Positions 1 to 64,000 of a DNA stretch of 64,000 nt are shown here, in pieces. The number at the start of each line of letters is the position of its first letter. The stretch's first letter is position 1. A program made the translations under genes and the position numbers. The notes beneath the pieces were generated by a model. It made no database searches, was not told the origin of the DNA, and saw only the letters and a list, made by a program, of their open reading frames with translations. Source of the stretch: Mycolicibacterium porcinum (GTDB lineage: Bacteria > Actinomycetota > Actinomycetes > Mycobacteriales > Mycobacteriaceae); assembly GCA_001942045.1 (NCBI GenBank), contig MSTD01000011.1:62001-126000 (forward strand), in the 5' to 3' direction.

Positions 1-425
1 ATCACGAGTCCATCCGGGCCCTCGGCAGCGGGCTGGGCTGCGGCGCGATCGGCATCCTGACCGATGACTGCCCAGTGGCGGTCGCGGCGTCGGTGCTGGC
101 GTACTTCGACCGGGAGAACGCCGGACAGTGCGGCTCGTGCTTCAACGGGACCGCCGCGATGGCGGCGGTCGCCGTCGGTCTGCGCGACGGCAACGCCGGC
201 CAGGAGGATCTGGACCGGCTCAGACGCTGGTCGGTGGTACTGCGCGGCCGCGGCGCCTGCGCCACGCTCGACGGCGCGGCGAACATAGCGGCGAGCCTGC
301 TGGCCCAGTTCCCTGATCTGGTGCAGCGCCACCTCGAAAATGGCTGTCAGACGTGCCGTTCCGGTGCTTTCACTGCCGCACGGCCGTACGAAGTGGAGTC
401 GCTGGAGGCGGTGGTGGCGGTATGA
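1..425 (+). CDS. NuoF-like NADH-binding flavoprotein, C-terminal part (5' end outside window)
   Basis: The reading frame is open from base 3 and ends at a TGA at 423-425; the N-terminal NADH/FMN domain lies outside the window. The visible part matches the C-terminal 4Fe-4S region of the NuoF/HoxF family: a glycine-rich GSGLGCGA stretch, then ENAGQCGSC followed by FNGTAAM, and a later GACAT cysteine. The family normally has SCGQCxPC, so the first cluster cysteine is replaced by alanine here, although extra cysteines (NGCQTC) occur near the C-terminus. The stop overlaps the start of the ferredoxin gene by 4 bp (ATGA), so the two are co-translated. A role as an NADH-linked reductase feeding the 3Fe-4S ferredoxin, and through it the nearby P450s, is inference. 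Confident of family, not of partner. Confidence 0.7.
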   Translation, partial: HESIRALGSGLGCGAIGILTDDCPVAVAASVLAYFDRENAGQCGSCFNGTAAMAAVAVGLRDGNAGQEDLDRLRRWSVVLRGRGACATLDGAANIAASLLAQFPDLVQRHLENGCQTCRSGAFTAARPYEVESLEAVVAV

Positions 426-643
426 AGGTCAAGCTCGATCGCACGTTGTGCGATGGCTTCGGGTTGTGCGCCAAGCACGCACCGGAGTACTTCCCGCTGG
501 ACGACTGGGGCTACGCCTCGCTTCAGGGTGACGGCAACATCCCTGCGGCCGACGAGGACGCGGTGCGGCGCGCCCTGCTGGACTGCCCGGTGCACGCGAT
601 CATCGAGCTCAAGGAGGCGCGCACCCATCAGGAGGCCGGCTGA
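422..643 (+). CDS. 3Fe-4S-type ferredoxin
   Basis: A 73-residue acidic protein starting MKVKLDRTLCDGFGLC. The cluster motif is C-x2-X-x2-C followed by a distal CPVHA, with phenylalanine at the position where 4Fe-4S ferredoxins have the second cysteine; this is the signature of actinobacterial 3Fe-4S ferredoxins that donate electrons to P450s. The ATG overlaps the stop of the NuoF-like gene. Upstream in-frame codons exist, but the ATG at 422 gives the conserved N-terminus. Its redox partner is probably the upstream flavoprotein; the final acceptor is unknown, since the nearest P450 lies about 4.4 kb downstream and has its own ferredoxin. Confidence 0.85.
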   Translation: MKVKLDRTLCDGFGLCAKHAPEYFPLDDWGYASLQGDGNIPAADEDAVRRALLDCPVHAIIELKEARTHQEAG

Positions 644-726
644 CGCCGCTAGGGCTGGATCACCGATCCCGGAAACTGGTAACGTGATTCTCCACACAGA
701 ATAACCCGCTTACCACCGGAGTCGAG

Positions 727-2382
727 TTGTCACAGATACCGGGACGTCCGCTCCCGTCGGTCACCACGCTCAACGAGTACTTCTGGACCGCGGGCGCCGA
801 CGGGGTGCTGCGAATCCAGGAGTGCCAGGACTGCAGCGCCCTCATCCATCCGCCGCAGCCGATCTGCCGCTACTGCCGCAGCCACAACATGGGTGTGCGC
901 GACGTGTCCGGGCGAGCATCGCTGGCCGGATTCACGGTCAACCACCGGTTCGGATTTCCCGACCTGCCGCCGCCGTATGTGGTGGCCGAGGTGGCGATCG
1001 CCGAGGATCCACGCGTCCGGTTGACCACCAACATCGTCGACTGCGATTTCGACGACCTCAAGCTCGGGATGCCGGTCGAGGTCGACTTCCAGCACATCGA
1101 GGACGTCTGGCTGCCGGTGTTCAAGCCGTCGGCCGACACCACCGCCACCCCTTCAGTTGCCGAACCCCTCGCGCCCCAGGACGTCGCCAAGTACGTCCGG
1201 CCGATGCTGACCAAGCAGAAGTTCGAAGAACACTCGGCCATCACGGGCATCGGGATGTCCAAGATCGGGCGTCGCCAGATGGTGCCGCCGCTGGCACTGA
1301 CCATCGATGCGGCCGAAAAGGCGGTAGCCGACGCCGGTTTGACGTTCGACGACATCGACGGTCTGTCCACCTACCCAGGTCTGGCCATTGCCGGCATGGG
1401 CGAGGGCGGGGTGTCCGCGCTGGAGGGTGCGCTCGGGCTCCGCCCCACGTGGATCAACGGCGGCATGGACACGTTCGGCCCGGGCGGCTCCGTGATCGCG
1501 GCGATGATGGCCGTGGCCACCGGCATGGCGCGGCACGTGCTGTGCTTCCGCACGCTGTGGGAAGCGACGTTCGGCCAACTCGTCAAGGAGGGCAAAATGT
1601 CCCCTCCGATGGGTGGCCGCAGTGACAACTGGCAGCACCCGTTCGGGGCCACCTCGGCGGCACACACGTTGGCGCAGAACGCCGGCCGGCATTTCGACCG
1701 ATACGGCACCACGCGGGAAACCCTCGGCTGGATCGCCCTCAACCAGCGCGCCAACGCCGCGCTGAATCCGACTGCGATCTACCGCGATCCGCTGACCATG
1801 GACGACTACCTGTCGGCCCGCATGATCACGACGCCGTTCGGTCTGTACGACTGCGATGTGCCGTGCGACGGCGCGGTGGCCGTCATCGTCTCGGCTGTCG
1901 ACGCCGCCCGCGATCTGGCCAAACCGCCGATCCTGTTCGAGGCCGTCGGCACCCAGATCATCGAACGGCTCGACTGGGACCAGACCACCCTCACCCACGA
2001 ACCGCAGGTCCTCGGCCAGAGCGCACACATGTGGTCCCGAACCTCATTGCGTCCCAACGATGTCGATGTCGCCGAGCTGTATGACGGATTCAGCTTCAAC
2101 TGCTTGTCCTGGTTGGAGGGGCTGGGCTTCTGCGGCATCGGCGAGGCCAAGGACTTCCTCGACGGCGGCCACAATATTGCCCGCGACGGCATCATCCCGC
2201 TCAACACCCACGGCGGGCAGCTCTCGCACGGTCGCACCCACGGGATGGGCCTGATCCACGAGGCCGTCACCCAACTGCGCGGCGAGGCCGGTGAGCGCCA
2301 GGTCAAAGACGCCCGCGTCGCCGTGGCCAGCAGCGGCGGTCTGACCCCGAGCGGCGTTCTGCTGATGCGCAGGGATGACTGA
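727..2382 (+). CDS. DUF35 (Zn-ribbon/OB-fold) - thiolase fusion, SCP-x/Ltp type
   Basis: A 551-residue protein from a TTG start. Residues about 15-135 form a DUF35 module: a zinc ribbon with Cys33, Cys36, Cys47 and Cys50, then an OB-fold. After a Pro/Ala linker, residues about 170-551 form a thiolase-like domain of the sterol-carrier/lipid-transfer type. The usual nucleophilic cysteine segment is replaced by GGMDTFGPGGS, while the C-terminal GGQLSHGRTHGMG histidine region is kept, as in Ltp2-like enzymes. In steroid side-chain degradation Ltp2 works with the separate DUF35 protein ChsH2 as a retro-aldolase; the fusion here would place both parts in one chain. It heads an operon with the hydrolase at 2375 and two dehydrogenases. 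Thiolysis or retro-aldol activity on a branched acyl-CoA is inferred. Confidence 0.8.
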   Translation: MSQIPGRPLPSVTTLNEYFWTAGADGVLRIQECQDCSALIHPPQPICRYCRSHNMGVRDVSGRASLAGFTVNHRFGFPDLPPPYVVAEVAIAEDPRVRLTTNIVDCDFDDLKLGMPVEVDFQHIEDVWLPVFKPSADTTATPSVAEPLAPQDVAKYVRPMLTKQKFEEHSAITGIGMSKIGRRQMVPPLALTIDAAEKAVADAGLTFDDIDGLSTYPGLAIAGMGEGGVSALEGALGLRPTWINGGMDTFGPGGSVIAAMMAVATGMARHVLCFRTLWEATFGQLVKEGKMSPPMGGRSDNWQHPFGATSAAHTLAQNAGRHFDRYGTTRETLGWIALNQRANAALNPTAIYRDPLTMDDYLSARMITTPFGLYDCDVPCDGAVAVIVSAVDAARDLAKPPILFEAVGTQIIERLDWDQTTLTHEPQVLGQSAHMWSRTSLRPNDVDVAELYDGFSFNCLSWLEGLGFCGIGEAKDFLDGGHNIARDGIIPLNTHGGQLSHGRTHGMGLIHEAVTQLRGEAGERQVKDARVAVASSGGLTPSGVLLMRRDD

Positions 2383-3268
2383 AACATGCATGCACCCCAT
2401 GAGTAGGACAGCTCCGCACCCGAGAGTGGTGATGGTTGACGGCGTTCCGATGTCGGCTCTGGTCGCCGAGTCTCCCGATCCACGCGCTGTCGTCGTCGCC
2501 TTGCACGGCGGAGCCACCACCTCGGCGTACTTCGACTGCCCCGGCCACCCGGAACTGTCGTTGTTACGCATCGCCGTCGACCACGGGTACACCGTGATCG
2601 CCCTGGACCGCCCTGGCTACGGAGCATCCGCGGCGTACCCGGACGCCATGGCACGGCCGGAACAACGAGTGGCATTGGCGTTCGGCGCGATCCAGCGCAT
2701 CGCCGGCTCGGCAGACCTGTTCGTGCTGGGCCATTCGATGGGCTGCGAGCTGGCTTTGCACCTCGCCGTCCAGCGGCCAGAGGTACTCGGCGTGTCACTG
2801 GCCGGCACCGGTCGCCGGTATCACCCCGCCGCGCAGGAGCTGCTGAAGCACGCCTCGCCGGTGAATCGGCCACGCGGCCTGCGTGAGCTGTTGTGGGAGC
2901 CGGCCCGGCTCTACCCGCCCGATGTGATCGGCGCCGGACTGTCCGCGGGCGGCACCGCGTACGAAGGCGATGTCGTCAAAACCTGGTCGCGGCAGGACTT
3001 TCCGGTGTTGGCAGCTCAGACAAAGGTTCCGGTGCAGTTCCTCGCCGGTGAGTACGAGAACGTCTGGGAGTCCGATCCCGAGGCGCTGGCCGCGATCGGC
3101 GCGATGTTCACCGCCTCACCCCGAGTCCGGACCGGTGAGCTCGCCGACAGCGGGCACAACCTCAGCGTGGGGTTGACCGCAGCGCACTATCACCGCACGG
3201 TGCTGTCGTTCGCCGACGAATGCGTGGCAAGCACCCCGAATACCGAAGTGGAAGTGGAGGCAGGTTGA
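2375..3268 (+). CDS. alpha/beta-hydrolase
   Basis: A 297-residue alpha/beta-hydrolase overlapping the preceding gene by 8 bp. The oxyanion region is LHGGAT, the nucleophile elbow is GHSMG (Ser), and a late GHN provides the probable catalytic histidine. Start codons at 2375, 2387 and 2399 are all possible; none has a strong Shine-Dalgarno sequence, so the first residues are uncertain. Its place between a thiolase-like gene and two hydroxyacid dehydrogenases suggests an ester, lactone or thioester hydrolase in the same pathway. The substrate cannot be deduced. Confidence 0.8.
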   Translation: MTETCMHPMSRTAPHPRVVMVDGVPMSALVAESPDPRAVVVALHGGATTSAYFDCPGHPELSLLRIAVDHGYTVIALDRPGYGASAAYPDAMARPEQRVALAFGAIQRIAGSADLFVLGHSMGCELALHLAVQRPEVLGVSLAGTGRRYHPAAQELLKHASPVNRPRGLRELLWEPARLYPPDVIGAGLSAGGTAYEGDVVKTWSRQDFPVLAAQTKVPVQFLAGEYENVWESDPEALAAIGAMFTASPRVRTGELADSGHNLSVGLTAAHYHRTVLSFADECVASTPNTEVEVEAG

Positions 3269-4086
3269 TGCGAGTCGGATTTATCGGGCTGGGCAGCCAG
3301 GGGGCGCCGATGGCCCGGCGGATCGTCGAGGGCGGGTTCGAGACCACCCTGTGGGCCCGACGTCCGGCCTCCCTGGAGCCGTTCGCCGACACCGGCGCCA
3401 AGACCGCGGGCTCCCCCGCCGAACTGGCGGCCGCCAGCGACCTGGTGTGCCTGTGTGTCGTCGGCGACGACGACGTCCGCCAGGTGCTCGACGGTGAGAC
3501 CGGGGTACTGGCCGGGTTGGCCCCGGGTGGTGTCATCGCCATCCACTCCACGGTGCACCCGGACACCTGCCGCGAGATCGCGGAAAAGGCTGCCGCCCAG
3601 GGAGTTTCTGTTGTCGACGCTCCGGTGAGCGGCGGCGAGCCCGCCGCCTCGGCCGGCACCCTGCTAGTGATGGTGGGCGGTGACGAGGAGGTCGTCGAGC
3701 GGGTGCGGCCGGTGTTCGCCACCTACGCCGACCCGATCGTGCACCTGGGCGGGGTGGGCGCCGGCCAGGTCGCGAAGATCTTGAACAACCTGTTGTTCAG
3801 CGCCAACCTGGGTGCCGCCATGAGTGCACTGGAACTCGGTGAGGCACTGGGGGTTCCGCGTCAGGCACTGTGCGAGGTGATCACGCGCGGTTCGGCCACC
3901 AGCAAGGCGCTCAACAGCATCGCCATGTTCGGCGGGACATTGGACAATCTGGCCCCCATCGCCGGTGCCCTGCTGCAGAAAGACTGCCGGCACGCCGCCA
4001 GCCTGGCCGATGACGCGTCGGCTCCCCAGGGAGCAGTGTTCGACGCCGCCGACAATGCACTGACCCTCATGAACCATCCCCGCTGA
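3268..4086 (+). CDS. NAD-binding beta-hydroxyacid dehydrogenase (3-hydroxyisobutyrate dehydrogenase family), copy 1
   Basis: About 272 residues from the ATG in a TGATG overlap, preceded by GGAGGCAGG as ribosome site. The N-terminus MRVGFIGLGSQGAPM is the Rossmann GxGxxG motif of the 6PGDH/HIBADH superfamily. DAPVSGG is the substrate-binding loop, and GAGQVAKILNN carries the catalytic lysine and the following asparagine. It should oxidise a beta-hydroxy acid with NAD(P). It is directly followed, again with a TGATG overlap, by a second gene of the same family, so the pair may be two specificities or a heteromer. Confidence 0.85.
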   Translation: MRVGFIGLGSQGAPMARRIVEGGFETTLWARRPASLEPFADTGAKTAGSPAELAAASDLVCLCVVGDDDVRQVLDGETGVLAGLAPGGVIAIHSTVHPDTCREIAEKAAAQGVSVVDAPVSGGEPAASAGTLLVMVGGDEEVVERVRPVFATYADPIVHLGGVGAGQVAKILNNLLFSANLGAAMSALELGEALGVPRQALCEVITRGSATSKALNSIAMFGGTLDNLAPIAGALLQKDCRHAASLADDASAPQGAVFDAADNALTLMNHPR

Positions 4087-4874
4087 TGCGCATTGGTTTC
4101 ATCGGGGCCGGACGGATGGGCGCGCCGATGGTGCGCCGCCTGACCGACGCCGGACACCAGGTACGAGCCCTGGGCCGGGACGACGAAAAACGCGCTGCGG
4201 TGGCCGAACTCGGGGCCGCACCGGTGAGCTCACCACGCGAGGTCGTCGCGGGGACCGACGTGACGATCGTCTGTGTGTTCACCGACGAGCAGGTGCGGGA
4301 GCTCTGCCCGGGTCTGGTCGACGAGATGCCCGAAGGTTCGATACTGGTGCTGCACACCACCGGTAGCCCCCGCACCGCCGAGGCCCTCGCCGAGCGCGGG
4401 GCCGCTCGCGGCATCGCCGTCATCGACGCCCCGGTCAGCGGCGGACCACACGACATCGCGGCCGGGTCCGTCACGGTGTTCGCGGGTGGCCCCGAGGATG
4501 CGGTGGCCCGGGCCCGCGAGGTGCTGACCGCCTACGCCGATCCGGTGCTGCACGTCGGGCCCGTGGGCTCCGGTCAACGGGTGAAGCTGGTGAACAACGC
4601 GTTGTTCGCGGCGCAGATCGGCGTGGTCGCCGAGGGCGTGCGCCTGGGCGATCGCCTGGGCATCGACGAGGCGACGCTGCTGACCGCGCTCACGCACGGC
4701 AGCGCGGCCAGCCGCGCGTTGGGCGGTATCGCCGCCACCGGCTCGGCGGAGGCCTTCATCGCGCGGGTCGGCGAGTTCATCGGCAAGGATGTGGCCGTGG
4801 TCCGGACGACGGCGTCTGAACTGGACAGCGACCTGGGCCGGCTCGAGGGCCTGCTCGACGCCGCGATCAAGTGA
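4086..4874 (+). CDS. NAD-binding beta-hydroxyacid dehydrogenase (3-hydroxyisobutyrate dehydrogenase family), copy 2
   Basis: A 262-residue paralogue of the preceding gene: Rossmann motif GFIGAGRMGAPM, substrate loop DAPVSGG, and GSGQRVKLVNN with the catalytic lysine. Translationally coupled through TGATG. It is the last gene of the 727-4874 unit; the 150 bp that follow hold the promoter region of the next P450 gene and no obvious hairpin. The reaction is inferred from the family only. Confidence 0.85.
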   Translation: MRIGFIGAGRMGAPMVRRLTDAGHQVRALGRDDEKRAAVAELGAAPVSSPREVVAGTDVTIVCVFTDEQVRELCPGLVDEMPEGSILVLHTTGSPRTAEALAERGAARGIAVIDAPVSGGPHDIAAGSVTVFAGGPEDAVARAREVLTAYADPVLHVGPVGSGQRVKLVNNALFAAQIGVVAEGVRLGDRLGIDEATLLTALTHGSAASRALGGIAATGSAEAFIARVGEFIGKDVAVVRTTASELDSDLGRLEGLLDAAIK

Positions 4875-5024
4875 CCCGACCCGACATCCTGACCTGATCA
4901 GCCCCCATTTTGTGCTTTTCAAACACTCTCAACAGGATTACTGTTAGCGTTACAGTTCAACAGTTTCCCGTAACGTGTCACGACACTTCCCGGCCCAGCC
5001 CGCCGCGAAGGAGGAGCCAGCCAA

Positions 5025-6227
5025 ATGACCAAGGCCCAGGTGATCTTCGATCCGTTCTCCGAGGAGTTCTTCAACAACCCGTTCGACATGTACCGCCGGA
5101 TGCGCCAGGACGCACCGCTGTACTACAACGAGGACTCCGACTTCTACGCCCTGACCCGGCATGAGGACGTGTCGGCGGCGTTGAAGGATCACGAGGCGTT
5201 CTCCTCGTCGCGTGGCTGCGACCTGGCAATGGTGCAGAGCGACGAGCCGCCGCAGAAGTCGATCATCTTCATGGACCCGCCCGACCACCGGCACATGCGC
5301 AGCCTGCTGAACAAGGCGTTCACCCCGCGCATGATCCAGTCCCAGCGCGACACCGTCGTCGAGCAGATCGAGCACTTCCTCGGGCTGATCGACTCCGACG
5401 AATTCGATGTGGTCCAGGATTTTTCGGGTCCGTTCCCGGTCGAGGTCATCACCCGGATGGCCGGTGTCGACCCGGAATACCGCCAGCAGGTTCGACACTG
5501 GATCGACACCAGCCTGTCCCGTGAGCCGGGACAGGTCGGCTACTCCGAGGCCGGCATGCAGGCCAACATCGACACCGGCATCTACTACTACGGGCTGGTG
5601 CAGAAGCGCCGGGAAGACCCGCAGGACGACATGATCAGCCGGCTGATCGCCGCGGAGATCCCCGGCGAGGACGGCCAGATGCGCCGCCTCGACGACATCG
5701 AGATCACCGGATTCGCCACTCTCCTCGGCGGTGCGGGCGCTGAGACCGTCACCAAACTCGTCGGCACCGCGATGGTGCTCTTCGCGCGTAACCCCGAGCA
5801 GTGGCAGAAGCTGCTGGACGACCGCGAGAAGATTCCGGCCGCGGTCGAAGAGTTGCTGCGTTTCGAGGGCCCGGTGCAGTACAACGTCCGCTACACGCTC
5901 AAGGAAGCCCACGTGCCCAGCGGCACCATTCCGGCGGGCAAGGCGGTGTTCCTGATCAGCGCGGCGGCCAACCGTGATCCCGACGCATTCACCGACGCCG
6001 ACACGTTCGACATCGAACGTGACCGCACGGAGGCACAGAACCTGGGCCTGGGCTACGGCATCCACAGCTGTCTGGGGGCCGCCCTGGCCCGTATGGAGAG
6101 CGCCATCGCGCTGGAGAAGCTGCTCGATTTCATGCCCCGCTACGAAGTGAAATGGGATCAGCTGCAACGGGTTCACATGCAGAATGTGGCGGGGTACTCG
6201 CATGTGCCGGTGAAGGTGTTGAGGTGA
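5025..6227 (+). CDS. cytochrome P450
   Basis: A 400-residue soluble class-I P450 with the I-helix motif GGAGAETVT, the K-helix ExxR in EELLRFEGP, and the heme loop LGYGIHSCLGAALAR with the cysteine ligand. The first residue of the FxxGxxxCxG heme motif is leucine instead of phenylalanine. ATG at 5025 follows AAGGAGGAGCC, a strong ribosome site. Its stop overlaps the start of a ferredoxin gene (TGATG) and an alpha/beta-hydrolase follows, so this is a self-contained hydroxylase unit. Substrate unknown; no CYP family assigned. Confidence 0.93.
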   Translation: MTKAQVIFDPFSEEFFNNPFDMYRRMRQDAPLYYNEDSDFYALTRHEDVSAALKDHEAFSSSRGCDLAMVQSDEPPQKSIIFMDPPDHRHMRSLLNKAFTPRMIQSQRDTVVEQIEHFLGLIDSDEFDVVQDFSGPFPVEVITRMAGVDPEYRQQVRHWIDTSLSREPGQVGYSEAGMQANIDTGIYYYGLVQKRREDPQDDMISRLIAAEIPGEDGQMRRLDDIEITGFATLLGGAGAETVTKLVGTAMVLFARNPEQWQKLLDDREKIPAAVEELLRFEGPVQYNVRYTLKEAHVPSGTIPAGKAVFLISAAANRDPDAFTDADTFDIERDRTEAQNLGLGYGIHSCLGAALARMESAIALEKLLDFMPRYEVKWDQLQRVHMQNVAGYSHVPVKVLR

Positions 6228-6427
6228 TGGCGAAGAAGGTTCACGTCGATTTCGAGATCTGCGAGAGCAACGCGGTTTGCATGGGAATCATCCCCGAGGT
6301 GTTCGACCTCGACGATCAGGACTACCTGCACATCCTGCAGGAGGATGTGACGCCCGAGAACGAGGCGCTGATCCGCGAAGCGGTCCGGCAGTGCCCGCGG
6401 CAGGCCATCTCGATCAAGGACGAATAG
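6227..6427 (+). CDS. 3Fe-4S-type ferredoxin (partner of P450 at 5025)
   Basis: A 66-residue acidic protein beginning MAKKVHVDFEICESNAVC. The cluster motif is C-x2-N-x2-C with a distal CPRQAI, asparagine replacing the second cysteine. It overlaps the P450 stop by 1 bp (TGATG). It is expected to pass electrons to that P450. A longer in-frame reading upstream would run inside the P450 gene and is rejected. Confidence 0.9.
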   Translation: MAKKVHVDFEICESNAVCMGIIPEVFDLDDQDYLHILQEDVTPENEALIREAVRQCPRQAISIKDE

Positions 6428-6434
6428 CCCGCGC

Positions 6435-7202
6435 ATGCGGTTCGTCTTCGTACACGGCGGTTTCCATGCCGCCTGGTGCTGGGAACACACCATCGCCGAG
6501 TTGCAGCACCTGGGTCATGACGGTGTCGCAGTGGACCTGCCCGGGCACGGTGCCCGGGTCGCCGAGGAGTCGACCCTGGCCAACCGGCGGGCCGCGATTG
6601 TCGAGGTGATGCGACCCGGAGATGTCCTGGTCGGGCATTCCGGTGGTGGGTTCGACGCCACCCTCGCCGCGGACGCGGCACCGGAACTGGTGGCCCACAT
6701 CGTGTATCTGGCGGCCGCGCTGCCGCGGGAGGGCCGGACTTATCCCGAGGCCATGGCCATGCGGTCGGCTGACGACGAGTTGGGTGGCGAATTCGACGGG
6801 GATGTCGGCGAGATGCTCGGGTATCTGCGTTTCGACGAGCAAGGTGCGATGCACTTCGCCGACTTCGACGGGGCGTGGCGGTACTTCTACCACGACTGCG
6901 ACGAGGCCACCGCCCGTTGGGCTTTCGATCGGCTTGGCCCCGAGCGGTTCGGCGATACCACGGTGACACCGGTGTCGGTGCCGCAGTTCTGGGCGGCCGA
7001 TCTGCCCCGCAGTTTCATCCGCTGCACCCAGGACCGCTCGATGCCCCGGTGGTTGGCCGACACGGTCACCCGACGTCTCGGCGTCGAGCAGCTGACCATC
7101 GACACGTCGCACTCGCCGTTCCTGAGCCGTCCGCGCGAGCTGGCCGAGCTACTGGTGCACGCCACGACGACCACGCCGATCGCAGCCCTCACGCCGGCCT
7201 AG
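6435..7202 (+). CDS. alpha/beta-hydrolase (EstC/hydroxynitrile-lyase-like family)
   Basis: A 255-residue alpha/beta-hydrolase beginning MRFVFVHGGFHAAWCW, with the HGG oxyanion segment, the nucleophile elbow GHSGG, and a C-terminal TSHSPF histidine. The early VHGxxHxxWxW pattern is that of the small esterase/hydroxynitrile-lyase group rather than epoxide hydrolases. It lies 7 bp after the ferredoxin stop, so it is probably co-transcribed with the P450. A long hairpin follows it (7217-7279). Confidence 0.8.
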   Translation: MRFVFVHGGFHAAWCWEHTIAELQHLGHDGVAVDLPGHGARVAEESTLANRRAAIVEVMRPGDVLVGHSGGGFDATLAADAAPELVAHIVYLAAALPREGRTYPEAMAMRSADDELGGEFDGDVGEMLGYLRFDEQGAMHFADFDGAWRYFYHDCDEATARWAFDRLGPERFGDTTVTPVSVPQFWAADLPRSFIRCTQDRSMPRWLADTVTRRLGVEQLTIDTSHSPFLSRPRELAELLVHATTTTPIAALTPA

Positions 7203-7216
7203 GTTCCCTCCCACTG

Positions 7217-7279
7217 CGCCGTTTTCGACGCCTGGGTCGCTTCGAGCGAAGAAGCACGACCGCAGCGTCGAAATCGGCG
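7217..7279. terminator. bidirectional hairpin between converging genes
   Basis: Arms 7217-7231 and 7265-7279 match at 14 of 15 positions (CGCCGTTTTCGACGC and its near complement), and the loop holds nested pairs (GGTCG/CGACC and TTCG/CGAA). It lies between the end of the plus-strand hydrolase and the end of the minus-strand luciferase-like gene, so it most likely terminates both. There is no U-tract, as is usual in mycobacteria. Confidence 0.7.
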
Positions 7280-7307
7280 GTACCGCACGGCCCGCGCTCG
7301 GCCCTCG

Positions 7308-8225
7308 TCAGGCAGCGATCACCGACTTGCCGAACTGCTCGGTGGCTTCCAGCGCGTGCGCGAGGCTGTCACCGGGCAGGGTGACGTGCAGCCAGGTCAC
7401 CCCCAGCGCGGCGAGCTTGTCGACGCCGGCCAGATATGCGTCGGCCTCGAAGTTGTCGTCGCCGGGGTTGCCGCCCTCAAAGTTGTTGAACACGATGTCG
7501 ATTCCGTCAGGATCGCGACCGGCCGCGGTCAGCCGGGCCCGCAGATCCTCGATGCCGGCAGCCAACGCGTCCAGTGAATCCATCGCCGCGGTTCCCGCGG
7601 TCTTAGCCAGCCCGGCCGGCGCGGCGAACGGGCACCAGCCGTCGCCGTGCTTCGCCACCCGGGCCCGGGCGGCCGACGTGTTGCCGCCGATCCAGATCGG
7701 CGGATGTGGGGCCGCCGCCGGCCGGGGGTGCGCGGTGATACCGCGGGCGCTGAAGTTCTTGCCCTCAAAGGTGTAATCATCGGTGGTCCAGATACCGCGG
7801 ATCACCTCCAGCGCCTCGTCGAACAACCCGGCGCGCTCGTCGAAGGACACCCCCAGCGCGGCGAATTCCCGCTTGAGATAACCGACTCCGACAGCCAACG
7901 TGAACCGGCCACCGGACAGCAGGTCCAGGCTGGCGCCGGATTTCGCCACCACGAAGGGATTCCGATACGGCAGCACCACGATGTTGGGCACCAGCCGCAG
8001 TGTCGTGGTGTGTGCCGCGGCGAAAGCCATGGCCACGAATGGATCCAAGGCGTCGTGGCCGCCGGCATCGAGCCAGCGCTGAGACGGGGCGGGGTGGTCG
8101 GTGAACCCGAAACCGTCGAATCCCGCCGCCTCGGCCGCAGCGGCCATCGCGGCAACTCCGCTGCCACTCACCAGATCCGGATGATACGGGTGGGTGTGCA
8201 TCGGATACGTGATGCTGTAGCGCAC
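7308..8225 (-). CDS. luciferase-like (LLM) F420/flavin-dependent oxidoreductase
   Basis: About 305 residues of a TIM-barrel bacterial-luciferase-family protein. Typical segments are the early GFDGFGFTDHP, LDLLSGGRFTLAVGVGY, and HPPIWIGGN. The GTG at 8225 is chosen because it lies 14 bases after the stop of the DUF1330 gene and gives the expected N-terminus (RYSITYP); the frame stays open further upstream, but that part runs opposite DUF1330. Family members reduce or oxidise substrates with F420 or FMN. It is the last gene of the P450-ferredoxin-DUF1330 unit. Confidence 0.8.
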   Translation of the reverse strand: MRYSITYPMHTHPYHPDLVSGSGVAAMAAAAEAAGFDGFGFTDHPAPSQRWLDAGGHDALDPFVAMAFAAAHTTTLRLVPNIVVLPYRNPFVVAKSGASLDLLSGGRFTLAVGVGYLKREFAALGVSFDERAGLFDEALEVIRGIWTTDDYTFEGKNFSARGITAHPRPAAAPHPPIWIGGNTSAARARVAKHGDGWCPFAAPAGLAKTAGTAAMDSLDALAAGIEDLRARLTAAGRDPDGIDIVFNNFEGGNPGDDNFEADAYLAGVDKLAALGVTWLHVTLPGDSLAHALEATEQFGKSVIAA

Positions 8226-8239
8226 TGCGGCCGGTCCGG

Positions 8240-8536
8240 TCAGGAAGGAAAGCCGGAGACGATGACGCCGTTGCACTCCGCGGCACCTTGACGAACCTTG
8301 GCGGCGGCCTGGTAGGCATCGGAGTAGTACCACTCGCGCGCGGCGTCGACCGACTCGAACTCCAGCACCACGGTCTGGGTGCCGTGCCACGCGCCTTCGA
8401 TCACCTCGGGCTTCTGATCGACGGCCACGATGGTGGCCCCGCCCATCGCCTTCGACGCCAGCTTCGCGTACTCGCCCATGCCTGCTGGGTCCTTGATGTC
8501 CTCGGTGATGATCACGTAGCCCTTGGCGGATGCCAT
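8240..8536 (-). CDS. DUF1330 family protein
   Basis: A 98-residue protein of the dimeric alpha+beta barrel group: KGYVIITEDIKDP at the N-terminus, then VLEFESVDAAREWY and a YQ segment, the usual DUF1330 landmarks. The ATG at 8536 has AGAAGGG upstream at good spacing; an in-frame TTG two codons earlier is less likely. Biochemical role of the family is unknown. Lies between a ferredoxin and an LLM oxidoreductase, so an accessory part in the same pathway is plausible. Confidence 0.8.
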   Translation of the reverse strand: MASAKGYVIITEDIKDPAGMGEYAKLASKAMGGATIVAVDQKPEVIEGAWHGTQTVVLEFESVDAAREWYYSDAYQAAAKVRQGAAECNGVIVSGFPS

Positions 8537-8551
8537 ATTCAAAACCCTTCT

Positions 8552-8746
8552 CTATTCGTTGATTTCGCTGATCGCCCGTTCCGGGCAGTTGTCTATGGCC
8601 TCGCGCGCGGCGTCCTCAAGCCCGGCCGGAACCTCTTCCGGGTCGGCCACCGCCCAGCCGTCATCTGACATCTCGAAGACCTCGGGGCACAACGTCAGGC
8701 ACATGCCGTGCCCGGCACACCGGTCCTCGTCAACCCTGACCCGCAT
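8552..8746 (-). CDS. 3Fe-4S-type ferredoxin (partner of P450 at 8746-10023)
   Basis: A 64-residue ferredoxin starting MRVRVDEDRCAGHGMC. Histidine occupies the position of the second cysteine, the most common variant of this family, and the distal motif is CPERAI. The start overlaps the P450 stop (TGATG). Expected electron donor to that P450. Confidence 0.92.
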   Translation of the reverse strand: MRVRVDEDRCAGHGMCLTLCPEVFEMSDDGWAVADPEEVPAGLEDAAREAIDNCPERAISEINE

Positions 8747-10023
8747 CAGCTGTCGAACTCCAGATGCAGCTCGGTCAGCCCACGGAGGATGAAGGTGGGG
8801 ATGTAGTTGTAGCGGCGGTCGCCGTCGGAACCGTGTTCGGCCTCGGAGATCCGAATGTCGGTGGTGCGGTCGAGCAACCGCTCGATGCCCACCCGGGTTT
8901 CGGCACGCGCCAAGGGAGCGCCCGGGCAGCTGTGGATACCGCGACCGAAGGCCAGGTGCTGGCGGGCGTTCTTGCGCGCCGGGTCGAAGGTGTCGGGATC
9001 CTCGAATCGCCGCGGATCGCGGTTCGCCGCGCCGTTGAGCACCATCACCGTGGTACCGGCGTTCAACTCGGTCTCCCCGATCGTTACGGGGCAGCGCGAC
9101 AACCGGAAATCTCCCTTGACCGGACTCTCGATCCGCAGCGCCTCTTCGATGAAGTTCGGGATCAAGCTGCGGTCGGCCCGCAGCCGCTGCTGGATCTCGG
9201 GCTGTTCCCCGAGAACTTTCAGCGCGGTGCTGAGCAGGCGAACCGTGGTCTCCTGCCCGGCCGAGAAGACGTTGGTGGCCACCCGGGCCACATCGCCGAC
9301 GTCAGGGATACTGCCGTCGGGGAACGTGGCCAACGCCAGGCCGGTCAGGACATCGTCACGCGGGTTGGCCCGACGGTCCGCGGTGTAATCGGCGAACTGG
9401 CCATAGAGGAACTCCAGCGGGCTGTGGGACAACTCGCTGCTGGTGCTGCCGACCCCGCCGCCCGAATTCTGCTTGATGCCGTTGACGAAGGTCTCGCGAT
9501 CCTCGGCCGGGATACCGAGCAGATCGGCGATCACCAGCAGGGTGAACGGCCCGGCGAAGCCTTTGATGAACTCGCCGTGCCCCGGTTCCAGGTAGCTGTC
9601 GAGCACTTCGTCGGCCAGCTGCCACATGGCGTCCTCGTTCTCCTTGAGGCGCTTGGGCGTGATCAACCGCATCAGCAGAGAGCGGTGATCGGTGTGGGTA
9701 GGCGGATCCAGGGTCGGGAGCTGATCGCTGAACGGCAGCTCGTCGCGGTGCTTGTCGATGAGCGCGGTCACCTCTTCGGCGCTCCGCCCTTCCAGCGGCA
9801 CCGGGAAGCCCGGGAACGGTCCGGTGACCGACAGGCAGGACGAGAAGGTTTCCTCGTCGTTGTAGACCTGCACGGCCTCGTCCCAGCCGGTCACCATCGT
9901 GACGTTGTAGTGGTCTTCGCGCGTCACCGGGCACTTGTTCCGCAGCGCCTCGAAGAATGGGTACGGATCGTCGACCAATCGTTCATCGCGGAAAAAATCG
10001 ATACCGGTTGGGTCGATCGCCAT
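8746..10023 (-). CDS. cytochrome P450
   Basis: About 425 residues starting MAIDPTGIDFFRDERL. I-helix FSAGQETTVR, ExxR in EEALRIESP, heme loop FGRGIHSCPGAPLAR. The frame is open to 10089, but the ATG at 10023 has GGGAGCAG upstream and gives a normal P450 N-terminus; an ATG at 10068 is the alternative. Head of a unit with ferredoxin, DUF1330 and LLM genes. Upstream, at 10140-10154, lies a near-match to the GAGAAT-N3-ATTCTC palindrome, so this P450 may belong to the window-wide regulon. Substrate unknown. Confidence 0.93.
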   Translation of the reverse strand: MAIDPTGIDFFRDERLVDDPYPFFEALRNKCPVTREDHYNVTMVTGWDEAVQVYNDEETFSSCLSVTGPFPGFPVPLEGRSAEEVTALIDKHRDELPFSDQLPTLDPPTHTDHRSLLMRLITPKRLKENEDAMWQLADEVLDSYLEPGHGEFIKGFAGPFTLLVIADLLGIPAEDRETFVNGIKQNSGGGVGSTSSELSHSPLEFLYGQFADYTADRRANPRDDVLTGLALATFPDGSIPDVGDVARVATNVFSAGQETTVRLLSTALKVLGEQPEIQQRLRADRSLIPNFIEEALRIESPVKGDFRLSRCPVTIGETELNAGTTVMVLNGAANRDPRRFEDPDTFDPARKNARQHLAFGRGIHSCPGAPLARAETRVGIERLLDRTTDIRISEAEHGSDGDRRYNYIPTFILRGLTELHLEFDS

Positions 10024-10139
10024 CAGCTGCTCCCGTTCCAGCCACACGTAGGAGAATGTGGCTCTCATCTGTGAATAGTAGATTTCCATAGCACCGGTTG
10101 CGCGTCAACGCCGCACCTCACCTATCAGCAGTAAGCAGC

Positions 10140-10154
10140 AAGAATAGGATTCTC
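10140..10154. promoter_or_regulatory. candidate operator, GAGAAT-N3-ATTCTC family (11/12)
   Basis: Reads AAGAAT-agg-ATTCTC, one mismatch in the outer base from the consensus palindrome. It lies 117 bp upstream of the P450 start in a divergent promoter region. A weaker match, GAGAAT-gtg-GCTCTC (10/12), is at 10052-10066, closer to the P450. Confidence 0.5.
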
Positions 10155-10246
10155 CGGCTCCGTAGCGCTGAGCGGTCGGCACCCCGCATCCTCACCGGCC
10201 AGGAACCATCCGAACCGGCGGCCGTGCACCGGCGCGCGACGTGGCG

Positions 10247-10269
10247 ATAGTTAGACAAACGTCAACTAT
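10247..10269. promoter_or_regulatory. candidate operator of the TetR regulator at 10305
   Basis: Inverted arms ATAGTT (10247-10252) and AACTAT (10264-10269) with an inner GAC/GTC dyad. It is followed by TACAGT at 10292-10297, a TANNNT-type -10 element placed 7 bases before the ATG at 10305. The TetR mRNA may therefore be leaderless and the operator would cover the region just upstream of or at the -35 position. Confidence 0.45.
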
Positions 10270-10304
10270 TTTCAATCGCAGAATCCGTTGTTACAGTGCC
10301 GGGT

Positions 10305-10961
10305 ATGCCCAGAGGGACTGCGACAGAGCCTGCTGACAGCAGTCAACGCCGGGCATCGTTTCAGCGGGCCCGGTCGCACCGGACCAAGCGTGATCTGGTG
10401 CAGGCCGCGATGGCGCTGTGGCGCACGAACGGCTACGCGAAGACCACCGTCGCCGACATCTGTCGCGCCGCGGGAGTGTCCCGCGCCCTCTTCTACTTCT
10501 ATTTCCCCGCCAAGGAAGACGTGCTGTTCGAGGTGGGGCTGACCTCGACCCGACTGGCACAGAAGCGGGTGAAATCGCTACTGGTCGGCGACTACGACGT
10601 GATGACCGTGATCGCCGAGGCGCTGCGCACCCTGGAACGGTCGATGGCGCGCAACCCACCCGATCTGATCGTCGAGACGATCTTGGAGGGGTATCGGCAC
10701 GAGCACCGGATCCTGGCCGGCGACGTCGATCCGGATGCGCAGGACGCCGACATGTTCGGTGAGTTGTTCCACCGGGCCCAGGCTGACGGCAAGCTTGGTT
10801 CCCACGTCGACGTGGAGCATCTGTCCCGGCTGGCGCAGATTCTCGTCAGCGAAGGCGTCCGGCACTGGGCCGGCGGCAGTTTCGGCGACCGGTCGTTCAC
10901 CGACGTCGTCACACGTGACATCGGCGCGATGATCACTGGATTCAACAACATCAGCAACTAG
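10305..10961 (+). CDS. TetR-family transcriptional regulator
   Basis: About 218 residues with an N-terminal TetR helix-turn-helix (TTVADICRAAGVSRALFYFYF) and a variable ligand domain. Neither the ATG at 10305 nor the GTG at 10296 has a Shine-Dalgarno sequence; the ATG is favoured because a TACAGT -10-like element ends 7 bases before it, fitting a leaderless transcript. It precedes the ACAD-kinase-oxidoreductase genes by only 15 bp, so it probably controls its own operon. A dyad at 10247-10269 is the likely binding site. The ligand may be an acyl-CoA made by the operon. Confidence 0.85.
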   Translation: MPRGTATEPADSSQRRASFQRARSHRTKRDLVQAAMALWRTNGYAKTTVADICRAAGVSRALFYFYFPAKEDVLFEVGLTSTRLAQKRVKSLLVGDYDVMTVIAEALRTLERSMARNPPDLIVETILEGYRHEHRILAGDVDPDAQDADMFGELFHRAQADGKLGSHVDVEHLSRLAQILVSEGVRHWAGGSFGDRSFTDVVTRDIGAMITGFNNISN

Positions 10962-10976
10962 ACCGGAGGACCCCCG

Positions 10977-12278
10977 ATGGCGTGGGATTTCGAGACCGAC
11001 CCCGAATATCAGGAATTGCTGGACTGGGCCGATGAGTTCGTGACCGAACAGGTCGAGCCGCTCGATCTGGCCTTTCCGCACCTGCAGTTCACCCAATTGG
11101 AGGGCAAGCGCAGGGAAGCGATCGACCCCCTCAAGGCACAGGTTCGCGAAAAGGGCTTGTGGGCCACGCATCTCGGGCCAGACCTCGGCGGACAAGGATA
11201 CGGGCAGCTCAAGCTGGCGTTGCTCAACGAGATCCTGGGCCGCTCGCAGTGGGCTCCGATCGTATTCGGCTGTCAGGCCCCGGACACCGGCAATGCCGAG
11301 ATCATCGCGCACTACGGCACCGAGCAGCAGAAGAAGCAATACCTGCATCCGCTGCTCGAGGGCGAACTGTTCTCCTGCTATTCGATGACCGAACCGCATG
11401 CCGGTGCGGACCCGACCCTGTTCACCACCAGCGCGGTACGTGACGGGGACGACTGGGTGATAAACGGCTGGAAGTTCTTCTCCTCCAACGCCGCAACCGC
11501 ATCGTTCCTGATCGTCATGGTGGTCACCAATCCCGAGGTGAGCGCCTACCAGGGCATGTCGATGTTTCTGGTGCCCACCGACACTCCCGGCGTCAAGATC
11601 GTCCGCAACGTGGGCCTGTACGGCGAGGCGGACAACCACGGCAGCCATGCGTTGATCCACTACGACAACGTCCGGGTACCCGCCGAGGCGCTCCTGGGCG
11701 GCGAGGGTCAGGCCTTCGTGATCGCCCAGACCAGGTTGGGCGGCGGTCGGATTCACCATGCGATGCGCACGATCGGCCTGGCCCAGAAAGCACTGGACAT
11801 GATGTGCGAACGCGCGCTGAGCCGGGAAACCCAGGGCAGCCGACTGTCGGACAAGCAGTTCGTCCAGGGTTACATCGCCGATTCCTATGCTCAGCTGCTG
11901 CAGTTCCGGCTGATGGTGCTCTACACCGCATGGGAGATCGACAAGTACAACGACTACAAGAAGGTCCGCAAGGACATCGCCGCGGTCAAGGTGGCCATGC
12001 CCACCGTGCTGCACGACATCGCCTGGCGCGCAATGCAGGTCCACGGCGCATTGGGGGTCACCAACGAGATGCCGTTCCTCGGCATGGTCACCGGCGCCGC
12101 GGTGATGGGCCTGGCCGACGGCCCGACCGAGGTACACAAGACCACGGTCGCCCGGCAGGTGCTGCGCGACTACCAGCCGACCACCGACACCTGGCCCACC
12201 GAGTGGATACCCCGCAAGCGCGAAGCCGCGAAGGCCAAGTTCGCCGAGTATCTCGAAGCCGAGGTGGGCAACCTGTGA
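10977..12278 (+). CDS. acyl-CoA dehydrogenase, ACAD10/ACAD11-like
   Basis: A 433-residue acyl-CoA dehydrogenase. Visible are the flavin/substrate segment SMTEPHAGADPT, the motif NGWKFFSS, and the C-terminal QVHGALGVTNEMP region that in this subgroup replaces the usual QxxGGxG. The ATG has GGAGGA upstream. The next gene, overlapping by 4 bp, encodes an aminoglycoside-phosphotransferase-fold protein. In human ACAD10 and ACAD11 these two domains are fused, and in Pseudomonas putida separate LvaA and LvaC proteins phosphorylate and then eliminate phosphate from 4-hydroxyacyl-CoA. The pair here is best read as the split bacterial form; activity on 4-hydroxyacyl-CoA is inference from that parallel. 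Confidence 0.85.
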   Translation: MAWDFETDPEYQELLDWADEFVTEQVEPLDLAFPHLQFTQLEGKRREAIDPLKAQVREKGLWATHLGPDLGGQGYGQLKLALLNEILGRSQWAPIVFGCQAPDTGNAEIIAHYGTEQQKKQYLHPLLEGELFSCYSMTEPHAGADPTLFTTSAVRDGDDWVINGWKFFSSNAATASFLIVMVVTNPEVSAYQGMSMFLVPTDTPGVKIVRNVGLYGEADNHGSHALIHYDNVRVPAEALLGGEGQAFVIAQTRLGGGRIHHAMRTIGLAQKALDMMCERALSRETQGSRLSDKQFVQGYIADSYAQLLQFRLMVLYTAWEIDKYNDYKKVRKDIAAVKVAMPTVLHDIAWRAMQVHGALGVTNEMPFLGMVTGAAVMGLADGPTEVHKTTVARQVLRDYQPTTDTWPTEWIPRKREAAKAKFAEYLEAEVGNL

Positions 12279-13300
12279 GGGAGATCGACACTGCGCGCCT
12301 CGCCGATTGGATGGACAACGCCGGGTTGTCCGGCAAAGGCGAACCGCTTGAGGCCCGTTTCCTGTCCGGCGGCACCCAGAACGTCATCTATGAGATCCGC
12401 CGTGGCGAGCACACCTGTGTGCTGCGGATGCCGCCGGCGGGCGCTCCACCAGATCGGGACAAGGGCATTTTGCGGGAATGGCGCATCATCGAGGCGCTCG
12501 ACGGCACAGATGTCCCGCACACCGCCGCGGTCGGAGTGTGCGCCGATCCGGAGGTGCTGGGCAGGCCGTTCTATCTGATGGGCTTCGTCGACGGCTGGTC
12601 CCCGATGGACACGCACGGCCGCTGGCCCGAGCCGTTCAATACCGACCTGAGTACCCGGCCCGGTCTCAGTTATCAACTGGCCGAAGGTATTGCGCTGCTG
12701 TCCAAGGTCGACTGGCAGGCCAAGGGGTTGGGTGACCTCGGTCGGCCGGACGGCTTCCACGAACGCCAGGTCTCCCGCTGGATCGGCTTCCTCGACCGGA
12801 TCAAGAACCGTGAGTTGCCCGGGCTCGAGGTGGCCACGGAGTGGCTTCGGGCCCACAAGCCACTCGATTTCATCCCCGGTCTGATGCACGGGGACTACCA
12901 GTTCGCCAATGTCATGTACCGCCACGGCACCCCGGCCACAATGGCCGCGATCGTGGACTGGGAGATGGGCACCGTCGGCGACCCGAAGCTGGACCTGGCC
13001 TGGATGGTGCAGAGCTGGCCGGCCGATCCCGATCATCCGGAGCCGTCCGAGATGGGTTACGTGGACATGCGCGGGATGCCTTCGCGTGACGACGTCGTCG
13101 CCCACTACGCAAAGGTCTCCGGACGCCAGGTCGACGACCTGGACTACTACCTGGTGCTGGCGAAGTGGAAGCTCGCGATCGTCCTGGAGCAGGGTTTCCA
13201 GCGAGCCGGCGACGACGAGAAGCTGCTGGCCTTCGGGCCGGTGGTCATCGAGCTGATGCGGTCTGCCGCCGAACTCGCCGAATCCACCGACTACCGGTGA
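12275..13300 (+). CDS. aminoglycoside-phosphotransferase-fold kinase, candidate 4-hydroxyacyl-CoA kinase
   Basis: About 341 residues from a GTG that overlaps the ACAD stop (GTGA). Kinase landmarks are LSGGTQN (nucleotide loop), LRMP, the catalytic loop MHGDYQFANVM (HGDxxxxN) and the metal-binding IVDWE. This is the APH/ACAD10-11 N-terminal domain family rather than an antibiotic-resistance enzyme, as shown by its fixed coupling to the ACAD gene. Predicted to phosphorylate the 4-hydroxyl of an acyl-CoA before elimination by the ACAD; not proven by sequence alone. Confidence 0.82.
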   Translation: MREIDTARLADWMDNAGLSGKGEPLEARFLSGGTQNVIYEIRRGEHTCVLRMPPAGAPPDRDKGILREWRIIEALDGTDVPHTAAVGVCADPEVLGRPFYLMGFVDGWSPMDTHGRWPEPFNTDLSTRPGLSYQLAEGIALLSKVDWQAKGLGDLGRPDGFHERQVSRWIGFLDRIKNRELPGLEVATEWLRAHKPLDFIPGLMHGDYQFANVMYRHGTPATMAAIVDWEMGTVGDPKLDLAWMVQSWPADPDHPEPSEMGYVDMRGMPSRDDVVAHYAKVSGRQVDDLDYYLVLAKWKLAIVLEQGFQRAGDDEKLLAFGPVVIELMRSAAELAESTDYR

Positions 13301-14298
13301 GGGCGGCCATCTGCCCCGAGTACGGGCCCCCGGATGTCGTTCGCGTCGAAGACGTCCCAGCTCCCCCGCTGGAGGCCGGCCAGGTCCGGGTCCAGGTCGG
13401 CGCGGCCGCGGTGAACTTCCCCGATGTGTTGCTGGTCGCCGACAAGTACCAGATCCACGTGCCGGTGCCGTTCATTCCGGGTAGTGAGTTTGCCGGCGTG
13501 GTCACCGAGGTCGCCTCTGACACTGGCGATTTCGCTGTGGGCGACCGGGTGACCGGCACCGGTCTGTTCGGTGCGTTCGCCGAGCAGGTGTGTGTCCCGG
13601 CGTCGGCGCTGGCCCGGATTCCCGATGGTGTAGACGACGGCACCGCGGCCGCCTTCGGGGTGGCTCACCGCACGGCGTATCACACGTTGCGCTCGGTGGC
13701 CCGGATCCGACCGGGCGACGACGTGATCGTGCTGGGCGCCGGCGGCGGTGTGGGGCTGGCGGCCGTACAGCTCGCGACCGCCCTCGGCGCGCGGGTCACG
13801 ACAGTGGCCTCCTCGGACGAAAAGCTATCGATTGCAGCGCGTTACGGTGCTGTCGCGCTCGTCGACCACACCCGCGGAGACTTGCGTGCCGCTCTGCGGG
13901 AAGCCCTTCCCGACGGCGCGGACGCCGTGCTCGACCCGGTCGGCGGCGAGTTGTCCGAGCCGGCGTTACGGTCGCTGCGTCGCGGCGGCCGGTTCGTGAC
14001 GATCGGCTACGCCTCGGGCGTGATCCCCCGAATCCCACTGAACCTGGTCCTGGTCAAGGGAATTCACATCCTGGGTTTTCAGTTCCAGGACATCGCGCCG
14101 GACGAATTCACCCGCAACGATGCCGAATTGCGGGACCTGCTGGCCACCGGTGCCGTCCGGCCACACATCGGGGCGGTCTATCCGCTGAGCGAGGCCGCCG
14201 CGGCACTGCGCGAGGTGGCCTCGGGGAAAGCCGTCGGCAAGGTCGTGATCGAGCTCAGGACTCCTTCGGCGGATAGAAGTACTCCCGCCACGCCGTGA
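13297..14298 (+). CDS. zinc-independent MDR oxidoreductase (NADPH:quinone reductase family)
   Basis: About 333 residues from a GTG overlapping the kinase stop (GTGA). It has the MDR catalytic domain start (YGPPDVVRVEDVPAP), the VNFPDVLLV segment typical of quinone reductases and trans-enoyl reductases, and the nucleotide-binding motif VLGAGGGVGLAAVQLA. Zinc-ligand cysteines are absent. Probably an NADPH-dependent enoyl or quinone reductase of the same operon. Its 3' end overlaps the converging SnoaL-like gene by 44 bp. Confidence 0.85.
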   Translation: MRAAICPEYGPPDVVRVEDVPAPPLEAGQVRVQVGAAAVNFPDVLLVADKYQIHVPVPFIPGSEFAGVVTEVASDTGDFAVGDRVTGTGLFGAFAEQVCVPASALARIPDGVDDGTAAAFGVAHRTAYHTLRSVARIRPGDDVIVLGAGGGVGLAAVQLATALGARVTTVASSDEKLSIAARYGAVALVDHTRGDLRAALREALPDGADAVLDPVGGELSEPALRSLRRGGRFVTIGYASGVIPRIPLNLVLVKGIHILGFQFQDIAPDEFTRNDAELRDLLATGAVRPHIGAVYPLSEAAAALREVASGKAVGKVVIELRTPSADRSTPATP

Positions 14299-14611
14299 TC
14301 TTCTCGTCGCGCACTTCGTAGGCTCCCATGACGGGCCAGCTCATCTGCGTGCCGTTCACGGTCCAATGATCGTGCCGTTCCATCAACACGACATCACCGT
14401 CCACTGCCAGGTGCAGGATCTCGAGGTCTACACATGTGCCGCCGGCGAAGAACGTCTTCATCATCTCGTGGATCGCGTCGCGCCCGGCGAGCTTCGGCCA
14501 GTCGGGCCCGATGTCGAAGGTGGCGTCGTCGGCGAAGTGACTCATGACTTCGTCGACGTCATTGCTTGCCCACGCGGCGATCTCGGCGCGCACAATCTCT
14601 TCAGCGGTCAT
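14255..14611 (-). CDS. SnoaL-like / limonene-epoxide-hydrolase-type NTF2-fold protein
   Basis: About 118 residues of the NTF2-like cone fold: N-terminal helix AEEIVRAEIAAWASND, then FADDATFDIGPDWP, GRDAIHEMM, and MERHDHWTV with the R-x-D pair that is catalytic in limonene-1,2-epoxide hydrolase, followed by WREYFY. The ATG at 14611 follows GGGAAACGCC; an ATG four codons upstream is the alternative. Divergent from the P450 at 14746. Epoxide hydrolase or isomerase activity is possible, not certain. Its 3' end overlaps the MDR gene. Confidence 0.72.
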   Translation of the reverse strand: MTAEEIVRAEIAAWASNDVDEVMSHFADDATFDIGPDWPKLAGRDAIHEMMKTFFAGGTCVDLEILHLAVDGDVVLMERHDHWTVNGTQMSWPVMGAYEVRDEKITAWREYFYPPKES

Positions 14612-14745
14612 GGCGTTTCCCATCGGTCCGTAGCGACAGTTATTTACACTTCACCGACCAACTGTAATGATGGTCAAATACCTGCTAAGCAAGCGCTCAG
14701 GAAAACCAGCCCGCATCAGCACGCCCGCCACCCGATGGAGGCCTC

Positions 14746-15936
14746 ATGACAGCGCCCACCGCGCCAGCGGAACCAGATCTGTACTACGACCCGTACAGCG
14801 TCGAGCTCAACATGGATCCCTATTCGGTATTCGCCCGAATCAGGGAAGAGGCCCCGCTCTACTACAACGAACAGCACGACTTCTATGCGCTCAGCCGCTA
14901 CGACGACGTCAACAAGGCCGTCATCGACCATGACACATTCATCTCCGGTCGCGGGGCCCTACTCGAGATCATCAAGTCCGGCATGGAAATACCGCCGGGA
15001 ACGCTGATCTTCGAGGATCCGCCGATCCACAACATCCACCGCAACCTGCTGTCGCGGGTGTTCACCCCCCGCAAGGTGCTGGCGCTCGAACCGCAGATCC
15101 GCGAATTCACCGCACGCTGTCTGGATCCGCTGGTCGGATCGGACCGCTTCGACTTCGTCAACGACCTCGGAGAACAGATGCCGATGCGTGTCATCGGCAT
15201 GCTGCTGGGTATTCCCGAAGACCGGCAGCGGGCCATCACCGACCACGGCGAGGAAACCCTGCAGGGACAGACGGTCGACGCCCTGGCCACCGGTGAGGTG
15301 TTCGCCGAGTTCATCGACTGGCGCACCAAGCACCCGTCCGACGACATCATGACCGACCTGCTCAACGCTGAGTTCACCGATGAGACCGGCACCGTGCGCA
15401 CGCTGCGCCGTGACGAACTGCTGCTGTACCTGACGGTGATCGCAACGGCCGGTTCCGAGACCACCACGCGGCTGATCGGCTGGGCCGGCAAGACCCTGGC
15501 CGACGTCCCTGATCAACGCCGCGAGCTGGTGGAGAATCCTGAGCTCATCCCCCAGGCGATCGAGGAGATCCTGCGCTGGGAGCCGCCGGCACTGCAGATC
15601 GCCCGCTACGTCACCCGCGACGTCGAGTACTACGGCCAGACCGTTCCGGAGGGCTCGGCGATGCTGATGCTGGTCGGCGCGGCCAACCGCGACCACCGGC
15701 GGTTCGCCCCGGACGGCGATGTCTTCGACATTCACCGGGAACAGAAGTCTCACATGACTTTTGGGGCAGGCACGCACTTCTGCATGGGCAACGCGCTGGC
15801 CCGCCTCGAAGGACGCATCGCACTGGAGGAGATCCTCAAACGCTTCCCGGAATGGGAGGTCGACTGGGCCAACGCCAAGCCGTCGGAGACCGCCGCGGTG
15901 CGGGGCTGGGCCGCGATGCCCACGTTCGTGTCCTGA
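14746..15936 (+). CDS. cytochrome P450 (without adjacent ferredoxin)
   Basis: A 396-residue P450: I-helix ATAGSETTTR, ExxR in EEILRWEPP, heme loop FGAGTHFCMGNALAR. The N-terminus resembles that of the P450 at 5025 (both have APLYYNE and FYALxR), suggesting a common recent ancestor. Unlike the other three P450s of the window it has no ferredoxin next to it and must borrow one. Divergent from the NTF2-fold protein at 14611, which may handle an epoxide it makes. Confidence 0.93.
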   Translation: MTAPTAPAEPDLYYDPYSVELNMDPYSVFARIREEAPLYYNEQHDFYALSRYDDVNKAVIDHDTFISGRGALLEIIKSGMEIPPGTLIFEDPPIHNIHRNLLSRVFTPRKVLALEPQIREFTARCLDPLVGSDRFDFVNDLGEQMPMRVIGMLLGIPEDRQRAITDHGEETLQGQTVDALATGEVFAEFIDWRTKHPSDDIMTDLLNAEFTDETGTVRTLRRDELLLYLTVIATAGSETTTRLIGWAGKTLADVPDQRRELVENPELIPQAIEEILRWEPPALQIARYVTRDVEYYGQTVPEGSAMLMLVGAANRDHRRFAPDGDVFDIHREQKSHMTFGAGTHFCMGNALARLEGRIALEEILKRFPEWEVDWANAKPSETAAVRGWAAMPTFVS

Positions 15937-15947
15937 TCCTGGATGGC

Positions 15948-16886
15948 TCAGGACTTTCCGCCGCTCGACGCGGCGACGTTACGGGCCATCCAGGCCTGAT
16001 TCTGGGCAGCGAGGATGCCTTCTGCCGCTGCGACAAATTTGTCGTCGGCCTCAGCGCGTCCCTGGCTCGCCTGCCCGGAGCCTCCTTCGCGGTCCCGCAG
16101 CAGGCGCTCGAGTTGTTTGTAGGTTCGGGTGTATTCAAGGGCCAACGCGTCGTAACGCTGAACGGCGGCGTGCGCCGTGGTGGCCGCGACGATCGTCGTC
16201 AACACACTGGTCCACGCCGCCAGTTGCGGCACTCCCCCAGCCGCGCCTGCGGACAGGCAAACTGCGACGACGGCAAGGGCGATCTCGATGAAACGGTATT
16301 GGCCTGCTCGCCGTTTCATCAGTTCACTCTTCGGTCGGTAGTAGGCATCGATCTGGCGTTGGACGCGGTGTTCGACGTAACTTTCCACCGAGTTCACCGC
16401 TGGGAGCTCACGATGACGCGCGGCCAGCCCGACCGTTACATCGCTGATGTCGTCGGCGTCGGCGAGGATGCGTTCGACATTCGTCCGGAACTGCGCATCT
16501 GCGTCGCCACCGCGATAGGGCGCCACACCCGCCAGGAATGTGTAGATGTCGGCCTTCAATGCCTCCGACACCGAGCGTGAGCGGGTCCAGCACTCAACCC
16601 GGCCTCGCCGGGTTGCCATTTGCAGCAAGGTGACCAACCCCATCGACACTGCCGCGACGACCGAAAGTGCGGTGGCCGGCTCGGACGAATTCGTTCCCCA
16701 GTACTTTCCCGCCTGCGCCGCCAAAGCCGCCAGTACCGCGGCCGCTATCGTCAACGCCAGGGAGACATTTCGGGCCCGCAACAGCGAGTGTTTGAGTTTG
16801 TCCGCGGCCTGCGACCATACGCTCTGCGCCTCCCAAGCCCACGTCACGTGGTCAGAGACGGCGGTTTTGGCGATGCTGCCACCCAT
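15948..16886 (-). CDS. SLATT-like (DUF4231) four-helix membrane protein
   Basis: A 312-residue membrane protein with two separate two-helix modules: hydrophobic segments at about 41-59 and 71-90, and at about 199-219 and 223-243. After the first pair comes ECWTRSRSVSEALKADIY, and after the last pair RYDALALEYTRTYKQL; both resemble the conserved post-membrane helices of SLATT domains (SMODS- and SLOG-associating two-helix effectors). The double SLATT layout is known in DUF4231 proteins. In conflict systems SLATT proteins are predicted pore-forming effectors gated by nucleotide sensors, but no SMODS, SLOG or reverse transcriptase gene is adjacent. Family call moderately sure; function open. Confidence 0.6.
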   Translation of the reverse strand: MGGSIAKTAVSDHVTWAWEAQSVWSQAADKLKHSLLRARNVSLALTIAAAVLAALAAQAGKYWGTNSSEPATALSVVAAVSMGLVTLLQMATRRGRVECWTRSRSVSEALKADIYTFLAGVAPYRGGDADAQFRTNVERILADADDISDVTVGLAARHRELPAVNSVESYVEHRVQRQIDAYYRPKSELMKRRAGQYRFIEIALAVVAVCLSAGAAGGVPQLAAWTSVLTTIVAATTAHAAVQRYDALALEYTRTYKQLERLLRDREGGSGQASQGRAEADDKFVAAAEGILAAQNQAWMARNVAASSGGKS

Positions 16887-16994
16887 ACTGGGAGCCTAAG
16901 CGCGGGACCGTCGGACAATTAGAGTAGTGCGCTACCTGTGTGCAGCGTCTCCGGCCAATTGAGTATCGAACGTTGAGTGGGCAGGAACGCTCCG

Positions 16995-17498
16995 TCAGCT
17001 GGCCGGGATCAGGTCAGCGGGTACCGAACGGCTGATCATCGTCCCGCAGCGGAATGCCTCGGTGTTGCCGACGAGCTCGGCTTCCGGATCGTTGACGGCT
17101 GCAAGCGCCTGGGCCTTGAAAGCGCGTGCGGCAGCAGAGAGTTCGTGTCGTACCGGATCAACGCGAAGGTCCGCCGGACACTCGTCACCCCACAGGGTCA
17201 CCTCGGTGTGGCCCTGCTCGAGCGCCCCCAGCACGCCGCGTCGCACCCGCTCATCGGTGTTGAACAGATCGGCGGCCACCGCGACGGTCTGCGGATGAGG
17301 GCGGTCCTCCCAGGACTCCAACACCGACTCCAGTGCGATGGTCTCCACCCCGAGGATCGCCAGCGGCCGAACGTCCTCGTCGGCACCGATCAGCACCGTG
17401 ACGTCCCACCCGGCCATCACCCGGTCGACCAGCCAGCCGCCGGCGAACCGGACCGCGTCGACCACGCAGGGGGCGACCACATCAAGCCGATACCGCAT
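16995..17498 (-). CDS. hypothetical protein paired with TetR
   Basis: A 167-residue protein starting MRYRLDVVAPCVVDAVRFAGG, with GGAGGAC as ribosome site, 14 bp after the TetR stop. It has alternating hydrophobic strands and helices (DVTVLIGADED, AILGVETIALESV, TVAVAADLFNTDERVRRGV) but no motif that I recognise, no signal peptide and no membrane helix. Close spacing to the regulator suggests co-regulation through the palindrome at 18182-18213. Confidence 0.7.
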   Translation of the reverse strand: MRYRLDVVAPCVVDAVRFAGGWLVDRVMAGWDVTVLIGADEDVRPLAILGVETIALESVLESWEDRPHPQTVAVAADLFNTDERVRRGVLGALEQGHTEVTLWGDECPADLRVDPVRHELSAAARAFKAQALAAVNDPEAELVGNTEAFRCGTMISRSVPADLIPAS

Positions 17499-17512
17499 GT
17501 CGTCCTCCAATC

Positions 17513-18166
17513 TCACTGGCCGGCCACCTCGTTGCGGCCGCCCGGCTGCTCGATTTCCCGTCCCAGCATCTCCGCGTAACTCTTGAACACGTCCGTCAAC
17601 GGGAGCGAGGGATCGAGTAGCCATGAGGTCTCCATTCCATTGATGAATGCCAGGATCTCCACGGCCTTGGTGGCCGCGTCGAAGTCGGAGCGGTAGCGGC
17701 CCTCGAGCTGGCCGCGCGTGATGATGTCGGCGACGATGTCTCGTGCAGCCTGCTGCCGTTTGAGCAAACGATCGTGCAACGGCGCATCGGGTTGGATGTT
17801 CTCCACCAGCAGCACGGTGAACGTGCCGACGAGCTCAGGCGCCCGGACGAACCGATCGGCGACCCGTTTGATCTCGTCGGCCAAATCTCCGGAGCGGTCC
17901 GCATGCACGTCGTCGTCGTGATCGCGGATATCGAGCACCGCATTGAGCAGTTGTTCTTTGGACTCGAAGTGGTGCAGCAATCCGGCCGACGTCACACCGG
18001 CCGCCTTGGCGATCTGCGCCAGCGAGGTGTTGCGCCAACCGTTGCGGGCGAGCAGCTTCTCGGCCACCGAAAGTATCCGCTGCCTGCGGTCTTCCCCCTT
18101 GGCCAGGAGCGTCTCGTAGGGCCGCGCACCCCCAGAAGACGCCTCTACCCCTGCCACCGAAGCCAC
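17513..18166 (-). CDS. TetR-family transcriptional regulator
   Basis: About 217 residues; DNA-binding region SLAQIAKAAGVTSAGLLHHF near residues 45-65 and a C-terminal ligand domain. The GTG at 18166 is chosen because GAAGGAG lies just upstream and because the longer frame (GTG at 18199) would start inside a perfect inverted repeat at 18182-18213. That repeat is the probable autoregulatory operator. The gene leads a two-gene unit with the unknown protein at 16995. Targets elsewhere are not evident in this window. Confidence 0.87.
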   Translation of the reverse strand: MASVAGVEASSGGARPYETLLAKGEDRRQRILSVAEKLLARNGWRNTSLAQIAKAAGVTSAGLLHHFESKEQLLNAVLDIRDHDDDVHADRSGDLADEIKRVADRFVRAPELVGTFTVLLVENIQPDAPLHDRLLKRQQAARDIVADIITRGQLEGRYRSDFDAATKAVEILAFINGMETSWLLDPSLPLTDVFKSYAEMLGREIEQPGGRNEVAGQ

Positions 18167-18181
18167 CGGACTCCTTCGTCG

Positions 18182-18213
18182 AACCAACCTAGTGAACACA
18201 CAGTAGGTTGGTT
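18182..18213. promoter_or_regulatory. perfect inverted repeat, probable TetR operator
   Basis: Arms AACCAACCTA (18182-18191) and TAGGTTGGTT (18204-18213) are exact complements, separated by 12 bases. It lies 16 bp upstream of the TetR GTG start and is the only copy that I see in the window. Confidence 0.75.
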
Positions 18214-18282
18214 TGACGGCTGTGACAAGCGTCTCAGAGAAACAATTTTCCGACAGCCGTCACAACCGCCGGGACTACCCGG

Positions 18283-19431
18283 TCAGAGCCCCAGGGACTT
18301 CGCAATGATCACCTTCATGACCTCGCTGGTGCCGGCGTAGATGCGGGCCACCCGGGCATCCGTGTAAAGCCGCGCGATGGGGTACTCCATCATGTAGCCG
18401 TACCCGCCGAAGAGCTGCAGGCAACGATCGATCACCCGCGCCTGCATCTCCGTGCAGAACAGTTTCACCCGGGCGGCGTCGGCGCCGGACAGTTCGCCGT
18501 CGACGTGCAGCGCCACCGCCCGGTCGAGCATCGCCTGGGCGGCTTCGACCTCCGTCGAGCACGCCGCGAGTTCGAACTTGGTGTTCTGGAACGATGCCAC
18601 CGGCTGCCCGAACGCCTTGCGATCCTTGGTGTAGTCGATCGCCGCGGCGATCGCCGAGCGAGCCTGGGCCACCGAACCCACCGCCACGGTGAGCCGCTCC
18701 TGGGCCAGGTTGTGGCCGAGGTAACTGAAGGCCTCGCCCTCCTCCCCCAACACATTGGTCACCGGCACCCGCACGTCGGTGAACGACAGCTCCGCAGTGT
18801 CCTGCACCTTGCAGCCCATCTTCTCCAGTTCGCGACCCCGCTCGAAGCCCGCCATACCGTCCTCGACCACCAACAGGGTCAGCCCCTTGCGCCGGTTCTC
18901 CGGGTCGGTGGAGGTGCGCGCCACCACGACCACCAGATCGGCCTGGATGCCGCCGGTGATGAACGTCTTGGCGCCGTTGAGCACGTACTCGTCGCCGTCC
19001 CGCACCGCGGTGGTGCGCATGCCGGCCAGATCCGATCCGGTGCCCGGCTCGGTCATCGCCACCGCGGTCAGCAGCGTGCCCGCCGCCAACCCCGGGAACC
19101 AGCGCTGCCGCTGCTCGTCGTTGGCGTAGTGCAGGAAGTACGGCAGGATCACCTCGAGCTGTGTGCGCACCGTCGACAACGTGACCAGGGCGCGGGCGGC
19201 TTCCTCCTGGAGCACCACGTTGTAGCGATAGTCCGCGATGCCTGCACCGCCGTACTCCTCGGGGATCGCCATCCCGAGCATGCCGAGTTCACCCATCTGC
19301 TTGAACACGTCACGGGGCATCCGCCCGCCCTTCTCCCACTCGGGATAGGCCGGGACGACTTCCTTTTCGATGAAATCGCGGGCGAGCGCGCGGAACGCCT
19401 CGTGGTCCTCGGTGAACAGATTGCGTTGCAC
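18283..19431 (-). CDS. acyl-CoA dehydrogenase (FadE type)
   Basis: A 382-residue ACAD of standard length: AMTEPGTGSDLAG (flavin contact), NGAKTFITGG, DRKAFGQPVASFQ, and the C-terminal LFGGYGYMMEYPIAR plus YAGTSEVMK; the catalytic glutamate is expected in the YMMEYP segment. Last gene of the 25191-18283 minus-strand series, 15 bp after the thiolase. Substrate is probably a pathway acyl-CoA. Confidence 0.92.
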   Translation of the reverse strand: MQRNLFTEDHEAFRALARDFIEKEVVPAYPEWEKGGRMPRDVFKQMGELGMLGMAIPEEYGGAGIADYRYNVVLQEEAARALVTLSTVRTQLEVILPYFLHYANDEQRQRWFPGLAAGTLLTAVAMTEPGTGSDLAGMRTTAVRDGDEYVLNGAKTFITGGIQADLVVVVARTSTDPENRRKGLTLLVVEDGMAGFERGRELEKMGCKVQDTAELSFTDVRVPVTNVLGEEGEAFSYLGHNLAQERLTVAVGSVAQARSAIAAAIDYTKDRKAFGQPVASFQNTKFELAACSTEVEAAQAMLDRAVALHVDGELSGADAARVKLFCTEMQARVIDRCLQLFGGYGYMMEYPIARLYTDARVARIYAGTSEVMKVIIAKSLGL

Positions 19432-19446
19432 TACTTCTCCCTGGTG

Positions 19447-20604
19447 TCAGTCGATGAGCTCGACCAGCGTGGCGTTGGCGGTACCGCCGCCCTCACACAT
19501 GGTCTGCAGGCCGTAACGAATACCGTTGTCGCGCATGTGATTGATCATCCGGGTCATCAGCACCGCGCCCGACGCACCGAGCGGGTGTCCCAACGCGATG
19601 GCGCCGCCCAGCGGGTTCAGTTTCGCCTCGTCGGCACCCGTCTCGGCCAGCCAGGCCAGGGGCACCGGGGCGAAGGCCTCGTTCACCTCGAACACGCCGA
19701 CCTCGTCGAGGCGCACGCCGGCCTTGTGCAGCACCTTCTCGGTGGCCGGGATGGGCCCGGTGAGCATCAACACCGGATCCGCTCCCGTCACCGCGCCCGC
19801 GCGGTACCGTGCGATCGGCGAAAGGCCCATGGCCACAGCGGCTTCCGCCGTCATCACCAACAGTGCTGCGGCCCCGTCGGAGATCTGCGAGGAGTTGCCC
19901 GCGTGGATCACCCCGTCCTCGGCGAACGCCGGCTTCAGGCCGGCCAGCTTCTCCACGGTGGTGCCCCGGCGCACGCCTTCGTCGGCGACCACCGGCTCGA
20001 GCTGATCGGCCGGGTCGGGAAAGACGGTGATCATCTGGTTCTCGAAGGCGCCGCGGTCCTGGGCGGCCGCGGCCCGCTCATGTGAGGCGACGGAATACTC
20101 GTCCAACTCAGTCCGGCTGAAACCCCACTTCTGCGCGATCATCTCGGCTGAGATGCCCTGGTTGAACGCGAAATTCTGGTACCGCTCAAACACTTTCGGT
20201 CCGTACGGAGTGCCGGTGGCCCGAGCCGCGCCGAGCGGCACCTTGCTCATCACCTCGACTCCGCCGGCGACCACGACGTCCTGCTGGCCCGACATCACGG
20301 CCTGGACCGCGAAATCCAGTGCCTGCTGACTGGATCCACAGGCCCGGTTGACCGTGGTGCCCGGGATATGTTCGGGCCAGCCCGCAGCCAGCACCGAGTA
20401 GCGGCCGATGTTGCTCGACTGGTCACCGACCTGGGACACGCACCCCCAGACCACGTCGTCGATGATGTCGGGGCTGATGCCGGCCCGCTCCACCAGGGCA
20501 TTGAGCACCAGCGCGGACAGGTCGGCGGCGTGGAACCCGGACAGGCCGCCGTTACGCTTGCCGACCGGGGTGCGGACGGCCTCGACGATGACGGTTTCGC
20601 GCAT
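19447..20604 (-). CDS. thiolase (acetyl-CoA acetyltransferase family)
   Basis: A 385-residue thiolase with all catalytic elements: NRACGSSQQ (nucleophilic Cys near 89), EVNEAFA, GGAIALGHPLGASG (His) and CEGGGTANAT (second Cys). It should cleave a 3-ketoacyl-CoA with CoA. Sits between a class III CoA-transferase and an ACAD, consistent with a complete beta-oxidation set in this operon. Confidence 0.93.
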   Translation of the reverse strand: MRETVIVEAVRTPVGKRNGGLSGFHAADLSALVLNALVERAGISPDIIDDVVWGCVSQVGDQSSNIGRYSVLAAGWPEHIPGTTVNRACGSSQQALDFAVQAVMSGQQDVVVAGGVEVMSKVPLGAARATGTPYGPKVFERYQNFAFNQGISAEMIAQKWGFSRTELDEYSVASHERAAAAQDRGAFENQMITVFPDPADQLEPVVADEGVRRGTTVEKLAGLKPAFAEDGVIHAGNSSQISDGAAALLVMTAEAAVAMGLSPIARYRAGAVTGADPVLMLTGPIPATEKVLHKAGVRLDEVGVFEVNEAFAPVPLAWLAETGADEAKLNPLGGAIALGHPLGASGAVLMTRMINHMRDNGIRYGLQTMCEGGGTANATLVELID

Positions 20605-20621
20605 GGGATTCTCCTCTAGAA

Positions 20622-21857
20622 CTAAGACTGGTAAGCCGGGCCGATCGCGCCCTGCTCGCGCAGCACGGCGATCTGCTCGACGCTCAGGCCGATCCCGGCC
20701 AAGACAGCATCGGTGTGCTCACCGAGGCCAGGAACGGCACCCATGCCCAACTCCATACCGGTGATCACCGGCGGCGGCAACAGGGCCGAGATCTCTCCGC
20801 GAGGTGTGTCCACCTGCCGCCACCGGTCGCGCGCCCGCAGGTGCGGATGGGTGACGACCTCACTCGGCAGGTTGTAGCGCGAGTTGCCGATGCCAGCGTC
20901 GTCGGCGATCTGCTGAATCTCTTCGAGATCATGCTGGGCACACCAGGATTCGATGGCCTTGTTCAGCTCGTCCCGATGGGCACAGCGGTCGGAGTTGGTG
21001 GCGAACCGCGGTTCGTCGGCGAGGTCGGGACGTTCGATGATCTCGCGGGCAAGCCGCTGCCACTCGCGGTCGTTGGTGGTCCCGAGCACGACGGTCTGCC
21101 CGTCACGGGTGTCGAACGCGCCGTAGGGCGCCACCGCGGGCGAGCTCATCCCCAGCGGAATCTGGTCGATCCCGGAGTGCTGGGTGTAGGTCAGCTGGTA
21201 GCCCATGATGTCGGTCATGGTGTCGAACAGGCTGACCGCCACGGCCGGCGCCGGGTCCGTCGAGCCGTTCCGGGCCCGGCCGAGCAGCAGCGCCATGATG
21301 GACAGCGCCGAATACAGCCCGGTGGTGATATCAGCCACCGCCGCACCAGGTTTGGCCGGCATCCCGGCATAACCGGTCGACGCGCAGGAACCGGACTCGG
21401 CCTGGACCAGCAGGTCGTAGGCACGCTTGTGCGAAAGCGGCCCACCGGGGCCGTATCCGTCGATCTCCAGGGGGATCACCTGCGGGTGCCGGACCTTGAG
21501 ATCCTCGGGCCCGAGCCCCAGCCGCGCAGTGGCACCGGGAGCGAGGTTGGAAACGAAGGCGTCGGCGCGAGAGAGCAGTCGGTGCAGCACCTCCATCCCC
21601 TCCGGGGACTTCAGGTTGAGGGTGATCGATTCCTTGCCCCGGTTGGCCCACACGAAATGAGCCGCTTGGCCGAGCACGACATCGTCGTAATCCCGGGCGA
21701 AGTCGCCGCCCTTGGGGTTCTCGATCTTGATCACCCGCGCCCCGAAGTCCGCCAGCACCCGGGTGCACATCGGAGCCGAGACCGCCTGCTCCATCGCGAT
21801 GACGGTGATTCCGGTCAGCGGCAGTCCGTCCGGCCGCTGCTGAGAAAATTCGGTCAC
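20622..21857 (-). CDS. class III CoA-transferase (CaiB/BaiF family)
   Basis: About 411 residues from a GTG 4 bp after the SDR stop. CaiB/BaiF landmarks: MEQAVSAPMCTRVLADFGARVIK, VWANRGKESITLNLK, and VADITTGLYSAL containing the probable nucleophilic aspartate. It transfers CoA from an acyl-CoA donor to a carboxylic acid. No acyl-CoA synthetase is present in the window, so this may be how the pathway acid is activated. Confidence 0.88.
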   Translation of the reverse strand: MTEFSQQRPDGLPLTGITVIAMEQAVSAPMCTRVLADFGARVIKIENPKGGDFARDYDDVVLGQAAHFVWANRGKESITLNLKSPEGMEVLHRLLSRADAFVSNLAPGATARLGLGPEDLKVRHPQVIPLEIDGYGPGGPLSHKRAYDLLVQAESGSCASTGYAGMPAKPGAAVADITTGLYSALSIMALLLGRARNGSTDPAPAVAVSLFDTMTDIMGYQLTYTQHSGIDQIPLGMSSPAVAPYGAFDTRDGQTVVLGTTNDREWQRLAREIIERPDLADEPRFATNSDRCAHRDELNKAIESWCAQHDLEEIQQIADDAGIGNSRYNLPSEVVTHPHLRARDRWRQVDTPRGEISALLPPPVITGMELGMGAVPGLGEHTDAVLAGIGLSVEQIAVLREQGAIGPAYQS

Positions 21858-21861
21858 AAGC

Positions 21862-22620
21862 TCACATAACCATGCCGCCATCGACCGGGAGTACCTGCCC
21901 GGTGATGTACGACGCGGCATCGGAGGCCAGGAAGACGAAGGCGCCCGCGACCTCGTCGGCCTCGGCCCACCGCTTGAGCGGGATGCGGTTCATCATGTTG
22001 GCCGCGAACTTCTCGTTGGTGCGGATGGTTTCGGTCATCGGCGTCGCCGCCAGCGGCGCCAGGGCGTTGACCATGATGTTCTTGGTCGCCAGCTCACGGG
22101 CCAGCGATTTGGTGAACCCGATCAGGCCGGCCTTGGCCGCCGAGTAGTTCACCTGGCCCAGGGTGCCGGTGATGCCCGCCGACGAGGTGACGTTGATGAC
22201 ACGACCGGTCCCGTCGGTGGGGATGTGCGGCAGCGCGGCCTGTGTGACGTGGAAAGTACCCATGACGTGGATGTCGAAGGTGACCCGGAATGTCTCGTCG
22301 GTCAGCTTGGGGAACATCGCCGGCGATGTGACTCCCGCGTTGTTGACCACGATGTGCAGGTTGCCTGCGCCCAGAGCGGCCGCCTGCGCGGTGGCGGCCT
22401 CTGCCGCGGCCCGGTCACTGACGTCGAGGGCCGCGCTGTCCGCCTTGCCGCCGGCGGTATTGATCCGCTCGGCGACTGACGCTGCCGCCTCACCGCTGAT
22501 GTCGGTGACGAGCACCGACGCGCCGGCCGCGGCCAATGCCTCGGAAACGGCCGCGCCGATCCCGGCACCCGCGCCGGTCACCAGGGCCGAACGTCCGGTC
22601 AGGTCGAAATAGGTCCTCAT
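21862..22620 (-). CDS. short-chain dehydrogenase/reductase (FabG-like)
   Basis: A 252-residue classical SDR: TGAGAGIG nucleotide motif, NNAGV, catalytic Ser in NVTSSAG, and YSAAKAG (YxxxK). The terminus GQVLPVDGGMVM is the standard FabG-like ending. Likely a 3-hydroxyacyl-CoA or hydroxy-ring dehydrogenase within the operon, which also has ACAD, thiolase and CoA-transferase genes. Confidence 0.9.
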   Translation of the reverse strand: MRTYFDLTGRSALVTGAGAGIGAAVSEALAAAGASVLVTDISGEAAASVAERINTAGGKADSAALDVSDRAAAEAATAQAAALGAGNLHIVVNNAGVTSPAMFPKLTDETFRVTFDIHVMGTFHVTQAALPHIPTDGTGRVINVTSSAGITGTLGQVNYSAAKAGLIGFTKSLARELATKNIMVNALAPLAATPMTETIRTNEKFAANMMNRIPLKRWAEADEVAGAFVFLASDAASYITGQVLPVDGGMVM

Positions 22621-22635
22621 GGATCTGAATGTCTC

Positions 22636-23826
22636 CTAGTAGCTCTTGGGCAGTCCGAGAACGTTCGCGCTGAGGAAGTTCAGGATCATCTCCTGGCTGA
22701 CCGGCGCGATCTTCATCAGTCGGGACTCCCGGAAGAACCGGGAGATGTTGTACTCCTCGGAGTAGCCCATGCCGCCGTGGGTCTGCAGCGCGCGGTCGGC
22801 CGCGCCGAATCCTGCATCGGCACAGAGGTATTTGGCCATGTTGGCCTCTCGACCGCACGGCTTGCCGTTGTCGTAGAGCCAGGTGGCCTTGCGCAGGATC
22901 AGTTCGGCGGCATCCAAGCGAGCCAGTGAGTCCGCGAGCGGGAACTGGATGCCCTGGTTCATACCGATGGGCCGGTCGAACACCACACGTTCGTTCGCGT
23001 ACTTGACCGCCCGGTCCAGGGCCACGCGGCCGATGCCGAGGGCCTCGGCCGCGATCAGCATCCGCTCCGGGTTGAGCCCGTGCAGGATGTAGGAGAACCC
23101 CTTGCCCTCCTCGCCGATCCGGTGCTCGGCGGGCACCCGCAGGTCGTCGATGAACAACTCGTTGGAGCTCACCGCGTTCCGGCCCATCTTGTTGATCGGC
23201 CGGATCTCGACGTGGTCACGGTCGAGGTCGGTCAGGAACAGCGTGAGCCCCTCGGTCGGCTTCCCGCCGCGTTTCTCCACGTCCTCACGGGCTTCCGTGC
23301 GGGTGAGCAGCAGGATCTTCTCGGACTCAAGGGCTTTCGAGATCCACACCTTGCGACCATTGACCACATAACTGTCGCCGTCTTTCTTGGCGAACGTGGT
23401 GATGCGCGAGGTATCCAGGCCGGCACCGGGCTCGGTGACGCCGAAGCACACATGAAGGTCCCCGTTGACGATGCGCGGCAGCGTCGCCTTCTTCATTTCC
23501 TCGGAACCGAACACCACCACCGGCTGCATCCCGAAGATCGACATGTGAATCGCGCTGGCGGCGTTCATCGCTCCGCCGGAGCGGGCCACTTCCTCGGCCA
23601 GGATGGTGGCCTCGGTGATTCCGAGGCCGTGTCCCCCGTACTCCTCGGGAATCGTCATCCCGAGCCAGCCACCACCGGCGATGGCGTCGTAGAACTCCTG
23701 CGGGAACTCGTGGGCCTGGTCCTTGGTCATCCAATAGTGATCGTCGAACTTGCCCGCCAGCTCCGCCACCGATTTGCGGATCAGCTGCTGGTCCTCGGTC
23801 AGCTCGAAGTTCATACCGCCCGACAC
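22636..23826 (-). CDS. acyl-CoA dehydrogenase (FadE type)
   Basis: A 396-residue ACAD starting at a GTG with AGGAGAG upstream. Motifs: FGVTEPGAGLDTS, NGRKVWISKA, ALGIGRVALDRAVKYANERVVF (split by conserved contacts), and QTHGGMGYSEEYNISR with the probable catalytic glutamate. Second gene of the 25191-18283 unit, 42 bp after the amidohydrolase. Confidence 0.9.
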   Translation of the reverse strand: MSGGMNFELTEDQQLIRKSVAELAGKFDDHYWMTKDQAHEFPQEFYDAIAGGGWLGMTIPEEYGGHGLGITEATILAEEVARSGGAMNAASAIHMSIFGMQPVVVFGSEEMKKATLPRIVNGDLHVCFGVTEPGAGLDTSRITTFAKKDGDSYVVNGRKVWISKALESEKILLLTRTEAREDVEKRGGKPTEGLTLFLTDLDRDHVEIRPINKMGRNAVSSNELFIDDLRVPAEHRIGEEGKGFSYILHGLNPERMLIAAEALGIGRVALDRAVKYANERVVFDRPIGMNQGIQFPLADSLARLDAAELILRKATWLYDNGKPCGREANMAKYLCADAGFGAADRALQTHGGMGYSEEYNISRFFRESRLMKIAPVSQEMILNFLSANVLGLPKSY

Positions 23827-23868
23827 TTGTGTGCTCTCCTAGTTTTCTCGGCCGAGTAGTCTCGGCGT

Positions 23869-25191
23869 TCAGTCCCGCGCGCCGGCAACGGCTTTGGCAT
23901 TGGCCTGGAAGTCGGCGAACGTGGTGCCGGTCTTCTCCTTGTGGCTCAGCGCGCGGATCGACACGTCGTGCCCCTCGGCGGCCTTGCGCAGCGCGCCCAC
24001 GGTGGCCTGGTCCTTGGGTACGTGCGCGAACGGCTCGAAGTGGTAGAGCCGCATGGCGTTCTCGTGGGTGATCTTATTGATCTCGTCGTCGGGGACCTCG
24101 TAGGTTTCGAACACCGCGTGCAGTTCCTCGGGGGCGCCCGGCCACATCGAATCCGAATGCGGGTAGTCCATCTCCCAGCAGATGTTGTCGACGCCGATCT
24201 CGTGACGGTTCTTCACCCCGACCGGGTCGGAGATGAAGCAGGTCATGAAGTGCTCCCGAAAAACCTCCGAGGGCAGCTTGCCGCCGAAGTCCTGGTGCGT
24301 CCACGTCGAGTGCATGTCATAGGTGCGGTCTACCCGGTCCAGGAAGTAGGGAATCCACCCGGTGCCGCCCTCGGACAGCGCGATCTTGAGGCCGGGGTAC
24401 GCCTTGATCGGTGCCGACCACAACAGGTCCGCCGCGGCCTGCACGATGTTCATCGGCTGCAGCGTGATCATCACGTCCATGGGGGCGTCCGGCGCGGTGA
24501 TCGCCAGCTTGCCCGACGATCCGATGTGCACGTTCATCACGGTGTCGGTGTCAACCAGGGCCTCCCACAACGGCTTCCAGTACTCAAGGTCGTGGAAGGA
24601 CGGGTATCCCAGCGTCGACGGGTTCTCGGTGAAGGTCAGCGAGTGCACACCCTTCTTCGACACCCGCCGCACCTCGTCGGCACACAGCTGCGGATTCCAG
24701 ATCGCCGGAATGGCCATCGGGATGAAGCGCCCCGGGTTCGACCCGCACCACTCGTCGATGTGCCAGTCGTTGTAGGCCTGCACCAATGCCAGCGAGAACT
24801 CGTCGTCGTCGGTAGCGAACAGCCGGGCAGCGAATCCCGGGAACGACGGGAAGTTCATGGTCGCCAGCACACCGCCGGCGTTCATGTCCTTGACCCGCTC
24901 GTTCGGGTCGTAGCAGCCCTTGCGGATCTCATCGAGCCCCTGCGGCTCCAGTCCGTACTCCTCTTTGGGCCGGCCGGCCACCGCGTTGAGTGCCACGTTC
25001 GGGATCACGGTGTCCCGGAACTGCCAGGTGTCACTCCCGTCCGGGTTGTGCACCAGCCGCGGTGCCTCGTCGCGGTATTTGGCCGGCAGATGGTTCTTGA
25101 ACATGTTCGGCGGTTCGATGATGTGGTCGTCGACGCTGATCAAGATCATGTCGTCTTTGTGCACTGCCTCGCTCCGTCCCTTGGCCGTCAC
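23869..25191 (-). CDS. amidohydrolase_2 family TIM-barrel metalloenzyme
   Basis: A 440-residue protein of the ACMSD/LigW-type amidohydrolase group. The usual HxH near the N-terminus is DDH in SVDDHIIEPP, a variant common in actinobacterial members; NVHIGSSG and EMDYPHSD provide later metal/active-site positions. Members are hydrolases or non-oxidative decarboxylases of cyclic acids. Starts at a GTG at 25191; weak ribosome site. It heads the minus-strand operon that diverges from the Rieske operon, with a GAGAAC-N3-ATTCTC site between them. Confidence 0.85.
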   Translation of the reverse strand: MTAKGRSEAVHKDDMILISVDDHIIEPPNMFKNHLPAKYRDEAPRLVHNPDGSDTWQFRDTVIPNVALNAVAGRPKEEYGLEPQGLDEIRKGCYDPNERVKDMNAGGVLATMNFPSFPGFAARLFATDDDEFSLALVQAYNDWHIDEWCGSNPGRFIPMAIPAIWNPQLCADEVRRVSKKGVHSLTFTENPSTLGYPSFHDLEYWKPLWEALVDTDTVMNVHIGSSGKLAITAPDAPMDVMITLQPMNIVQAAADLLWSAPIKAYPGLKIALSEGGTGWIPYFLDRVDRTYDMHSTWTHQDFGGKLPSEVFREHFMTCFISDPVGVKNRHEIGVDNICWEMDYPHSDSMWPGAPEELHAVFETYEVPDDEINKITHENAMRLYHFEPFAHVPKDQATVGALRKAAEGHDVSIRALSHKEKTGTTFADFQANAKAVAGARD

Positions 25192-25341
25192 ATTGGTTCT
25201 CTATGAGAGAAAACTAGCTTCTCCATTCGCGAGAATCAATGTCTGAGCCCGCTGACATGGAGATTTAGCCTGGTCACCACACAACCTGGTGCGTTCTTGT
25301 TGACCATCGGGGCAAAAGGTGGAAACCTCTTAGTCGGAAAT

Positions 25342-25356
25342 GAGAACCTGATTCTC
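25342..25356. promoter_or_regulatory. candidate operator, GAGAAT-N3-ATTCTC family (11/12)
   Basis: Reads GAGAAC-ctg-ATTCTC. It lies in the divergent promoter region between the amidohydrolase operon (minus) and the Rieske operon (plus), 45 bp before the GTG at 25401. Same palindrome as at 33757, 56610 and 61171. Confidence 0.65.
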
Positions 25357-25400
25357 GCAACCGAGAGTCGGTGCCGGGTCATCGAGAGGAGAACCGCCCC

Positions 25401-25931
25401 GTGCGCTTGGCCCCCTTGCCCGCCGAGGAGTGGGACGACGACGTGCGACGAGCGCTGTCGGTCATGCTTCCGGAGGAGCGGCTCAACCCCGAGGGTGCGG
25501 GAACCGCATTGTCGACGCTGGCCCGCCATCCCGCGCTGACCAAGGCGTTCTTGCGGTTCAGCAACCACCTGCTGTTCCGCTCGACGCTGGACCCGCAGAT
25601 GCGTGAGCTCGCCATCCTGCGGATCGCGCATCGCAAGAACTGCGAGTACGAGTGGGCGCACCACGCGTTCATCGGCAAGTCCGAGGGACTCACCGATGAG
25701 CAGATCGCGAGCAGCACGAGCGGCGAAGGTTCCACTCCCCTCGACCAACTCGTGCTCGACTCGGTCGACGAACTCGACGGCCAATCCGAGATCTCGGACG
25801 GCACCTGGGCCGCACTGAGTGAGCACCTCGACGAGCGCCAGCGCATGGACCTGGTCTTCACGATCGGCGGCTACGGCCTGATGGCCATGGCCTACAACAC
25901 CTTTGGAATCGCGCCGGAATCCGGCCACTAA
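25401..25931 (+). CDS. carboxymuconolactone decarboxylase / AhpD-fold protein
   Basis: About 176 residues from a GTG with GAGGAGA upstream; an earlier in-frame ATG at 25371 has no ribosome site. The core is RSTLDPQMRELAILRIAHRKNCEYEWAHH (written from two adjoining segments), the CMD-domain signature. Only one cysteine is present where AhpD peroxidases have CxxC, so decarboxylase, isomerase or lyase activity is more likely. First gene of the plus-strand Rieske operon, directly behind a candidate operator. Confidence 0.82.
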   Translation: MRLAPLPAEEWDDDVRRALSVMLPEERLNPEGAGTALSTLARHPALTKAFLRFSNHLLFRSTLDPQMRELAILRIAHRKNCEYEWAHHAFIGKSEGLTDEQIASSTSGEGSTPLDQLVLDSVDELDGQSEISDGTWAALSEHLDERQRMDLVFTIGGYGLMAMAYNTFGIAPESGH

Positions 25932-25953
25932 CTCAAGAAGAAAGTAGAGGTAG

Positions 25954-27303
25954 ATGATGGCGTTCTTCCCGAAGCCGGCCGTCGGCAGCTGGACCGAGAA
26001 CTGGCCCGAATTGGGCACCGCCCCGGTCAACTACGAGGACTCGATCGATCCCGAGCACTGGAAGCTGGAGCAGCAGGCCATCTTCCGCAAGACCTGGTTG
26101 CAGATGGGCCGGGTGGAGCTGATTCCCAAGAAGGGCAGCTACATCACCCGGGAGCTGCCATCGGTCGGTCCCGGCACCTCGATCATCATCGTCAACGACG
26201 GAGACCAGATCCGCGCCTTCTACAACCTGTGCCGCCACCGCGGAAACAAGTTGGTGTGGAACGACTACCCGGGCGAAGAAGTCTCCGGCAGCTGCCGCCA
26301 GTTCGTCTGCAAGTACCACGCCTGGCGTTACAGCCTCAAGGGCGACCTGACGTTCATCCAGCAGGAGCAGGAGTTCTTCGACGTCGACAAGGCCGACTAC
26401 CCACTCAAGCCGGTGCGCTGCGAGGTGTGGGAGGGCTTCATCTTCGTCAACTTCGACGACGACGCGGTGTCACTCGAGGAGTACCTGGGCGAGTTCGCCG
26501 AGGGTCTCAAGGGCTACCCGTTCCACGAGATGACCGAGCACTACAGCTACCGCTCGGAGATCAAGGCCAACTGGAAGCTGTTCATCGACGCGTTCGTCGA
26601 GTTCTACCACGCGCCGATCCTGCACATGAAGCAGGCCGAGAAGGAGGAAGCCGAGAAGCTGGCCAAGTTCGGCTTCGAAGCGTTGCACTACGACATCAAG
26701 GGCGATCACTCGATGATCTCGTCCTGGGGCGGCATGAGCCCGCCGAAGGACCTCAAAATGGTCAAGCCGATCGAGCGCATCCTGCACAGTGGCTTGTTCG
26801 GGCCCTGGGATCGCCCCGACATCAAGGGCATCCTGCCCGACGAGTTGCCGCCGGCGATCAATCCCGGACGGCACTCCACGTGGGGACAGGACTCTTTCGA
26901 GTTCTTCCCGAATTTCACCCTGCTGTTCTGGGCGCCGGGCTGGTATCTGACCTACAACTACTGGCCCACCGGTGTCGACAGCCACATCTTCGAGGCCGAC
27001 CTGTACTTCGTGCCGCCGAAGAACCTGCGCGAGCGGCTGTCCCAGGAACTGGCCGCCGTGACGTTCAAGGAGTACGCGTTCCAGGACGCCAACACGCTGG
27101 AAGCCACCCAGACCCAGATCGGCACCCGCGCCGTGCTCGACTTCCCGCTGTGCGACCAGGAAATTCTGCTGCGCCACCTGCACCACACCGCGCACAAGTA
27201 CGTCGACCGGTACAAGGAATCCACGTCCAACGGGAACGGCTCGACCAACGGCAAGCACGCCCCGACCGAGAAGGCCGCAGAAAAGGATGCCGCAAATGTC
27301 TAA
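25954..27303 (+). CDS. Rieske non-heme iron oxygenase, alpha subunit
   Basis: A 449-residue ring-hydroxylating-oxygenase alpha subunit. Rieske cluster: Cys93-x-His95 and Cys119-x2-His122. Mononuclear iron: His219 and His224 in EFYHAPILH, with Asp378 (FQDANTLE) as probable third ligand. The bridging residue between the two centres, usually aspartate two residues before the first histidine, is Glu216 here; a bridging glutamate is known in carnitine monooxygenase CntA. ATG at 25954 or the next codon. No ferredoxin or reductase gene is adjacent, so electrons come from elsewhere. The acidic, Asn/Gly-rich tail is probably disordered. It oxygenates a cyclic substrate, identity unknown. Confidence 0.92.
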   Translation: MMAFFPKPAVGSWTENWPELGTAPVNYEDSIDPEHWKLEQQAIFRKTWLQMGRVELIPKKGSYITRELPSVGPGTSIIIVNDGDQIRAFYNLCRHRGNKLVWNDYPGEEVSGSCRQFVCKYHAWRYSLKGDLTFIQQEQEFFDVDKADYPLKPVRCEVWEGFIFVNFDDDAVSLEEYLGEFAEGLKGYPFHEMTEHYSYRSEIKANWKLFIDAFVEFYHAPILHMKQAEKEEAEKLAKFGFEALHYDIKGDHSMISSWGGMSPPKDLKMVKPIERILHSGLFGPWDRPDIKGILPDELPPAINPGRHSTWGQDSFEFFPNFTLLFWAPGWYLTYNYWPTGVDSHIFEADLYFVPPKNLRERLSQELAAVTFKEYAFQDANTLEATQTQIGTRAVLDFPLCDQEILLRHLHHTAHKYVDRYKESTSNGNGSTNGKHAPTEKAAEKDAANV

Positions 27304-27625
27304 GTTGCCAGAGGAATTCGCCGACCTGGAGCGGTTCAGCGACTGGTGCCTGCCCACCGAGGAGGAGCGCTATCAGAAGCGGCTCAACTCCTCGATGGAG
27401 GAGATGCAGGCACTGTACGACGCCGGCATGGCGCGCCTCGAAGACATCATGGTCTACGTCGATGCCCGCTTCCCGCTCAAGAGCATGCCCGACGACGCCA
27501 AGGCACTGGTGCACCTCGGTCAATCCATCGTCATGGTGAGCTTCCCGGTCGAGGTGTGGAAGCAACCGCGGGTGCTCGACAGCGGTGCGGCCTACATCAA
27601 ACTCATCAAGGAGCCGGTGGTCTAG
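27296..27625 (+). CDS. small conserved-looking protein coupled to the Rieske oxygenase
   Basis: A 109-residue protein starting MSKLPEEFADLERFSDWCLP, overlapping the oxygenase stop by 8 bp, with AAAGGA as ribosome site. It is largely helical with a long amphipathic stretch (RYQKRLNSSMEEMQALYDAGM) and ends in hydrophobic strands. I recognise no family. It is not the NTF2-fold beta subunit usual for ring-hydroxylating dioxygenases. The tight overlap suggests a dedicated partner, possibly a structural subunit. Confidence 0.75.
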   Translation: MSKLPEEFADLERFSDWCLPTEEERYQKRLNSSMEEMQALYDAGMARLEDIMVYVDARFPLKSMPDDAKALVHLGQSIVMVSFPVEVWKQPRVLDSGAAYIKLIKEPVV

Positions 27626-27627
27626 GC

Positions 27628-28861
<1,234 letters not shown>

Positions 28862-28878
<17 letters not shown>

Positions 28879-29320
28879 TGGGCCGGGCGCCCCACCGACA
28901 CGTACCGAGGATCTGATCGAGATCCAGCAGGTGCTCGCCAAGTATGCGGTAACCATCACCCAGGGCGACATCGACGGTCTGATCAGTGTTTTCACACCCG
29001 ACGGCACCTACAGCGCATTCGGCGAGACCTACACGCTGAATCGCTTCCCGGTACTGGTGGACGCCGCTCCCAAGGGCCTGTTCATGACCGGCACCGCCCT
29101 CATCGACCTGGTCGAGGGGGCCGATACGGCATCGGGAACCCAGCCGCTGTGCTTCATCGAGCACTCCAAGCACGACATGCGCATCGGCTACTACCGGGAC
29201 ACCTACGAGCGGACCGCCGAGGGCTGGCGACTGAAGACCCGGGCGATGACCTTTATCCGGCGCAACGGCGACCACGACCACGGCCGGCCGCACGCGATCG
29301 GCAGGCCGGAAGCCGGATGA
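28862..29320 (+). CDS. SnoaL-like NTF2-fold protein
   Basis: A 152-residue protein whose ATG lies 17 bp inside the end of the amidohydrolase gene. NTF2/SnoaL-type features: TRTEDLIEIQQVLAKYAVTI helix, TQGDIDGLISVFTPDGTYS, and a C-terminal TYERTAEGWRLKTRAMTF. Such proteins act as isomerases, dehydratases or hydrolases on polycyclic intermediates, or as small subunits of oxygenases. In this operon it could be the oxygenase beta-type subunit or a separate isomerase; not decidable here. Confidence 0.78.
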
Positions 29321-29381
29321 GCGAGCGTAGCGAGCGAATGACAGATCTGGAGTGCGGGAGCCGAGCATGCGAGGCAACCGC

Positions 29382-30506
29382 ATGAGCGAGCTCTTCGAAC
29401 CTGCGACTTTTCGTGCGGCACTGCAGGATTGGCTCGCGGCGAACGACCTGACACCGCCAGACGACCACACGCTGTCAGGTCACATCCGCCAGTTCGCCCG
29501 CGTGCAGAAGGCGCTGTACGACGGCGGCTGGAGCCGCTACGGCTGGCCTGAGCACGCCGGCGGACTGGGCGGCCCGGCGATGCTGCGCGCCATCGTCGGT
29601 GAGGAGGTCGTGGGCCGCAGACTGGCCGAACCCGGCCCGTACTCGATGCTGGAAGTACTGGCGCCGACGATGATCGACTACGCGCCCAAGGAACTGGCCG
29701 CCGAGATGGTGCCGAAACTGCTGTCCGGCGAAGAGCAGTGGTGCCAGGGCTTCTCCGAACCCGGCTCCGGCAGCGACCTGGCTTCGCTGACCACTCGCGC
29801 GGTCCAGCGCGAGGACGGCAAGTGGATCGTCAACGGTCAGAAGGTCTGGACCAGCTTCGCCCAGTACTCGCACCGCTGCATCCTGCTGACCCGCACCGGC
29901 GACGCCGACACTCCGAATCATCGGGCGATCACCGCGTTCTTCGTCGACACCGACTCCCCCGGCGTCACGGTCCGGCCGTTGCGCACCATGCACGATGTGG
30001 ACGAGTTCTGCGAGGTGTACTTCGACGACGTCGAGGTCGACGAGAGCCGAATGCTCGGCAAGCCGGGCGACGGCTGGCAGCTGGCGATGGACCTGCTGCC
30101 ATACGAGCGTTCAACCTGCTTCTGGCAGCGCATCGCCTACCTGTACTCGCGGTTCGACGCCCTCGTCGAAGCGGTGAAACGGCAAGGGCAGGTGGTGGAT
30201 CCGGACCTCGGCGAGGTCTACCTGGCTCTGCACACGCTGCGCTGTCGTTCGGCGGCAACCCAGCACCGGCTGGCCGAGGGCCACAAGTTGGGGCCGGACA
30301 CCTCGATCGACAAGGTGCTCCTGGCGAGTGCCGAACAGCTGCTCTACGACACCGCACGCAATCTGATGCCCGGCGTCATCGAGCTCGAGGACTCCGAATG
30401 GCGCACCGAGTACCTGTATTCGCGGGCGTCGACCATCTATGGCGGCACGGCCGAGGTGCAGCGCAACATCATCGCCCGCCGGCTGCTCGACCTCGGGAAG
30501 GAGTGA
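29382..30506 (+). CDS. acyl-CoA dehydrogenase, large/catalytic subunit of a heteromeric pair
   Basis: About 374 residues from the ATG at 29382 (MSELFEPATF). ACAD motifs: GFSEPGSGSDLAS, NGQKVWTSFAQ, and the C-terminal RASTIYGGTAEVQRNII. It is followed 3 bp later by a shorter ACAD-like gene, the arrangement of the alpha2beta2 dehydrogenases of steroid side-chain degradation (FadE26-FadE27, FadE28-FadE29). The 60 bp before it carry a GAGCGAGCG/TAGCGAGCG direct-repeat tract common in mycobacterial intergenic DNA. Probably acts on a bulky cyclic acyl-CoA. Confidence 0.88.
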   Translation: MSELFEPATFRAALQDWLAANDLTPPDDHTLSGHIRQFARVQKALYDGGWSRYGWPEHAGGLGGPAMLRAIVGEEVVGRRLAEPGPYSMLEVLAPTMIDYAPKELAAEMVPKLLSGEEQWCQGFSEPGSGSDLASLTTRAVQREDGKWIVNGQKVWTSFAQYSHRCILLTRTGDADTPNHRAITAFFVDTDSPGVTVRPLRTMHDVDEFCEVYFDDVEVDESRMLGKPGDGWQLAMDLLPYERSTCFWQRIAYLYSRFDALVEAVKRQGQVVDPDLGEVYLALHTLRCRSAATQHRLAEGHKLGPDTSIDKVLLASAEQLLYDTARNLMPGVIELEDSEWRTEYLYSRASTIYGGTAEVQRNIIARRLLDLGKE

Positions 30507-30509
30507 GGA

Positions 30510-31316
30510 GTGACCGCATTGGATACCGAATCGCTGGGTCTGCTCGAAGACACGCTCCGCAAGACGATGCTGTCAGCGTCGGGCGCCAAGCTAGACGCCG
30601 CCCTGGCCGAGCTCGGCTGGAGCGAGATGCTGTCCGACATGTCTGAGGTCGCGCTGCCGCTGGTGTTCCGGCTGCTGGGCGAAACAGGTTCGCACGCCTC
30701 GATTCTCAACGACGTGCTGCTCGAGACCATCGGGGGTCTGCCCGGCGGAACCCCACCGATGCCGTATGCCGGTGGGACCTGGGTGGTGTGGGAGCGGGGC
30801 GAAAACCCCGCCAGCGCCGACGAAACCATGGGCGGCCTGCCGCTACGGGTGGTTCCCGACGGCCAGCTGCTCCGGATCTCCGAGGCGCGCCGCGCACTGG
30901 GCTGGTGGCTGGTCGGCTCGGCCCGCGCGATGCTGGCCCTGGCCCGACAGCATGCCCTGGACCGGGTCCAGTTCGGCAAGCCCATCTCGTCCTTCCAGGC
31001 CGTGCGGCACCGGCTGGCCGAGACACTGGTGGCCATCGAAGGTGCCGAGGCAACGCTCAGCTTGCCCGGCGCGGACAACGTCGACCTCAACTCACTGCTG
31101 GCCAAGGCCGCCGCGGGTAAGGCCGCGCTGACCGCGGCCAAGCACTGCCAGCAGGTGCTGGGCGGCATCGGCTTCACCGAGGAGCACGAGCTGCACCACC
31201 ACGTGAAGCGGGTACTCGTGCTCGACGGATTGCTCGGCAGTTCAAGGGAACTCACTCGCAAGGCCGGCGCCGGGCTGCGCGCCCGCGGCACCGTCCCCCG
31301 CCTCGCCCAGCTGTAG
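30510..31316 (+). CDS. acyl-CoA dehydrogenase-like small subunit
   Basis: A 268-residue truncated-type ACAD: the N-terminal helical domain is reduced, the C-terminal helical domain (DRVQFGKPISSFQAV, QQVLGGIGFTEEHELHHHVKR) is retained. Such partners supply part of the FAD site to the alpha subunit. Start at GTG 30510 with GGAGGAG upstream. Ends the Rieske operon, just before a strong bidirectional hairpin. Confidence 0.86.
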   Translation: MTALDTESLGLLEDTLRKTMLSASGAKLDAALAELGWSEMLSDMSEVALPLVFRLLGETGSHASILNDVLLETIGGLPGGTPPMPYAGGTWVVWERGENPASADETMGGLPLRVVPDGQLLRISEARRALGWWLVGSARAMLALARQHALDRVQFGKPISSFQAVRHRLAETLVAIEGAEATLSLPGADNVDLNSLLAKAAAGKAALTAAKHCQQVLGGIGFTEEHELHHHVKRVLVLDGLLGSSRELTRKAGAGLRARGTVPRLAQL

Positions 31317-31327
31317 CGTTTCCCCGC

Positions 31328-31385
31328 CGAGCAGACATGAAACTGCCCATTTTCACGCGAAAGTGGGCAGCTTTATGTCTGCTCG
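31328..31385. terminator. long palindromic hairpin between converging genes
   Basis: Outer arms begin CGAGCAGACAT and end ATGTCTGCTCG; inner arms CTGCCCA and TGGGCAG, closing over TTTC-acgc-GAAA. It separates the ACAD beta gene (plus) from the end of the cyclase gene (minus), overlapping the last codons of the latter. The CGAGCAGAC ends recur in the hairpin at 62744-62801. Confidence 0.75.
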
Positions 31386-32869
31386 CGCTCTGGGACAAGG
31401 GGTTCGGCGAAGACTGTCGCCGTCGACCGGCCGCGCAGCACCGTCGAACCGCGCACCACCCAGTGCCGCCCTTCGTCGGCATCCGCATGGGCAAGCGCAC
31501 TGCCCGAACACAACACCGTCGACTCGCGGTCCTTGGCGTGGTCGGCCAATCGCGCCGCCTCGTTGACCGCGTCACCGATCACGGTGTATTCGTAACGGTT
31601 CTCGGCTCCGATGTTGCCGGCGAACACCGAACCACACGAAATGCCCACGCCGAACTCCACATCCGGCAGTTGGTGCAGCCGTGGCACCAACGCCCGGGCG
31701 GTGGCCAGGGCCGAGGAGGCCGGGTTGTCCAGCCGCAGCGGCGCACCGAACACGGCGAGCACGGCGTCACCCTCGAACTTGTTGATCAGCCCGTGATGGC
31801 GCTCGACGGTGTCCACCACGATCTTGAAGAACCCGTTGAGCAACTGGGCGACCTCCTCGGGCGGACGCGACGCACCCAGTGCCGTCGAGCCGACTAGGTC
31901 GACGTAGAGAACGGCGGCCTCCCGAACGTCACCGGCGACCGCTCCGCCCTGCTGCAGCGCATGGCGGGCCACATCGACACCGACGTAGCGACCGAACAGG
32001 TCCCGCAACCGATTCCGCTCGGCCAGGCCCGCCAGCATCCGGTTGAATCCGTGTTGGAGCCGGCCGATCTCTGATGGCTCGTACACCTTGACCGAGACTC
32101 CGGACCAGCCGCGTTCCACCGCTTTCATGGCCAGCACCACTTCGCCGACCGGGTCCGATACCGACCGCGCCACCAGCACCATCGACCGAAGTCCGAAGAC
32201 CAGTGAGATGACGGCCAGCACCAGCACCGCCGCCTCGACCGGCGCTGTCTTCTGCACGAACCAGCCGTTGGACCGCGCCAAGACGATCAGCGCGATGCCG
32301 GCCAGGGGCAGCCCGCTGAACAGGGTCCAGATCGTGACCAGCCGGGCCAGCACGCCGGGCATCCGCACGATCGTGGACGAGGAGTCGGTCAGTGACGCGG
32401 CGACGATCGGTCGCAACATCCGTTGCGTCACCAGGAATCCCATGCAGGCGGCGGCGATCCCGCCGAAGAGGATCGCACCGCCCATCACGTACGCGACACC
32501 TCCCCCGACATCGAGGTTCAGCAGCGTGTACACGAGCGCGCTCACCGCCCAGGTGGTGAACTGGATGATGGTCTGACGAGGGGCGATGCGCATGGCGGCG
32601 CGCTGCTGTTGCGGCGTCGGCTTGTCCCCCGCGGCAAACCATTTGAACGTCGGGTGGACGTTCACCCACCCCACGATCGTGTCGACGATCGCTGCCGCCA
32701 CCATCAGCGCGATGAGTGCGACCAAGTTGGCCCAAGTCAGTAGCTCACGAGCGTCGCCGACGGTGTTGCGACTGAGCGCCAGCACGACGAGCGTCACGGC
32801 CGCCGCAGCGGTGGTCTGCGCGTAGATCTGCCTGGCCGCGTAACTCACACTGAGCCGGATCGCCCCCAT
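31373..32869 (-). CDS. membrane adenylate/guanylate cyclase, class III, with HAMP domain
   Basis: A 498-residue protein: about six hydrophobic helices in the first 240 residues, a HAMP segment (ARSVSDPVGEVVLAMKAVERG through FNRMLAGLAERNRL), and a C-terminal class III cyclase domain. Catalytic landmarks are LYVDLVGST (metal-binding Asp), NKFEGDAVLAVFG, and EYTVIGDAVNEAARLA. This is the layout of the mycobacterial Rv1318c-1320c/Rv3645 group, which make cAMP. It starts 15 bp after the enoyl-CoA hydratase stop, so it is probably co-transcribed with it from the promoter carrying the 33755-33773 palindrome, an unusual link of cAMP synthesis to a catabolic operon. Confidence 0.9.
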   Translation of the reverse strand: MGAIRLSVSYAARQIYAQTTAAAAVTLVVLALSRNTVGDARELLTWANLVALIALMVAAAIVDTIVGWVNVHPTFKWFAAGDKPTPQQQRAAMRIAPRQTIIQFTTWAVSALVYTLLNLDVGGGVAYVMGGAILFGGIAAACMGFLVTQRMLRPIVAASLTDSSSTIVRMPGVLARLVTIWTLFSGLPLAGIALIVLARSNGWFVQKTAPVEAAVLVLAVISLVFGLRSMVLVARSVSDPVGEVVLAMKAVERGWSGVSVKVYEPSEIGRLQHGFNRMLAGLAERNRLRDLFGRYVGVDVARHALQQGGAVAGDVREAAVLYVDLVGSTALGASRPPEEVAQLLNGFFKIVVDTVERHHGLINKFEGDAVLAVFGAPLRLDNPASSALATARALVPRLHQLPDVEFGVGISCGSVFAGNIGAENRYEYTVIGDAVNEAARLADHAKDRESTVLCSGSALAHADADEGRHWVVRGSTVLRGRSTATVFAEPLVPEREQT

Positions 32870-32884
32870 CTCAGAGGCCCGGGC

Positions 32885-33667
32885 CTACTTGATGTTCTGC
32901 TTCATTCCGTCGATATCCATCAGCACCGGCCATCCGCTGACGCTAAGCGCATTGCCGTGCCCGGTCTGGTGAATATCGAACACCGATTGGATCGCGGCAT
33001 AGAAACCCTGTACGTCGAGCGTCTGGTTGACCGCGCGCTTGGCCTGACGGAGCGCGAACGCCGGCATCTGCGCGATCTGGGCGGCCAACTCGGCCGTCTG
33101 GGCGTCGAGCTCGTCGCGCGGCACCACCCGGTTGACCATGCCGGTGCGCTCGGCTTCCTCCGCAGTCAGCGCCCGGCCGGTGAACAGGATCTCCTTGGCC
33201 TTGCGGGCACCGAGCTCCCAGGTGTGGCCGTGGTACTCGACACCGCCGATACCCATCAGCGCCACCGGATCGGAGAACAGCGCGTCGTCGGCGGCCAGGA
33301 TCAGATCGCATGGCCAGCACAGCAGGAGACCGCCGGAGATGCAGCGTCCCTGGACCGCCGCGATCGACGGCTTGGGCACGTTGCGCCATCTCAGCGTGTA
33401 CTCCAGATAGCGCCGCGACTCGTGCTCGATGAGGAATTCCAGCGTGACCTTGTCCGGCACCGGCCCACCGCCGCGCAGGTCATGCCCCGCGGAGAAGTGC
33501 TTGCCGTTGGCGCGCAGCACAATAACCTTCACCTCACGGTCATCGGCGGCCCTGGTCCAGGCGGCGTCGAGCTCATCGAGGAGTTCCGGGTTCTGCGCGT
33601 TGGCTGCCTCCGGCCGGTTGAGCGTGATCGTGGCGACCGAATCGGCGACGTCGTAGTCGATGTACAC
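32885..33667 (-). CDS. enoyl-CoA hydratase/isomerase (crotonase family)
   Basis: About 260 residues beginning at GTG 33667 (YIDYDVADSVATITLNRPE) with AGAAGGA five bases upstream; a GTG 18 bp earlier lacks a ribosome site. Oxyanion segments are FSAGHDLRGG and QGRCISGGLL; GIGGVEYHGH follows in place of the canonical glutamate region, so hydratase versus other crotonase reactions is open. Divergent from the TetR at 33894 with a perfect operator between them. Confidence 0.87.
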   Translation of the reverse strand: MYIDYDVADSVATITLNRPEAANAQNPELLDELDAAWTRAADDREVKVIVLRANGKHFSAGHDLRGGGPVPDKVTLEFLIEHESRRYLEYTLRWRNVPKPSIAAVQGRCISGGLLLCWPCDLILAADDALFSDPVALMGIGGVEYHGHTWELGARKAKEILFTGRALTAEEAERTGMVNRVVPRDELDAQTAELAAQIAQMPAFALRQAKRAVNQTLDVQGFYAAIQSVFDIHQTGHGNALSVSGWPVLMDIDGMKQNIK

Positions 33668-33754
33668 GTGTTTCCTTCTGTTCACAGCTGCCACACGGCG
33701 GCACCGATTTTGATGTGAAACCCTTCTTCTCAAAGGACTTCTATAATTCCCATC

Positions 33755-33773
33755 GTGAGAATACTATTCTCAC
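33755..33773. promoter_or_regulatory. candidate operator, perfect GAGAAT-N3-ATTCTC palindrome
   Basis: GTGAGAAT-act-ATTCTCAC, eight-base perfect arms around three bases (core 33757-33771). It lies between the divergent hydratase/cyclase unit and the TetR gene, the classical place for an autoregulatory TetR site. Best copy in the window. Confidence 0.8.
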
Positions 33774-33893
33774 AACACGAAAGTTACAATCTCCGACACG
33801 TTGGCCGCGAGGGGGTCTGGCACCACAATGGCAAGGCGTTCTCCGGTACAGTCAGTTCATGTTCTCCCCACTCGACAAGCGTCGGAGCAGCCA

Positions 33894-34547
33894 GTGACCA
33901 CCGCTGGCGAAGAACCCGCGTGGAAGCAACGAGCTGTCGAGCGGTCCATCAAAACCGCCAAGTTGCGCGCCGCCCAGCGGGTGCAACGGTTCCTGGACGC
34001 GGCCCAGGCGATCATCATCGAAAAGGGCAGCACCGACTTCACGGTGCAAGAGGTCGTTGACCGCTCCCGCCAGTCGCTACGCAGCTTCTACCTGCAGTTC
34101 GACGGCAAGCACGAGCTGCTGCTGGCACTGTTCGAGGACGCGTTGAGCCGCTCGGCGGATCAGATCCGGGCCGCGACCTCGACACAGGGCGAGCCGATCG
34201 AACGCCTCAAGGTCGCCATCCAGCTGCTCTTCGAATCGTCCCGGCCCGACCCGGCCGCCAAGCGCCCGCTGTTCACCGACTTCGCGCCGCGTTTGCTGGT
34301 TTCGCATCCATCAGAGGTCAAGGTCGCGCACGCACCACTGCTGGCACTGCTGACCGAGCTCATGGAGGAAGCCTCCGAGGCCGGCCAGCTACGCCCCGGA
34401 ATCAACCCGCGACGAATGGCTGCGATGACCATGCAGACCGTGATGTTCGTCGCACAGTCCAGCGGCGGCGCCGACGAAGCCTCGGCCAATCCGATCACCG
34501 CCGATGAGGTCTGGGACTTCGTGGCCAACGGATTCGCCGCCAGCTAG
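33894..34547 (+). CDS. TetR-family regulator, candidate master repressor of the GAGAAT-N3-ATTCTC regulon
   Basis: About 217 residues from a GTG with GGAG six bases upstream. The helix-turn-helix is FTVQEVVDRSRQSLRSFYLQF, and the C-terminal domain is helical as in the family. The frame is open from 33801 but the longer N-terminus is basic and atypical. The divergent promoter holds the best copy of the palindrome, and six further copies lie at other promoters of the window; this is the only regulator gene adjacent to a perfect copy besides the IclR gene at 56719. Assignment as the cognate repressor is inference. Ligand probably a pathway CoA ester. Confidence 0.85.
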   Translation: MTTAGEEPAWKQRAVERSIKTAKLRAAQRVQRFLDAAQAIIIEKGSTDFTVQEVVDRSRQSLRSFYLQFDGKHELLLALFEDALSRSADQIRAATSTQGEPIERLKVAIQLLFESSRPDPAAKRPLFTDFAPRLLVSHPSEVKVAHAPLLALLTELMEEASEAGQLRPGINPRRMAAMTMQTVMFVAQSSGGADEASANPITADEVWDFVANGFAAS

Positions 34548-34548
34548 C

Positions 34549-34713
34549 TCAGAATTTCGTTCTCCTAATAAAAGAACTCTCTTTACGCTCAGGCGTGAGC
34601 TCGATCTCCGGAGTCACCGTCATCGCGTCGCACAGCAGGCGACCCGCACCGTCGGAGTCCACGCCGTGCGCTCGATCGTCGACCACCCGCACCCCGAACG
34701 GAGCGGTGTTCAT
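34549..34713 (-). pseudogene. possible gene remnant
   Basis: A minus-strand stretch reading DYFSPEDMNTAPFGVRVVDD then PEIELTPERKES, with GC-rich third positions like the real genes for most of its length, but no full-length gene around it. It runs out into lower-GC codons before a TGA. I recognise no family. It may be the 3' end of a decayed gene or chance. Within the 535-bp interval 34548-35082, otherwise without a convincing gene. Confidence 0.25.
34550..34564. promoter_or_regulatory. weak operator-like site (10/12)
   Basis: CAGAAT-ttc-GTTCTC, two mismatches to the palindrome, directly after the TetR stop. Could be a degenerate site or chance. Confidence 0.3.
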
Positions 34714-34748
34714 GTCTTCGGGGCTGAAATAGTCGGCGCCGCGCGGGC

Positions 34749-34779
34749 GATCCGTGCGGCCTGATAGGCCGCACGGATC
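34749..34779. terminator. perfect 14-bp hairpin downstream of TetR
   Basis: Arms GATCCGTGCGGCCT (34749-34762) and AGGCCGCACGGATC (34766-34779) are exact complements around a three-base loop. About 200 bp after the TetR stop. Probably a terminator for the TetR transcript; no U-tract. Confidence 0.55.
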
Positions 34780-34933
34780 CGAGCGAGAACTGCACGGCAC
34801 CTCAACCGAATCGTCGCGATATCGCGGCGTGAGCCGCGAATCACGCGGTCAACGCGGTGCCCTCGTCCGCGCCGCAGCGCCCAGGATCCCGCTCGGCCCT
34901 GGACCGCCGCAGATCGACGCCGCAATGACGGCC

Positions 34934-34948
34934 GAGAATCCAATTCTT
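34934..34948. promoter_or_regulatory. candidate operator, GAGAAT-N3-ATTCTC family (11/12)
   Basis: GAGAAT-cca-ATTCTT, one mismatch in the outermost base, 134 bp upstream of the SDR start at 35083. Places that SDR in the candidate regulon. Confidence 0.55.
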
Positions 34949-35082
34949 CGGTACAGAGAGCAGAAATTGCCCAAAACGTATCTGTCGTTGACACGACGGC
35001 CACGCCGGTGACAGAGTTGCTGAGCAGGTGCACAGTATTTCACCGAGCATGCGGCAGACACGAACAAGAACTGGGGTAATCA

Positions 35083-35928
35083 ATGACTGGACGGGTGGAA
35101 GGCAAGGTCGCGTTCGTCACCGGCGCGGCGCGTGGCCAGGGACGTAGCCACGCGGTACGGCTGGCGCAAGAGGGCGCCGACATCATCGCGATCGACATCT
35201 GTGGACCGATCCGGCCCGGCGTGGAGACCGCCATCCCGGCCTCCACCTCCGATGACCTGGCCGAGACCGCCAACCTCATCAAAGGACTCAACCGCCGCGT
35301 CGTGACCGCCGAGGTCGACGTACGCGATGCGGAGGCGATCAAAGCCGCCGTGGACAGCGGTGTCGAGCAGCTCGGCCGCCTCGACATCATCGTGGCCAAC
35401 GCCGGAATCGGCAACGGCGGTGACGTGCTACACGAGACCAGCCAGCTGGACTGGGACGAGATGATCGACATCAACCTGTCGGGCGTCTGGAAGTCGGTCA
35501 AGGCTGGGGTGCCCCACCTGATCGAGGGCGGTCGCGGCGGCTCGATCATCCTGACCAGTTCGGTCGGCGGACTCAAGGCGTACCCGCACTGCGGCAACTA
35601 CGTCGCTGCCAAGCACGGTGTCGTCGGCCTGATGCGCGGCTTCGCCGTGGAGCTGGGCCAGCACAACATCCGTTGCAACAGCGTGCATCCCACGCACGTG
35701 GCGACGCCGATGCTGCACAACGACGGCACGTTCAAGATGTTCCGGCCCGACCTGGAGAACCCGGGCCCGGACGACATGGCGCCGATTTGCCAGCTGTTCC
35801 ACACTCTGCCCATTCCGTGGGTCGAGGCCGTGGATATCAGCAACGCTGTACTGTTCCTGGCCTCCGACGAGGCCCGCTACGTCACCGGTGTGACGCTGCC
35901 GGTCGACGCGGGAAGCTGCCTCAAGTAG
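35083..35928 (+). CDS. mycofactocin-coupled SDR family oxidoreductase
   Basis: A 281-residue SDR of the mycofactocin-associated type: VAFVTGAARGQGRSHA with the characteristic Gln-Gly, an insertion after the second strand (DICGPIRPGVETAIPAST), NAGIG, and YVAAKHG (YxxxK). These enzymes hold their NAD tightly and pass electrons to mycofactocin while oxidising alcohols such as carveol or borneol-like terpenoids. Stands alone, with a candidate operator upstream and a hairpin at its stop. Alcohol substrate unknown. Confidence 0.88.
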   Translation: MTGRVEGKVAFVTGAARGQGRSHAVRLAQEGADIIAIDICGPIRPGVETAIPASTSDDLAETANLIKGLNRRVVTAEVDVRDAEAIKAAVDSGVEQLGRLDIIVANAGIGNGGDVLHETSQLDWDEMIDINLSGVWKSVKAGVPHLIEGGRGGSIILTSSVGGLKAYPHCGNYVAAKHGVVGLMRGFAVELGQHNIRCNSVHPTHVATPMLHNDGTFKMFRPDLENPGPDDMAPICQLFHTLPIPWVEAVDISNAVLFLASDEARYVTGVTLPVDAGSCLK

Positions 35929-35950
35929 GTCCGGAACCCTAGCCCGGACC
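35928..35950. terminator. short bidirectional hairpin
   Basis: GGTCCGG (35928-35934) pairs with CCGGACC (35944-35950) across nine bases, in the 10-bp gap and start of the converging SDR gene end. Likely stops both transcripts. Confidence 0.5.
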
Positions 35951-36745
35951 GAGTGTTGCGGCGCCGGTCTGCGGGTGGCGATACCAGCCACCCGCAGCCC
36001 GTGTGCCACCGTCGACGTGAATCGTCTCCCCAGTGATGTAGCCCGACAGGCCGGAGGCCAGGAAGACTGCTGCCCCGGCGATTTCGTCCACGTGCCCGGC
36101 CCGCCCCAGCGGGATCGAATCAGCGATGCCCGGCGGAAGGCCGTCGGGCGACAACGCCGAGAGTCCCTCGGTGACGGTGAGGTCCGGAGCGATCGCATTG
36201 ACCCGAATGTTGTGCGGTGCGAGCTCGAACGACGCGGTCTGCGTGTAATTGATGACGCCGGCCTTCGCCGCTGCGTACGCGGCATAGCCGGGCGCCGCAC
36301 GCACTCCCTCGATCGACGTGAGATTGATGATGCTGCCCGGCAATTCGTCGGCCACCAACCGTCGCGCCACCCGCTGTGTACAGAGCAGCACGTGACGCAG
36401 GTTGCTCTTGTACAGCGCATCCCACCCGTTCTCGCTCGTTTCCAGCAGCGGAGAGGCGAACACCCCGCCGGCGTTGTTGACCAGGATGCGTACCGGCCCG
36501 AGCTCGGAAGCGGTCTGCGCCAACGCCGCATCGACCTGGTCGGCGTCGCGCACATCGGTGACGATGCCCAGCGCCCCGATCGATTCGGCGCTTTCCGCAC
36601 AGCTCTGCTCGTTGCGTTCCCATATCGCCACCGAGGCACCGAAGGCCGCCAGGCCGGCGGCGACACCCCGGCCGATGCCGGCACCGCCGCCGGTGACAAC
36701 CGCCACCTGTCCGGTGAGCAGAACATCAGAAGGATTGATAGCCAT
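35939..36745 (-). CDS. short-chain dehydrogenase/reductase
   Basis: A 268-residue classical SDR: TGGGAGIGRG, NNAGG, NLTSIEG, YAAAKAG, and the ending ITGETIHVDGGT. Probably the last gene of the nine-gene minus-strand series from 45849, 29 bp after the CoA-transferase stop. Expected to oxidise a ring or side-chain hydroxyl. Confidence 0.88.
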   Translation of the reverse strand: MAINPSDVLLTGQVAVVTGGGAGIGRGVAAGLAAFGASVAIWERNEQSCAESAESIGALGIVTDVRDADQVDAALAQTASELGPVRILVNNAGGVFASPLLETSENGWDALYKSNLRHVLLCTQRVARRLVADELPGSIINLTSIEGVRAAPGYAAYAAAKAGVINYTQTASFELAPHNIRVNAIAPDLTVTEGLSALSPDGLPPGIADSIPLGRAGHVDEIAGAAVFLASGLSGYITGETIHVDGGTRAAGGWYRHPQTGAATLGPG

Positions 36746-36774
36746 GGTTATTCAGGCTATCGCGGCGATCCTGG

Positions 36775-39192
36775 TCAGCGGGCCGCCTTCCGCCGACCAC
36801 CTACCCCGGGTTCGGTGCCGATCACTCCATCTTCGGCCAGTGCGGTGATCTCGTCGTCGGACAACCCCAGTTCGGCCAGCAGTTCGTGATTGTGTTCGCC
36901 CAGCAGCGGCGCCGGCTGCCGGTGCAGCGCCCGTGGCCCGTTGGCCAGCGAGACCGGCAGGGTGCTGTGCGGTGCGGCGCTGTTCACCGGATGCCCGACG
37001 TGTTCGAAGAACCGCCGGAACCGCAGCTGCGGCAACTCCAGCTGCCGGTGCGGTTGCATCACCTTTGCCACCGGAACGCCGACCGGCCACAGGGTTTCGA
37101 CGATCTCGTCACCACTGCGCGGTAAGCACCAGGCGGCCAGTTTCTCGTCGATCAGGTCGTGGTTCGCCCGGCGCCCGCCGGCGGTGTCCAGCTTCGGGTC
37201 CGTCGCCCAGTCCGGTTCTCCGAGCGCCGTGCGCAGGGCGGCCCACTGGGCATCGGTGCTGACCGCGATCGCCACCCAACTGTCTGCACGCCCGAACTCG
37301 TCGATCTCGGCGCTCTGGTAGATGTTCTGTGGAGCCGCTGCCGGACCGCGGTTGCCGTCGCGCTGCAGCAGCGTGCCGTAGGCCGAGTACTCGATCACCT
37401 GCTCGGCCGCCACGTTGAGTGCCGCATCGACCATGGCGGCCTCGACGAGCACCCCCTTCCCGGTGCGGCGGCGATGCTCGAGCGCCAGCATCAAACCCGA
37501 CAGTGCGTGTACCCCGGCGTTGGGGTCACCGATCGAATACGGTTCGAACGGAGTGCGATCCGGGTAGCCGGTGAGCCAGCTCAAGCCGGAGGCGTCCTCA
37601 ATGATGTAGGCGAAGGCCGGGTTGTCCCGCCACGGTCCGTCGAGCCCGAAGCCGGGCATGCGCACCATGATGATGTCCTCGCGCAACTCACGGAGCGTTT
37701 CGAAGTCGAGCCCGATCTGTTCGATGACTCTGGGGGTGAAGTTCTCGACCACCACGTCGCACGTGGCGATCAGGCGGCGCAACAGTTCCCGGCCCTGCTC
37801 GGTCTGGAAGTCCAGGGTGAGGCTCTTCTTGTTGGTGTTGAGCGCACTGAAGATCGGCGAGCGCTCCCACCACTGCTCCACGGACGCCGGGATACCGGCG
37901 ATCAACCGGGTGCCATCCGGACGCGGGGTCGACTCCAGATGGATCACCTCCGCCCCGAGCATGCCCAACGGATGGGTGCACGACGGCCCCGCCCAGAACG
38001 TGGTCATGTCGAGCACCCGTAACCCGCTGAACGGCAACCGATCCCCGCCGGGTACACCGGCAGGCGCGGCGCGCGCGGTCAGCTCCATGGCCCGGATCTC
38101 TTCGGTGTGCTCCCCCAGCCGCGGAGCCGGCGCCGCGTCACGCAACTCAGCGCCGGACAGCCGGTACGGCGCCGCCGGCTGGGTGAACCCGCGTTGTGGA
38201 TTGCGGACGAACGCCTGCCGCTGCACGAAATGATCCATGGCGGTGACGTTCTCACCGTTGCCGACCGGTGAGTTCGGGATCCGGAAGGCCGTTGCGAGAT
38301 CACGAAGATCGTCCGCTCGCTGCTCACGCAGCCAGCTGTACACCTCCTCGGCATGCAGGTTGGCCTGCTCGGTGATCGTGAGCTCGGAGGTCTCATCGAT
38401 CCATTCGTCGTGCCCCGACATCGCGCACAGGTCCCACCATTGCTGGGCCGTGCCGCACCCGAGGGCGACCAGACCGTCGGCCGCCTCAGCCACGCCGGGA
38501 ACCGTGGGCCTGCGCTCGTCACGCCACGGGCGGCCCAGCATCTCGAAGTAGGTGACCGGGTAATACGTCAGGCCCAGAACCTGTGCCTCCAGCGCCGAGA
38601 GATCAACCAGTTCGCCATGGCCGTCCCGGATCGCGCGTGCCCGGAACGCCAGCGTCATCGCCGCCGCATACGCACCGGCCAGCCACTCGCCCACCTGGCC
38701 GCCGATGGACACCGGCGCTCGGTCCTGCACACCCCGACCTATGCCGATCGCCCCGCCCGACCACGCCTGCAGGGTGAACTCGGTGGCGGCCCGCCCGCTC
38801 CACGGACCGTCCAACCCGAACGGGGTGATCGTAGTGACGATCAGATGGGGATGCCGACGGAAGAGATCCTCCGGGGCGAGCGACTGAGCGACAGGCGATT
38901 CCGGAGACCAGATCACCGCATCGGCCGCCGCCACCAGCCGGTCCAGCAGTGACAGGTCGTCGGGACGGACGACCACACTGCGTTTGCCGCCCGCGAGGAA
39001 GGTGAACAGCGCACCGTCCTCATCTGGGCCGATGTGCGCCCCCGACGCCGACCAGCGGCGCAACGAATCACCTTCGGGGGCCTCGACTTTGATCACGTCC
39101 GCGCCGCCGTCGGCGAGAATCTTCGTGGCGTACGCCCCGGCGATCCCGCTGGACAGGTCGACGACGAGGTAGCCGTCAAGTGGTGCGCTCAT
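36775..39192 (-). CDS. tandem-domain class III CoA-transferase (CaiB/BaiF x2)
   Basis: An 805-residue protein made of two CaiB/BaiF domains, about 1-375 and 390-805, each with its own N-terminal Rossmann-like start (VVDLSSGIAGAYATKILAD and LDMTTFWAGPSCTHPLG). The second half has IGDPNAGVH, where the aspartate is the nucleophile of the family; the matching place in the first half reads IGGQVGEW, without aspartate. The family is normally an interlocked homodimer of about 400-residue chains, so the fusion may form the dimer within one chain with one active half. It should activate a pathway acid by CoA transfer. Confidence 0.88.
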   Translation of the reverse strand: MSAPLDGYLVVDLSSGIAGAYATKILADGGADVIKVEAPEGDSLRRWSASGAHIGPDEDGALFTFLAGGKRSVVVRPDDLSLLDRLVAAADAVIWSPESPVAQSLAPEDLFRRHPHLIVTTITPFGLDGPWSGRAATEFTLQAWSGGAIGIGRGVQDRAPVSIGGQVGEWLAGAYAAAMTLAFRARAIRDGHGELVDLSALEAQVLGLTYYPVTYFEMLGRPWRDERRPTVPGVAEAADGLVALGCGTAQQWWDLCAMSGHDEWIDETSELTITEQANLHAEEVYSWLREQRADDLRDLATAFRIPNSPVGNGENVTAMDHFVQRQAFVRNPQRGFTQPAAPYRLSGAELRDAAPAPRLGEHTEEIRAMELTARAAPAGVPGGDRLPFSGLRVLDMTTFWAGPSCTHPLGMLGAEVIHLESTPRPDGTRLIAGIPASVEQWWERSPIFSALNTNKKSLTLDFQTEQGRELLRRLIATCDVVVENFTPRVIEQIGLDFETLRELREDIIMVRMPGFGLDGPWRDNPAFAYIIEDASGLSWLTGYPDRTPFEPYSIGDPNAGVHALSGLMLALEHRRRTGKGVLVEAAMVDAALNVAAEQVIEYSAYGTLLQRDGNRGPAAAPQNIYQSAEIDEFGRADSWVAIAVSTDAQWAALRTALGEPDWATDPKLDTAGGRRANHDLIDEKLAAWCLPRSGDEIVETLWPVGVPVAKVMQPHRQLELPQLRFRRFFEHVGHPVNSAAPHSTLPVSLANGPRALHRQPAPLLGEHNHELLAELGLSDDEITALAEDGVIGTEPGVGGRRKAAR

Positions 39193-39196
39193 GTGC

Positions 39197-40156
39197 CTAT
39201 TCGGGTTTCGCCCTGTTCTTCTTCGACAGCCGGAACTCAGGAGGGAACTTGCTGTCGTTGTCGTTGACCGCGGCCGACAGCCCCGAATCGATCGACTCGA
39301 ACATGTCCAGGTCGTCGTCGCTGTCGTTGGCCACCCCGTTGCCCATCGACTCGAAAAACGCGCTCAGCAGGCTGCCCATGTACTCGCCCTGCTGCTGCTT
39401 GAAGATCTCGAAGAACATCTTCTGCTGAAAGACAGTGTCCACCGGACGGTTCCGGGTACAGGCCAGCGCGTACTTCTGCACCTCGGCTTCCAACTGGTCG
39501 CGGGCCACCACCTTGTTCAGGAAGTTGCAGTCGTACATCTCCGCGGCGGTGAACGGCCGTCCGGTGAAGACCATCTCCTGGAACTTGCGCAGGCCCATCA
39601 TCTGGACCCACGTCCACATCCGTGGTCCCCAACCGTGATAGCGGAACGACGGATGACCGAACAGCGCATCGTCCGACGAGATCACCAGATCGGCATCCGC
39701 GCACTGGTAGAAGTGCCAGCCGTAGCAGTAGCCCTTGGCCTCGACGATGCTGATCTTCTTGAAGTCCTGCAACGCCCGGTTGCCGGCCTGGGAGTTGGCA
39801 TACCACGAGCTGATCGTGGCGCCGTTGCGGAAGGTGCCCTTGGGCGGGTATGTCACCTCCCCCACCCCGTCGTCCTCCAGGCGCAGCTCGGCCAGCCGCA
39901 CTGCCGGATTGTCGTTGCCCTCCATGAACTCCGGCAGATCCGCCCCGCTGCCCAGGTTGTCCCCGACGCCGCGGATGATGACGACCTTCACGTCGTTGTC
40001 GGCGTTGGCCGCGCGCAGCACGTCGGCATAGCGCAGCCGGGCCATCGACGTCGGTGCGTTGAGGAACTCGGGCCGGTTGAACGTGATGGTGGCGATCTTG
40101 GTCTTCGGGTCTTTCTCGTAGAGGATGATCTCCTCCGGGCTGGGCCGCTCAGGCAT
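39197..40156 (-). CDS. crotonase-family protein with extended C-terminus
   Basis: About 319 residues, longer than ordinary hydratases (about 260). Core: IATITFNRPEFLNAP, GVGDNLGSGADLPEF, and KGYCYGWHFYQCADADLV in place of the canonical GGGxxLA region, so the oxyanion hole is kept but the catalytic glutamates are not evident. An insertion (about 85-120) and a Ser/Asp-rich C-terminal tail distinguish it. ATG at 40156 chosen (GAGGCGG upstream); it overlaps the M24 gene stop by 8 bp. Reaction open: hydratase, C-C hydrolase or dehalogenase-like. Confidence 0.8.
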   Translation of the reverse strand: MPERPSPEEIILYEKDPKTKIATITFNRPEFLNAPTSMARLRYADVLRAANADNDVKVVIIRGVGDNLGSGADLPEFMEGNDNPAVRLAELRLEDDGVGEVTYPPKGTFRNGATISSWYANSQAGNRALQDFKKISIVEAKGYCYGWHFYQCADADLVISSDDALFGHPSFRYHGWGPRMWTWVQMMGLRKFQEMVFTGRPFTAAEMYDCNFLNKVVARDQLEAEVQKYALACTRNRPVDTVFQQKMFFEIFKQQQGEYMGSLLSAFFESMGNGVANDSDDDLDMFESIDSGLSAAVNDNDSKFPPEFRLSKKNRAKPE

Positions 40157-41282
40157 GTGCCGCCTCACTGTGTGACGGGGCCTGGGTCAGCACCTCGGGG
40201 CCGTTGGCACCGACGACGACGGCGTCGCGGGTGAACACCGCACCGACGCCCGGCTCCCAGACGTAGCCGGTGATGGCCAGGACCATGCCTTCTTCGAGGA
40301 TGTCGGCCTCGGCGGTTGCCCGTAGCTTCGGCGACACCACCGGCGGGTCGAATCCCAGCCCGAGACCGTGCGCGACCGGCATGGCCGGCAGCGGTTCGCC
40401 AGCCTGATCGTAGGCATCCAGCAACGCGCTCGTCGGATTTCCTACCCGGCACGCATCGATCAGTCTGTCCCACAAGTCATCCCGACGTCGGTACAACGCG
40501 CGGGCCGTATCCGGCGGCTCACCGACATGTACGGTACGCGCGACCTCGGCCACATAGCCGTCGGCGAGCACGCCCGCCGACAACGCCACCAGATCGCCCT
40601 CGCGGATCCGACCGTCGCCTTCGGCACGACGCCACGGATGTTCTCTCGAGGTAATCCACGCCGCGTCCTGGGTGGCGGGGGTGCTCACCCCGCCGGCAGC
40701 CTCGGCCTCCAAGATGACACCGGCGAGGTGCTTCTCGGTGGTTCCCGCAACCAGTTCGGCGACACCCGTTGCCAACCCCTCGTCGGCGACCGCCAGCGCA
40801 CGGCGCAGTGCCACGATCTCCTCAGCGGTCTTCACGCGACGCGCCGCCCGCATGGCCTGCTCACCGTCGACCAATTCGGCGTTCGGGAAGGCCATCGGCA
40901 GCAACTTGGCGAACGTCGGTGTCAGCGCATCCGTTCCGATACGCCACGCCGAATCGGACCCCTTGATGCCGCGCAGCACGTCGACCAGGGTCATCGGGTT
41001 CCACGCGAAGCCGTACAAATTCTCGTGCGGGATCTCTTCGGGAATGCCCTCGTCCCACGTGCTGTTCAGGTGGATCTCACCCGTGGCGCGCACGAATGTA
41101 CAGATCGGCCCGAACGGCCGGGTGCCCACCACCCACAGCTGCGGGGCGCCGGAGATGTACCGGACGTTGGCCTGCCTGCCCAGTACCAGCGCGTCGAGGT
41201 CGTGGGCCTCCATCTGTGCGATGGCGCGCTCCCGGCGGCTCACGCGCAACGCCAGGCCGTCGGCCTCGATTTCAGTTCCCAC
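40149..41282 (-). CDS. M24/creatinase-family protein with altered metal ligands
   Basis: About 377 residues from a GTG with GAGG upstream. N-terminal creatinase domain and C-terminal pita-bread fold. The usual metal positions are changed: GDLVALSAG has Ser where the first Asp is expected, DGYVAEVART has Glu for the second, AHGLGLGF keeps the His, and the last Glu is Asp in FTRDAVV. A metal-free creatinase-like hydrolase or a regulatory partner is likely. Overlaps the upstream, intact M24 gene by 11 bp. Confidence 0.82.
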   Translation of the reverse strand: MGTEIEADGLALRVSRRERAIAQMEAHDLDALVLGRQANVRYISGAPQLWVVGTRPFGPICTFVRATGEIHLNSTWDEGIPEEIPHENLYGFAWNPMTLVDVLRGIKGSDSAWRIGTDALTPTFAKLLPMAFPNAELVDGEQAMRAARRVKTAEEIVALRRALAVADEGLATGVAELVAGTTEKHLAGVILEAEAAGGVSTPATQDAAWITSREHPWRRAEGDGRIREGDLVALSAGVLADGYVAEVARTVHVGEPPDTARALYRRRDDLWDRLIDACRVGNPTSALLDAYDQAGEPLPAMPVAHGLGLGFDPPVVSPKLRATAEADILEEGMVLAITGYVWEPGVGAVFTRDAVVVGANGPEVLTQAPSHSEAAHA

Positions 41283-42561
41283 GGGACACCTCATAGGGGT
41301 CGTACGAATATGCGGTCAGCGGCATCCAGCCGCCCTCGGTCACCACCACGATCTCCTCGCCGCGATAGCCGCCGGTGCCGTCCTCCCAGACCACCGGCTC
41401 GAACACCAGCAGCATGCCTTCGGGAAAGACGAAGTTGTCGTCCCACTCCTGGCCGAGATCCGTTCCGATCATCGGCATTTCCGCCGCGCTGGTACCGATG
41501 CCGTGTCCCAGGTAAAAGTGCGGCAGCCACGGCTTTTTCCCGCCACCCGCGGCGGTGGCCGCCCGGCCGAGGTCACCACAGGTGGCGCCGGCCTTGGTCA
41601 CCGACAGCACCGCGTCGACGATGCGACTCCACTTGTCGAACTGCTCCTGCTGGGCCGCCGTGGGATCCTGACCGACGATCCAGGTACGTCCGTGGTCGGA
41701 GCAATAGCCGTGGTAGGCGATCGACACGTCGGTCCACAACACGTCGCCCTGCTGCAACTCGCGCTCGGTGGTGAGCAGGGGCAGCGCGAGATCCCCGGTG
41801 GTGGTCCAGGTTCCCTCGGCCTTCGACGCGGGCATGACCTGCCAGATCGAGTCGAACATGTTGGTCGTGGCACCCAGTTCGAAAGTCCGGCGTACGAATT
41901 CGGCGGACAGGTCGATCTGTCGCACACCGGGCGCCAACGACTTGTAGATCTCGGCGACCGCTTCTTCGGTGATCTGACAGGCTCGGCGGATACAGGCGAC
42001 CTGATCGATGGTCTTCACGATCTTCGCCGCGCCGATCACCGGCGCAGCGTCCACCGGCGCAGTGGGGAACAGTGCGCTGCCCGCCAGTCGCATCGCGCCG
42101 GTCAACTCATCGGTCGCGACGGTCGCACCCGCTGGCACCAGCCCGGCCAGGATCTTCGCGAATTCCGCGACGCCCTCGTCGAATTCGAGATAGACCGGCC
42201 CGTGCAGGTGGTCGTCGGGCAGCCCAGTTTCCATGGCCGCACCCTCACGGAACTGCAGGAACAGGTGCGGGTGTTCGTCGTCGGCCAGCACGACCGCGAT
42301 CGGCCGCTCGACATGCGACAGTCCCGCGTCGGCCAGCGGCCAGGCAATCCCGGTGGCGTACATGACGTTGCCGTTGCCGAGCAGCACGAGCGCATCGATA
42401 CCCTGATCGGCCATCGCCGCGTGCAGACGGGCGCCGACCTCTCGGCGCATCCGGGCGAGGTCAGGCTCTGCGGGAATGTCGAGTGGGGTGAAGCCGGTGC
42501 GCGCGATCTGGGTGACGCCGGTTTGGGTGGCCGTACTCATGCGGTTGCAAGCTGCGCTCAT
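41272..42561 (-). CDS. M24-family metallohydrolase (Xaa-Pro peptidase/creatinase-like) with intact metal site
   Basis: About 429 residues; ATG at 42561 overlaps the amidohydrolase stop (ATGA), with an alternative ATG at 42540. The five metal ligands of the M24 family can be placed: WTDVSIAYHGYCSDHGRT (two Asp), LGHGIGT (His), VFEPVVWED (Glu) and GEEIVVV (Glu). It lies next to a degenerate relative, suggesting a heteromer. In a catabolic operon it more likely cleaves a C-N or C-C bond of a small amide than a peptide; inference. Confidence 0.85.
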   Translation of the reverse strand: MSAACNRMSTATQTGVTQIARTGFTPLDIPAEPDLARMRREVGARLHAAMADQGIDALVLLGNGNVMYATGIAWPLADAGLSHVERPIAVVLADDEHPHLFLQFREGAAMETGLPDDHLHGPVYLEFDEGVAEFAKILAGLVPAGATVATDELTGAMRLAGSALFPTAPVDAAPVIGAAKIVKTIDQVACIRRACQITEEAVAEIYKSLAPGVRQIDLSAEFVRRTFELGATTNMFDSIWQVMPASKAEGTWTTTGDLALPLLTTERELQQGDVLWTDVSIAYHGYCSDHGRTWIVGQDPTAAQQEQFDKWSRIVDAVLSVTKAGATCGDLGRAATAAGGGKKPWLPHFYLGHGIGTSAAEMPMIGTDLGQEWDDNFVFPEGMLLVFEPVVWEDGTGGYRGEEIVVVTEGGWMPLTAYSYDPYEVSRGN

Positions 42562-43721
42562 GCTAGCCCCAGGAACTTCTGGATGTTGGTGGACACGATC
42601 TTGGTCGCGTTCTCCGGACCGACCGCCTCGACCACGGTGGCCAGTGACTTCTCCGAGTACCCGAAAGTGCTTTCGTTGTGCGGGTAGTCGCTGGACCACA
42701 TCACGTTGTCGACACCGATCTGGTCGATCAGGCGTAGCCCCAACGGATCCACCATGAACGACGCGGCCATGTGCTTGTCCCAGTAATGCCGAACGTCGTG
42801 TTGCAGCTCATGGTTGAACATGTGCCGGTAGGAGGCCAACATGTGCTCGGCGTCCTGCAACGCCGTGGGCACCCAGGCGATTCCGCCCTCGAACCAACCG
42901 ATCTTGAGCTTCGGATGCCGATCCAGGATGCCGGAGAAGACGTACTTGGCGAACTGCTCGCGGAACGAGTCGACGTTGACCATCATGCCGACCACGACGC
43001 TGTTGTTCTCACACGGAGTCTTGGGCGGCGTCTCCCCGATGTGGTGGCTGACCGGGATCCCGGACGCCTCGATCTCGTCCCACACCGCGTCCATCGCGGT
43101 ACTGCCGTAGTCGTAGATGTTGCCCTCGTCGTCCTTGCCCGGATTCAGCGGGAGCAGGAACGTCTTGAGGCCCAGCGCCTTCAGCTCCTCAAGGGTGCTG
43201 CGCGCCCCCTTGGGGTCCCACCAGTTGATCAGTCCGACGCCGTAGAAATGGCCGTCGGACTGCTCCTGCAGCGCGGCGATGTGTTCGTTGTAGATCCGGA
43301 ACACCCGCTCACGCAGCGCCTTGTCCGGGTAGTGGAACAGGGCCAGCACCGCGTTCGGGAACGCCAGCTCCTTGTCGATGCCGTCCTCTTTGAGCTCCCG
43401 GATGCGGGCCGCGATGTTGTTCGACGCGGCACCGGCCAGGTCGTCGTATTGCATCAGGACGCGACCGAAATCGCCGCCGGTCCAGGCCTTGCCCTTCATG
43501 CCGACCATGTAGGCGCCGTCCTCGTACCAGATCCGGGGCGCGGCGCCCTTGAGCTCCTCCGGGAAACGCTCGTAGAAGATGTCGTCGGCCACCGAGATGT
43601 GGTTGTCGGCCGAGAAGATCGTGGTCCCGGCAGGCAGACCGAGGTCACCGGTGGCATGGCCCTTGCGGTTCTTCGGTGCACCAAAGCCTTCCGGCGGATA
43701 GAGAGTCGTTGAAGCAGTCAT
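42558..43721 (-). CDS. amidohydrolase_2 family TIM-barrel metalloenzyme
   Basis: About 387 residues of the ACMSD/LigW-like group: FSADNHISVADD at the position of the HxH motif, VSHHIGE, and SSDYPHNEST near the C-terminus. ATG at 43721 follows GGAGTG. It resembles the amidohydrolase at 23869 in layout but is clearly diverged. Overlaps the M24 gene by 4 bp. Decarboxylase or hydrolase of a cyclic acid. Confidence 0.85.
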   Translation of the reverse strand: MTASTTLYPPEGFGAPKNRKGHATGDLGLPAGTTIFSADNHISVADDIFYERFPEELKGAAPRIWYEDGAYMVGMKGKAWTGGDFGRVLMQYDDLAGAASNNIAARIRELKEDGIDKELAFPNAVLALFHYPDKALRERVFRIYNEHIAALQEQSDGHFYGVGLINWWDPKGARSTLEELKALGLKTFLLPLNPGKDDEGNIYDYGSTAMDAVWDEIEASGIPVSHHIGETPPKTPCENNSVVVGMMVNVDSFREQFAKYVFSGILDRHPKLKIGWFEGGIAWVPTALQDAEHMLASYRHMFNHELQHDVRHYWDKHMAASFMVDPLGLRLIDQIGVDNVMWSSDYPHNESTFGYSEKSLATVVEAVGPENATKIVSTNIQKFLGLA

Positions 43722-43748
43722 CGGTGGCACTCCAATCAGGGCTGTCGG

Positions 43749-44966
43749 TTACCAGGTCACAGGAAGTTCGTAGACGCCGTAGGCGAGGCGGTCGTGCTTG
43801 AACGGCACCTCGTCGAGCGGAATCGCCAGGCGCAAGGTCGGGATCCGGCGCAGCAGGGTGTGGAACACGATCTGCAATTCGGCGCGTGCGAGCTGCTGAC
43901 CGACGCACTGGTGGCGGCCGTAGCCGAAGCCGAGCTGCTGGCTGGCATCGCGACGGAGGTCGAGCTTGTCGGGCTCCGGGTAGGCCTTCGCATCCCAGTT
44001 GGCCGGGGACAGATCGATGATGACGCCGTCACCGGCGCGGATGGTCTCACCGCTGATCTCGATGTCTTCCAAGGCCACCCGGCGCTGACCGGTCTGGATG
44101 ATGGACAGATACCGCATCAGTTCCTCGACCGCGTTGGCGATGACCTTGGGGTCCTCGGCATTACGCAGGAAGTCGGCCTGCTCGGGGTTCTCCAGAAGCG
44201 CCAGGATGCCGATGCCGATCATGTTGGCGGTGGTCTCGTGCCCGGCGATCAGCAGGCCGGTGCCCAGCTGCGCGGCTTCCTTGACGCTGATCTCCCCGGC
44301 GGTCACGCGCTCGGCCAGATCGGACACCGCGTCCTCGGAAGGGTTCGCCTGCTTCTCCTCGACCAGATTGATCAGGTACTGGTGCAGGCTCATCGCACCC
44401 TTCTGCATGGCGTCCGCCGCGGCGTAACGGGCCAGGCCGGCGTTGGCGTGCTCTTGGAAGAACTCGTGGTCTTCGTAAGGGACGCCGAGCATTTCGCTGA
44501 TCACCACGGTGGGCACCGGCAAGGCGAGCTTGGTCACGAGGTCGGCGGGCTGCGGGCCGGCCAGGATCTCGTCGATGCACTCATCGGTGATCTTCTGGAT
44601 GGCCGGGCGCAACCCCTCGACGCGACGGAAGGTGAACGGCTTGGACAGCATCCGGCGGAATCGGGTGTGTTCCTCGGCGTCGGAGGTGAACACCGAGCGC
44701 GGCCGCTTGTCGACGGTGGCGAGCATGTGCTCGTTCCAGTGCGGGAAACCCTCGATCCGGTCGTCCACACTGATCCGAGAATCCGCGAACAGCGTCCGGG
44801 CCTCTTCGTGACCGGTGATCAACCACGGGGTGTCACCGTTCCAGATCTTCACGCGGAACAGGCCTTTGGGGTTGCCCAACATCGGCGGCGGCGGGGCGAA
44901 CGGGCAGGCCGCGGCGCGCTCCATCGGGTATTCGGGGATGTCTACTTCGGTAACGGTTTCCGACAC
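43749..44966 (-). CDS. cytochrome P450 (CYP105-like)
   Basis: About 405 residues. I-helix LLIAGHETTANM, ExxR in EELMRYLSI, heme loop FGYGRHQCVGQQLARAEL; the HQCVGQQLARAEL form is typical of CYP105-type enzymes. GTG at 44966 is preferred because AGGA lies just upstream; a TTG four codons earlier is possible. Ferredoxin gene directly upstream (14 bp). Expected to hydroxylate the operon's substrate. Confidence 0.92.
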   Translation of the reverse strand: MSETVTEVDIPEYPMERAAACPFAPPPPMLGNPKGLFRVKIWNGDTPWLITGHEEARTLFADSRISVDDRIEGFPHWNEHMLATVDKRPRSVFTSDAEEHTRFRRMLSKPFTFRRVEGLRPAIQKITDECIDEILAGPQPADLVTKLALPVPTVVISEMLGVPYEDHEFFQEHANAGLARYAAADAMQKGAMSLHQYLINLVEEKQANPSEDAVSDLAERVTAGEISVKEAAQLGTGLLIAGHETTANMIGIGILALLENPEQADFLRNAEDPKVIANAVEELMRYLSIIQTGQRRVALEDIEISGETIRAGDGVIIDLSPANWDAKAYPEPDKLDLRRDASQQLGFGYGRHQCVGQQLARAELQIVFHTLLRRIPTLRLAIPLDEVPFKHDRLAYGVYELPVTW

Positions 44967-44980
44967 GTCATTCCTCAAGG

Positions 44981-45175
44981 TCAGTCTTGGATCTCGATGG
45001 CTAGGGCTGGGCAGGCCGCCGCGGCGCGGCGGGCGTTGTCGATCTGGTCCGGACCGGGCTCTGGTTCGAGCAGGACGACGACACCGTCTTCGTCACGCTG
45101 ATCGAACACCTCACTGGCGTTGAGCACGCACTGGCCCGAGGAGACGCACTTGTCCTGGTCGACAGTGACTTTCAT
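44981..45175 (-). CDS. 3Fe-4S-type ferredoxin (partner of P450 at 43749-44966)
   Basis: A 64-residue ferredoxin, MKVTVDQDKCVSSGQC, with serine at the second-cysteine position and distal CPALAI. The ATG overlaps the TetR stop by 3-4 bp (ATGA). A longer in-frame reading upstream lies within the TetR gene and is rejected. Confidence 0.92.
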   Translation of the reverse strand: MKVTVDQDKCVSSGQCVLNASEVFDQRDEDGVVVLLEPEPGPDQIDNARRAAAACPALAIEIQD

Positions 45176-45849
45176 AGGACGTCGCTTTCTTGAGTAACCG
45201 GCGCCATCCACAGACCGACGATCGCGTCGATCAATCCCGACGCCGCGCCCTGCCAGGACGCCCGCGGCACGTTGCCGCCCTGGGCCATCGCGCGCTCCCG
45301 ATCGGCGCAGCTGTGCATCAACAGGTTGCGCGCCATGATGTTGCGTTCGGCGCGCACCTCGGCGGGCAGTTCGGGCAGGCAGTTGTTCATCCCCTCGATG
45401 ACCTGCACCAGCGACGGCGAGCTCAAGGCGTCGCGGACCACGATGTTGTGGTAGGCCGGATCGGTCATCACCTGGGCCGCGAACCTGGCGTACCAGGTCG
45501 GGTTACCCAGCGCCGCAAGGTGATCGGTGAGCGGCTGCACGAGGCAGGACACCCAGTCCCGCAGGTTGGCCGAAGCCCCGGTGTCGGCCACCATCTGCTC
45601 ACGCAGACACTCGATCGGACCGCGGTGCTTGTGTTCGATCGCACGGACCAGGTCGGTCTTGGTGCCGAAGTGGTAGCCGACGGCGGCGTTGTTGCCCTGC
45701 CCGGCCGCCTCGCTCACCTGACGATTGGACACCGCGAACACGCCGTGCTCGGCGTAGAGCCGCTCAGCCGCCTTGAGGATCGCCTCCTGGGTACTACTCG
45801 CCCGATCGGCACGAGCGGTGCGGTTGGCTGCTGTCACCGTTACAGTCAA
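45172..45849 (-). CDS. TetR-family regulator heading the nine-gene operon
   Basis: A 225-residue TetR protein: recognition region NRQVSEAAGQGNNAAVGYHF, helical C-terminal domain. TTG start at 45849 is supported by AGGAGG six bases upstream; the next GTG is too far from it. An almost perfect palindrome at 45864-45885 lies directly upstream and is the likely autoregulatory site. Being first in an overlapping operon, it should repress itself and the downstream ferredoxin, P450, amidohydrolase, M24, hydratase and transferase genes. Confidence 0.88.
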   Translation of the reverse strand: MTVTVTAANRTARADRASSTQEAILKAAERLYAEHGVFAVSNRQVSEAAGQGNNAAVGYHFGTKTDLVRAIEHKHRGPIECLREQMVADTGASANLRDWVSCLVQPLTDHLAALGNPTWYARFAAQVMTDPAYHNIVVRDALSSPSLVQVIEGMNNCLPELPAEVRAERNIMARNLLMHSCADRERAMAQGGNVPRASWQGAASGLIDAIVGLWMAPVTQESDVL

Positions 45850-45863
45850 CGCCCCTCCTGTAA

Positions 45864-45885
45864 TTAAGTCAAGCAGTTGATTTAA
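45864..45885. promoter_or_regulatory. candidate operator of the TetR/P450 operon
   Basis: Arms TTAA-n-TCAA and TTGA-n-TTAA around GCAG; all eight specified bases of each arm pair. It sits 14 bp upstream of the TTG start and would cover the promoter. Different from the GAGAAT palindrome. Confidence 0.65.
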
Positions 45886-45897
45886 AGTCCCTCAACG

Positions 45898-45960
45898 CGC
45901 CGACACTACGGTTCTTGACGGAAAAACCTGGTTACCGAGCCAAGAACCGTAGTCTCGGCG
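45898..45960. terminator. long hairpin after the mhp operon
   Basis: Arms 45898-45917 and 45941-45960 match at 19 of 20 positions (core CTACGGTTCTTG). It lies immediately downstream of the last gene of the minus-strand operon (SDR ending 45964) and upstream of the TetR operon, separating the two. Confidence 0.75.
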
Positions 45961-45963
45961 GGG

Positions 45964-46767
45964 TTACTTGGGCTTCCGGACAATGACCTTGCCCGCGACC
46001 GTGCCGCCGTCGATCGGCAGCACGGTTCCGGTCACGTAGCGGGAGCGGTCGGTCGCGAAGTAGAGCGCGGCCTCGGCGACATCCTCGACCGTGCCCTCCC
46101 GCTTGAGCGGACGGTCGTTGCGCATCTGGGCCCGGATCCCGGCCTCGAACTCCTCGATGCGCTCGCGCTCCTCCGGCGACGCCGACTTGGCCACGATCGC
46201 GGTGCGGATGTTGCCGGGGGCGATGGCGTTGACCCGGATCTCGTAGTGGGCCAACTCGATCGCCGCCGACTTCGTGAACTGGATGACCGCGGCCTTCGAT
46301 GCGCGGTACGTCATCACACCGCCACCGGCCTGGATCCCACCGATCGAGGTCAGGTTCAGGATCGAACCGCCGCCGTGCTCCGACATGTACCGGGCGGCGT
46401 CACGCGTCCCGGCCATCACCGCACGGACGTTGACCCGCATCACCGCGTCGAAATCAGCGAGGTCGTCGTCCATGAACCGCCGGTGCATCCGGCCCGAGAT
46501 TCCCGCGTTGTTGACCATCACGTCGAGACCGCCGAATGTGTCCACCGCGGTCGACACCAGCCGCCCCACCTGCTCGATGTCGCTGACATCGGTGAGCAGG
46601 AACTGCGTGTTCTCGCCGAGTTCGGCAGCCAAAGCCTTGCCGCGTTCCGCGTCGACGTCGCCGATCATCACCTTGGCGCCCTCGGCAGCGAACCGGCGTA
46701 CCAGTCCCTCACCGAGACCCGACGCCCCGCCGGTGACGACCGTGACTTTTCCGGCCAGCTCGTTCAT
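45964..46767 (-). CDS. short-chain dehydrogenase/reductase
   Basis: A 267-residue classical SDR: TGGASGLGEG, NNAGI, NLTSIGG, YRASKAA, ending VTGTVLPIDGGT. Last gene of the ten-gene mhp operon; start overlaps the upstream hydrolase stop by 4 bp. Probably oxidises a hydroxy intermediate. Confidence 0.88.
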   Translation of the reverse strand: MNELAGKVTVVTGGASGLGEGLVRRFAAEGAKVMIGDVDAERGKALAAELGENTQFLLTDVSDIEQVGRLVSTAVDTFGGLDVMVNNAGISGRMHRRFMDDDLADFDAVMRVNVRAVMAGTRDAARYMSEHGGGSILNLTSIGGIQAGGGVMTYRASKAAVIQFTKSAAIELAHYEIRVNAIAPGNIRTAIVAKSASPEERERIEEFEAGIRAQMRNDRPLKREGTVEDVAEAALYFATDRSRYVTGTVLPIDGGTVAGKVIVRKPK

Positions 46768-47600
46768 CGCACCTCTTTCAGGAATTCCAGCAGCACCGCG
46801 GTCAGCGCGGCGGGCTGTTCGATCTGTGGGCAGTGCCCGGCACGGGGGATCACCGCACTACGGGCGCCGGCGATCTGGCCGGCGATCTCGGCGGCCCAAC
46901 CGGACGGCAGCAGCTTGTCACGATCCCCCTCGATGATCATGGTCGGCACACCGATGCGGCCATATGCCCGCTGCGCCGACGGCATCGCCGGCGCGTCCAG
47001 GCCGGGCCGCCGAAACCGGGCCGCGGCCAAGGTTTCCCAGGCCCCCGGCGCGATGCTCGCCTCGTACCGCCGCTGCACATATGCCTCGTCGGCCGGATAG
47101 GCCGGATCGGCGAACAATGCGGTGACGATCCGTCGCATTCCGTCTAACGTGGCGTCGTAGTCGTACAGCGCCGCCGAATGTTCGTTGCGTTGGATCTCCC
47201 CTCCCCCGCAGATCGCCGTGAGCGATCGCATCGGGAGCCGCGGCGCATCCGAGGTGGCGTCGACCAGCAGGTTGACCGCACCCATCGAGTTTCCGACGAA
47301 ATGTGCGTCGGCGACGCCGAGTTCGGCGCAGAACCGGGCGATGTGCCGAATCCGCATGCCCCTGCCGTCGTTGAAGTCGATGACCTTGGCGCTCTCACCG
47401 AAACCCAGCATGTCCGGTGCCAGCACGCGGTAATACTCGGCCAGGGCGTCGATGGCGCGCTCCCAACCCAATTCGGCACCGGCGCCGAACTCGCCGCCGT
47501 GCAACAGGACGACGGGGTCACCCGCGCCGGCCTCGAGGTAGCCGGTGGTCAAGCCGTCGACGTCGATGGTGTTGCGGGCGAACGTACGCTGCGCCGTCAC
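46764..47600 (-). CDS. alpha/beta-hydrolase, meta-cleavage-product hydrolase-like
   Basis: A 278-residue hydrolase: VVLLHGGEFGAGAELGW (oxyanion), GNSMGA (Ser nucleophile), EGDRDKL (Asp) and AGHCPQIEQP (His). The pattern is that of C-C-bond hydrolases such as MhpC, HsaD and BphD. A second MhpC-like gene is at the other end of the same operon, so two different ring- or side-chain-cleavage products may be hydrolysed. Confidence 0.85.
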   Translation of the reverse strand: MTAQRTFARNTIDVDGLTTGYLEAGAGDPVVLLHGGEFGAGAELGWERAIDALAEYYRVLAPDMLGFGESAKVIDFNDGRGMRIRHIARFCAELGVADAHFVGNSMGAVNLLVDATSDAPRLPMRSLTAICGGGEIQRNEHSAALYDYDATLDGMRRIVTALFADPAYPADEAYVQRRYEASIAPGAWETLAAARFRRPGLDAPAMPSAQRAYGRIGVPTMIIEGDRDKLLPSGWAAEIAGQIAGARSAVIPRAGHCPQIEQPAALTAVLLEFLKEVR

Positions 47601-48178
47601 TGCGGGGCTCCGCCTGCCCGACCGAAGTTCAGCAACTGGGCGGCCAGCATCTCGAGTTGGCCGCGCACCGTTCCGTCGGCCAATTCACCTGTCTCCGACC
47701 AGATCTTGTCTGCGGAGTTGATGGCCACCCCGAGCGGGGTGGGCCAGGCCCGCAACGCGTGGCCGATGGACCGCAGCTGCCCCAGCGTGCCCACGGCGGC
47801 CTGCCAGCCGTAGGCGCAGCTGATGCAACCCCACGGGGTGTTGTCCAGATAGACCCGTGGGTCCTCCCGCAGATCCTCGATGTAGTCCAACGCGTTCTTG
47901 ACCAAACCTGAGATCGCACCGTGATAGCCGGGCGAGCCCACCACCACGGCGTCGGCGTCACGGAGTGCGGACACGAACTCCAGAGCTGCCGGCGTGCGCT
48001 CCAAGGAGTGCGGCGCATACATCGGCAACTCCAGGTCCGGCCCGGCGAACATCCGGGTGCGGCCGCCTTGCCGCTCCACGGCCTCCAGGCAGTACCGCAC
48101 GGCCCGCTCGGTCGAGGAGTCGGCGCGCAGGGTGCCGCCCATCCCGACCACGAACGGCACCTTCTCAGTTGGCGTCAT
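47597..48178 (-). CDS. NADPH-dependent FMN reductase
   Basis: A 193-residue flavodoxin-like reductase: GGTLRADSS (phosphate loop) and SPGYHGAISGLVKNALDY. It overlaps the hydrolase gene by 4 bp. In this operon the obvious consumer of reduced FMN is the luciferase-like oxygenase at 50031, making a two-component flavin monooxygenase. Confidence 0.88.
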   Translation of the reverse strand: MTPTEKVPFVVGMGGTLRADSSTERAVRYCLEAVERQGGRTRMFAGPDLELPMYAPHSLERTPAALEFVSALRDADAVVVGSPGYHGAISGLVKNALDYIEDLREDPRVYLDNTPWGCISCAYGWQAAVGTLGQLRSIGHALRAWPTPLGVAINSADKIWSETGELADGTVRGQLEMLAAQLLNFGRAGGAPQ

Positions 48179-48184
48179 AATTCC

Positions 48185-49183
48185 TCACTTGATCGCAATG
48201 GGATTCACCGGCGAGCCGACCGCGCCCGTCACCCGCAGCGGCGGGGCGATGAGCTGGAAGTCGTAGACGCCGTCGGCCGCGCAGTCGGCTGCCAGCGCGC
48301 CCAGATCCCAGTACTCGCCGAGCATCAGACCCATGTCGCGGAGACACAGCATGTGCATCGGCAGGAACGTGCCCGCGACCCCGTTGGCCGGATCGGGGTC
48401 CTCGACCATCAGATTGTCGGCGGCCACTGCGGCGACCTGGTGGTCGTGCAGCCATGAGGCGCAGCGCCAGTCCAGCCCAGACCCAGCCTCAGCCCCGTCG
48501 CCGCTGGCCAAAAACCTTGTCCACCAACCGGTGTGCACCACTACGATGTCACCGCGGGTGATGCTCACTCCTTGCGCTTTGGCGACGTCGTCGAGTTCGG
48601 CCGGGGTGATCGGATTGCCCGGCTCAAGGAACTGCTCGGCGCCACGGTGGCGCACCACGTCGAGAAGTACCCCGCGCGAGGTGATGCCCTTGCCGTCCAC
48701 CTTGTCGATCCCGCAGTGGAAGGCACCAAAGCTGGTGACCGAATCGGCCGGGAATCCGTTGTAGAGCTTGTCTTCGTAGTAGACGTGCGACAACGCATCC
48801 CACTGCGTGGCGGCCTGCAGCGGCATGACGATCATGTCGTCGTTGAAGCGGAACGGATTGTCCACGAAGAACCCGCTGACCTCGTGAGCCACCGAGTTGC
48901 GCAGCCACTGCGGGCCGTACTGCGCCAGCGTGTTGGCGTCGCCTCCGTCGACGGTCATCACATGGGTCGGGTTCTGCCGGAACTGGAACGCCCCTTGCGG
49001 TCCGGCCGAGGAGAAGTCACCGCCGAGCGCGAACACCTTGCCCCGCTTCACCAGTGACGCACCCTCGGCCACCTTGTCGGATGTGATCAGGTTGAGGGTG
49101 CCGAGTTCATCGTCGGAACCCCAGCGACCCCAGTTGCGTACGTCGTCGGCGACCTTGCGAAAGTCGCTCATCGTCCCGGCCAA
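48185..49183 (-). CDS. cyclase-family (PF04199-type, kynurenine-formamidase-like) metal hydrolase
   Basis: A 332-residue protein: RWGSDDELGTLNLIT N-terminus typical of the bacterial putative-cyclase group, then TQWDALSHVYYED, the metal-site region in which the usual HxGTHxD is replaced by the TQWD form, and DIVVVHTGW. TTG at 49183 has GAGGAG upstream; ATG at 49171 is the alternative. Probably a hydrolase opening a ring lactone or amide, or a dehydratase. Confidence 0.82.
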   Translation of the reverse strand: MAGTMSDFRKVADDVRNWGRWGSDDELGTLNLITSDKVAEGASLVKRGKVFALGGDFSSAGPQGAFQFRQNPTHVMTVDGGDANTLAQYGPQWLRNSVAHEVSGFFVDNPFRFNDDMIVMPLQAATQWDALSHVYYEDKLYNGFPADSVTSFGAFHCGIDKVDGKGITSRGVLLDVVRHRGAEQFLEPGNPITPAELDDVAKAQGVSITRGDIVVVHTGWWTRFLASGDGAEAGSGLDWRCASWLHDHQVAAVAADNLMVEDPDPANGVAGTFLPMHMLCLRDMGLMLGEYWDLGALAADCAADGVYDFQLIAPPLRVTGAVGSPVNPIAIK

Positions 49184-49185
49184 TC

Positions 49186-50028
49186 TCAGCTCCTCTGCTC
49201 AGCGTCGGCGGTGCCCTCTATAGCATCGACCGCAGCCGCCTCGCGCTGGGCCAGAATCCCGCCATCGGCCCAAATAACCTGCCCGGTCACATAACTGGCG
49301 GCCGGGCTGCCCAGGAAAGCCAGCAGCGACGCCTGTTCGGCGGCCTCGGAGTTACGGCCCAATGGGGTGGTGAACGCATCGAGGTACTGCTGACCGTAGG
49401 CCGACCGCAACTGGTCCAGGATCGGCGTATCGGTCACCCCCGGCGCGGTGCAGTTGATCCGGATCCCGCGGGCGCCGAGTTCGGTGACGCGGGACATCCC
49501 GTAGAGAATCGTCGCTTCCTTGGACAACCGGTAGCCGCCGTCGGCCAGCGCCTCGGGATGGTCGGCGCACCATTGCAGCCCCTCATCGACCGACCGGGTG
49601 CGGATCAACCCCGCTGTGACGGGCCGGTTTTCCCGGTACCCCGACGCGGCCAGCGACGACACCGAGGTGATCGACCCGCCCGCACCGATGCGGCTCTCCA
49701 CCGCCTCGGTGAACTGCCGCGTGCCCAGGAAGTTGATCCGCACCACCAGCAGTGGATTGCCGATCCCCGAGGACACGCCTGCCACATTGAACAGGGCGTC
49801 CACCGGGCCGTCGACCGCGCCGGCAGCGCGGTCGACGGACTCCGGGTCGGCCAGGTCGAGTTCGATGAACTCATCGGGCAGACGATCGGGCGGCCGGATG
49901 TCCAGGCCCGTCACCCGGGCGCCGAGCTCCCCCAGTGCGCGGGTGACCTCGGCGCCGATGCCCGATCCGCATCCGGTGACCACGACGCGTTTGCCGTCGT
50001 AGCGCACCAGCTCACTCAGTGAGGTCAC
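49186..50028 (-). CDS. short-chain dehydrogenase, 3-alpha-hydroxysteroid-dehydrogenase-like
   Basis: A 280-residue SDR with TGCGSGIG, a short second domain (FNVAGVSSG), and YRLSKEAT as YxxxK motif. The compact FNVAG and SKEA features are those of the 3-alpha-hydroxysteroid dehydrogenase/carbonyl reductase subgroup. Could form the ketone that the KstD-like enzyme then desaturates. Confidence 0.85.
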   Translation of the reverse strand: MTSLSELVRYDGKRVVVTGCGSGIGAEVTRALGELGARVTGLDIRPPDRLPDEFIELDLADPESVDRAAGAVDGPVDALFNVAGVSSGIGNPLLVVRINFLGTRQFTEAVESRIGAGGSITSVSSLAASGYRENRPVTAGLIRTRSVDEGLQWCADHPEALADGGYRLSKEATILYGMSRVTELGARGIRINCTAPGVTDTPILDQLRSAYGQQYLDAFTTPLGRNSEAAEQASLLAFLGSPAASYVTGQVIWADGGILAQREAAAVDAIEGTADAEQRS

Positions 50029-50030
50029 GG

Positions 50031-51338
50031 TCAGCCGGCGGATTCGCGAGCTGCCTTCTCGGCCTGGGCCGCCTTGACCCGGCCCTCGTTGATCTCGGCC
50101 ATGGCCTCGGGAATCTCGCCTGCAGTGAACTTGTCGCGGCCGGTGGGCAGGCCGCCGAAGGCGTAGGTCTCGTCGAACAGCGGGGCCTCCGACGGACGGC
50201 GCCGCGACTCGACCTTCTCGAGCACGGGCTCTAGGCGCTTGGCCTTGTCCGCCACCGCCTTCGCGTCCCGCTCGATGAACTCGGGCAGGATCTCCTTGCC
50301 CATGATCTCGATGGACTCCATGGTGCCCTCGTGGCTACGCGGGTTGAGCAGCAGGATGATCTCGTCGACGCCACTCGCCTCGTACGCGCGGAGGAATTCC
50401 CGCACGGTGTCGGGCGAACCGATGGCGCCCCGGCCCGGACCGTAGGCCAGCGTCGGATCTTCCTTGACCGCTTCCTCGTACCGTTCCCACACCTTGGTGC
50501 GACCCGGGGTGTGCATACCGGTCAGGTAGTAGTGCATGATCCCGAACGAGAAGAAGCCGCCACCGATGCCCAGGCGCTTGAGGGCCTCGTCGTCGGACTT
50601 CGCCACCATCATCGACAGGTCACCGCCGATGGCCAGGATGTTGGGGTTGATCGCCGGGGTGATAGGCGCGCCCTGCTCTTCGAATTCCTTGTAATACCCG
50701 TCGACCCGCTCCTTGAGCGCCTCGGGACCGGTGTAAGCGAAGCTCAGTGCACCGATGGCCTTCTGGGCGGCCATCTGCACCGACGACGGGCGCGTGCAGG
50801 CCACCCAGACCGGCGGGTGCGGCTTCTGCAGCGGCTTGGGGATCACGTTGCGAGCCGGCATCTCGACGTGCTCGCCCTTGAAGCCGGTGAACGGCGCCTC
50901 GGTCATACAGCGGATCGAAACCTCAAGGGCTTCTTCCCACATCGTGCGCTTGTCCGCCGGGTCGATGTCGAAGCCACCCAGCTCGGCGACCGAAGAGCCC
51001 TCACCGGTACCGAACTCGACCCGCCCGTTGGACAGGTGGTCCAGGGTGGCGACGCGCTCGGCGATGCGGGCCGGGTGGTTGATCGGCGGCGGCAGGTGCA
51101 TGACACCGAAACCCAGCCGGATGTCCTTGGTGCGCTGGCTGGCCGCGGCCAGGAACATCTCCGGTGCGGTGGAGTGGCAGTACTCCTCCAGGAAGTGGTG
51201 CTCGGTGAGCCAGACGGTGGAGAATCCGGCCTTGTCAGCAGCCTCCACCTCGGTCAGTCCGTGCTGGAACAGCTGATGTTCGTCATCCTCCGACCACGGC
51301 CGGGGCAGTGGGAACTCGTAGAACAGCGAAATCTTCAT
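50031..51338 (-). CDS. luciferase-like flavin-dependent monooxygenase
   Basis: A 435-residue LLM protein: [53 protein letters not shown]. The TEHHF and long form are those of FMN-dependent monooxygenases, as opposed to the shorter F420 enzymes. Overlaps KstD by 4 bp; its FMNH2 supplier is likely the reductase at 47597. Baeyer-Villiger or hydroxylation chemistry possible. Confidence 0.87.
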   Translation of the reverse strand: MKISLFYEFPLPRPWSEDDEHQLFQHGLTEVEAADKAGFSTVWLTEHHFLEEYCHSTAPEMFLAAASQRTKDIRLGFGVMHLPPPINHPARIAERVATLDHLSNGRVEFGTGEGSSVAELGGFDIDPADKRTMWEEALEVSIRCMTEAPFTGFKGEHVEMPARNVIPKPLQKPHPPVWVACTRPSSVQMAAQKAIGALSFAYTGPEALKERVDGYYKEFEEQGAPITPAINPNILAIGGDLSMMVAKSDDEALKRLGIGGGFFSFGIMHYYLTGMHTPGRTKVWERYEEAVKEDPTLAYGPGRGAIGSPDTVREFLRAYEASGVDEIILLLNPRSHEGTMESIEIMGKEILPEFIERDAKAVADKAKRLEPVLEKVESRRRPSEAPLFDETYAFGGLPTGRDKFTAGEIPEAMAEINEGRVKAAQAEKAARESAG

Positions 51339-53125
51339 CGGTTTCCTCCTGAGGGGTTGCTGACGGTGTCCTGGATCAGTTGGCTGGCGGCTGGTGTAAC
51401 GGGTTGTCCGACAGCATGTTGGGCCTGTGCGATGTGTCTGGCCGCCACGAAGCCGAAGGTCATCGCCGGCCCGATCGTCGCGCCCGCACCGGCGTAACTT
51501 CGGCCCATGACGGCCGCCGACACGTTGCCCACCGCGTAGAGCCCGGCGACGACGGACTCGTCGGATCGCAGCACCCGGGCGTGCTCATCGGTGCGCAGTC
51601 CACCTGAGGTGCCCAGGTCACCGAGGATGATCTGGAACGCGTAGTACGGCGGCTTGCCGAGCGGACGCAGATTGGGGTTCGGCAGAGTCGGGTCACCGTA
51701 GTAGTTGTCGTACGCGCTGTCACCACGGTTGAAGTCGTCGTCGTGTCCGCTGTGCGCCAGCTGGTTGAACCGTTCGGCGGTGGCGCGCAGATTCTGCCCG
51801 GGCACGCCGATCTTTCCCGCCAGTTCCTCCCAGCTGTGTGCTTCCACCACGACACCCGAATCCAGCCAAGCCCGAGGCACTTTGCGTCCGGTGGGCACCG
51901 GGGCGAACGGGATCTTCGGGATGGGCAGGTGCCCGGCCACCACGTAGCGGTGGAATGAGTCGATGTCGGTGACGAGCCAGCACGGGATGTGGTCGACGCC
52001 GGATTCCTGCCCCTTGATCATGGCGTGCGCGAAGTCCATGTAGGGCGCAGCCTCGTTGATGAACCGCTTGCCGTTCCCGTTGACCACGAACTGCGACGGC
52101 ATCATCCGTTCGTTGAGCATGAACTGCAGCCGGCCGTCGGGCCAGCAGATCGCCGGGAACCACCAGGCTTCATCCAGTAGGTCGGTGGCGCCGCCCACTT
52201 TTTCACCGGCCCGGATCCCGTCGCCGGTAGCCGCGGGATTGCCGAAGCTCCAGTCCTTCTCGAGCACCGGCAGATGCTCCTTGCGCCACGCCATGTCGTG
52301 GTCGAAGCCGCCGGAGGCCAGGATCACGCCGCCGGTGGCCCGGATCCTCGCCGCACGCCCGTCCTTTTCGATGACGGCACCGAGCACCGCGCCGTCCGCA
52401 TCGGTGATCAGCGAGGTCATCGGCGCGTTCAGCCACAGCGGGATGTCGTGCTGTTTGAGCGCCAACCGCATCCGGGCGGCCAGCGACTGGCCGATCGCGG
52501 CCATCCGGTCACCGAAGACCCGGGCCCGCACCATCCGCCAGATCAACTTGAGCAACACGGCCTTACCCCGCCAGTTCTGCCGGATCTGGTAGAACAGCCG
52601 GAGATCCTTGGGGGCGAACCAGATTCCCTTGGGCGCCAGCGCCAGCGGGGCCAGCAACTCCTCTTCGTGTTCCCCGAGCTTACGCAGATCGATGGCGGGA
52701 ACGTTGATGGTGCTGCCCTGTGCCGAGCCACCCGGTAGCTCCGGGTAGTAGTCGGCGTAGCCGGGCTTCCAGACGAACTCGAACCAATCGCTGTTGTGCT
52801 CGAGGAAATCCATCATCTCCGGCGCGGCCTCGACGTACTTGTGCAGCCGGGCGTCGCTGACGGTGCCTTCGGTGATCTGCTTGAGGTACTCGAACACGCC
52901 GTCCGGGGAGGGAACGTACCCGGCGCGGCGCTGGGACGGCGCTCCGGGTACCCAGATCCCGCCGCCCGAGAGTGCGGTGGAACCGCCGAAGTGGGAGGAC
53001 TTTTCGACGACGAGGGTGTCGAGGCCGGCGGCGTCGGCGGTCAGCGCGGCCGTCATGCCGCCACCTCCGGAACCGACGACGAGCACGTCGACCGTCTTGT
53101 CGAAGGTAAAGCTGTCTGAAGTCAT
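51335..53125 (-). CDS. 3-ketosteroid-delta1-dehydrogenase-like flavoprotein
   Basis: A 596-residue FAD enzyme of the fumarate-reductase/KstD family. ATG at 53125 overlaps the mhpB stop (ATGA). FAD motif [15 protein letters not shown] at 16-30, then [18 protein letters not shown]; the C-terminal [18 protein letters not shown] corresponds to the KstD active-site segment with the conserved Tyr and Gly. Expected to introduce double bonds next to a ring ketone, leading to aromatisation. Placement before mhpB/mhpA suggests that the resulting phenol is then hydroxylated and cleaved. Confidence 0.88.
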
Positions 53126-54066
53126 GCTGCGATTCCTACCGCCGTCCTGATTGCGAATCCTGCGATCAATTCCGGTGCCGCCCGGTAGAAGTGGTTGCCG
53201 GTCCGGTACGGCCCGTTGGCTGCCAACGCCGCGAAAGCGGCCACCCACGTGCGGATCTCGTGTGCCGAGTTGCCCCCTTCGGTGGCGATGAAGGTGTTGG
53301 ACCAGTTGTCCAGCTCGGTCAACCGGCCCTCGTCGAAGATCTCCAGCAAGCTGTGGTCCCATTCGGGATTCAGCGGACGCAGCGCACTGTCACCGTGGGC
53401 GAAGTCGTGCGCGGCCTGGCTCACCGCGGTCTGCCGGGCCATCCGCTGCTCTGCGGTCATCGGGACCCCGTGCACGATCCGGTCCAGTGCTGCCGGAGGT
53501 GCGGTCGCCAGCGTCGGCACCGGTGGGTCATGCGAGAGCCCGCCGGAACCCAACACCAGCACCCGCTTGTCGAGTGTGGACAGGAAGCTGCCCACCGCCG
53601 ACCCCAACGCGCGGGACCGCGACAGCGGACCCAGCGGAGTGGCAACGGAATTGATGAAGATCGGCAGGATGGGACGTGCGGTCGCCTCGCCGAACAACTC
53701 CTGCAGCGGCTGCACGGTGCCGTGGTCGACGTCCATGCTCGTCGAGATGGCGACGTCCACGCCGGATTCCCACACCGCTTCCGCGCACTGCTGGGCGATG
53801 TCGCCGGCCACGCTGAGCGCGCCCTGGTACGTCCCGTAGTCCCCCACGCCCGCCGCGGCGGTGCCGATGCAGAAGGGCGGCATCAGCCGGTAGAAGAACC
53901 CGTTGTAGTGGTCAGGCGAGAAGGTCACGACCAGTTCGGGGTCGTAGTCGGCAACAAACGCGCGGGCAGCCCCGGCCGCTGTTCCGATCTCGTCGAGGAG
54001 CTCAGCTGACGGTCCCGGAAGATTCAGCAGTGGGCTGTGGGACATACAACACAGGGCTACTGGCAC
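53122..54066 (-). CDS. mhpB: class III extradiol dioxygenase, MhpB-like
   Basis: A 314-residue LigB-type protein very like E. coli 2,3-dihydroxyphenylpropionate 1,2-dioxygenase: start [27 protein letters not shown], His115 in VDHG and His179 in [10 protein letters not shown] at the same numbering as the E. coli catalytic residues. It cleaves a catechol next to a hydroxyl, using Fe(II). GTG at 54066 has AAGGAGG seven bases upstream, giving an unusually long 65-bp overlap with the end of mhpA. Its natural substrate may be larger than dihydroxyphenylpropionate. Confidence 0.93.
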
Positions 54067-55681
54067 CGTTTACACCTCCTTCCAGCACATGCAGGACGTC
54101 GAACAAGGCATTGCTGAGTTCCGGGGCACGTTGGGCGATGTCGGCCCCGGCGATGCAGCGGTCCGGACGCAGCACGAGCACGGATTCGGTGTGCACGTCG
54201 AACCAGGCTTTGAGTGCGCCGGTGCGGTCGCCGACGATCACCACGGCGCCGTCATCGTGGTCGGCGTCGTGCCCGGTCCAGAACAGCTGGGTCTGCGGCC
54301 GCGCGGCGATGAACTTGGCGCCCAAGGCTTTCCATCGTGCGTATGCCTGCTCGCCGAGCAGCGCACGCGGATTGTTGTTCCAGCACAGCACGGCGAAGTT
54401 CAGCCCGATCACGTCATCGAGCAGCACGTTCGACTGCTCGCGGGTGTCCACCCGTGGCTGGATGAACAGCGTGCCCGCAGGGGCATCGGGTGTCGGCGGC
54501 TTCGGGTGATAGACCGCACCCTGGTCGTAGCGCGGCATCGGCTTGAACCGCATCTCCAACACGTAGCGCTTGAGCGCCGGGACCACCGAAGCGCCGCGAA
54601 TCAGCTTGTCGCGCAGGACCGCGACCTTGCGGTTGGTGGGCGAGATGACCCGGCCCACCAACGTGGACAGGTCGATCATGGCCCGCGCATGCTTGCGGCG
54701 CTCGGTGTCGTAGCTGTCCAATAGTGCGTCGCCGGCCTGGCCGTTGACCACCGCGGCCAGTTTCCAGCCGAGGTTGGCCGCGTCCCGGATACCGCTGTTG
54801 TATCCCTGGCCCTGCCACACCGGCATCAGGTGCGCGGCGTCGCCGGCCAGCAGGAACCGGCCCTTGCGGAAGTTGCCGGCGATCCGGGAGTGGTGGGTGT
54901 AGACCCGGCGACGGATCACGTCCACCTTGTCCGGATGCGGCACGAACGGAGCGAGCAACCGCGCCACGAACTCGGGATCCTCGGCCTGCTCGTCGGTTTC
55001 GTCGGCGTGGATCATGAACTCGAAGCGGCGGATGCCGTGCGCGATCGAGATCGAGGCGTACGGCCGGTCCGGGTCGGCACCGACCTCACTGTTGGGGTGT
55101 CCCAGCGGGTCATTGGCCAGATCGATCACGACCCAGCGGGTCGGTGAGGTGGTGCCGTCGAACGACACCCCCATCAGATGGCGGGTCGCGCTTCGCCCGC
55201 CGTCGCAGCCCACCACGTAGCGTGTCCGCACCGCGGGCACGTCCGGGCCGAACTCGATCGTCACTCCGTCCGCGGACTCGACCGCCGACTCCATCCGGCG
55301 CCCCCAGGCCACCTGCACGTGCTCGAACCGGTCCAGCCCCGCGAGCAGTTGCGCATCGACGAGAGGCTGCACGAAACCGTTGCGCTTGGGCCAGCCGAAT
55401 CGTGCATCCGGAGGCGCCATTTCGGCCAGCAGCCGGCGGTTGGCGTCGTAGAACCGCAGGATCTGGTTGGGCACGGTGTGCGGCAGGATCGCCTCGACCA
55501 GCCCGATCGACTGGAAGGTCCGCAGCGATTCGTCATCGAGCCCCACTCCGCGGGGGTAGTCGATGAGGGTGTCGCGTTCCTCCACCACGAGGGTTCGGAC
55601 ACCTTGGATACCAAGGACATTCGCCAGGGTCAGGCCGACCGGCCCGGCACCGACGATCACGACATCGACGTCGTCAGCCAC
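54002..55681 (-). CDS. mhpA: FAD-dependent aromatic hydroxylase, MhpA-like
   Basis: A 559-residue class A flavin monooxygenase: [18 protein letters not shown] (FAD), [10 protein letters not shown] (DG motif), and [18 protein letters not shown] (GD motif), followed by the C-terminal thioredoxin-like domain. Length and sequence match 3-(3-hydroxyphenyl)propionate hydroxylase. It ortho-hydroxylates a phenol to the catechol used by MhpB. Overlaps mhpC-like by 8 bp and mhpB by 65 bp. Confidence 0.93.
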
Positions 55682-56588
55682 GTTCGCTCTCCAACAGGAA
55701 GTCCAGATGCAACCGGTTGAAGGTCTCCGGATCTTCGTACTGCGGCCAGTGCCCGCAATCGGACATCACCTCGAACCGGGCGCCGGGGATCATCGACGCG
55801 ATCCGCCGGCCCTCGCTGACGTCGGCAGTCGGGTCGTCACTGGTCCACAACACCAGCGTAGGCGCGGTGATCGATCCGTACTCCTTCTCCCCCAACAGGT
55901 TCCGGGCGCGAATCGCGGGGTCCTGCAGGGCCATGATGTCGCTCATCGCGGCGACGAACCCGGGCTGGCGGTACACCGCCTGGCGGCTCGCCACGATGTC
56001 GTCGTAATCCTTTGTCTTGTCTGCCATCAGCCACTTGATCCTGGCCTGCACGGTCTCCCAGGTCGGGTTCTCCGCGGCCGCCATCGACAGCGTGATGATC
56101 CGTTTCATCACCTCGGGGTCGGCCTGTGAACCGCCGGCGGTGTTGAGGACCAACTTCTCGACGCGGTCCGGGTGATCGGCGGCGGCCCGGGCGGCCACCC
56201 AGCCTCCCAGTGACTCGCCCGAGATGTGGGCGCGTTGCGCACCGATCGTGTCGAGGAAGCCGATCAGGTGCTCGACGTAGTGCGCAACCTCCAACGGGTG
56301 ACCCGGCTTGTCGGTGTAGCCGTGCCCGAGCATGTCGATCGACCAGGTCGAGAAGTGCTCGGCATGAGATTCCAGGTTGCGCACATAAGCCTCGGCGTGC
56401 CCGCCCGATCCGTGCAGCAGAACCAGCGCCGGAAGGCTCGGGTCGCCGGCATGCAGGTAGCGGGTGCGGATGCCACCCACATCGAGGTAACCCTGCGAGA
56501 ACGCGACGCCCTGCAGGTCCGCCCAGACGCTCTCGTGCTGGGTAGCCGAAACGGATCCGGATGCCGGCCCGGCGGCAGTGCTTGTCAT
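55674..56588 (-). CDS. meta-cleavage-product hydrolase, MhpC-like
   Basis: About 304 residues from ATG 56588, with GGAGAGGGGC upstream. Alpha/beta-hydrolase motifs: [18 protein letters not shown] (Ser), TSDDPTAD (Asp), [10 protein letters not shown] (His). It is the first gene of the operon, so expression starts with the C-C hydrolase. The perfect palindrome at 56610-56624 lies just upstream. The frame continues to 56669 but that part crosses the operator and is rejected. Confidence 0.9.
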
Positions 56589-56608
56589 GTGCCCCTCTCC
56601 GGAGGTAG

Positions 56609-56625
56609 GGAGAATGCTATTCTCC
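56609..56625. promoter_or_regulatory. candidate operator, perfect GAGAAT-N3-ATTCTC palindrome
   Basis: GGAGAAT-gct-ATTCTCC, seven-base perfect arms, 21 bp before the mhpC-like start and in the divergent region with the IclR gene. Could control both the ten-gene operon and the IclR/KstD unit. Confidence 0.8.
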
Positions 56626-56718
56626 AAATTTGTAAGCACTTTGCTCATATAGCGCACATCTGCGTGCATTATTATCAGAGCATCACTCTCGCGGTTCTAT
56701 CTGTCAAGGAGGGGCGCG

Positions 56719-57444
56719 ATGCCGGCCAAAGCAACCCAGCCGCAGCCACAACCGAAGACCGACGGCACTCCGACCGGGGCGCCCGGTTCGCAGACGCTGG
56801 CGCGCGGTTTGAGCGCGCTGGCGGCCATTGCCGCGGCACCGACCGGGCTGACCGTGCAGCAGGTCGCCGAACACGTGGGCGCCCACCGCACGATCGCCTA
56901 CCGGTTGCTGGCCACCCTCAGTCAGTTCCGTTATGTGACAAAGGGAGAGGACGGTCGCTACCGGCCCGGTGCCGGCCTGGCCACGCTCGGCGCATCTTTC
57001 GACAACAACATGCGCGCGCTCAGCGTCCCGACGCTGCGTGCCCTCGCCGACGAACTGGGCAGCACGGTTTCGCTATTGGTGGCCGAGGGCGATCAGCAGG
57101 TCGCGGTCGCGGTGATCGTGCCGACGCAGGTGTTCTACCAACTGTCCTTCCACGAGGGCAGCCGCCACCCGCTCGACCGCGGCGCGGCGGGGGTGGCGCT
57201 GCTGGCGAGCATGCCGCCGCGGCCCGGCGAACGTGAGCTGGTCCGCCAGACTCGCGAACAAGGCTGGGTGATCACCCACGGCGAGATCGAACCGGATACC
57301 TACGGCCTGGCGGTGCCCGTGCGCCGGCGCCTGCCGTCACCGCCCACCTGCATCAATCTCATCTCGCACCGCGAGGACGTCGTGCTGGGCGGCAAGGACG
57401 CAGTGATCCGAGCGGCGAACGAACTATCGGCGATCCTGTACTGA
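56719..57444 (+). CDS. IclR-family transcriptional regulator
   Basis: A 241-residue IclR protein: winged helix in SQTLARGLSALAAIAAAPTGL and LTVQQVAEHVGAHRTIAYRLL, then the effector domain. AAGGAGG lies seven bases upstream of the ATG. IclR proteins often activate mhp-type operons (MhpR in E. coli), so it may respond to the aromatic intermediate and act on the divergent operon. Confidence 0.88.
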   Translation: MPAKATQPQPQPKTDGTPTGAPGSQTLARGLSALAAIAAAPTGLTVQQVAEHVGAHRTIAYRLLATLSQFRYVTKGEDGRYRPGAGLATLGASFDNNMRALSVPTLRALADELGSTVSLLVAEGDQQVAVAVIVPTQVFYQLSFHEGSRHPLDRGAAGVALLASMPPRPGERELVRQTREQGWVITHGEIEPDTYGLAVPVRRRLPSPPTCINLISHREDVVLGGKDAVIRAANELSAILY

Positions 57445-57457
57445 AAGGGAATTGACA

Positions 57458-59083
57458 GTGACCCGTACCGAATTCGATTGGGATGACGAGGTCGACGTCG
57501 TCGTACTGGGCAGCGGTGGCGCCGGACTCACCGCGGCACTGACCGCGTCGGTCAGCGGCGCGTCGGTCGCGATCTACGAGAAAGCGCCCACGGTCGGGGG
57601 CACCACCGCGGTCTCCGGCGGCATCGTGTGGATCCCGGCCCACGACCGCAGCGCCGACGGCCCGCTACCGGTCTCCGACGCGATCGACTACCTGCAGGCC
57701 CAATCACTCGGCTACATGGATGCCGATCTGGTGGACACCTTCGTGCGGACCGGTCCCGCCATGCTCGACTTCGTCGAGGAGAACAGCGAGCTGCGCTTTG
57801 CCGTCGCCGAGGGCTTCCCCGACTACAAGCCCGAACTCCCCGGCGGACGGCCCGGCGGCGGGCGCTCACTGAGCGCGGGCCCGGTGGATCAGGCCAAGCT
57901 CGGCGCCTGGAAGGACCGGATCACCTCGTTCCCAGCGGATTTCAGCAACGTCGGAATCGACGCGGAAACCCGTGCCCGCATCCACGCCGTATACGACGAT
58001 CCCGACGCCGACCTCTGCGTTGCCGGCACCGCCCTGATCGCCGGGCTACTGCGTGGTCTGCTCGATCGCGGCATCCAGCCGGTGACCGAGGCCCGCGCAC
58101 TCGAGCTGATCGGTGATCGGACCGGCATCACCGGGGTGCGCCTCGGCGTGGACGGGGCCGACGTTCATGTCCGCGCCCGGAGCGGCGTGGTGCTGGCGAC
58201 CGGCGGTTTCGAGTGGGACACCAAGCTGGTCGAGACGTACCTGCGCGGACCGATGCGCGGCGCGGTGTCACCGCCGAACAACACCGGCGACGGACTGCGG
58301 ATGGCCATGGCACACGGCGCCGATCTCGCCAACATGGGTGAGGCATGGTGGGTTCCGGTCGTGCAGATCCCCGGCGACACGATCGGCGGTCACCCCCGCA
58401 GCCGTAGCGTGCGTCTCGAACGCACCCGCCCGCGCAGCGTCATCGTCAACCGGGCCGGCAACCGTTTCCTCAACGAGGCCGGCGAATACAACTCGATGGC
58501 AGGGGCTTTCCAGTACCTTGACCCCAAGATCGGCTACGCCAACGATCCGGCCTGGATCGTGTTCGACTCGGTGCACCTGCAGCGCTACGGCTTTCTCGGC
58601 GTCGAACCGGGCGATCCGGTGCCGGACTGGTTCTGCGAATCGGCGACCCTCGCCGAGCTGGGCGCCAAAACCGGGATCGACGCCGAGGGTCTGGCCGCAA
58701 CCCTGAATCGCTGGAATGACAACGTCTCTCGCGAGATCGATCCGGACTTCGGCCGCGGATCGAGCGCATACGACGGCTACTGGGGCGACAATTCGGCGGC
58801 CACCCCGGCCGGCCAGACGCTCGGCCCGCTCGACACCGCGCCGTTCTACGCGGTGCCCGTCAAGATCGGGGCGATGGGCACCAAAGGGGGTCCCCGCACG
58901 GACCGCGACGGCCGGGTCCTGCACGTCGACGGCGCCCCGATCACCGGGCTGTTCGCCGCTGGCAACGCCATGGGCGGGGTGACGGGTAAGGCCTACGGCG
59001 GCGCAGGCGGCACGCTCGGCCCGGCGATGGTCTTCGGCTACCGCAGCGGATACGCCGCGGCGACAGGTAAGTCGGTGAGCTAG
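57458..59083 (+). CDS. KstD-like FAD-dependent ring desaturase
   Basis: About 541 residues from GTG 57458 (AAGGGAA upstream). FAD motif VVLGSGGAGLTAALTAS, EKAPTVGGTTAVSGG, and C-terminal GKAYGGAGGTLGPAMVFG corresponding to the active-site Tyr/Gly segment. Second enzyme of this type in the window, next to IclR; the C-terminal active-site sequence differs (KAYGG against RSYAG), suggesting another ring position or a reductase role. Confidence 0.87.
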   Translation: MTRTEFDWDDEVDVVVLGSGGAGLTAALTASVSGASVAIYEKAPTVGGTTAVSGGIVWIPAHDRSADGPLPVSDAIDYLQAQSLGYMDADLVDTFVRTGPAMLDFVEENSELRFAVAEGFPDYKPELPGGRPGGGRSLSAGPVDQAKLGAWKDRITSFPADFSNVGIDAETRARIHAVYDDPDADLCVAGTALIAGLLRGLLDRGIQPVTEARALELIGDRTGITGVRLGVDGADVHVRARSGVVLATGGFEWDTKLVETYLRGPMRGAVSPPNNTGDGLRMAMAHGADLANMGEAWWVPVVQIPGDTIGGHPRSRSVRLERTRPRSVIVNRAGNRFLNEAGEYNSMAGAFQYLDPKIGYANDPAWIVFDSVHLQRYGFLGVEPGDPVPDWFCESATLAELGAKTGIDAEGLAATLNRWNDNVSREIDPDFGRGSSAYDGYWGDNSAATPAGQTLGPLDTAPFYAVPVKIGAMGTKGGPRTDRDGRVLHVDGAPITGLFAAGNAMGGVTGKAYGGAGGTLGPAMVFGYRSGYAAATGKSVS

Positions 59084-59094
59084 GGGGCCGAGCC

Positions 59095-59973
59095 CTACCC
59101 TGCTGAATCCGCGATCAGTTGCGCCGCAGCGCTGTAGGGATCGGTGGTGCCGTCGGCAACCGCGGCAGCCAGCCCGTCCAACTCCCCGTGATTGCGCAGC
59201 AAGGTCTGGGCCAGCGACAAGATCTGGGTACGGGCGCGGGCGGTACGCCGCTCCACGGTGTCGGACCGGTGGTGGGCGTCGATCGCCTCAACCAGCTCCG
59301 CCAGCCCCTCTCCTTGGGCTGCAACAAGTTTGAGCACCGGCACACTGGCCTCGGCCCGCAGGTCACGGGCGGTCTGATCGGCACCCTCACGGTCGGCCTT
59401 GTTCACCACCACGAGATCGGCGACTTCCAGCAGCCCCGCTTTGGCCGCCTGGACCGCATCCCCCGCACCGGGATTGAGGATCACCACGGTCGGGTCCGCG
59501 ATCGCGGCGATCTCGATCTCGGACTGCCCCACGCCCACCGTCTCCAAGACGATCAAGTCGTACGACAACGCCGCCAGCAGCCGGATCGCCGCGGGTACCG
59601 CGGCAGCCAGCCCGCCCAGGTGTCCACGGGTGGCCACCGACCGGATCAGCACGTCGGGATCGTTGATATGGGCGGCCATCCGGATCCGGTCCCCCAGCAG
59701 CGCACCGCCGCTGTACGGGGACGACGGATCCACCGCCAGCACCGCGACCCGCAGACCGCGCACCCGGTACGCACCCACCAGCGCGCCGACCGTCGTCGAC
59801 TTGCCCGCCCCGGGCGGTCCCGTGATCCCGATGACGCGCGGCGAGGCCGGGCCGAGCACCGCGAGAACCTCATCACGACGGTCACTTTCGACCAGACTCA
59901 GCAGACGCCCGACAGCGCGCTGCGATCCACCGCGCGCTGCTGCGATCAGCTCTTCGATGTTGTGCTTCGTCAT
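59095..59973 (-). CDS. meaB: MeaB/ArgK-type G-protein chaperone of a B12 mutase
   Basis: About 292 residues: P-loop GPPGAGKST, AVDPSSPYSGGALLGDRIRM, ETVGVGQSE and VVNKAD, the MeaB signatures. It protects and reloads adenosylcobalamin in methylmalonyl-CoA or related mutases. No mutase subunit is in the window. It follows the thiolase by 11 bp, linking it to pathway end-products such as propionyl-CoA. ATG at 59973; the longer frame runs inside the thiolase. Confidence 0.9.
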   Translation of the reverse strand: MTKHNIEELIAAARGGSQRAVGRLLSLVESDRRDEVLAVLGPASPRVIGITGPPGAGKSTTVGALVGAYRVRGLRVAVLAVDPSSPYSGGALLGDRIRMAAHINDPDVLIRSVATRGHLGGLAAAVPAAIRLLAALSYDLIVLETVGVGQSEIEIAAIADPTVVILNPGAGDAVQAAKAGLLEVADLVVVNKADREGADQTARDLRAEASVPVLKLVAAQGEGLAELVEAIDAHHRSDTVERRTARARTQILSLAQTLLRNHGELDGLAAAVADGTTDPYSAAAQLIADSAG

Positions 59974-59984
59974 CACGGTCGACA

Positions 59985-61145
59985 CTACGGTGAAGGCACC
60001 TCGATGACCGTCGCCGAGCCCATCCCGCCACCGGCACACATCGCGGCCACACCGATGCCTCCCCCGCGCCGCCGGAGCTCGTGGACCATCGTGGCCAGCA
60101 TGCGCGCCCCGGTGGCGGCCACCGGATGCCCCAGCGAGCACCCGCTACCACTGACGTTGACGATCTCCGGGTTCAGGTCGAGCAGTTTGATCGTGGCGAC
60201 GCACATCGACGCGAATGCCTCGTTGATCTCGAACAGGTCCACGTCTGACAGCGAAAGGCCGGCCCGGCCAAGCGCTTTGGTGATGGCTTCGACGGGGGCC
60301 AGGCCGGTCGACGCCGGGTCGACGCCCACCGAAGCCCAGGACCTGATGGTGGCCAGGGCCGGCAACCCGAGCTCGTCGCTGGCGATGGTCAGCAGTGCTG
60401 CCGCGTCATTGGCCCCGCAGGCGTTGCCCGCGGTGATGGAGAAGCCGTCGATCTCGGGATGCAGCGGCTTGAGCGCGGCCAGCTTCTCCAGCGTGGTGTC
60501 ACGACGCGGATGCTCGTCCGTATCGAACAACCCGTGCGGCGTCTGGATCGGGACGATCTCCTCCTTGAATCGGCCCTCGTCGATCGCCGCGATGGCCTTG
60601 AGATGCGAACCCAACGCCCATTGGTCCATCTCCTCGCGGCTCACCCCGGCCTTGACCGCGGCGTTCCAGCCGACCGTGATGGACATGTCCATGTTCGGTG
60701 CGTCCGACCGGTCGGGATGAGTGGGCGGGAACCAGCTCACCCACTCGGCGTCTTTGGCGCTGCCTGCCGCGCGCATGAACCGAGGCGACGTCGAGGCAGA
60801 GTTGACGCCGCCGGCCAGGATCAGGCGGTCAATCCCAGAGCGGATGCTCGCCGCGGCGCTCTGAACCGCGGCCTGTCCGGCCGCACAGTGCCGATTGATC
60901 GACGCACCCGGCACGGTGGTGAGGCCTGCGGTGATGGCCGCGTGACGGGCGATGACGCCACCGCCGTACAGCCCCTCGCCCAAGATCACGTCGTCAATCG
61001 GAGCAGTCATGTCGGCAGGAAGGTTCTCCAACGCCGCCCGCACCACATGATCGGCGAGCGCATAGGCGTCCGTGTCGCGCAGCGTTCCCTTCTTCGCCGT
61101 GCCGATGGGGGTACGCAGCGCGGACACGATGACGGCTTCAGGCAT
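59985..61145 (-). CDS. thiolase (acetyl-CoA acetyltransferase family)
   Basis: A 386-residue thiolase: NRHCAAGQAAV (Cys), EINEAFASM, GSGCSLGHPVAATG (His), CAGGGMGSATVIE (second Cys). ATG 61145 with GGGAG upstream. First gene of the unit with meaB; a perfect operator at 61171-61185 lies upstream, shared with the divergent SDRs. Confidence 0.92.
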   Translation of the reverse strand: MPEAVIVSALRTPIGTAKKGTLRDTDAYALADHVVRAALENLPADMTAPIDDVILGEGLYGGGVIARHAAITAGLTTVPGASINRHCAAGQAAVQSAAASIRSGIDRLILAGGVNSASTSPRFMRAAGSAKDAEWVSWFPPTHPDRSDAPNMDMSITVGWNAAVKAGVSREEMDQWALGSHLKAIAAIDEGRFKEEIVPIQTPHGLFDTDEHPRRDTTLEKLAALKPLHPEIDGFSITAGNACGANDAAALLTIASDELGLPALATIRSWASVGVDPASTGLAPVEAITKALGRAGLSLSDVDLFEINEAFASMCVATIKLLDLNPEIVNVSGSGCSLGHPVAATGARMLATMVHELRRRGGGIGVAAMCAGGGMGSATVIEVPSP

Positions 61146-61170
61146 ATCTGCTCCCTGGTTCACCTGGCAA

Positions 61171-61185
61171 GAGAATGTTATTCTC
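61171..61185. promoter_or_regulatory. candidate operator, perfect GAGAAT-N3-ATTCTC palindrome
   Basis: GAGAAT-gtt-ATTCTC between the divergent thiolase (start 61145) and SDR (start 61223). Confidence 0.8.
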
Positions 61186-61222
61186 GCAGTCAGAGAGTAC
61201 GAGTTGCAAGAAGGGGAACCGT

Positions 61223-61987
61223 ATGCAAATCGCCGGTAGTTCCGCGATCGTCGTCGGCGGCGCGGGTGGCCTGGGCGAAGCGACCGTCCGCCGCCTGCAG
61301 GCCGCAGGCGCCAAGGTGGTCGTGGCAGACCTGGCCGACGAGAAGGGCACCGCACTCGAGAAGGAACTGGGCGTGCGGTATGTGCCCACCGACGCCACCT
61401 CCGAGGAGTCGGTGCTCGCCGCCATCGCCGAGGCTGAAGCACTTGCGCCGCTGCGCATCTCGGTGGACACCCACGGCGGGCCCGCCGCCGGCGGACGCCT
61501 GGTGAGCAAGGACGGATCCCCACTGGACCTCGACGGTTTCAAGAAGACCATCGAGTTCTACCTGACCGCGGTATTCAACGTGATGCGCCTGTCGGCCGCG
61601 GCGATCGCCAAGACGGACCCGCTGGAGGAAGGTGGCCGCGGCGTCATCGTCAACACCGCCTCGATCGCCGGGTATGAGGGACAGATCGGCCAGTTGCCGT
61701 ACTCGGCCGCCAAGGGTGGTGTGCTGGGGATGACGCTGGTCGCCGCGCGCGACCTGTCGCCGTTGGGTATCCGGGTGTGCACCATCGCCCCCGGCACGAT
61801 CAACACCCCCGCCTATGGCAAGGCCGCCGACCAGTTGGAGCAGTACTGGGGTCCGCAGGTGCCGTTCCCCAAGCGCATGGGCCGTTCGACCGAGTACGCC
61901 CAGCTCGCTCAGAGCATCATCGAAAACGACTACCTCAACGGCGAAATCATCCGCCTCGATGGGGCATTGCGCTTCCCGCCCAAGTAA
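61223..61987 (+). CDS. short-chain dehydrogenase, 3-hydroxyacyl-CoA dehydrogenase type-2-like
   Basis: A 254-residue SDR; ATG 61223 with AAGGGG upstream. VVGGAGGLGEAT, NTASIAGYEGQIGQ and YSAAKGG, ending IIRLDGALRFPPK, the pattern of HSD10/HCD2-like enzymes that oxidise 3-hydroxyacyl-CoA. Fits with the divergent thiolase to complete a beta-oxidation step. Confidence 0.9.
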   Translation: MQIAGSSAIVVGGAGGLGEATVRRLQAAGAKVVVADLADEKGTALEKELGVRYVPTDATSEESVLAAIAEAEALAPLRISVDTHGGPAAGGRLVSKDGSPLDLDGFKKTIEFYLTAVFNVMRLSAAAIAKTDPLEEGGRGVIVNTASIAGYEGQIGQLPYSAAKGGVLGMTLVAARDLSPLGIRVCTIAPGTINTPAYGKAADQLEQYWGPQVPFPKRMGRSTEYAQLAQSIIENDYLNGEIIRLDGALRFPPK

Positions 61988-61999
61988 TAGTCTGTCGCG

Positions 62000-62740
62000 A
62001 TGGATCTGACCGGAAAGGTCGCCTTCGTCGCCGGTGCCAGTCGCGGCATCGGTGCGACGATCGCAGCCGCCCTGGCCGCCGAAGGTGCCGCGGTGGCCGT
62101 GGCCGCCCGCTCCGAAGAACCGGGCAAGTTGCCCGGCACGATCGGCTCGGTGGCCGCGGCCATCAACGACACGGGCGGCCGCGCACTGCCGGTCGCCTGC
62201 GACGTCACCGACGAGGAATCGGTGAACAACGCTGTGGCCAAGGCGGTTTCGGAATTCGGTGGCATCGACATCCTGGTCGCCAACGCCGGTGTGCTGTGGC
62301 TCGGCCCGGTGGAGACCACGCCGCTGAAACGCTGGCAGCTGTGCCTCGACGTCAACCTCACCGGGGTGTTCCTGGTGACCAAGGCCGTGATCCCCGAAGT
62401 TCGCAAGCGCGGCGGTGGGTCCCTCATCGCGATCACCACCACGGGCGTCGACATGGTCGAGCACGGCGCCAACGCCTACTGGGTGTCCAAGGCCGCGGCC
62501 GAACGGCTCTACCTGGGCCTGGCCGCCGACCTACGGGGCGACAACATCGCGGTCAATTGCCTGAGCCCGTCCCGCGTCGTACTCACCGAAGGCTGGCAGG
62601 CCGGCGGCAGCGGGCTGCAGATTCCGCCGGAAATGGTCGAGCCTCCCGAGGCGATGGGACTCGCAGCGGTCCGACTGGCCGGTCAAGACGCCGGCGGCGT
62701 CACCGGCACCGTCCAGCGCTCCGAGGCACTCACCTTCTGA
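62000..62740 (+). CDS. short-chain dehydrogenase/reductase
   Basis: A 246-residue SDR: GASRGIGATIAAALA, NAGVLWLG, ITTTGVD and YWVSKAA. The usual C-terminal DGG motif is absent (VTGTVQRSEALTF), as in a hydroxyacyl or NAD-specific side group. 12 bp after the preceding SDR; ended by the hairpin at 62744. Confidence 0.87.
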   Translation: MDLTGKVAFVAGASRGIGATIAAALAAEGAAVAVAARSEEPGKLPGTIGSVAAAINDTGGRALPVACDVTDEESVNNAVAKAVSEFGGIDILVANAGVLWLGPVETTPLKRWQLCLDVNLTGVFLVTKAVIPEVRKRGGGSLIAITTTGVDMVEHGANAYWVSKAAAERLYLGLAADLRGDNIAVNCLSPSRVVLTEGWQAGGSGLQIPPEMVEPPEAMGLAAVRLAGQDAGGVTGTVQRSEALTF

Positions 62741-62743
62741 CGC

Positions 62744-62801
62744 CGAGCAGACGCATATGTCCCCGACACGCCGGGCAAGCGGGGACAAATGCGTCTGCTC
62801 G
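62744..62801. terminator. long palindromic hairpin between converging genes
   Basis: Arms 62744-62764 and 62781-62801 match at 20 of 21 positions. Ends CGAGCAGACGCAT are shared with the hairpin at 31328-31385, pointing to a dispersed palindromic repeat used as terminator. Confidence 0.78.
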
Positions 62802-62813
62802 CGCAGTTTGCGA

Positions 62814-63578
62814 TCAGCCTTTCGCGATCAGACCGTCCACGATCCGATTGAAATCAGCTGTGCCGAAGGACACGTACTCGGCGAGGTTGGCGTAATCCAG
62901 CGACGCCATCACCTGCTGTTCCAGCTGGATGTTCATCAACCGCTTGGTGGCCTCGACCGCCTGCTTGGGTAAATCGATCAGCTTCTTCGCACAGGCGATC
63001 GCCTCGGCCAGCGGGTCCTCGACCACATGATTGGCCAGGCCCAGTTCCACGGCCCGCTGCGCCTTGATCCGCACACCGGTGAGCGCAAACTCCTTGGCCT
63101 GCAACAGGCTGATCTGCGAGCCCCACACCAGCGGACCACCGTCGGCGGCTACCAGTCCGATCTGGACGTGCGGATCGGCGAAGTGCGCGGTCTCGGCCAT
63201 GTAGACGACGTCGGACAGCGCGGCCAGGCTGCAACCCAGCCCGACGGCCGGGCCGTTCACCGCGGCGACCACCGGGATGCGGCAACGCACCATGCCGATG
63301 ACGAGGTCACGCCCGTGCTTGATCGTCTTCTGGCGCAAGGCTTCATCCCGCCGCAACTCGTCGAGGTAGTTGAAGTCACCGCCCGCCGAGAACGCCCGGC
63401 CGGCGCCGGTGATCACGGCCGCACGTGCCTCGGCATCCTCGTTGAGCTCTTCCCACAGCCGCGCGAGCCCGACGTGCAAGTTGTCGTTGACCGCGTTGAG
63501 TGCATCGGGACGGTTCAGCGTGATGATGCGCAGGGCGCCGTCGGCTTGCACATCGATTTCGTCTGGCATTCCGTACAT
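62814..63578 (-). CDS. enoyl-CoA hydratase/isomerase (crotonase family)
   Basis: A 254-residue crotonase: IITLNRPDALNAVND, FSAGGDFNYL, VNGPAVGLGCSLAALSDVV, HFADPHVQIGLVAADGG. ATG at 63578 or 63569. It follows the partial ACAD by 4 bp, so they are co-transcribed. Confidence 0.9.
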   Translation of the reverse strand: MYGMPDEIDVQADGALRIITLNRPDALNAVNDNLHVGLARLWEELNEDAEARAAVITGAGRAFSAGGDFNYLDELRRDEALRQKTIKHGRDLVIGMVRCRIPVVAAVNGPAVGLGCSLAALSDVVYMAETAHFADPHVQIGLVAADGGPLVWGSQISLLQAKEFALTGVRIKAQRAVELGLANHVVEDPLAEAIACAKKLIDLPKQAVEATKRLMNIQLEQQVMASLDYANLAEYVSFGTADFNRIVDGLIAKG

Positions 63579-63582
63579 CTGG

Positions 63583-64000
63583 TTAGACCCCTAGTCCGAG
63601 GATTCGTGACGCGATGATGTTCTTCTGGATCTGTGACGTGCCACCCATGACGCTCTGTGCCCGGCTGTACAGGTAGGCCTCGAGCAGTTCCGGGTCCTTG
63701 GTGCCGGTCACCGCGAGCGCGGCATGGCCGACGGACTGCTCGACCCACGTCATGAGCAGCTTGTCCAGCGAGCCGTCCGGGCCGTGCTTGAGCCCGTCGA
63801 GCTGTTCGGACAACCGCCGTCGCACGTGCAGACGCAGCATCTCAGCCTGCACCCCGGCCCAGGCCAGGTCCTCCGGCACCTTCCCGTCCACCCGAGAAGC
63901 CATCTCGCGCACGAGCTTTCCGTATCGCGCCGAGTAGCCAAGCGTCGACGGCTCACGCTCATGGCTCACCACGGTCATGGCCAGACGCCAACCGTCGCCG
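63583..64000 (-). CDS. acyl-CoA dehydrogenase, C-terminal part (5' end outside window)
   Basis: The frame enters at the window end with GDGWRLAMTVV, the segment after the beta domain in ACADs, and ends SRAQSVMGGTSQIQKNIIASR, the typical C-terminus. The N-terminal half lies beyond 64000. Co-transcribed with the hydratase at 62814. Confidence 0.85.
   Translation of the reverse strand, partial: GDGWRLAMTVVSHEREPSTLGYSARYGKLVREMASRVDGKVPEDLAWAGVQAEMLRLHVRRRLSEQLDGLKHGPDGSLDKLLMTWVEQSVGHAALAVTGTKDPELLEAYLYSRAQSVMGGTSQIQKNIIASRILGLGV

Follow-up and report, generated by a model that had tools for sequence, protein, structure and literature searches.

Introduction

Several TetR-type systems provide the closest described counterparts to the regulon considered here. 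In the portions of the published accounts available, the effector of KstR2 is given as a CoA thioester (PMC6593523) and its motif as AnCAAGnnCTTGnT (PMC3068626), the motif of BkaR is GTTA(N)T(N4)A(N)TAAC (PMC3920632) and the operator palindrome of MftR, the mycofactocin regulator, is T-N2-GGCA-N5-TGCC-N2-A (PMC8728441). The available part of a study of a steroid-transforming Mycobacterium also describes motif X, a palindrome present at 14 operons that include those of P450s and SDRs, together with the Rv0767c orthologue G155_05115 (PMC6593523). Additionally, a C-19+ steroid cluster of M. smegmatis is described with kstD, kshA and kshB in the accessible text of a further report (PMC5962712).

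Here we describe a palindrome, GAGAAT-N3-ATTCTC, that recurs across a stretch of 64,000 nucleotides, hereafter the window, and that is very probably the binding site of one TetR encoded beside it. This operator and TetR are common to most of the mycobacterial genomes examined. The sites, their promoter position, conservation and clustering and their co-occurrence with the TetR were computed in this work.

Results

A motif scan of the window found three exact copies of the palindrome (33757..33771, 56610..56624 and 61171..61185), three with one mismatch (10140..10154, 25342..25356 and 34934..34948) and three with two mismatches (34550..34564, 10052..10066 and one at 20599). An earlier note on this DNA had listed seven of these; all seven were confirmed at the places it gave, and its list was incomplete by the two further two-mismatch copies at 10052 and 20599. 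The palindrome is genuine and far more frequent than chance allows: the total of nine compares with 0.84 expected from 100 dinucleotide shuffles of the window, the largest count in any shuffle being three. In assigning sites to coding or non-coding DNA we did not count the first 90 nucleotides (5' end) of any predicted gene as coding, because starts are over-called; 88% of the window is coding under this rule. All nine copies fall outside the trimmed gene calls, in agreement with the promoter placement that the note had proposed. Five sites (10140, 25342, 33757, 56610 and 61171) are flanked by divergent units in the gene calls, rather than the four it had counted.

The candidate operator at 10140 lies between the gene of a CYP150A6-like cytochrome P450 (8746..10089, minus strand; PDB 6dcd, E 7.7e-147) and that of a second TetR regulator (10296..10961, plus strand), which is likely a target and not the general regulator and which is followed by an acyl-CoA dehydrogenase-like protein (10977..12278, plus strand; the best NCBIfam models are of that kind, all below cutoff). 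A one-mismatch counterpart of this operator occupies the orthologous place in all three relatives compared (G001, G002 and G003), and each of them has a two-mismatch site spaced 88-90 bp from it, as is the case for 10052. Since this spacing is kept in all three, the 10052 copy, which precedes the CYP150-like gene by 29 bp (start inferred at 10023), is probably a real weak site adjoining that gene. The copy at 20599 overlaps the start codon of a thiolase and is doubtful as a site. A CYP105Q4 relative also lies in the island, as does the CYP150A6 relative beside the operator; CYP150A6 and CYP105Q4, both with solved structures, are proteins of M. marinum. The P450 at 5025 had no PDB relative at 1e-80.

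At 25342 the candidate operator separates two units. On the minus strand, gene calls and Pfam give a run (18283..25191) of an amidohydrolase (23869), acyl-CoA dehydrogenase, SDR, CoA-transferase, thiolase and acyl-CoA dehydrogenase, whose order and common strand suggest an operon. The Rieske unit on the plus strand (25371..31316) encodes a CMD-family protein, a Rieske oxygenase (25954) for which every NCBIfam score is below cutoff, an amidohydrolase, a SnoaL-like protein and two acyl-CoA dehydrogenase subunits. Further along, the perfect copy at 33757 faces a minus-strand unit (31373..33733) of an enoyl-CoA hydratase (32885) and a HAMP/cyclase protein (31373). The one-mismatch copy at 34934 lies upstream of a mycofactocin-coupled SDR (35083..35928, plus strand; TIGR03971, 387 bits against a cutoff of 300), and the weak candidate at 34550, downstream of tetR, presumably serves the SDR promoter.

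The perfect copy at 56610, which has a perfect counterpart at the orthologous place in 3/3 relatives, stands between an mhp unit and an IclR/KstD-like unit. The former, on the minus strand, comprises an MhpC/HsaD-like hydrolase (55674..56669, inferred start 56588; 133 bits with the HsaD model, short of its cutoff of 400), an MhpA-type 3-(3-hydroxyphenyl)propionate hydroxylase (54002..55681; NF004828, 1072.5 against 853), an MhpB-type 3-carboxyethylcatechol 2,3-dioxygenase (53122..54066; NF009910, 530.7 against 291) and a KstD-like FAD dehydrogenase (51335..53362; NF009473, 1093.6 bits against 837). The adjacent MhpA and MhpB equivalogs would fit an mhp pathway with ring cleavage of the 3-phenylpropionate type. 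Divergent from it on the plus strand are the IclR regulator (56719..57444), a likely target, and a KstD-like dehydrogenase (57452..59083) whose best model, 4-oxocyclohexanecarboxylate 2-dehydrogenase, scores 421.6 against a cutoff of 1000. Lastly, the perfect copy at 61171 separates a thiolase (inferred start 61145) and MeaB-type GTPase (59095) on the minus strand (59095..61145) from an SDR pair on the plus strand (61223..62740), the first start of which is inferred.

The TetR-family regulator beside the 33757 copy (33828..34547, plus strand) is likely the general repressor. It was assigned to its family by an N-terminal TetR HTH and a helical ligand domain, and it likely begins at the ATG at 33828, giving 239 amino acids, rather than at 33894, which would give 217. 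Its sequence identity places the window in Mycolicibacterium. The earlier note had proposed this protein as the regulator; that proposal is supported by the conserved operator and the co-occurrence, and because the IclR and the second TetR fit less well, with its start moved from 33894 to 33828. An exact palindrome lies upstream of the orthologous gene in 80/80 relatives' loci, at 128-149 bp from the aligned tetR start and at exactly 137 bp in 70 of them, which marks 33757 as a candidate autoregulatory operator. The hydratase unit is divergent from tetR in the window and in G001, G002 and G003, and the residues of the recognition helix are invariant or nearly so among 26 TetR proteins with identity down to 59%. 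Structure comparison places the acyl-CoA-binding FadR among its fold neighbours and KstR further down the list; because the drug-binding relatives EthR2 and QacR are also listed, the fold list is no specific pointer to a CoA ligand. A second box, GAAAGTTACAATCTC (33779..33793), begins 22 bp from the operator start, holds the -10-like hexamer TACAAT and is unchanged in 48 of 81 sequences; at 14 of its 15 positions conservation reaches 90% or more. Such a weaker element occurs 21-22 bp away from some of the palindromes, the 61171 operator being accompanied by one at 61193..61207.

The pattern extends well beyond the window. The 80 relatives' loci (1.555 Mb) hold 209 sites with at most one mismatch, compared with 0, 1, 1, 2 and 0 matches for five control palindromes of like shape and none for the reversed motif. 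The equal frequency in genes and at promoters that the note had named as evidence against a regulon was not seen, as 182 of the 209 lie in the roughly 14% of the DNA that trimmed gene calls leave uncovered. Among the 27 inside them, 26 are explained as known promoter positions (tetR, Rieske or SDR) within over-called ORFs; the other, in locus L057 at +7115, is at no such position. A 25342-type site with at most one mismatch lies 5.6-9.6 kb upstream of tetR in 71/80 loci, and four of the nine without one include less than 5 kb of upstream DNA. Between the tetR end and +1350, a 34550-type site occurs in 49/80 relatives at up to one mismatch and in 71/80 at up to two.

Genome-wide counts were made in the relatives' genomes. 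In three whole genomes, sites with no more than one mismatch number 16, 17 and 15 and the reversed pattern is absent, and all perfect sites (7, 7 and 6) lie within stretches of 271, 290 and 161 kb that include tetR. Among 198 genomes of the genus, TetR and motif are each present in 163: 160 have both, 32 neither, three the TetR only and three the motif only (Fisher 5e-30, with shared ancestry left in, the counts not being independent because the genomes are related). Five of the six exceptions are contig ends (G151 and G073, where the contig stops just before or within tetR), a single site that falls within a predicted ORF (G047) or one-mismatch operators adjoining tetR (G059 and G181); G092 has the TetR and only a three-mismatch site in the stretch examined. 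At the order level (200 genomes), at least two sites were found in 22/22 genomes with the TetR and any site in 10/178 others. No site at up to two mismatches was present in L096, a plasmid region of M. branderi.

These target genes were seen again behind sites in several other genomes, and in relatives sites also precede genes from beyond the window, namely an acyl-CoA ligase, acyl-CoA dehydrogenases and another amidohydrolase. The central metabolic gene korA stands behind a site in 20/20 loci inspected, drawn from the 26 genomes that carry the flanked site. The island of G002 (L098) also encodes mce-family proteins; in the sequence covered, which stops short of the start of their operon, no site preceded them. 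Taken at the level of sequence, these results support the regulon reading of the earlier note.

Discussion

We favor a model, with a probability of about 0.88, in which the dimer of the TetR encoded at 33828-34547 would sit on each palindrome, repressing tetR, the hydratase unit divergent from it and catabolic promoters across roughly 160-290 kb until an intermediate of the pathway, in all likelihood a CoA thioester, occupies the ligand pocket and the protein leaves the DNA. Within this model we infer binding, repression, the class of ligand and one substrate common to the targets; family precedent would favor repression over activation. A terpenoid- or steroid-like compound, alicyclic or polycyclic, is the probable substrate; it would be aromatised by KstD-like enzymes and then cleaved by mhp-type enzymes.

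Control of all sites by the IclR at 56719 is very improbable, even though this gene adjoins the perfect copy at 56610 and the motif is found in all 151 genomes with the IclR. Eight genomes (G140, G142, G152, G157, G160, G162, G166 and G175) lack the IclR but have the TetR and 4-10 perfect sites, and the sole TetR-less genome with at least two sites, G151, is cut just before tetR; because all 151 IclR genomes are motif-positive, co-occurrence separates the two regulators through those eight genomes only, some of them drafts. Assembly gaps could account for some of the IclR-less genomes, less so for G160 with its first contig of 6.06 Mb. We consider it slightly less probable again that the regulator is the TetR at 10296 or one of the other TetRs of the window (17513 and 45172): the former adjoins a one-mismatch copy but has orthologues in just 71 of the 198 genomes (the motif is present in 163), and the latter two have no copy at up to two mismatches by their own starts. 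Both the IclR and the TetR at 10296 were rejected, as their distribution among genomes fits worse than that of the 33828 TetR. Least credible of all is an RNA hairpin, terminator or mobile repeat. The palindrome could fold into a hairpin with a 3-nt loop, but it sits between divergent starts, its flanks share little information and in other species it reappears before the same genes, at their orthologous promoters. In 59 dereplicated sites the information is nearly limited to 15 bp, as would be expected of a site bound by protein rather than of a repeat, and the hairpin or repeat reading was rejected on this ground.

The palindromes may instead form one regulon whose targets serve several unrelated substrates, as in a general lipophile or redox response. 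The enzymes are indeed very mixed (P450, Rieske, mhp genes and several SDRs), with korA of central metabolism besides, but their clustering in one island and the resemblance of the paired acyl-CoA dehydrogenases, CoA ligase and ring-cleavage genes to one route make this rather unlikely. The favored TetR model provides the catabolic island with a regulator, a sharply defined operator and a list of targets. Natural substrates of the CYP150A6 and CYP105Q4 relatives could be sought via inducers of the regulon, and the korA operator would connect a peripheral pathway with a central 2-oxoacid enzyme. Tentatively, at somewhat less than even odds, this may be a further large KstR-class TetR regulon, with regulator and operator in about four-fifths of the mycobacterial genomes sampled, that covers ring-compound breakdown and, in a number of species, a korA switch, and in which two repressor dimers occupy a composite operator of a strong palindrome and a weaker box two helical turns off.

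Among the matches listed from the open-access literature, no paper was recognised as describing GAGAAT-N3-ATTCTC; two related papers give motifs as figures only. One such case bears on motif X, the letters of which are shown as a figure, so that comparison was by gene context: by locus numbers G155_05115 adjoins P450 genes (G155_05095-05110), whereas our TetR lies between hydratase and SDR, and identity of the palindrome with motif X is unlikely as judged from the available part of that paper (PMC6593523). The C-19+ cluster, as far as its available description goes, is likewise a second steroid-type cluster beyond KstR control; however, 0/5 NCBIfam matches of our Rieske protein carry a KshA name, and the KstD-like proteins here score under the KstD equivalog cutoffs. 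MftR is also a TetR repressor, with long-chain acyl-CoA effectors, and a mycofactocin-coupled SDR is among the targets here. Identity with MftR was rejected, as its operator differs in the text available (PMC8728441) and TIGR03968 is absent from the six NCBIfam matches of the TetR.

BkaR is similar in being a TetR repressor that has a palindrome at its own promoter and a small number of distant targets, but it governs branched-chain keto-acid genes, and its operator, as given in the accessible part of the source, was rejected because GTTA(N)T(N4)A(N)TAAC differs from GAGAATN3ATTCTC (PMC3920632). The likeness to KstR and KstR2 lies in an autoregulated TetR repressor and a short palindrome between divergent catabolic units, and the acyl-CoA dehydrogenase pairs and ChsH2-type proteins of their cholesterol regulons occur here too. 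In contrast, ring cleavage in this window is mhp-type. The KstR2 operator, in the excerpt available, is not the palindrome found here at the regulator's own promoter and was rejected (PMC3068626), and identity with KstR was rejected since the TetR scores 19.5 bits against the KstR equivalog cutoff of 280. By the tests run, the 33828 TetR thus resembles KstR, KstR2 and BkaR in its working and equals none of them.

Palindromic sites in the window and their predicted target genes

A motif search of the window found the palindrome GAGAAT-N3-ATTCTC at all seven places where an earlier note had described it. Matches with at most two mismatches number nine, against a mean of 0.84 in shuffled sequence, and none of the nine falls within a trimmed gene call. 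One two-mismatch match, at 20599-20613, overlaps a thiolase start codon and has a two-mismatch counterpart in the relative G002 (locus L100), for which coding constraint alone may be the cause.

Predicted targets of the sites in the window are a CYP150-like P450 with a second TetR (10296), an amidohydrolase/acyl-CoA dehydrogenase run, a Rieske unit, a hydratase/cyclase, the TetR gene itself (tetR, 33828-34547), a mycofactocin-coupled SDR, an mhp/KstD-like unit, IclR/KstD-like genes, thiolase/MeaB and an SDR pair. MhpA and MhpB score above their equivalog cutoffs; by model score the KstD-like and MhpC-like proteins are below the KstD and HsaD cutoffs. Beyond this region in relatives, sites additionally mark an AMP-ligase unit and then a further acyl-CoA dehydrogenase pair, an additional amidohydrolase, and an amidohydrolase opposite an acyl-CoA dehydrogenase pair. 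In G001 and G003 weak, two-mismatch sites stand in front of a ChsH2-like/thiolase unit and of a gene with no Pfam match.

In the product of 727-2382, a thiolase C-terminal domain is joined to ChsH2-type zinc ribbon and OB domains, a fusion that recalls the side-chain retro-aldolases of steroid catabolism. The 805-aa protein encoded at 36775-39192 contains a tandem pair of CoA-transferase family III stretches. A HAMP and adenylate/guanylate cyclase domain protein (31373-32869), an unusual partner for a catabolic unit, adjoins an enoyl-CoA hydratase. The gene kinds of 35083-44978 (mycofactocin-coupled SDR, M24-type peptidase relatives, amidohydrolase, P450 and ferredoxin) are also found side by side on an 864-kb M. 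branderi plasmid (L096, 20001-25979), a likeness in which the sequence match was made for the SDR only; no operator occurs within the 40.8-kb stretch of L096.

Conservation of the TetR protein and its probable operator

Protein searches place the window in Mycolicibacterium. The TetR shares 98-99% identity with proteins named M. boenickei, M. neworleansense and M. peregrinum, members of the M. fortuitum group. The conserved leader of the TetR suggests a start at ATG 33828 (239 aa); this ATG is preceded by GAGGGGG, and many deposited relatives use the 239-aa length. Residues of the recognition helix QSLRSFY..FDGKHELLL are invariant or nearly so in an alignment of 26 proteins; among these is a 59% paralogue (L168) that itself has a perfect upstream site; L160 and L161 have N in place of D. 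The structural model (pLDDT 77.5) resembles Rv0078, Bacillus FadR, EthR2 and QacR, with KstR lower down, and these modelled resemblances are to common folds and no proof of ligand.

A search with the TetR as query turned up 386 stretches coding for a relative, of which the 80 best were used. All 80 have a perfect palindrome upstream of tetR, in 70 of them at a distance to the aligned start of 137 bp exactly, with the spacer ACT in 62, AGT in 16, and AAT and ATT in one each. In 71 of the 80 another site with no more than one mismatch is found 5.6-9.6 kb upstream of tetR (perfect in 27), and in relatives with called genes it lies at the Rieske promoter; four of the nine loci that lack it have less than 5 kb of upstream DNA. 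Downstream of tetR, sites occur in 49 of 80 loci at one mismatch or fewer and in 71 at two or fewer, as opposed to 0% and 2% in shuffled sequence, and thus the weak site reported at 34550 is probably a degraded copy of a genuine one.

The 80 loci contain 209 sites with at most one mismatch in 1.555 Mb, of which 182 are outside trimmed gene calls. Matches are thus not as frequent in genes as at promoters; equal frequency in the two had been named as telling against a regulon. The 27 in-gene sites comprise eight tetR operators, 14 Rieske-promoter sites, four sites after tetR and one other. In 26 the ORFs are over-extended or mis-called by the simple gene caller; the exception, in L057 at +7115, has no known promoter there.

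Genome-wide distribution of sites

A genome-wide count, as the earlier note had proposed, was run in three relatives and gave 16, 17 and 15 sites with at most one mismatch, the reversed pattern giving 0. All perfect sites (7, 7 and 6) are around tetR, spanning 1.927-2.198 Mb in G001, 2.027-2.317 Mb in G002 and 4.470-4.631 Mb in G003. The 17 sites of G002 include 11 inside 116 kb, a site at korA (2-oxoacid:acceptor oxidoreductase) 174 kb off, and five elsewhere, four within predicted genes and one intergenic.

Of the 198 genus genomes, 26 have the korA-type site with its flanks. In the 20 loci examined from these, korA adjoins the site every time; G066 has a korA site without those flanks. A perfect operator before korA, remote from the island around tetR, was seen in L097, L111, L125, L126, L128 and L200-L219.

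Which regulator matches the motif

A perfect site occurs in 163 of 198 genus genomes, most with several copies, and the reversed pattern occurs as a single copy in each of three. The TetR (E 1e-50 or better) is likewise found in 163; both are present in 160 genomes, neither in 32, only the TetR in three and only the motif in three, counts that are non-independent owing to common ancestry. This co-occurrence, together with the sites, supports the proposed regulon reading at the level of sequence. Of the genomes with the TetR and no perfect motif, G059 and G181 each have an operator with one mismatch next to tetR, and G092 has only a three-mismatch operator. Of those with the motif alone, G151 (eight copies) has a contig end 80 bp past the operator, G073 (one copy) has a contig end inside tetR, and the lone site of G047 is within a predicted 700-aa ORF; 20 of the 35 TetR-negative genomes were listed, and G151 is counted among the negatives by its absence from the listed positives. 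Among 200 order-level genomes the TetR (E 1e-40) occurs in 22, all with at least two sites; among the other 178, a single site occurs in nine genomes and a pair of sites in one (G345).

As for the other regulators beside sites, TetR 10296 is found in 71 of the 198 genus genomes and the IclR in 151, all motif-positive; eight genomes with 4-10 sites have the TetR and lack the IclR.

Two TetR paralogues about 80% identical to the query are present in G025, G089, G104 (L160 and L166), G153, G184 and others; the site upstream has two mismatches in L160 and one in L161, and is perfect in L166 and L167. Among the order-level genomes, the 7.5-Mb G220 encodes two TetR relatives (L165 and L168; 73% and 58%) and contains 10 perfect sites.

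A second element near the operators

We scored the same palindrome at offsets of 15 to 45 bp in both directions from 110 dereplicated sites. The scan peaked at offset 22 (mean 3.89 of 12 vs 2.82, sd 0.095, in shuffled flanks), where 16 of 220 scored at least 8 with about 0.4 expected; nine of 220 did so at offset 21. Lesser peaks stand at offset 24 (mean 3.54) and offset 26 (six of 220 at 9 or more). Weaker boxes lie 22 bp from the operators at tetR (33779-33793, GAAAGTTACAATCTC, identical in 48 of 81 sequences), at 34934 (34956-34970, GAGAGCAGAAATTGC) and at 61171 (61193-61207, GAGAGTACGAGTTGC), and 21-22 bp away at some others; many sites, for example korA and 10140, have no second box. Such a box may be the site of a second dimer two turns off, or it may instead be a promoter -10 region held at a fixed distance; the tetR box contains TACAAT.

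Relation to known regulators

Among the matches listed by searches of the open-access literature, some of them with the motif letters, no paper was recognised as giving GAGAAT-N3-ATTCTC, and a mycobacterial TetR survey (PMC4482099) covers 30 regulators under their M. tuberculosis gene names and shows its motifs as logos. Novelty of the motif and regulon is for these reasons probable, not certain. The predicted repressor and its regulon are of the TetR-type autoregulated catabolic kind, with notable breadth and conservation; repressors of this kind are already known, and what is new would be a further such system with the GAGAAT-N3-ATTCTC motif.
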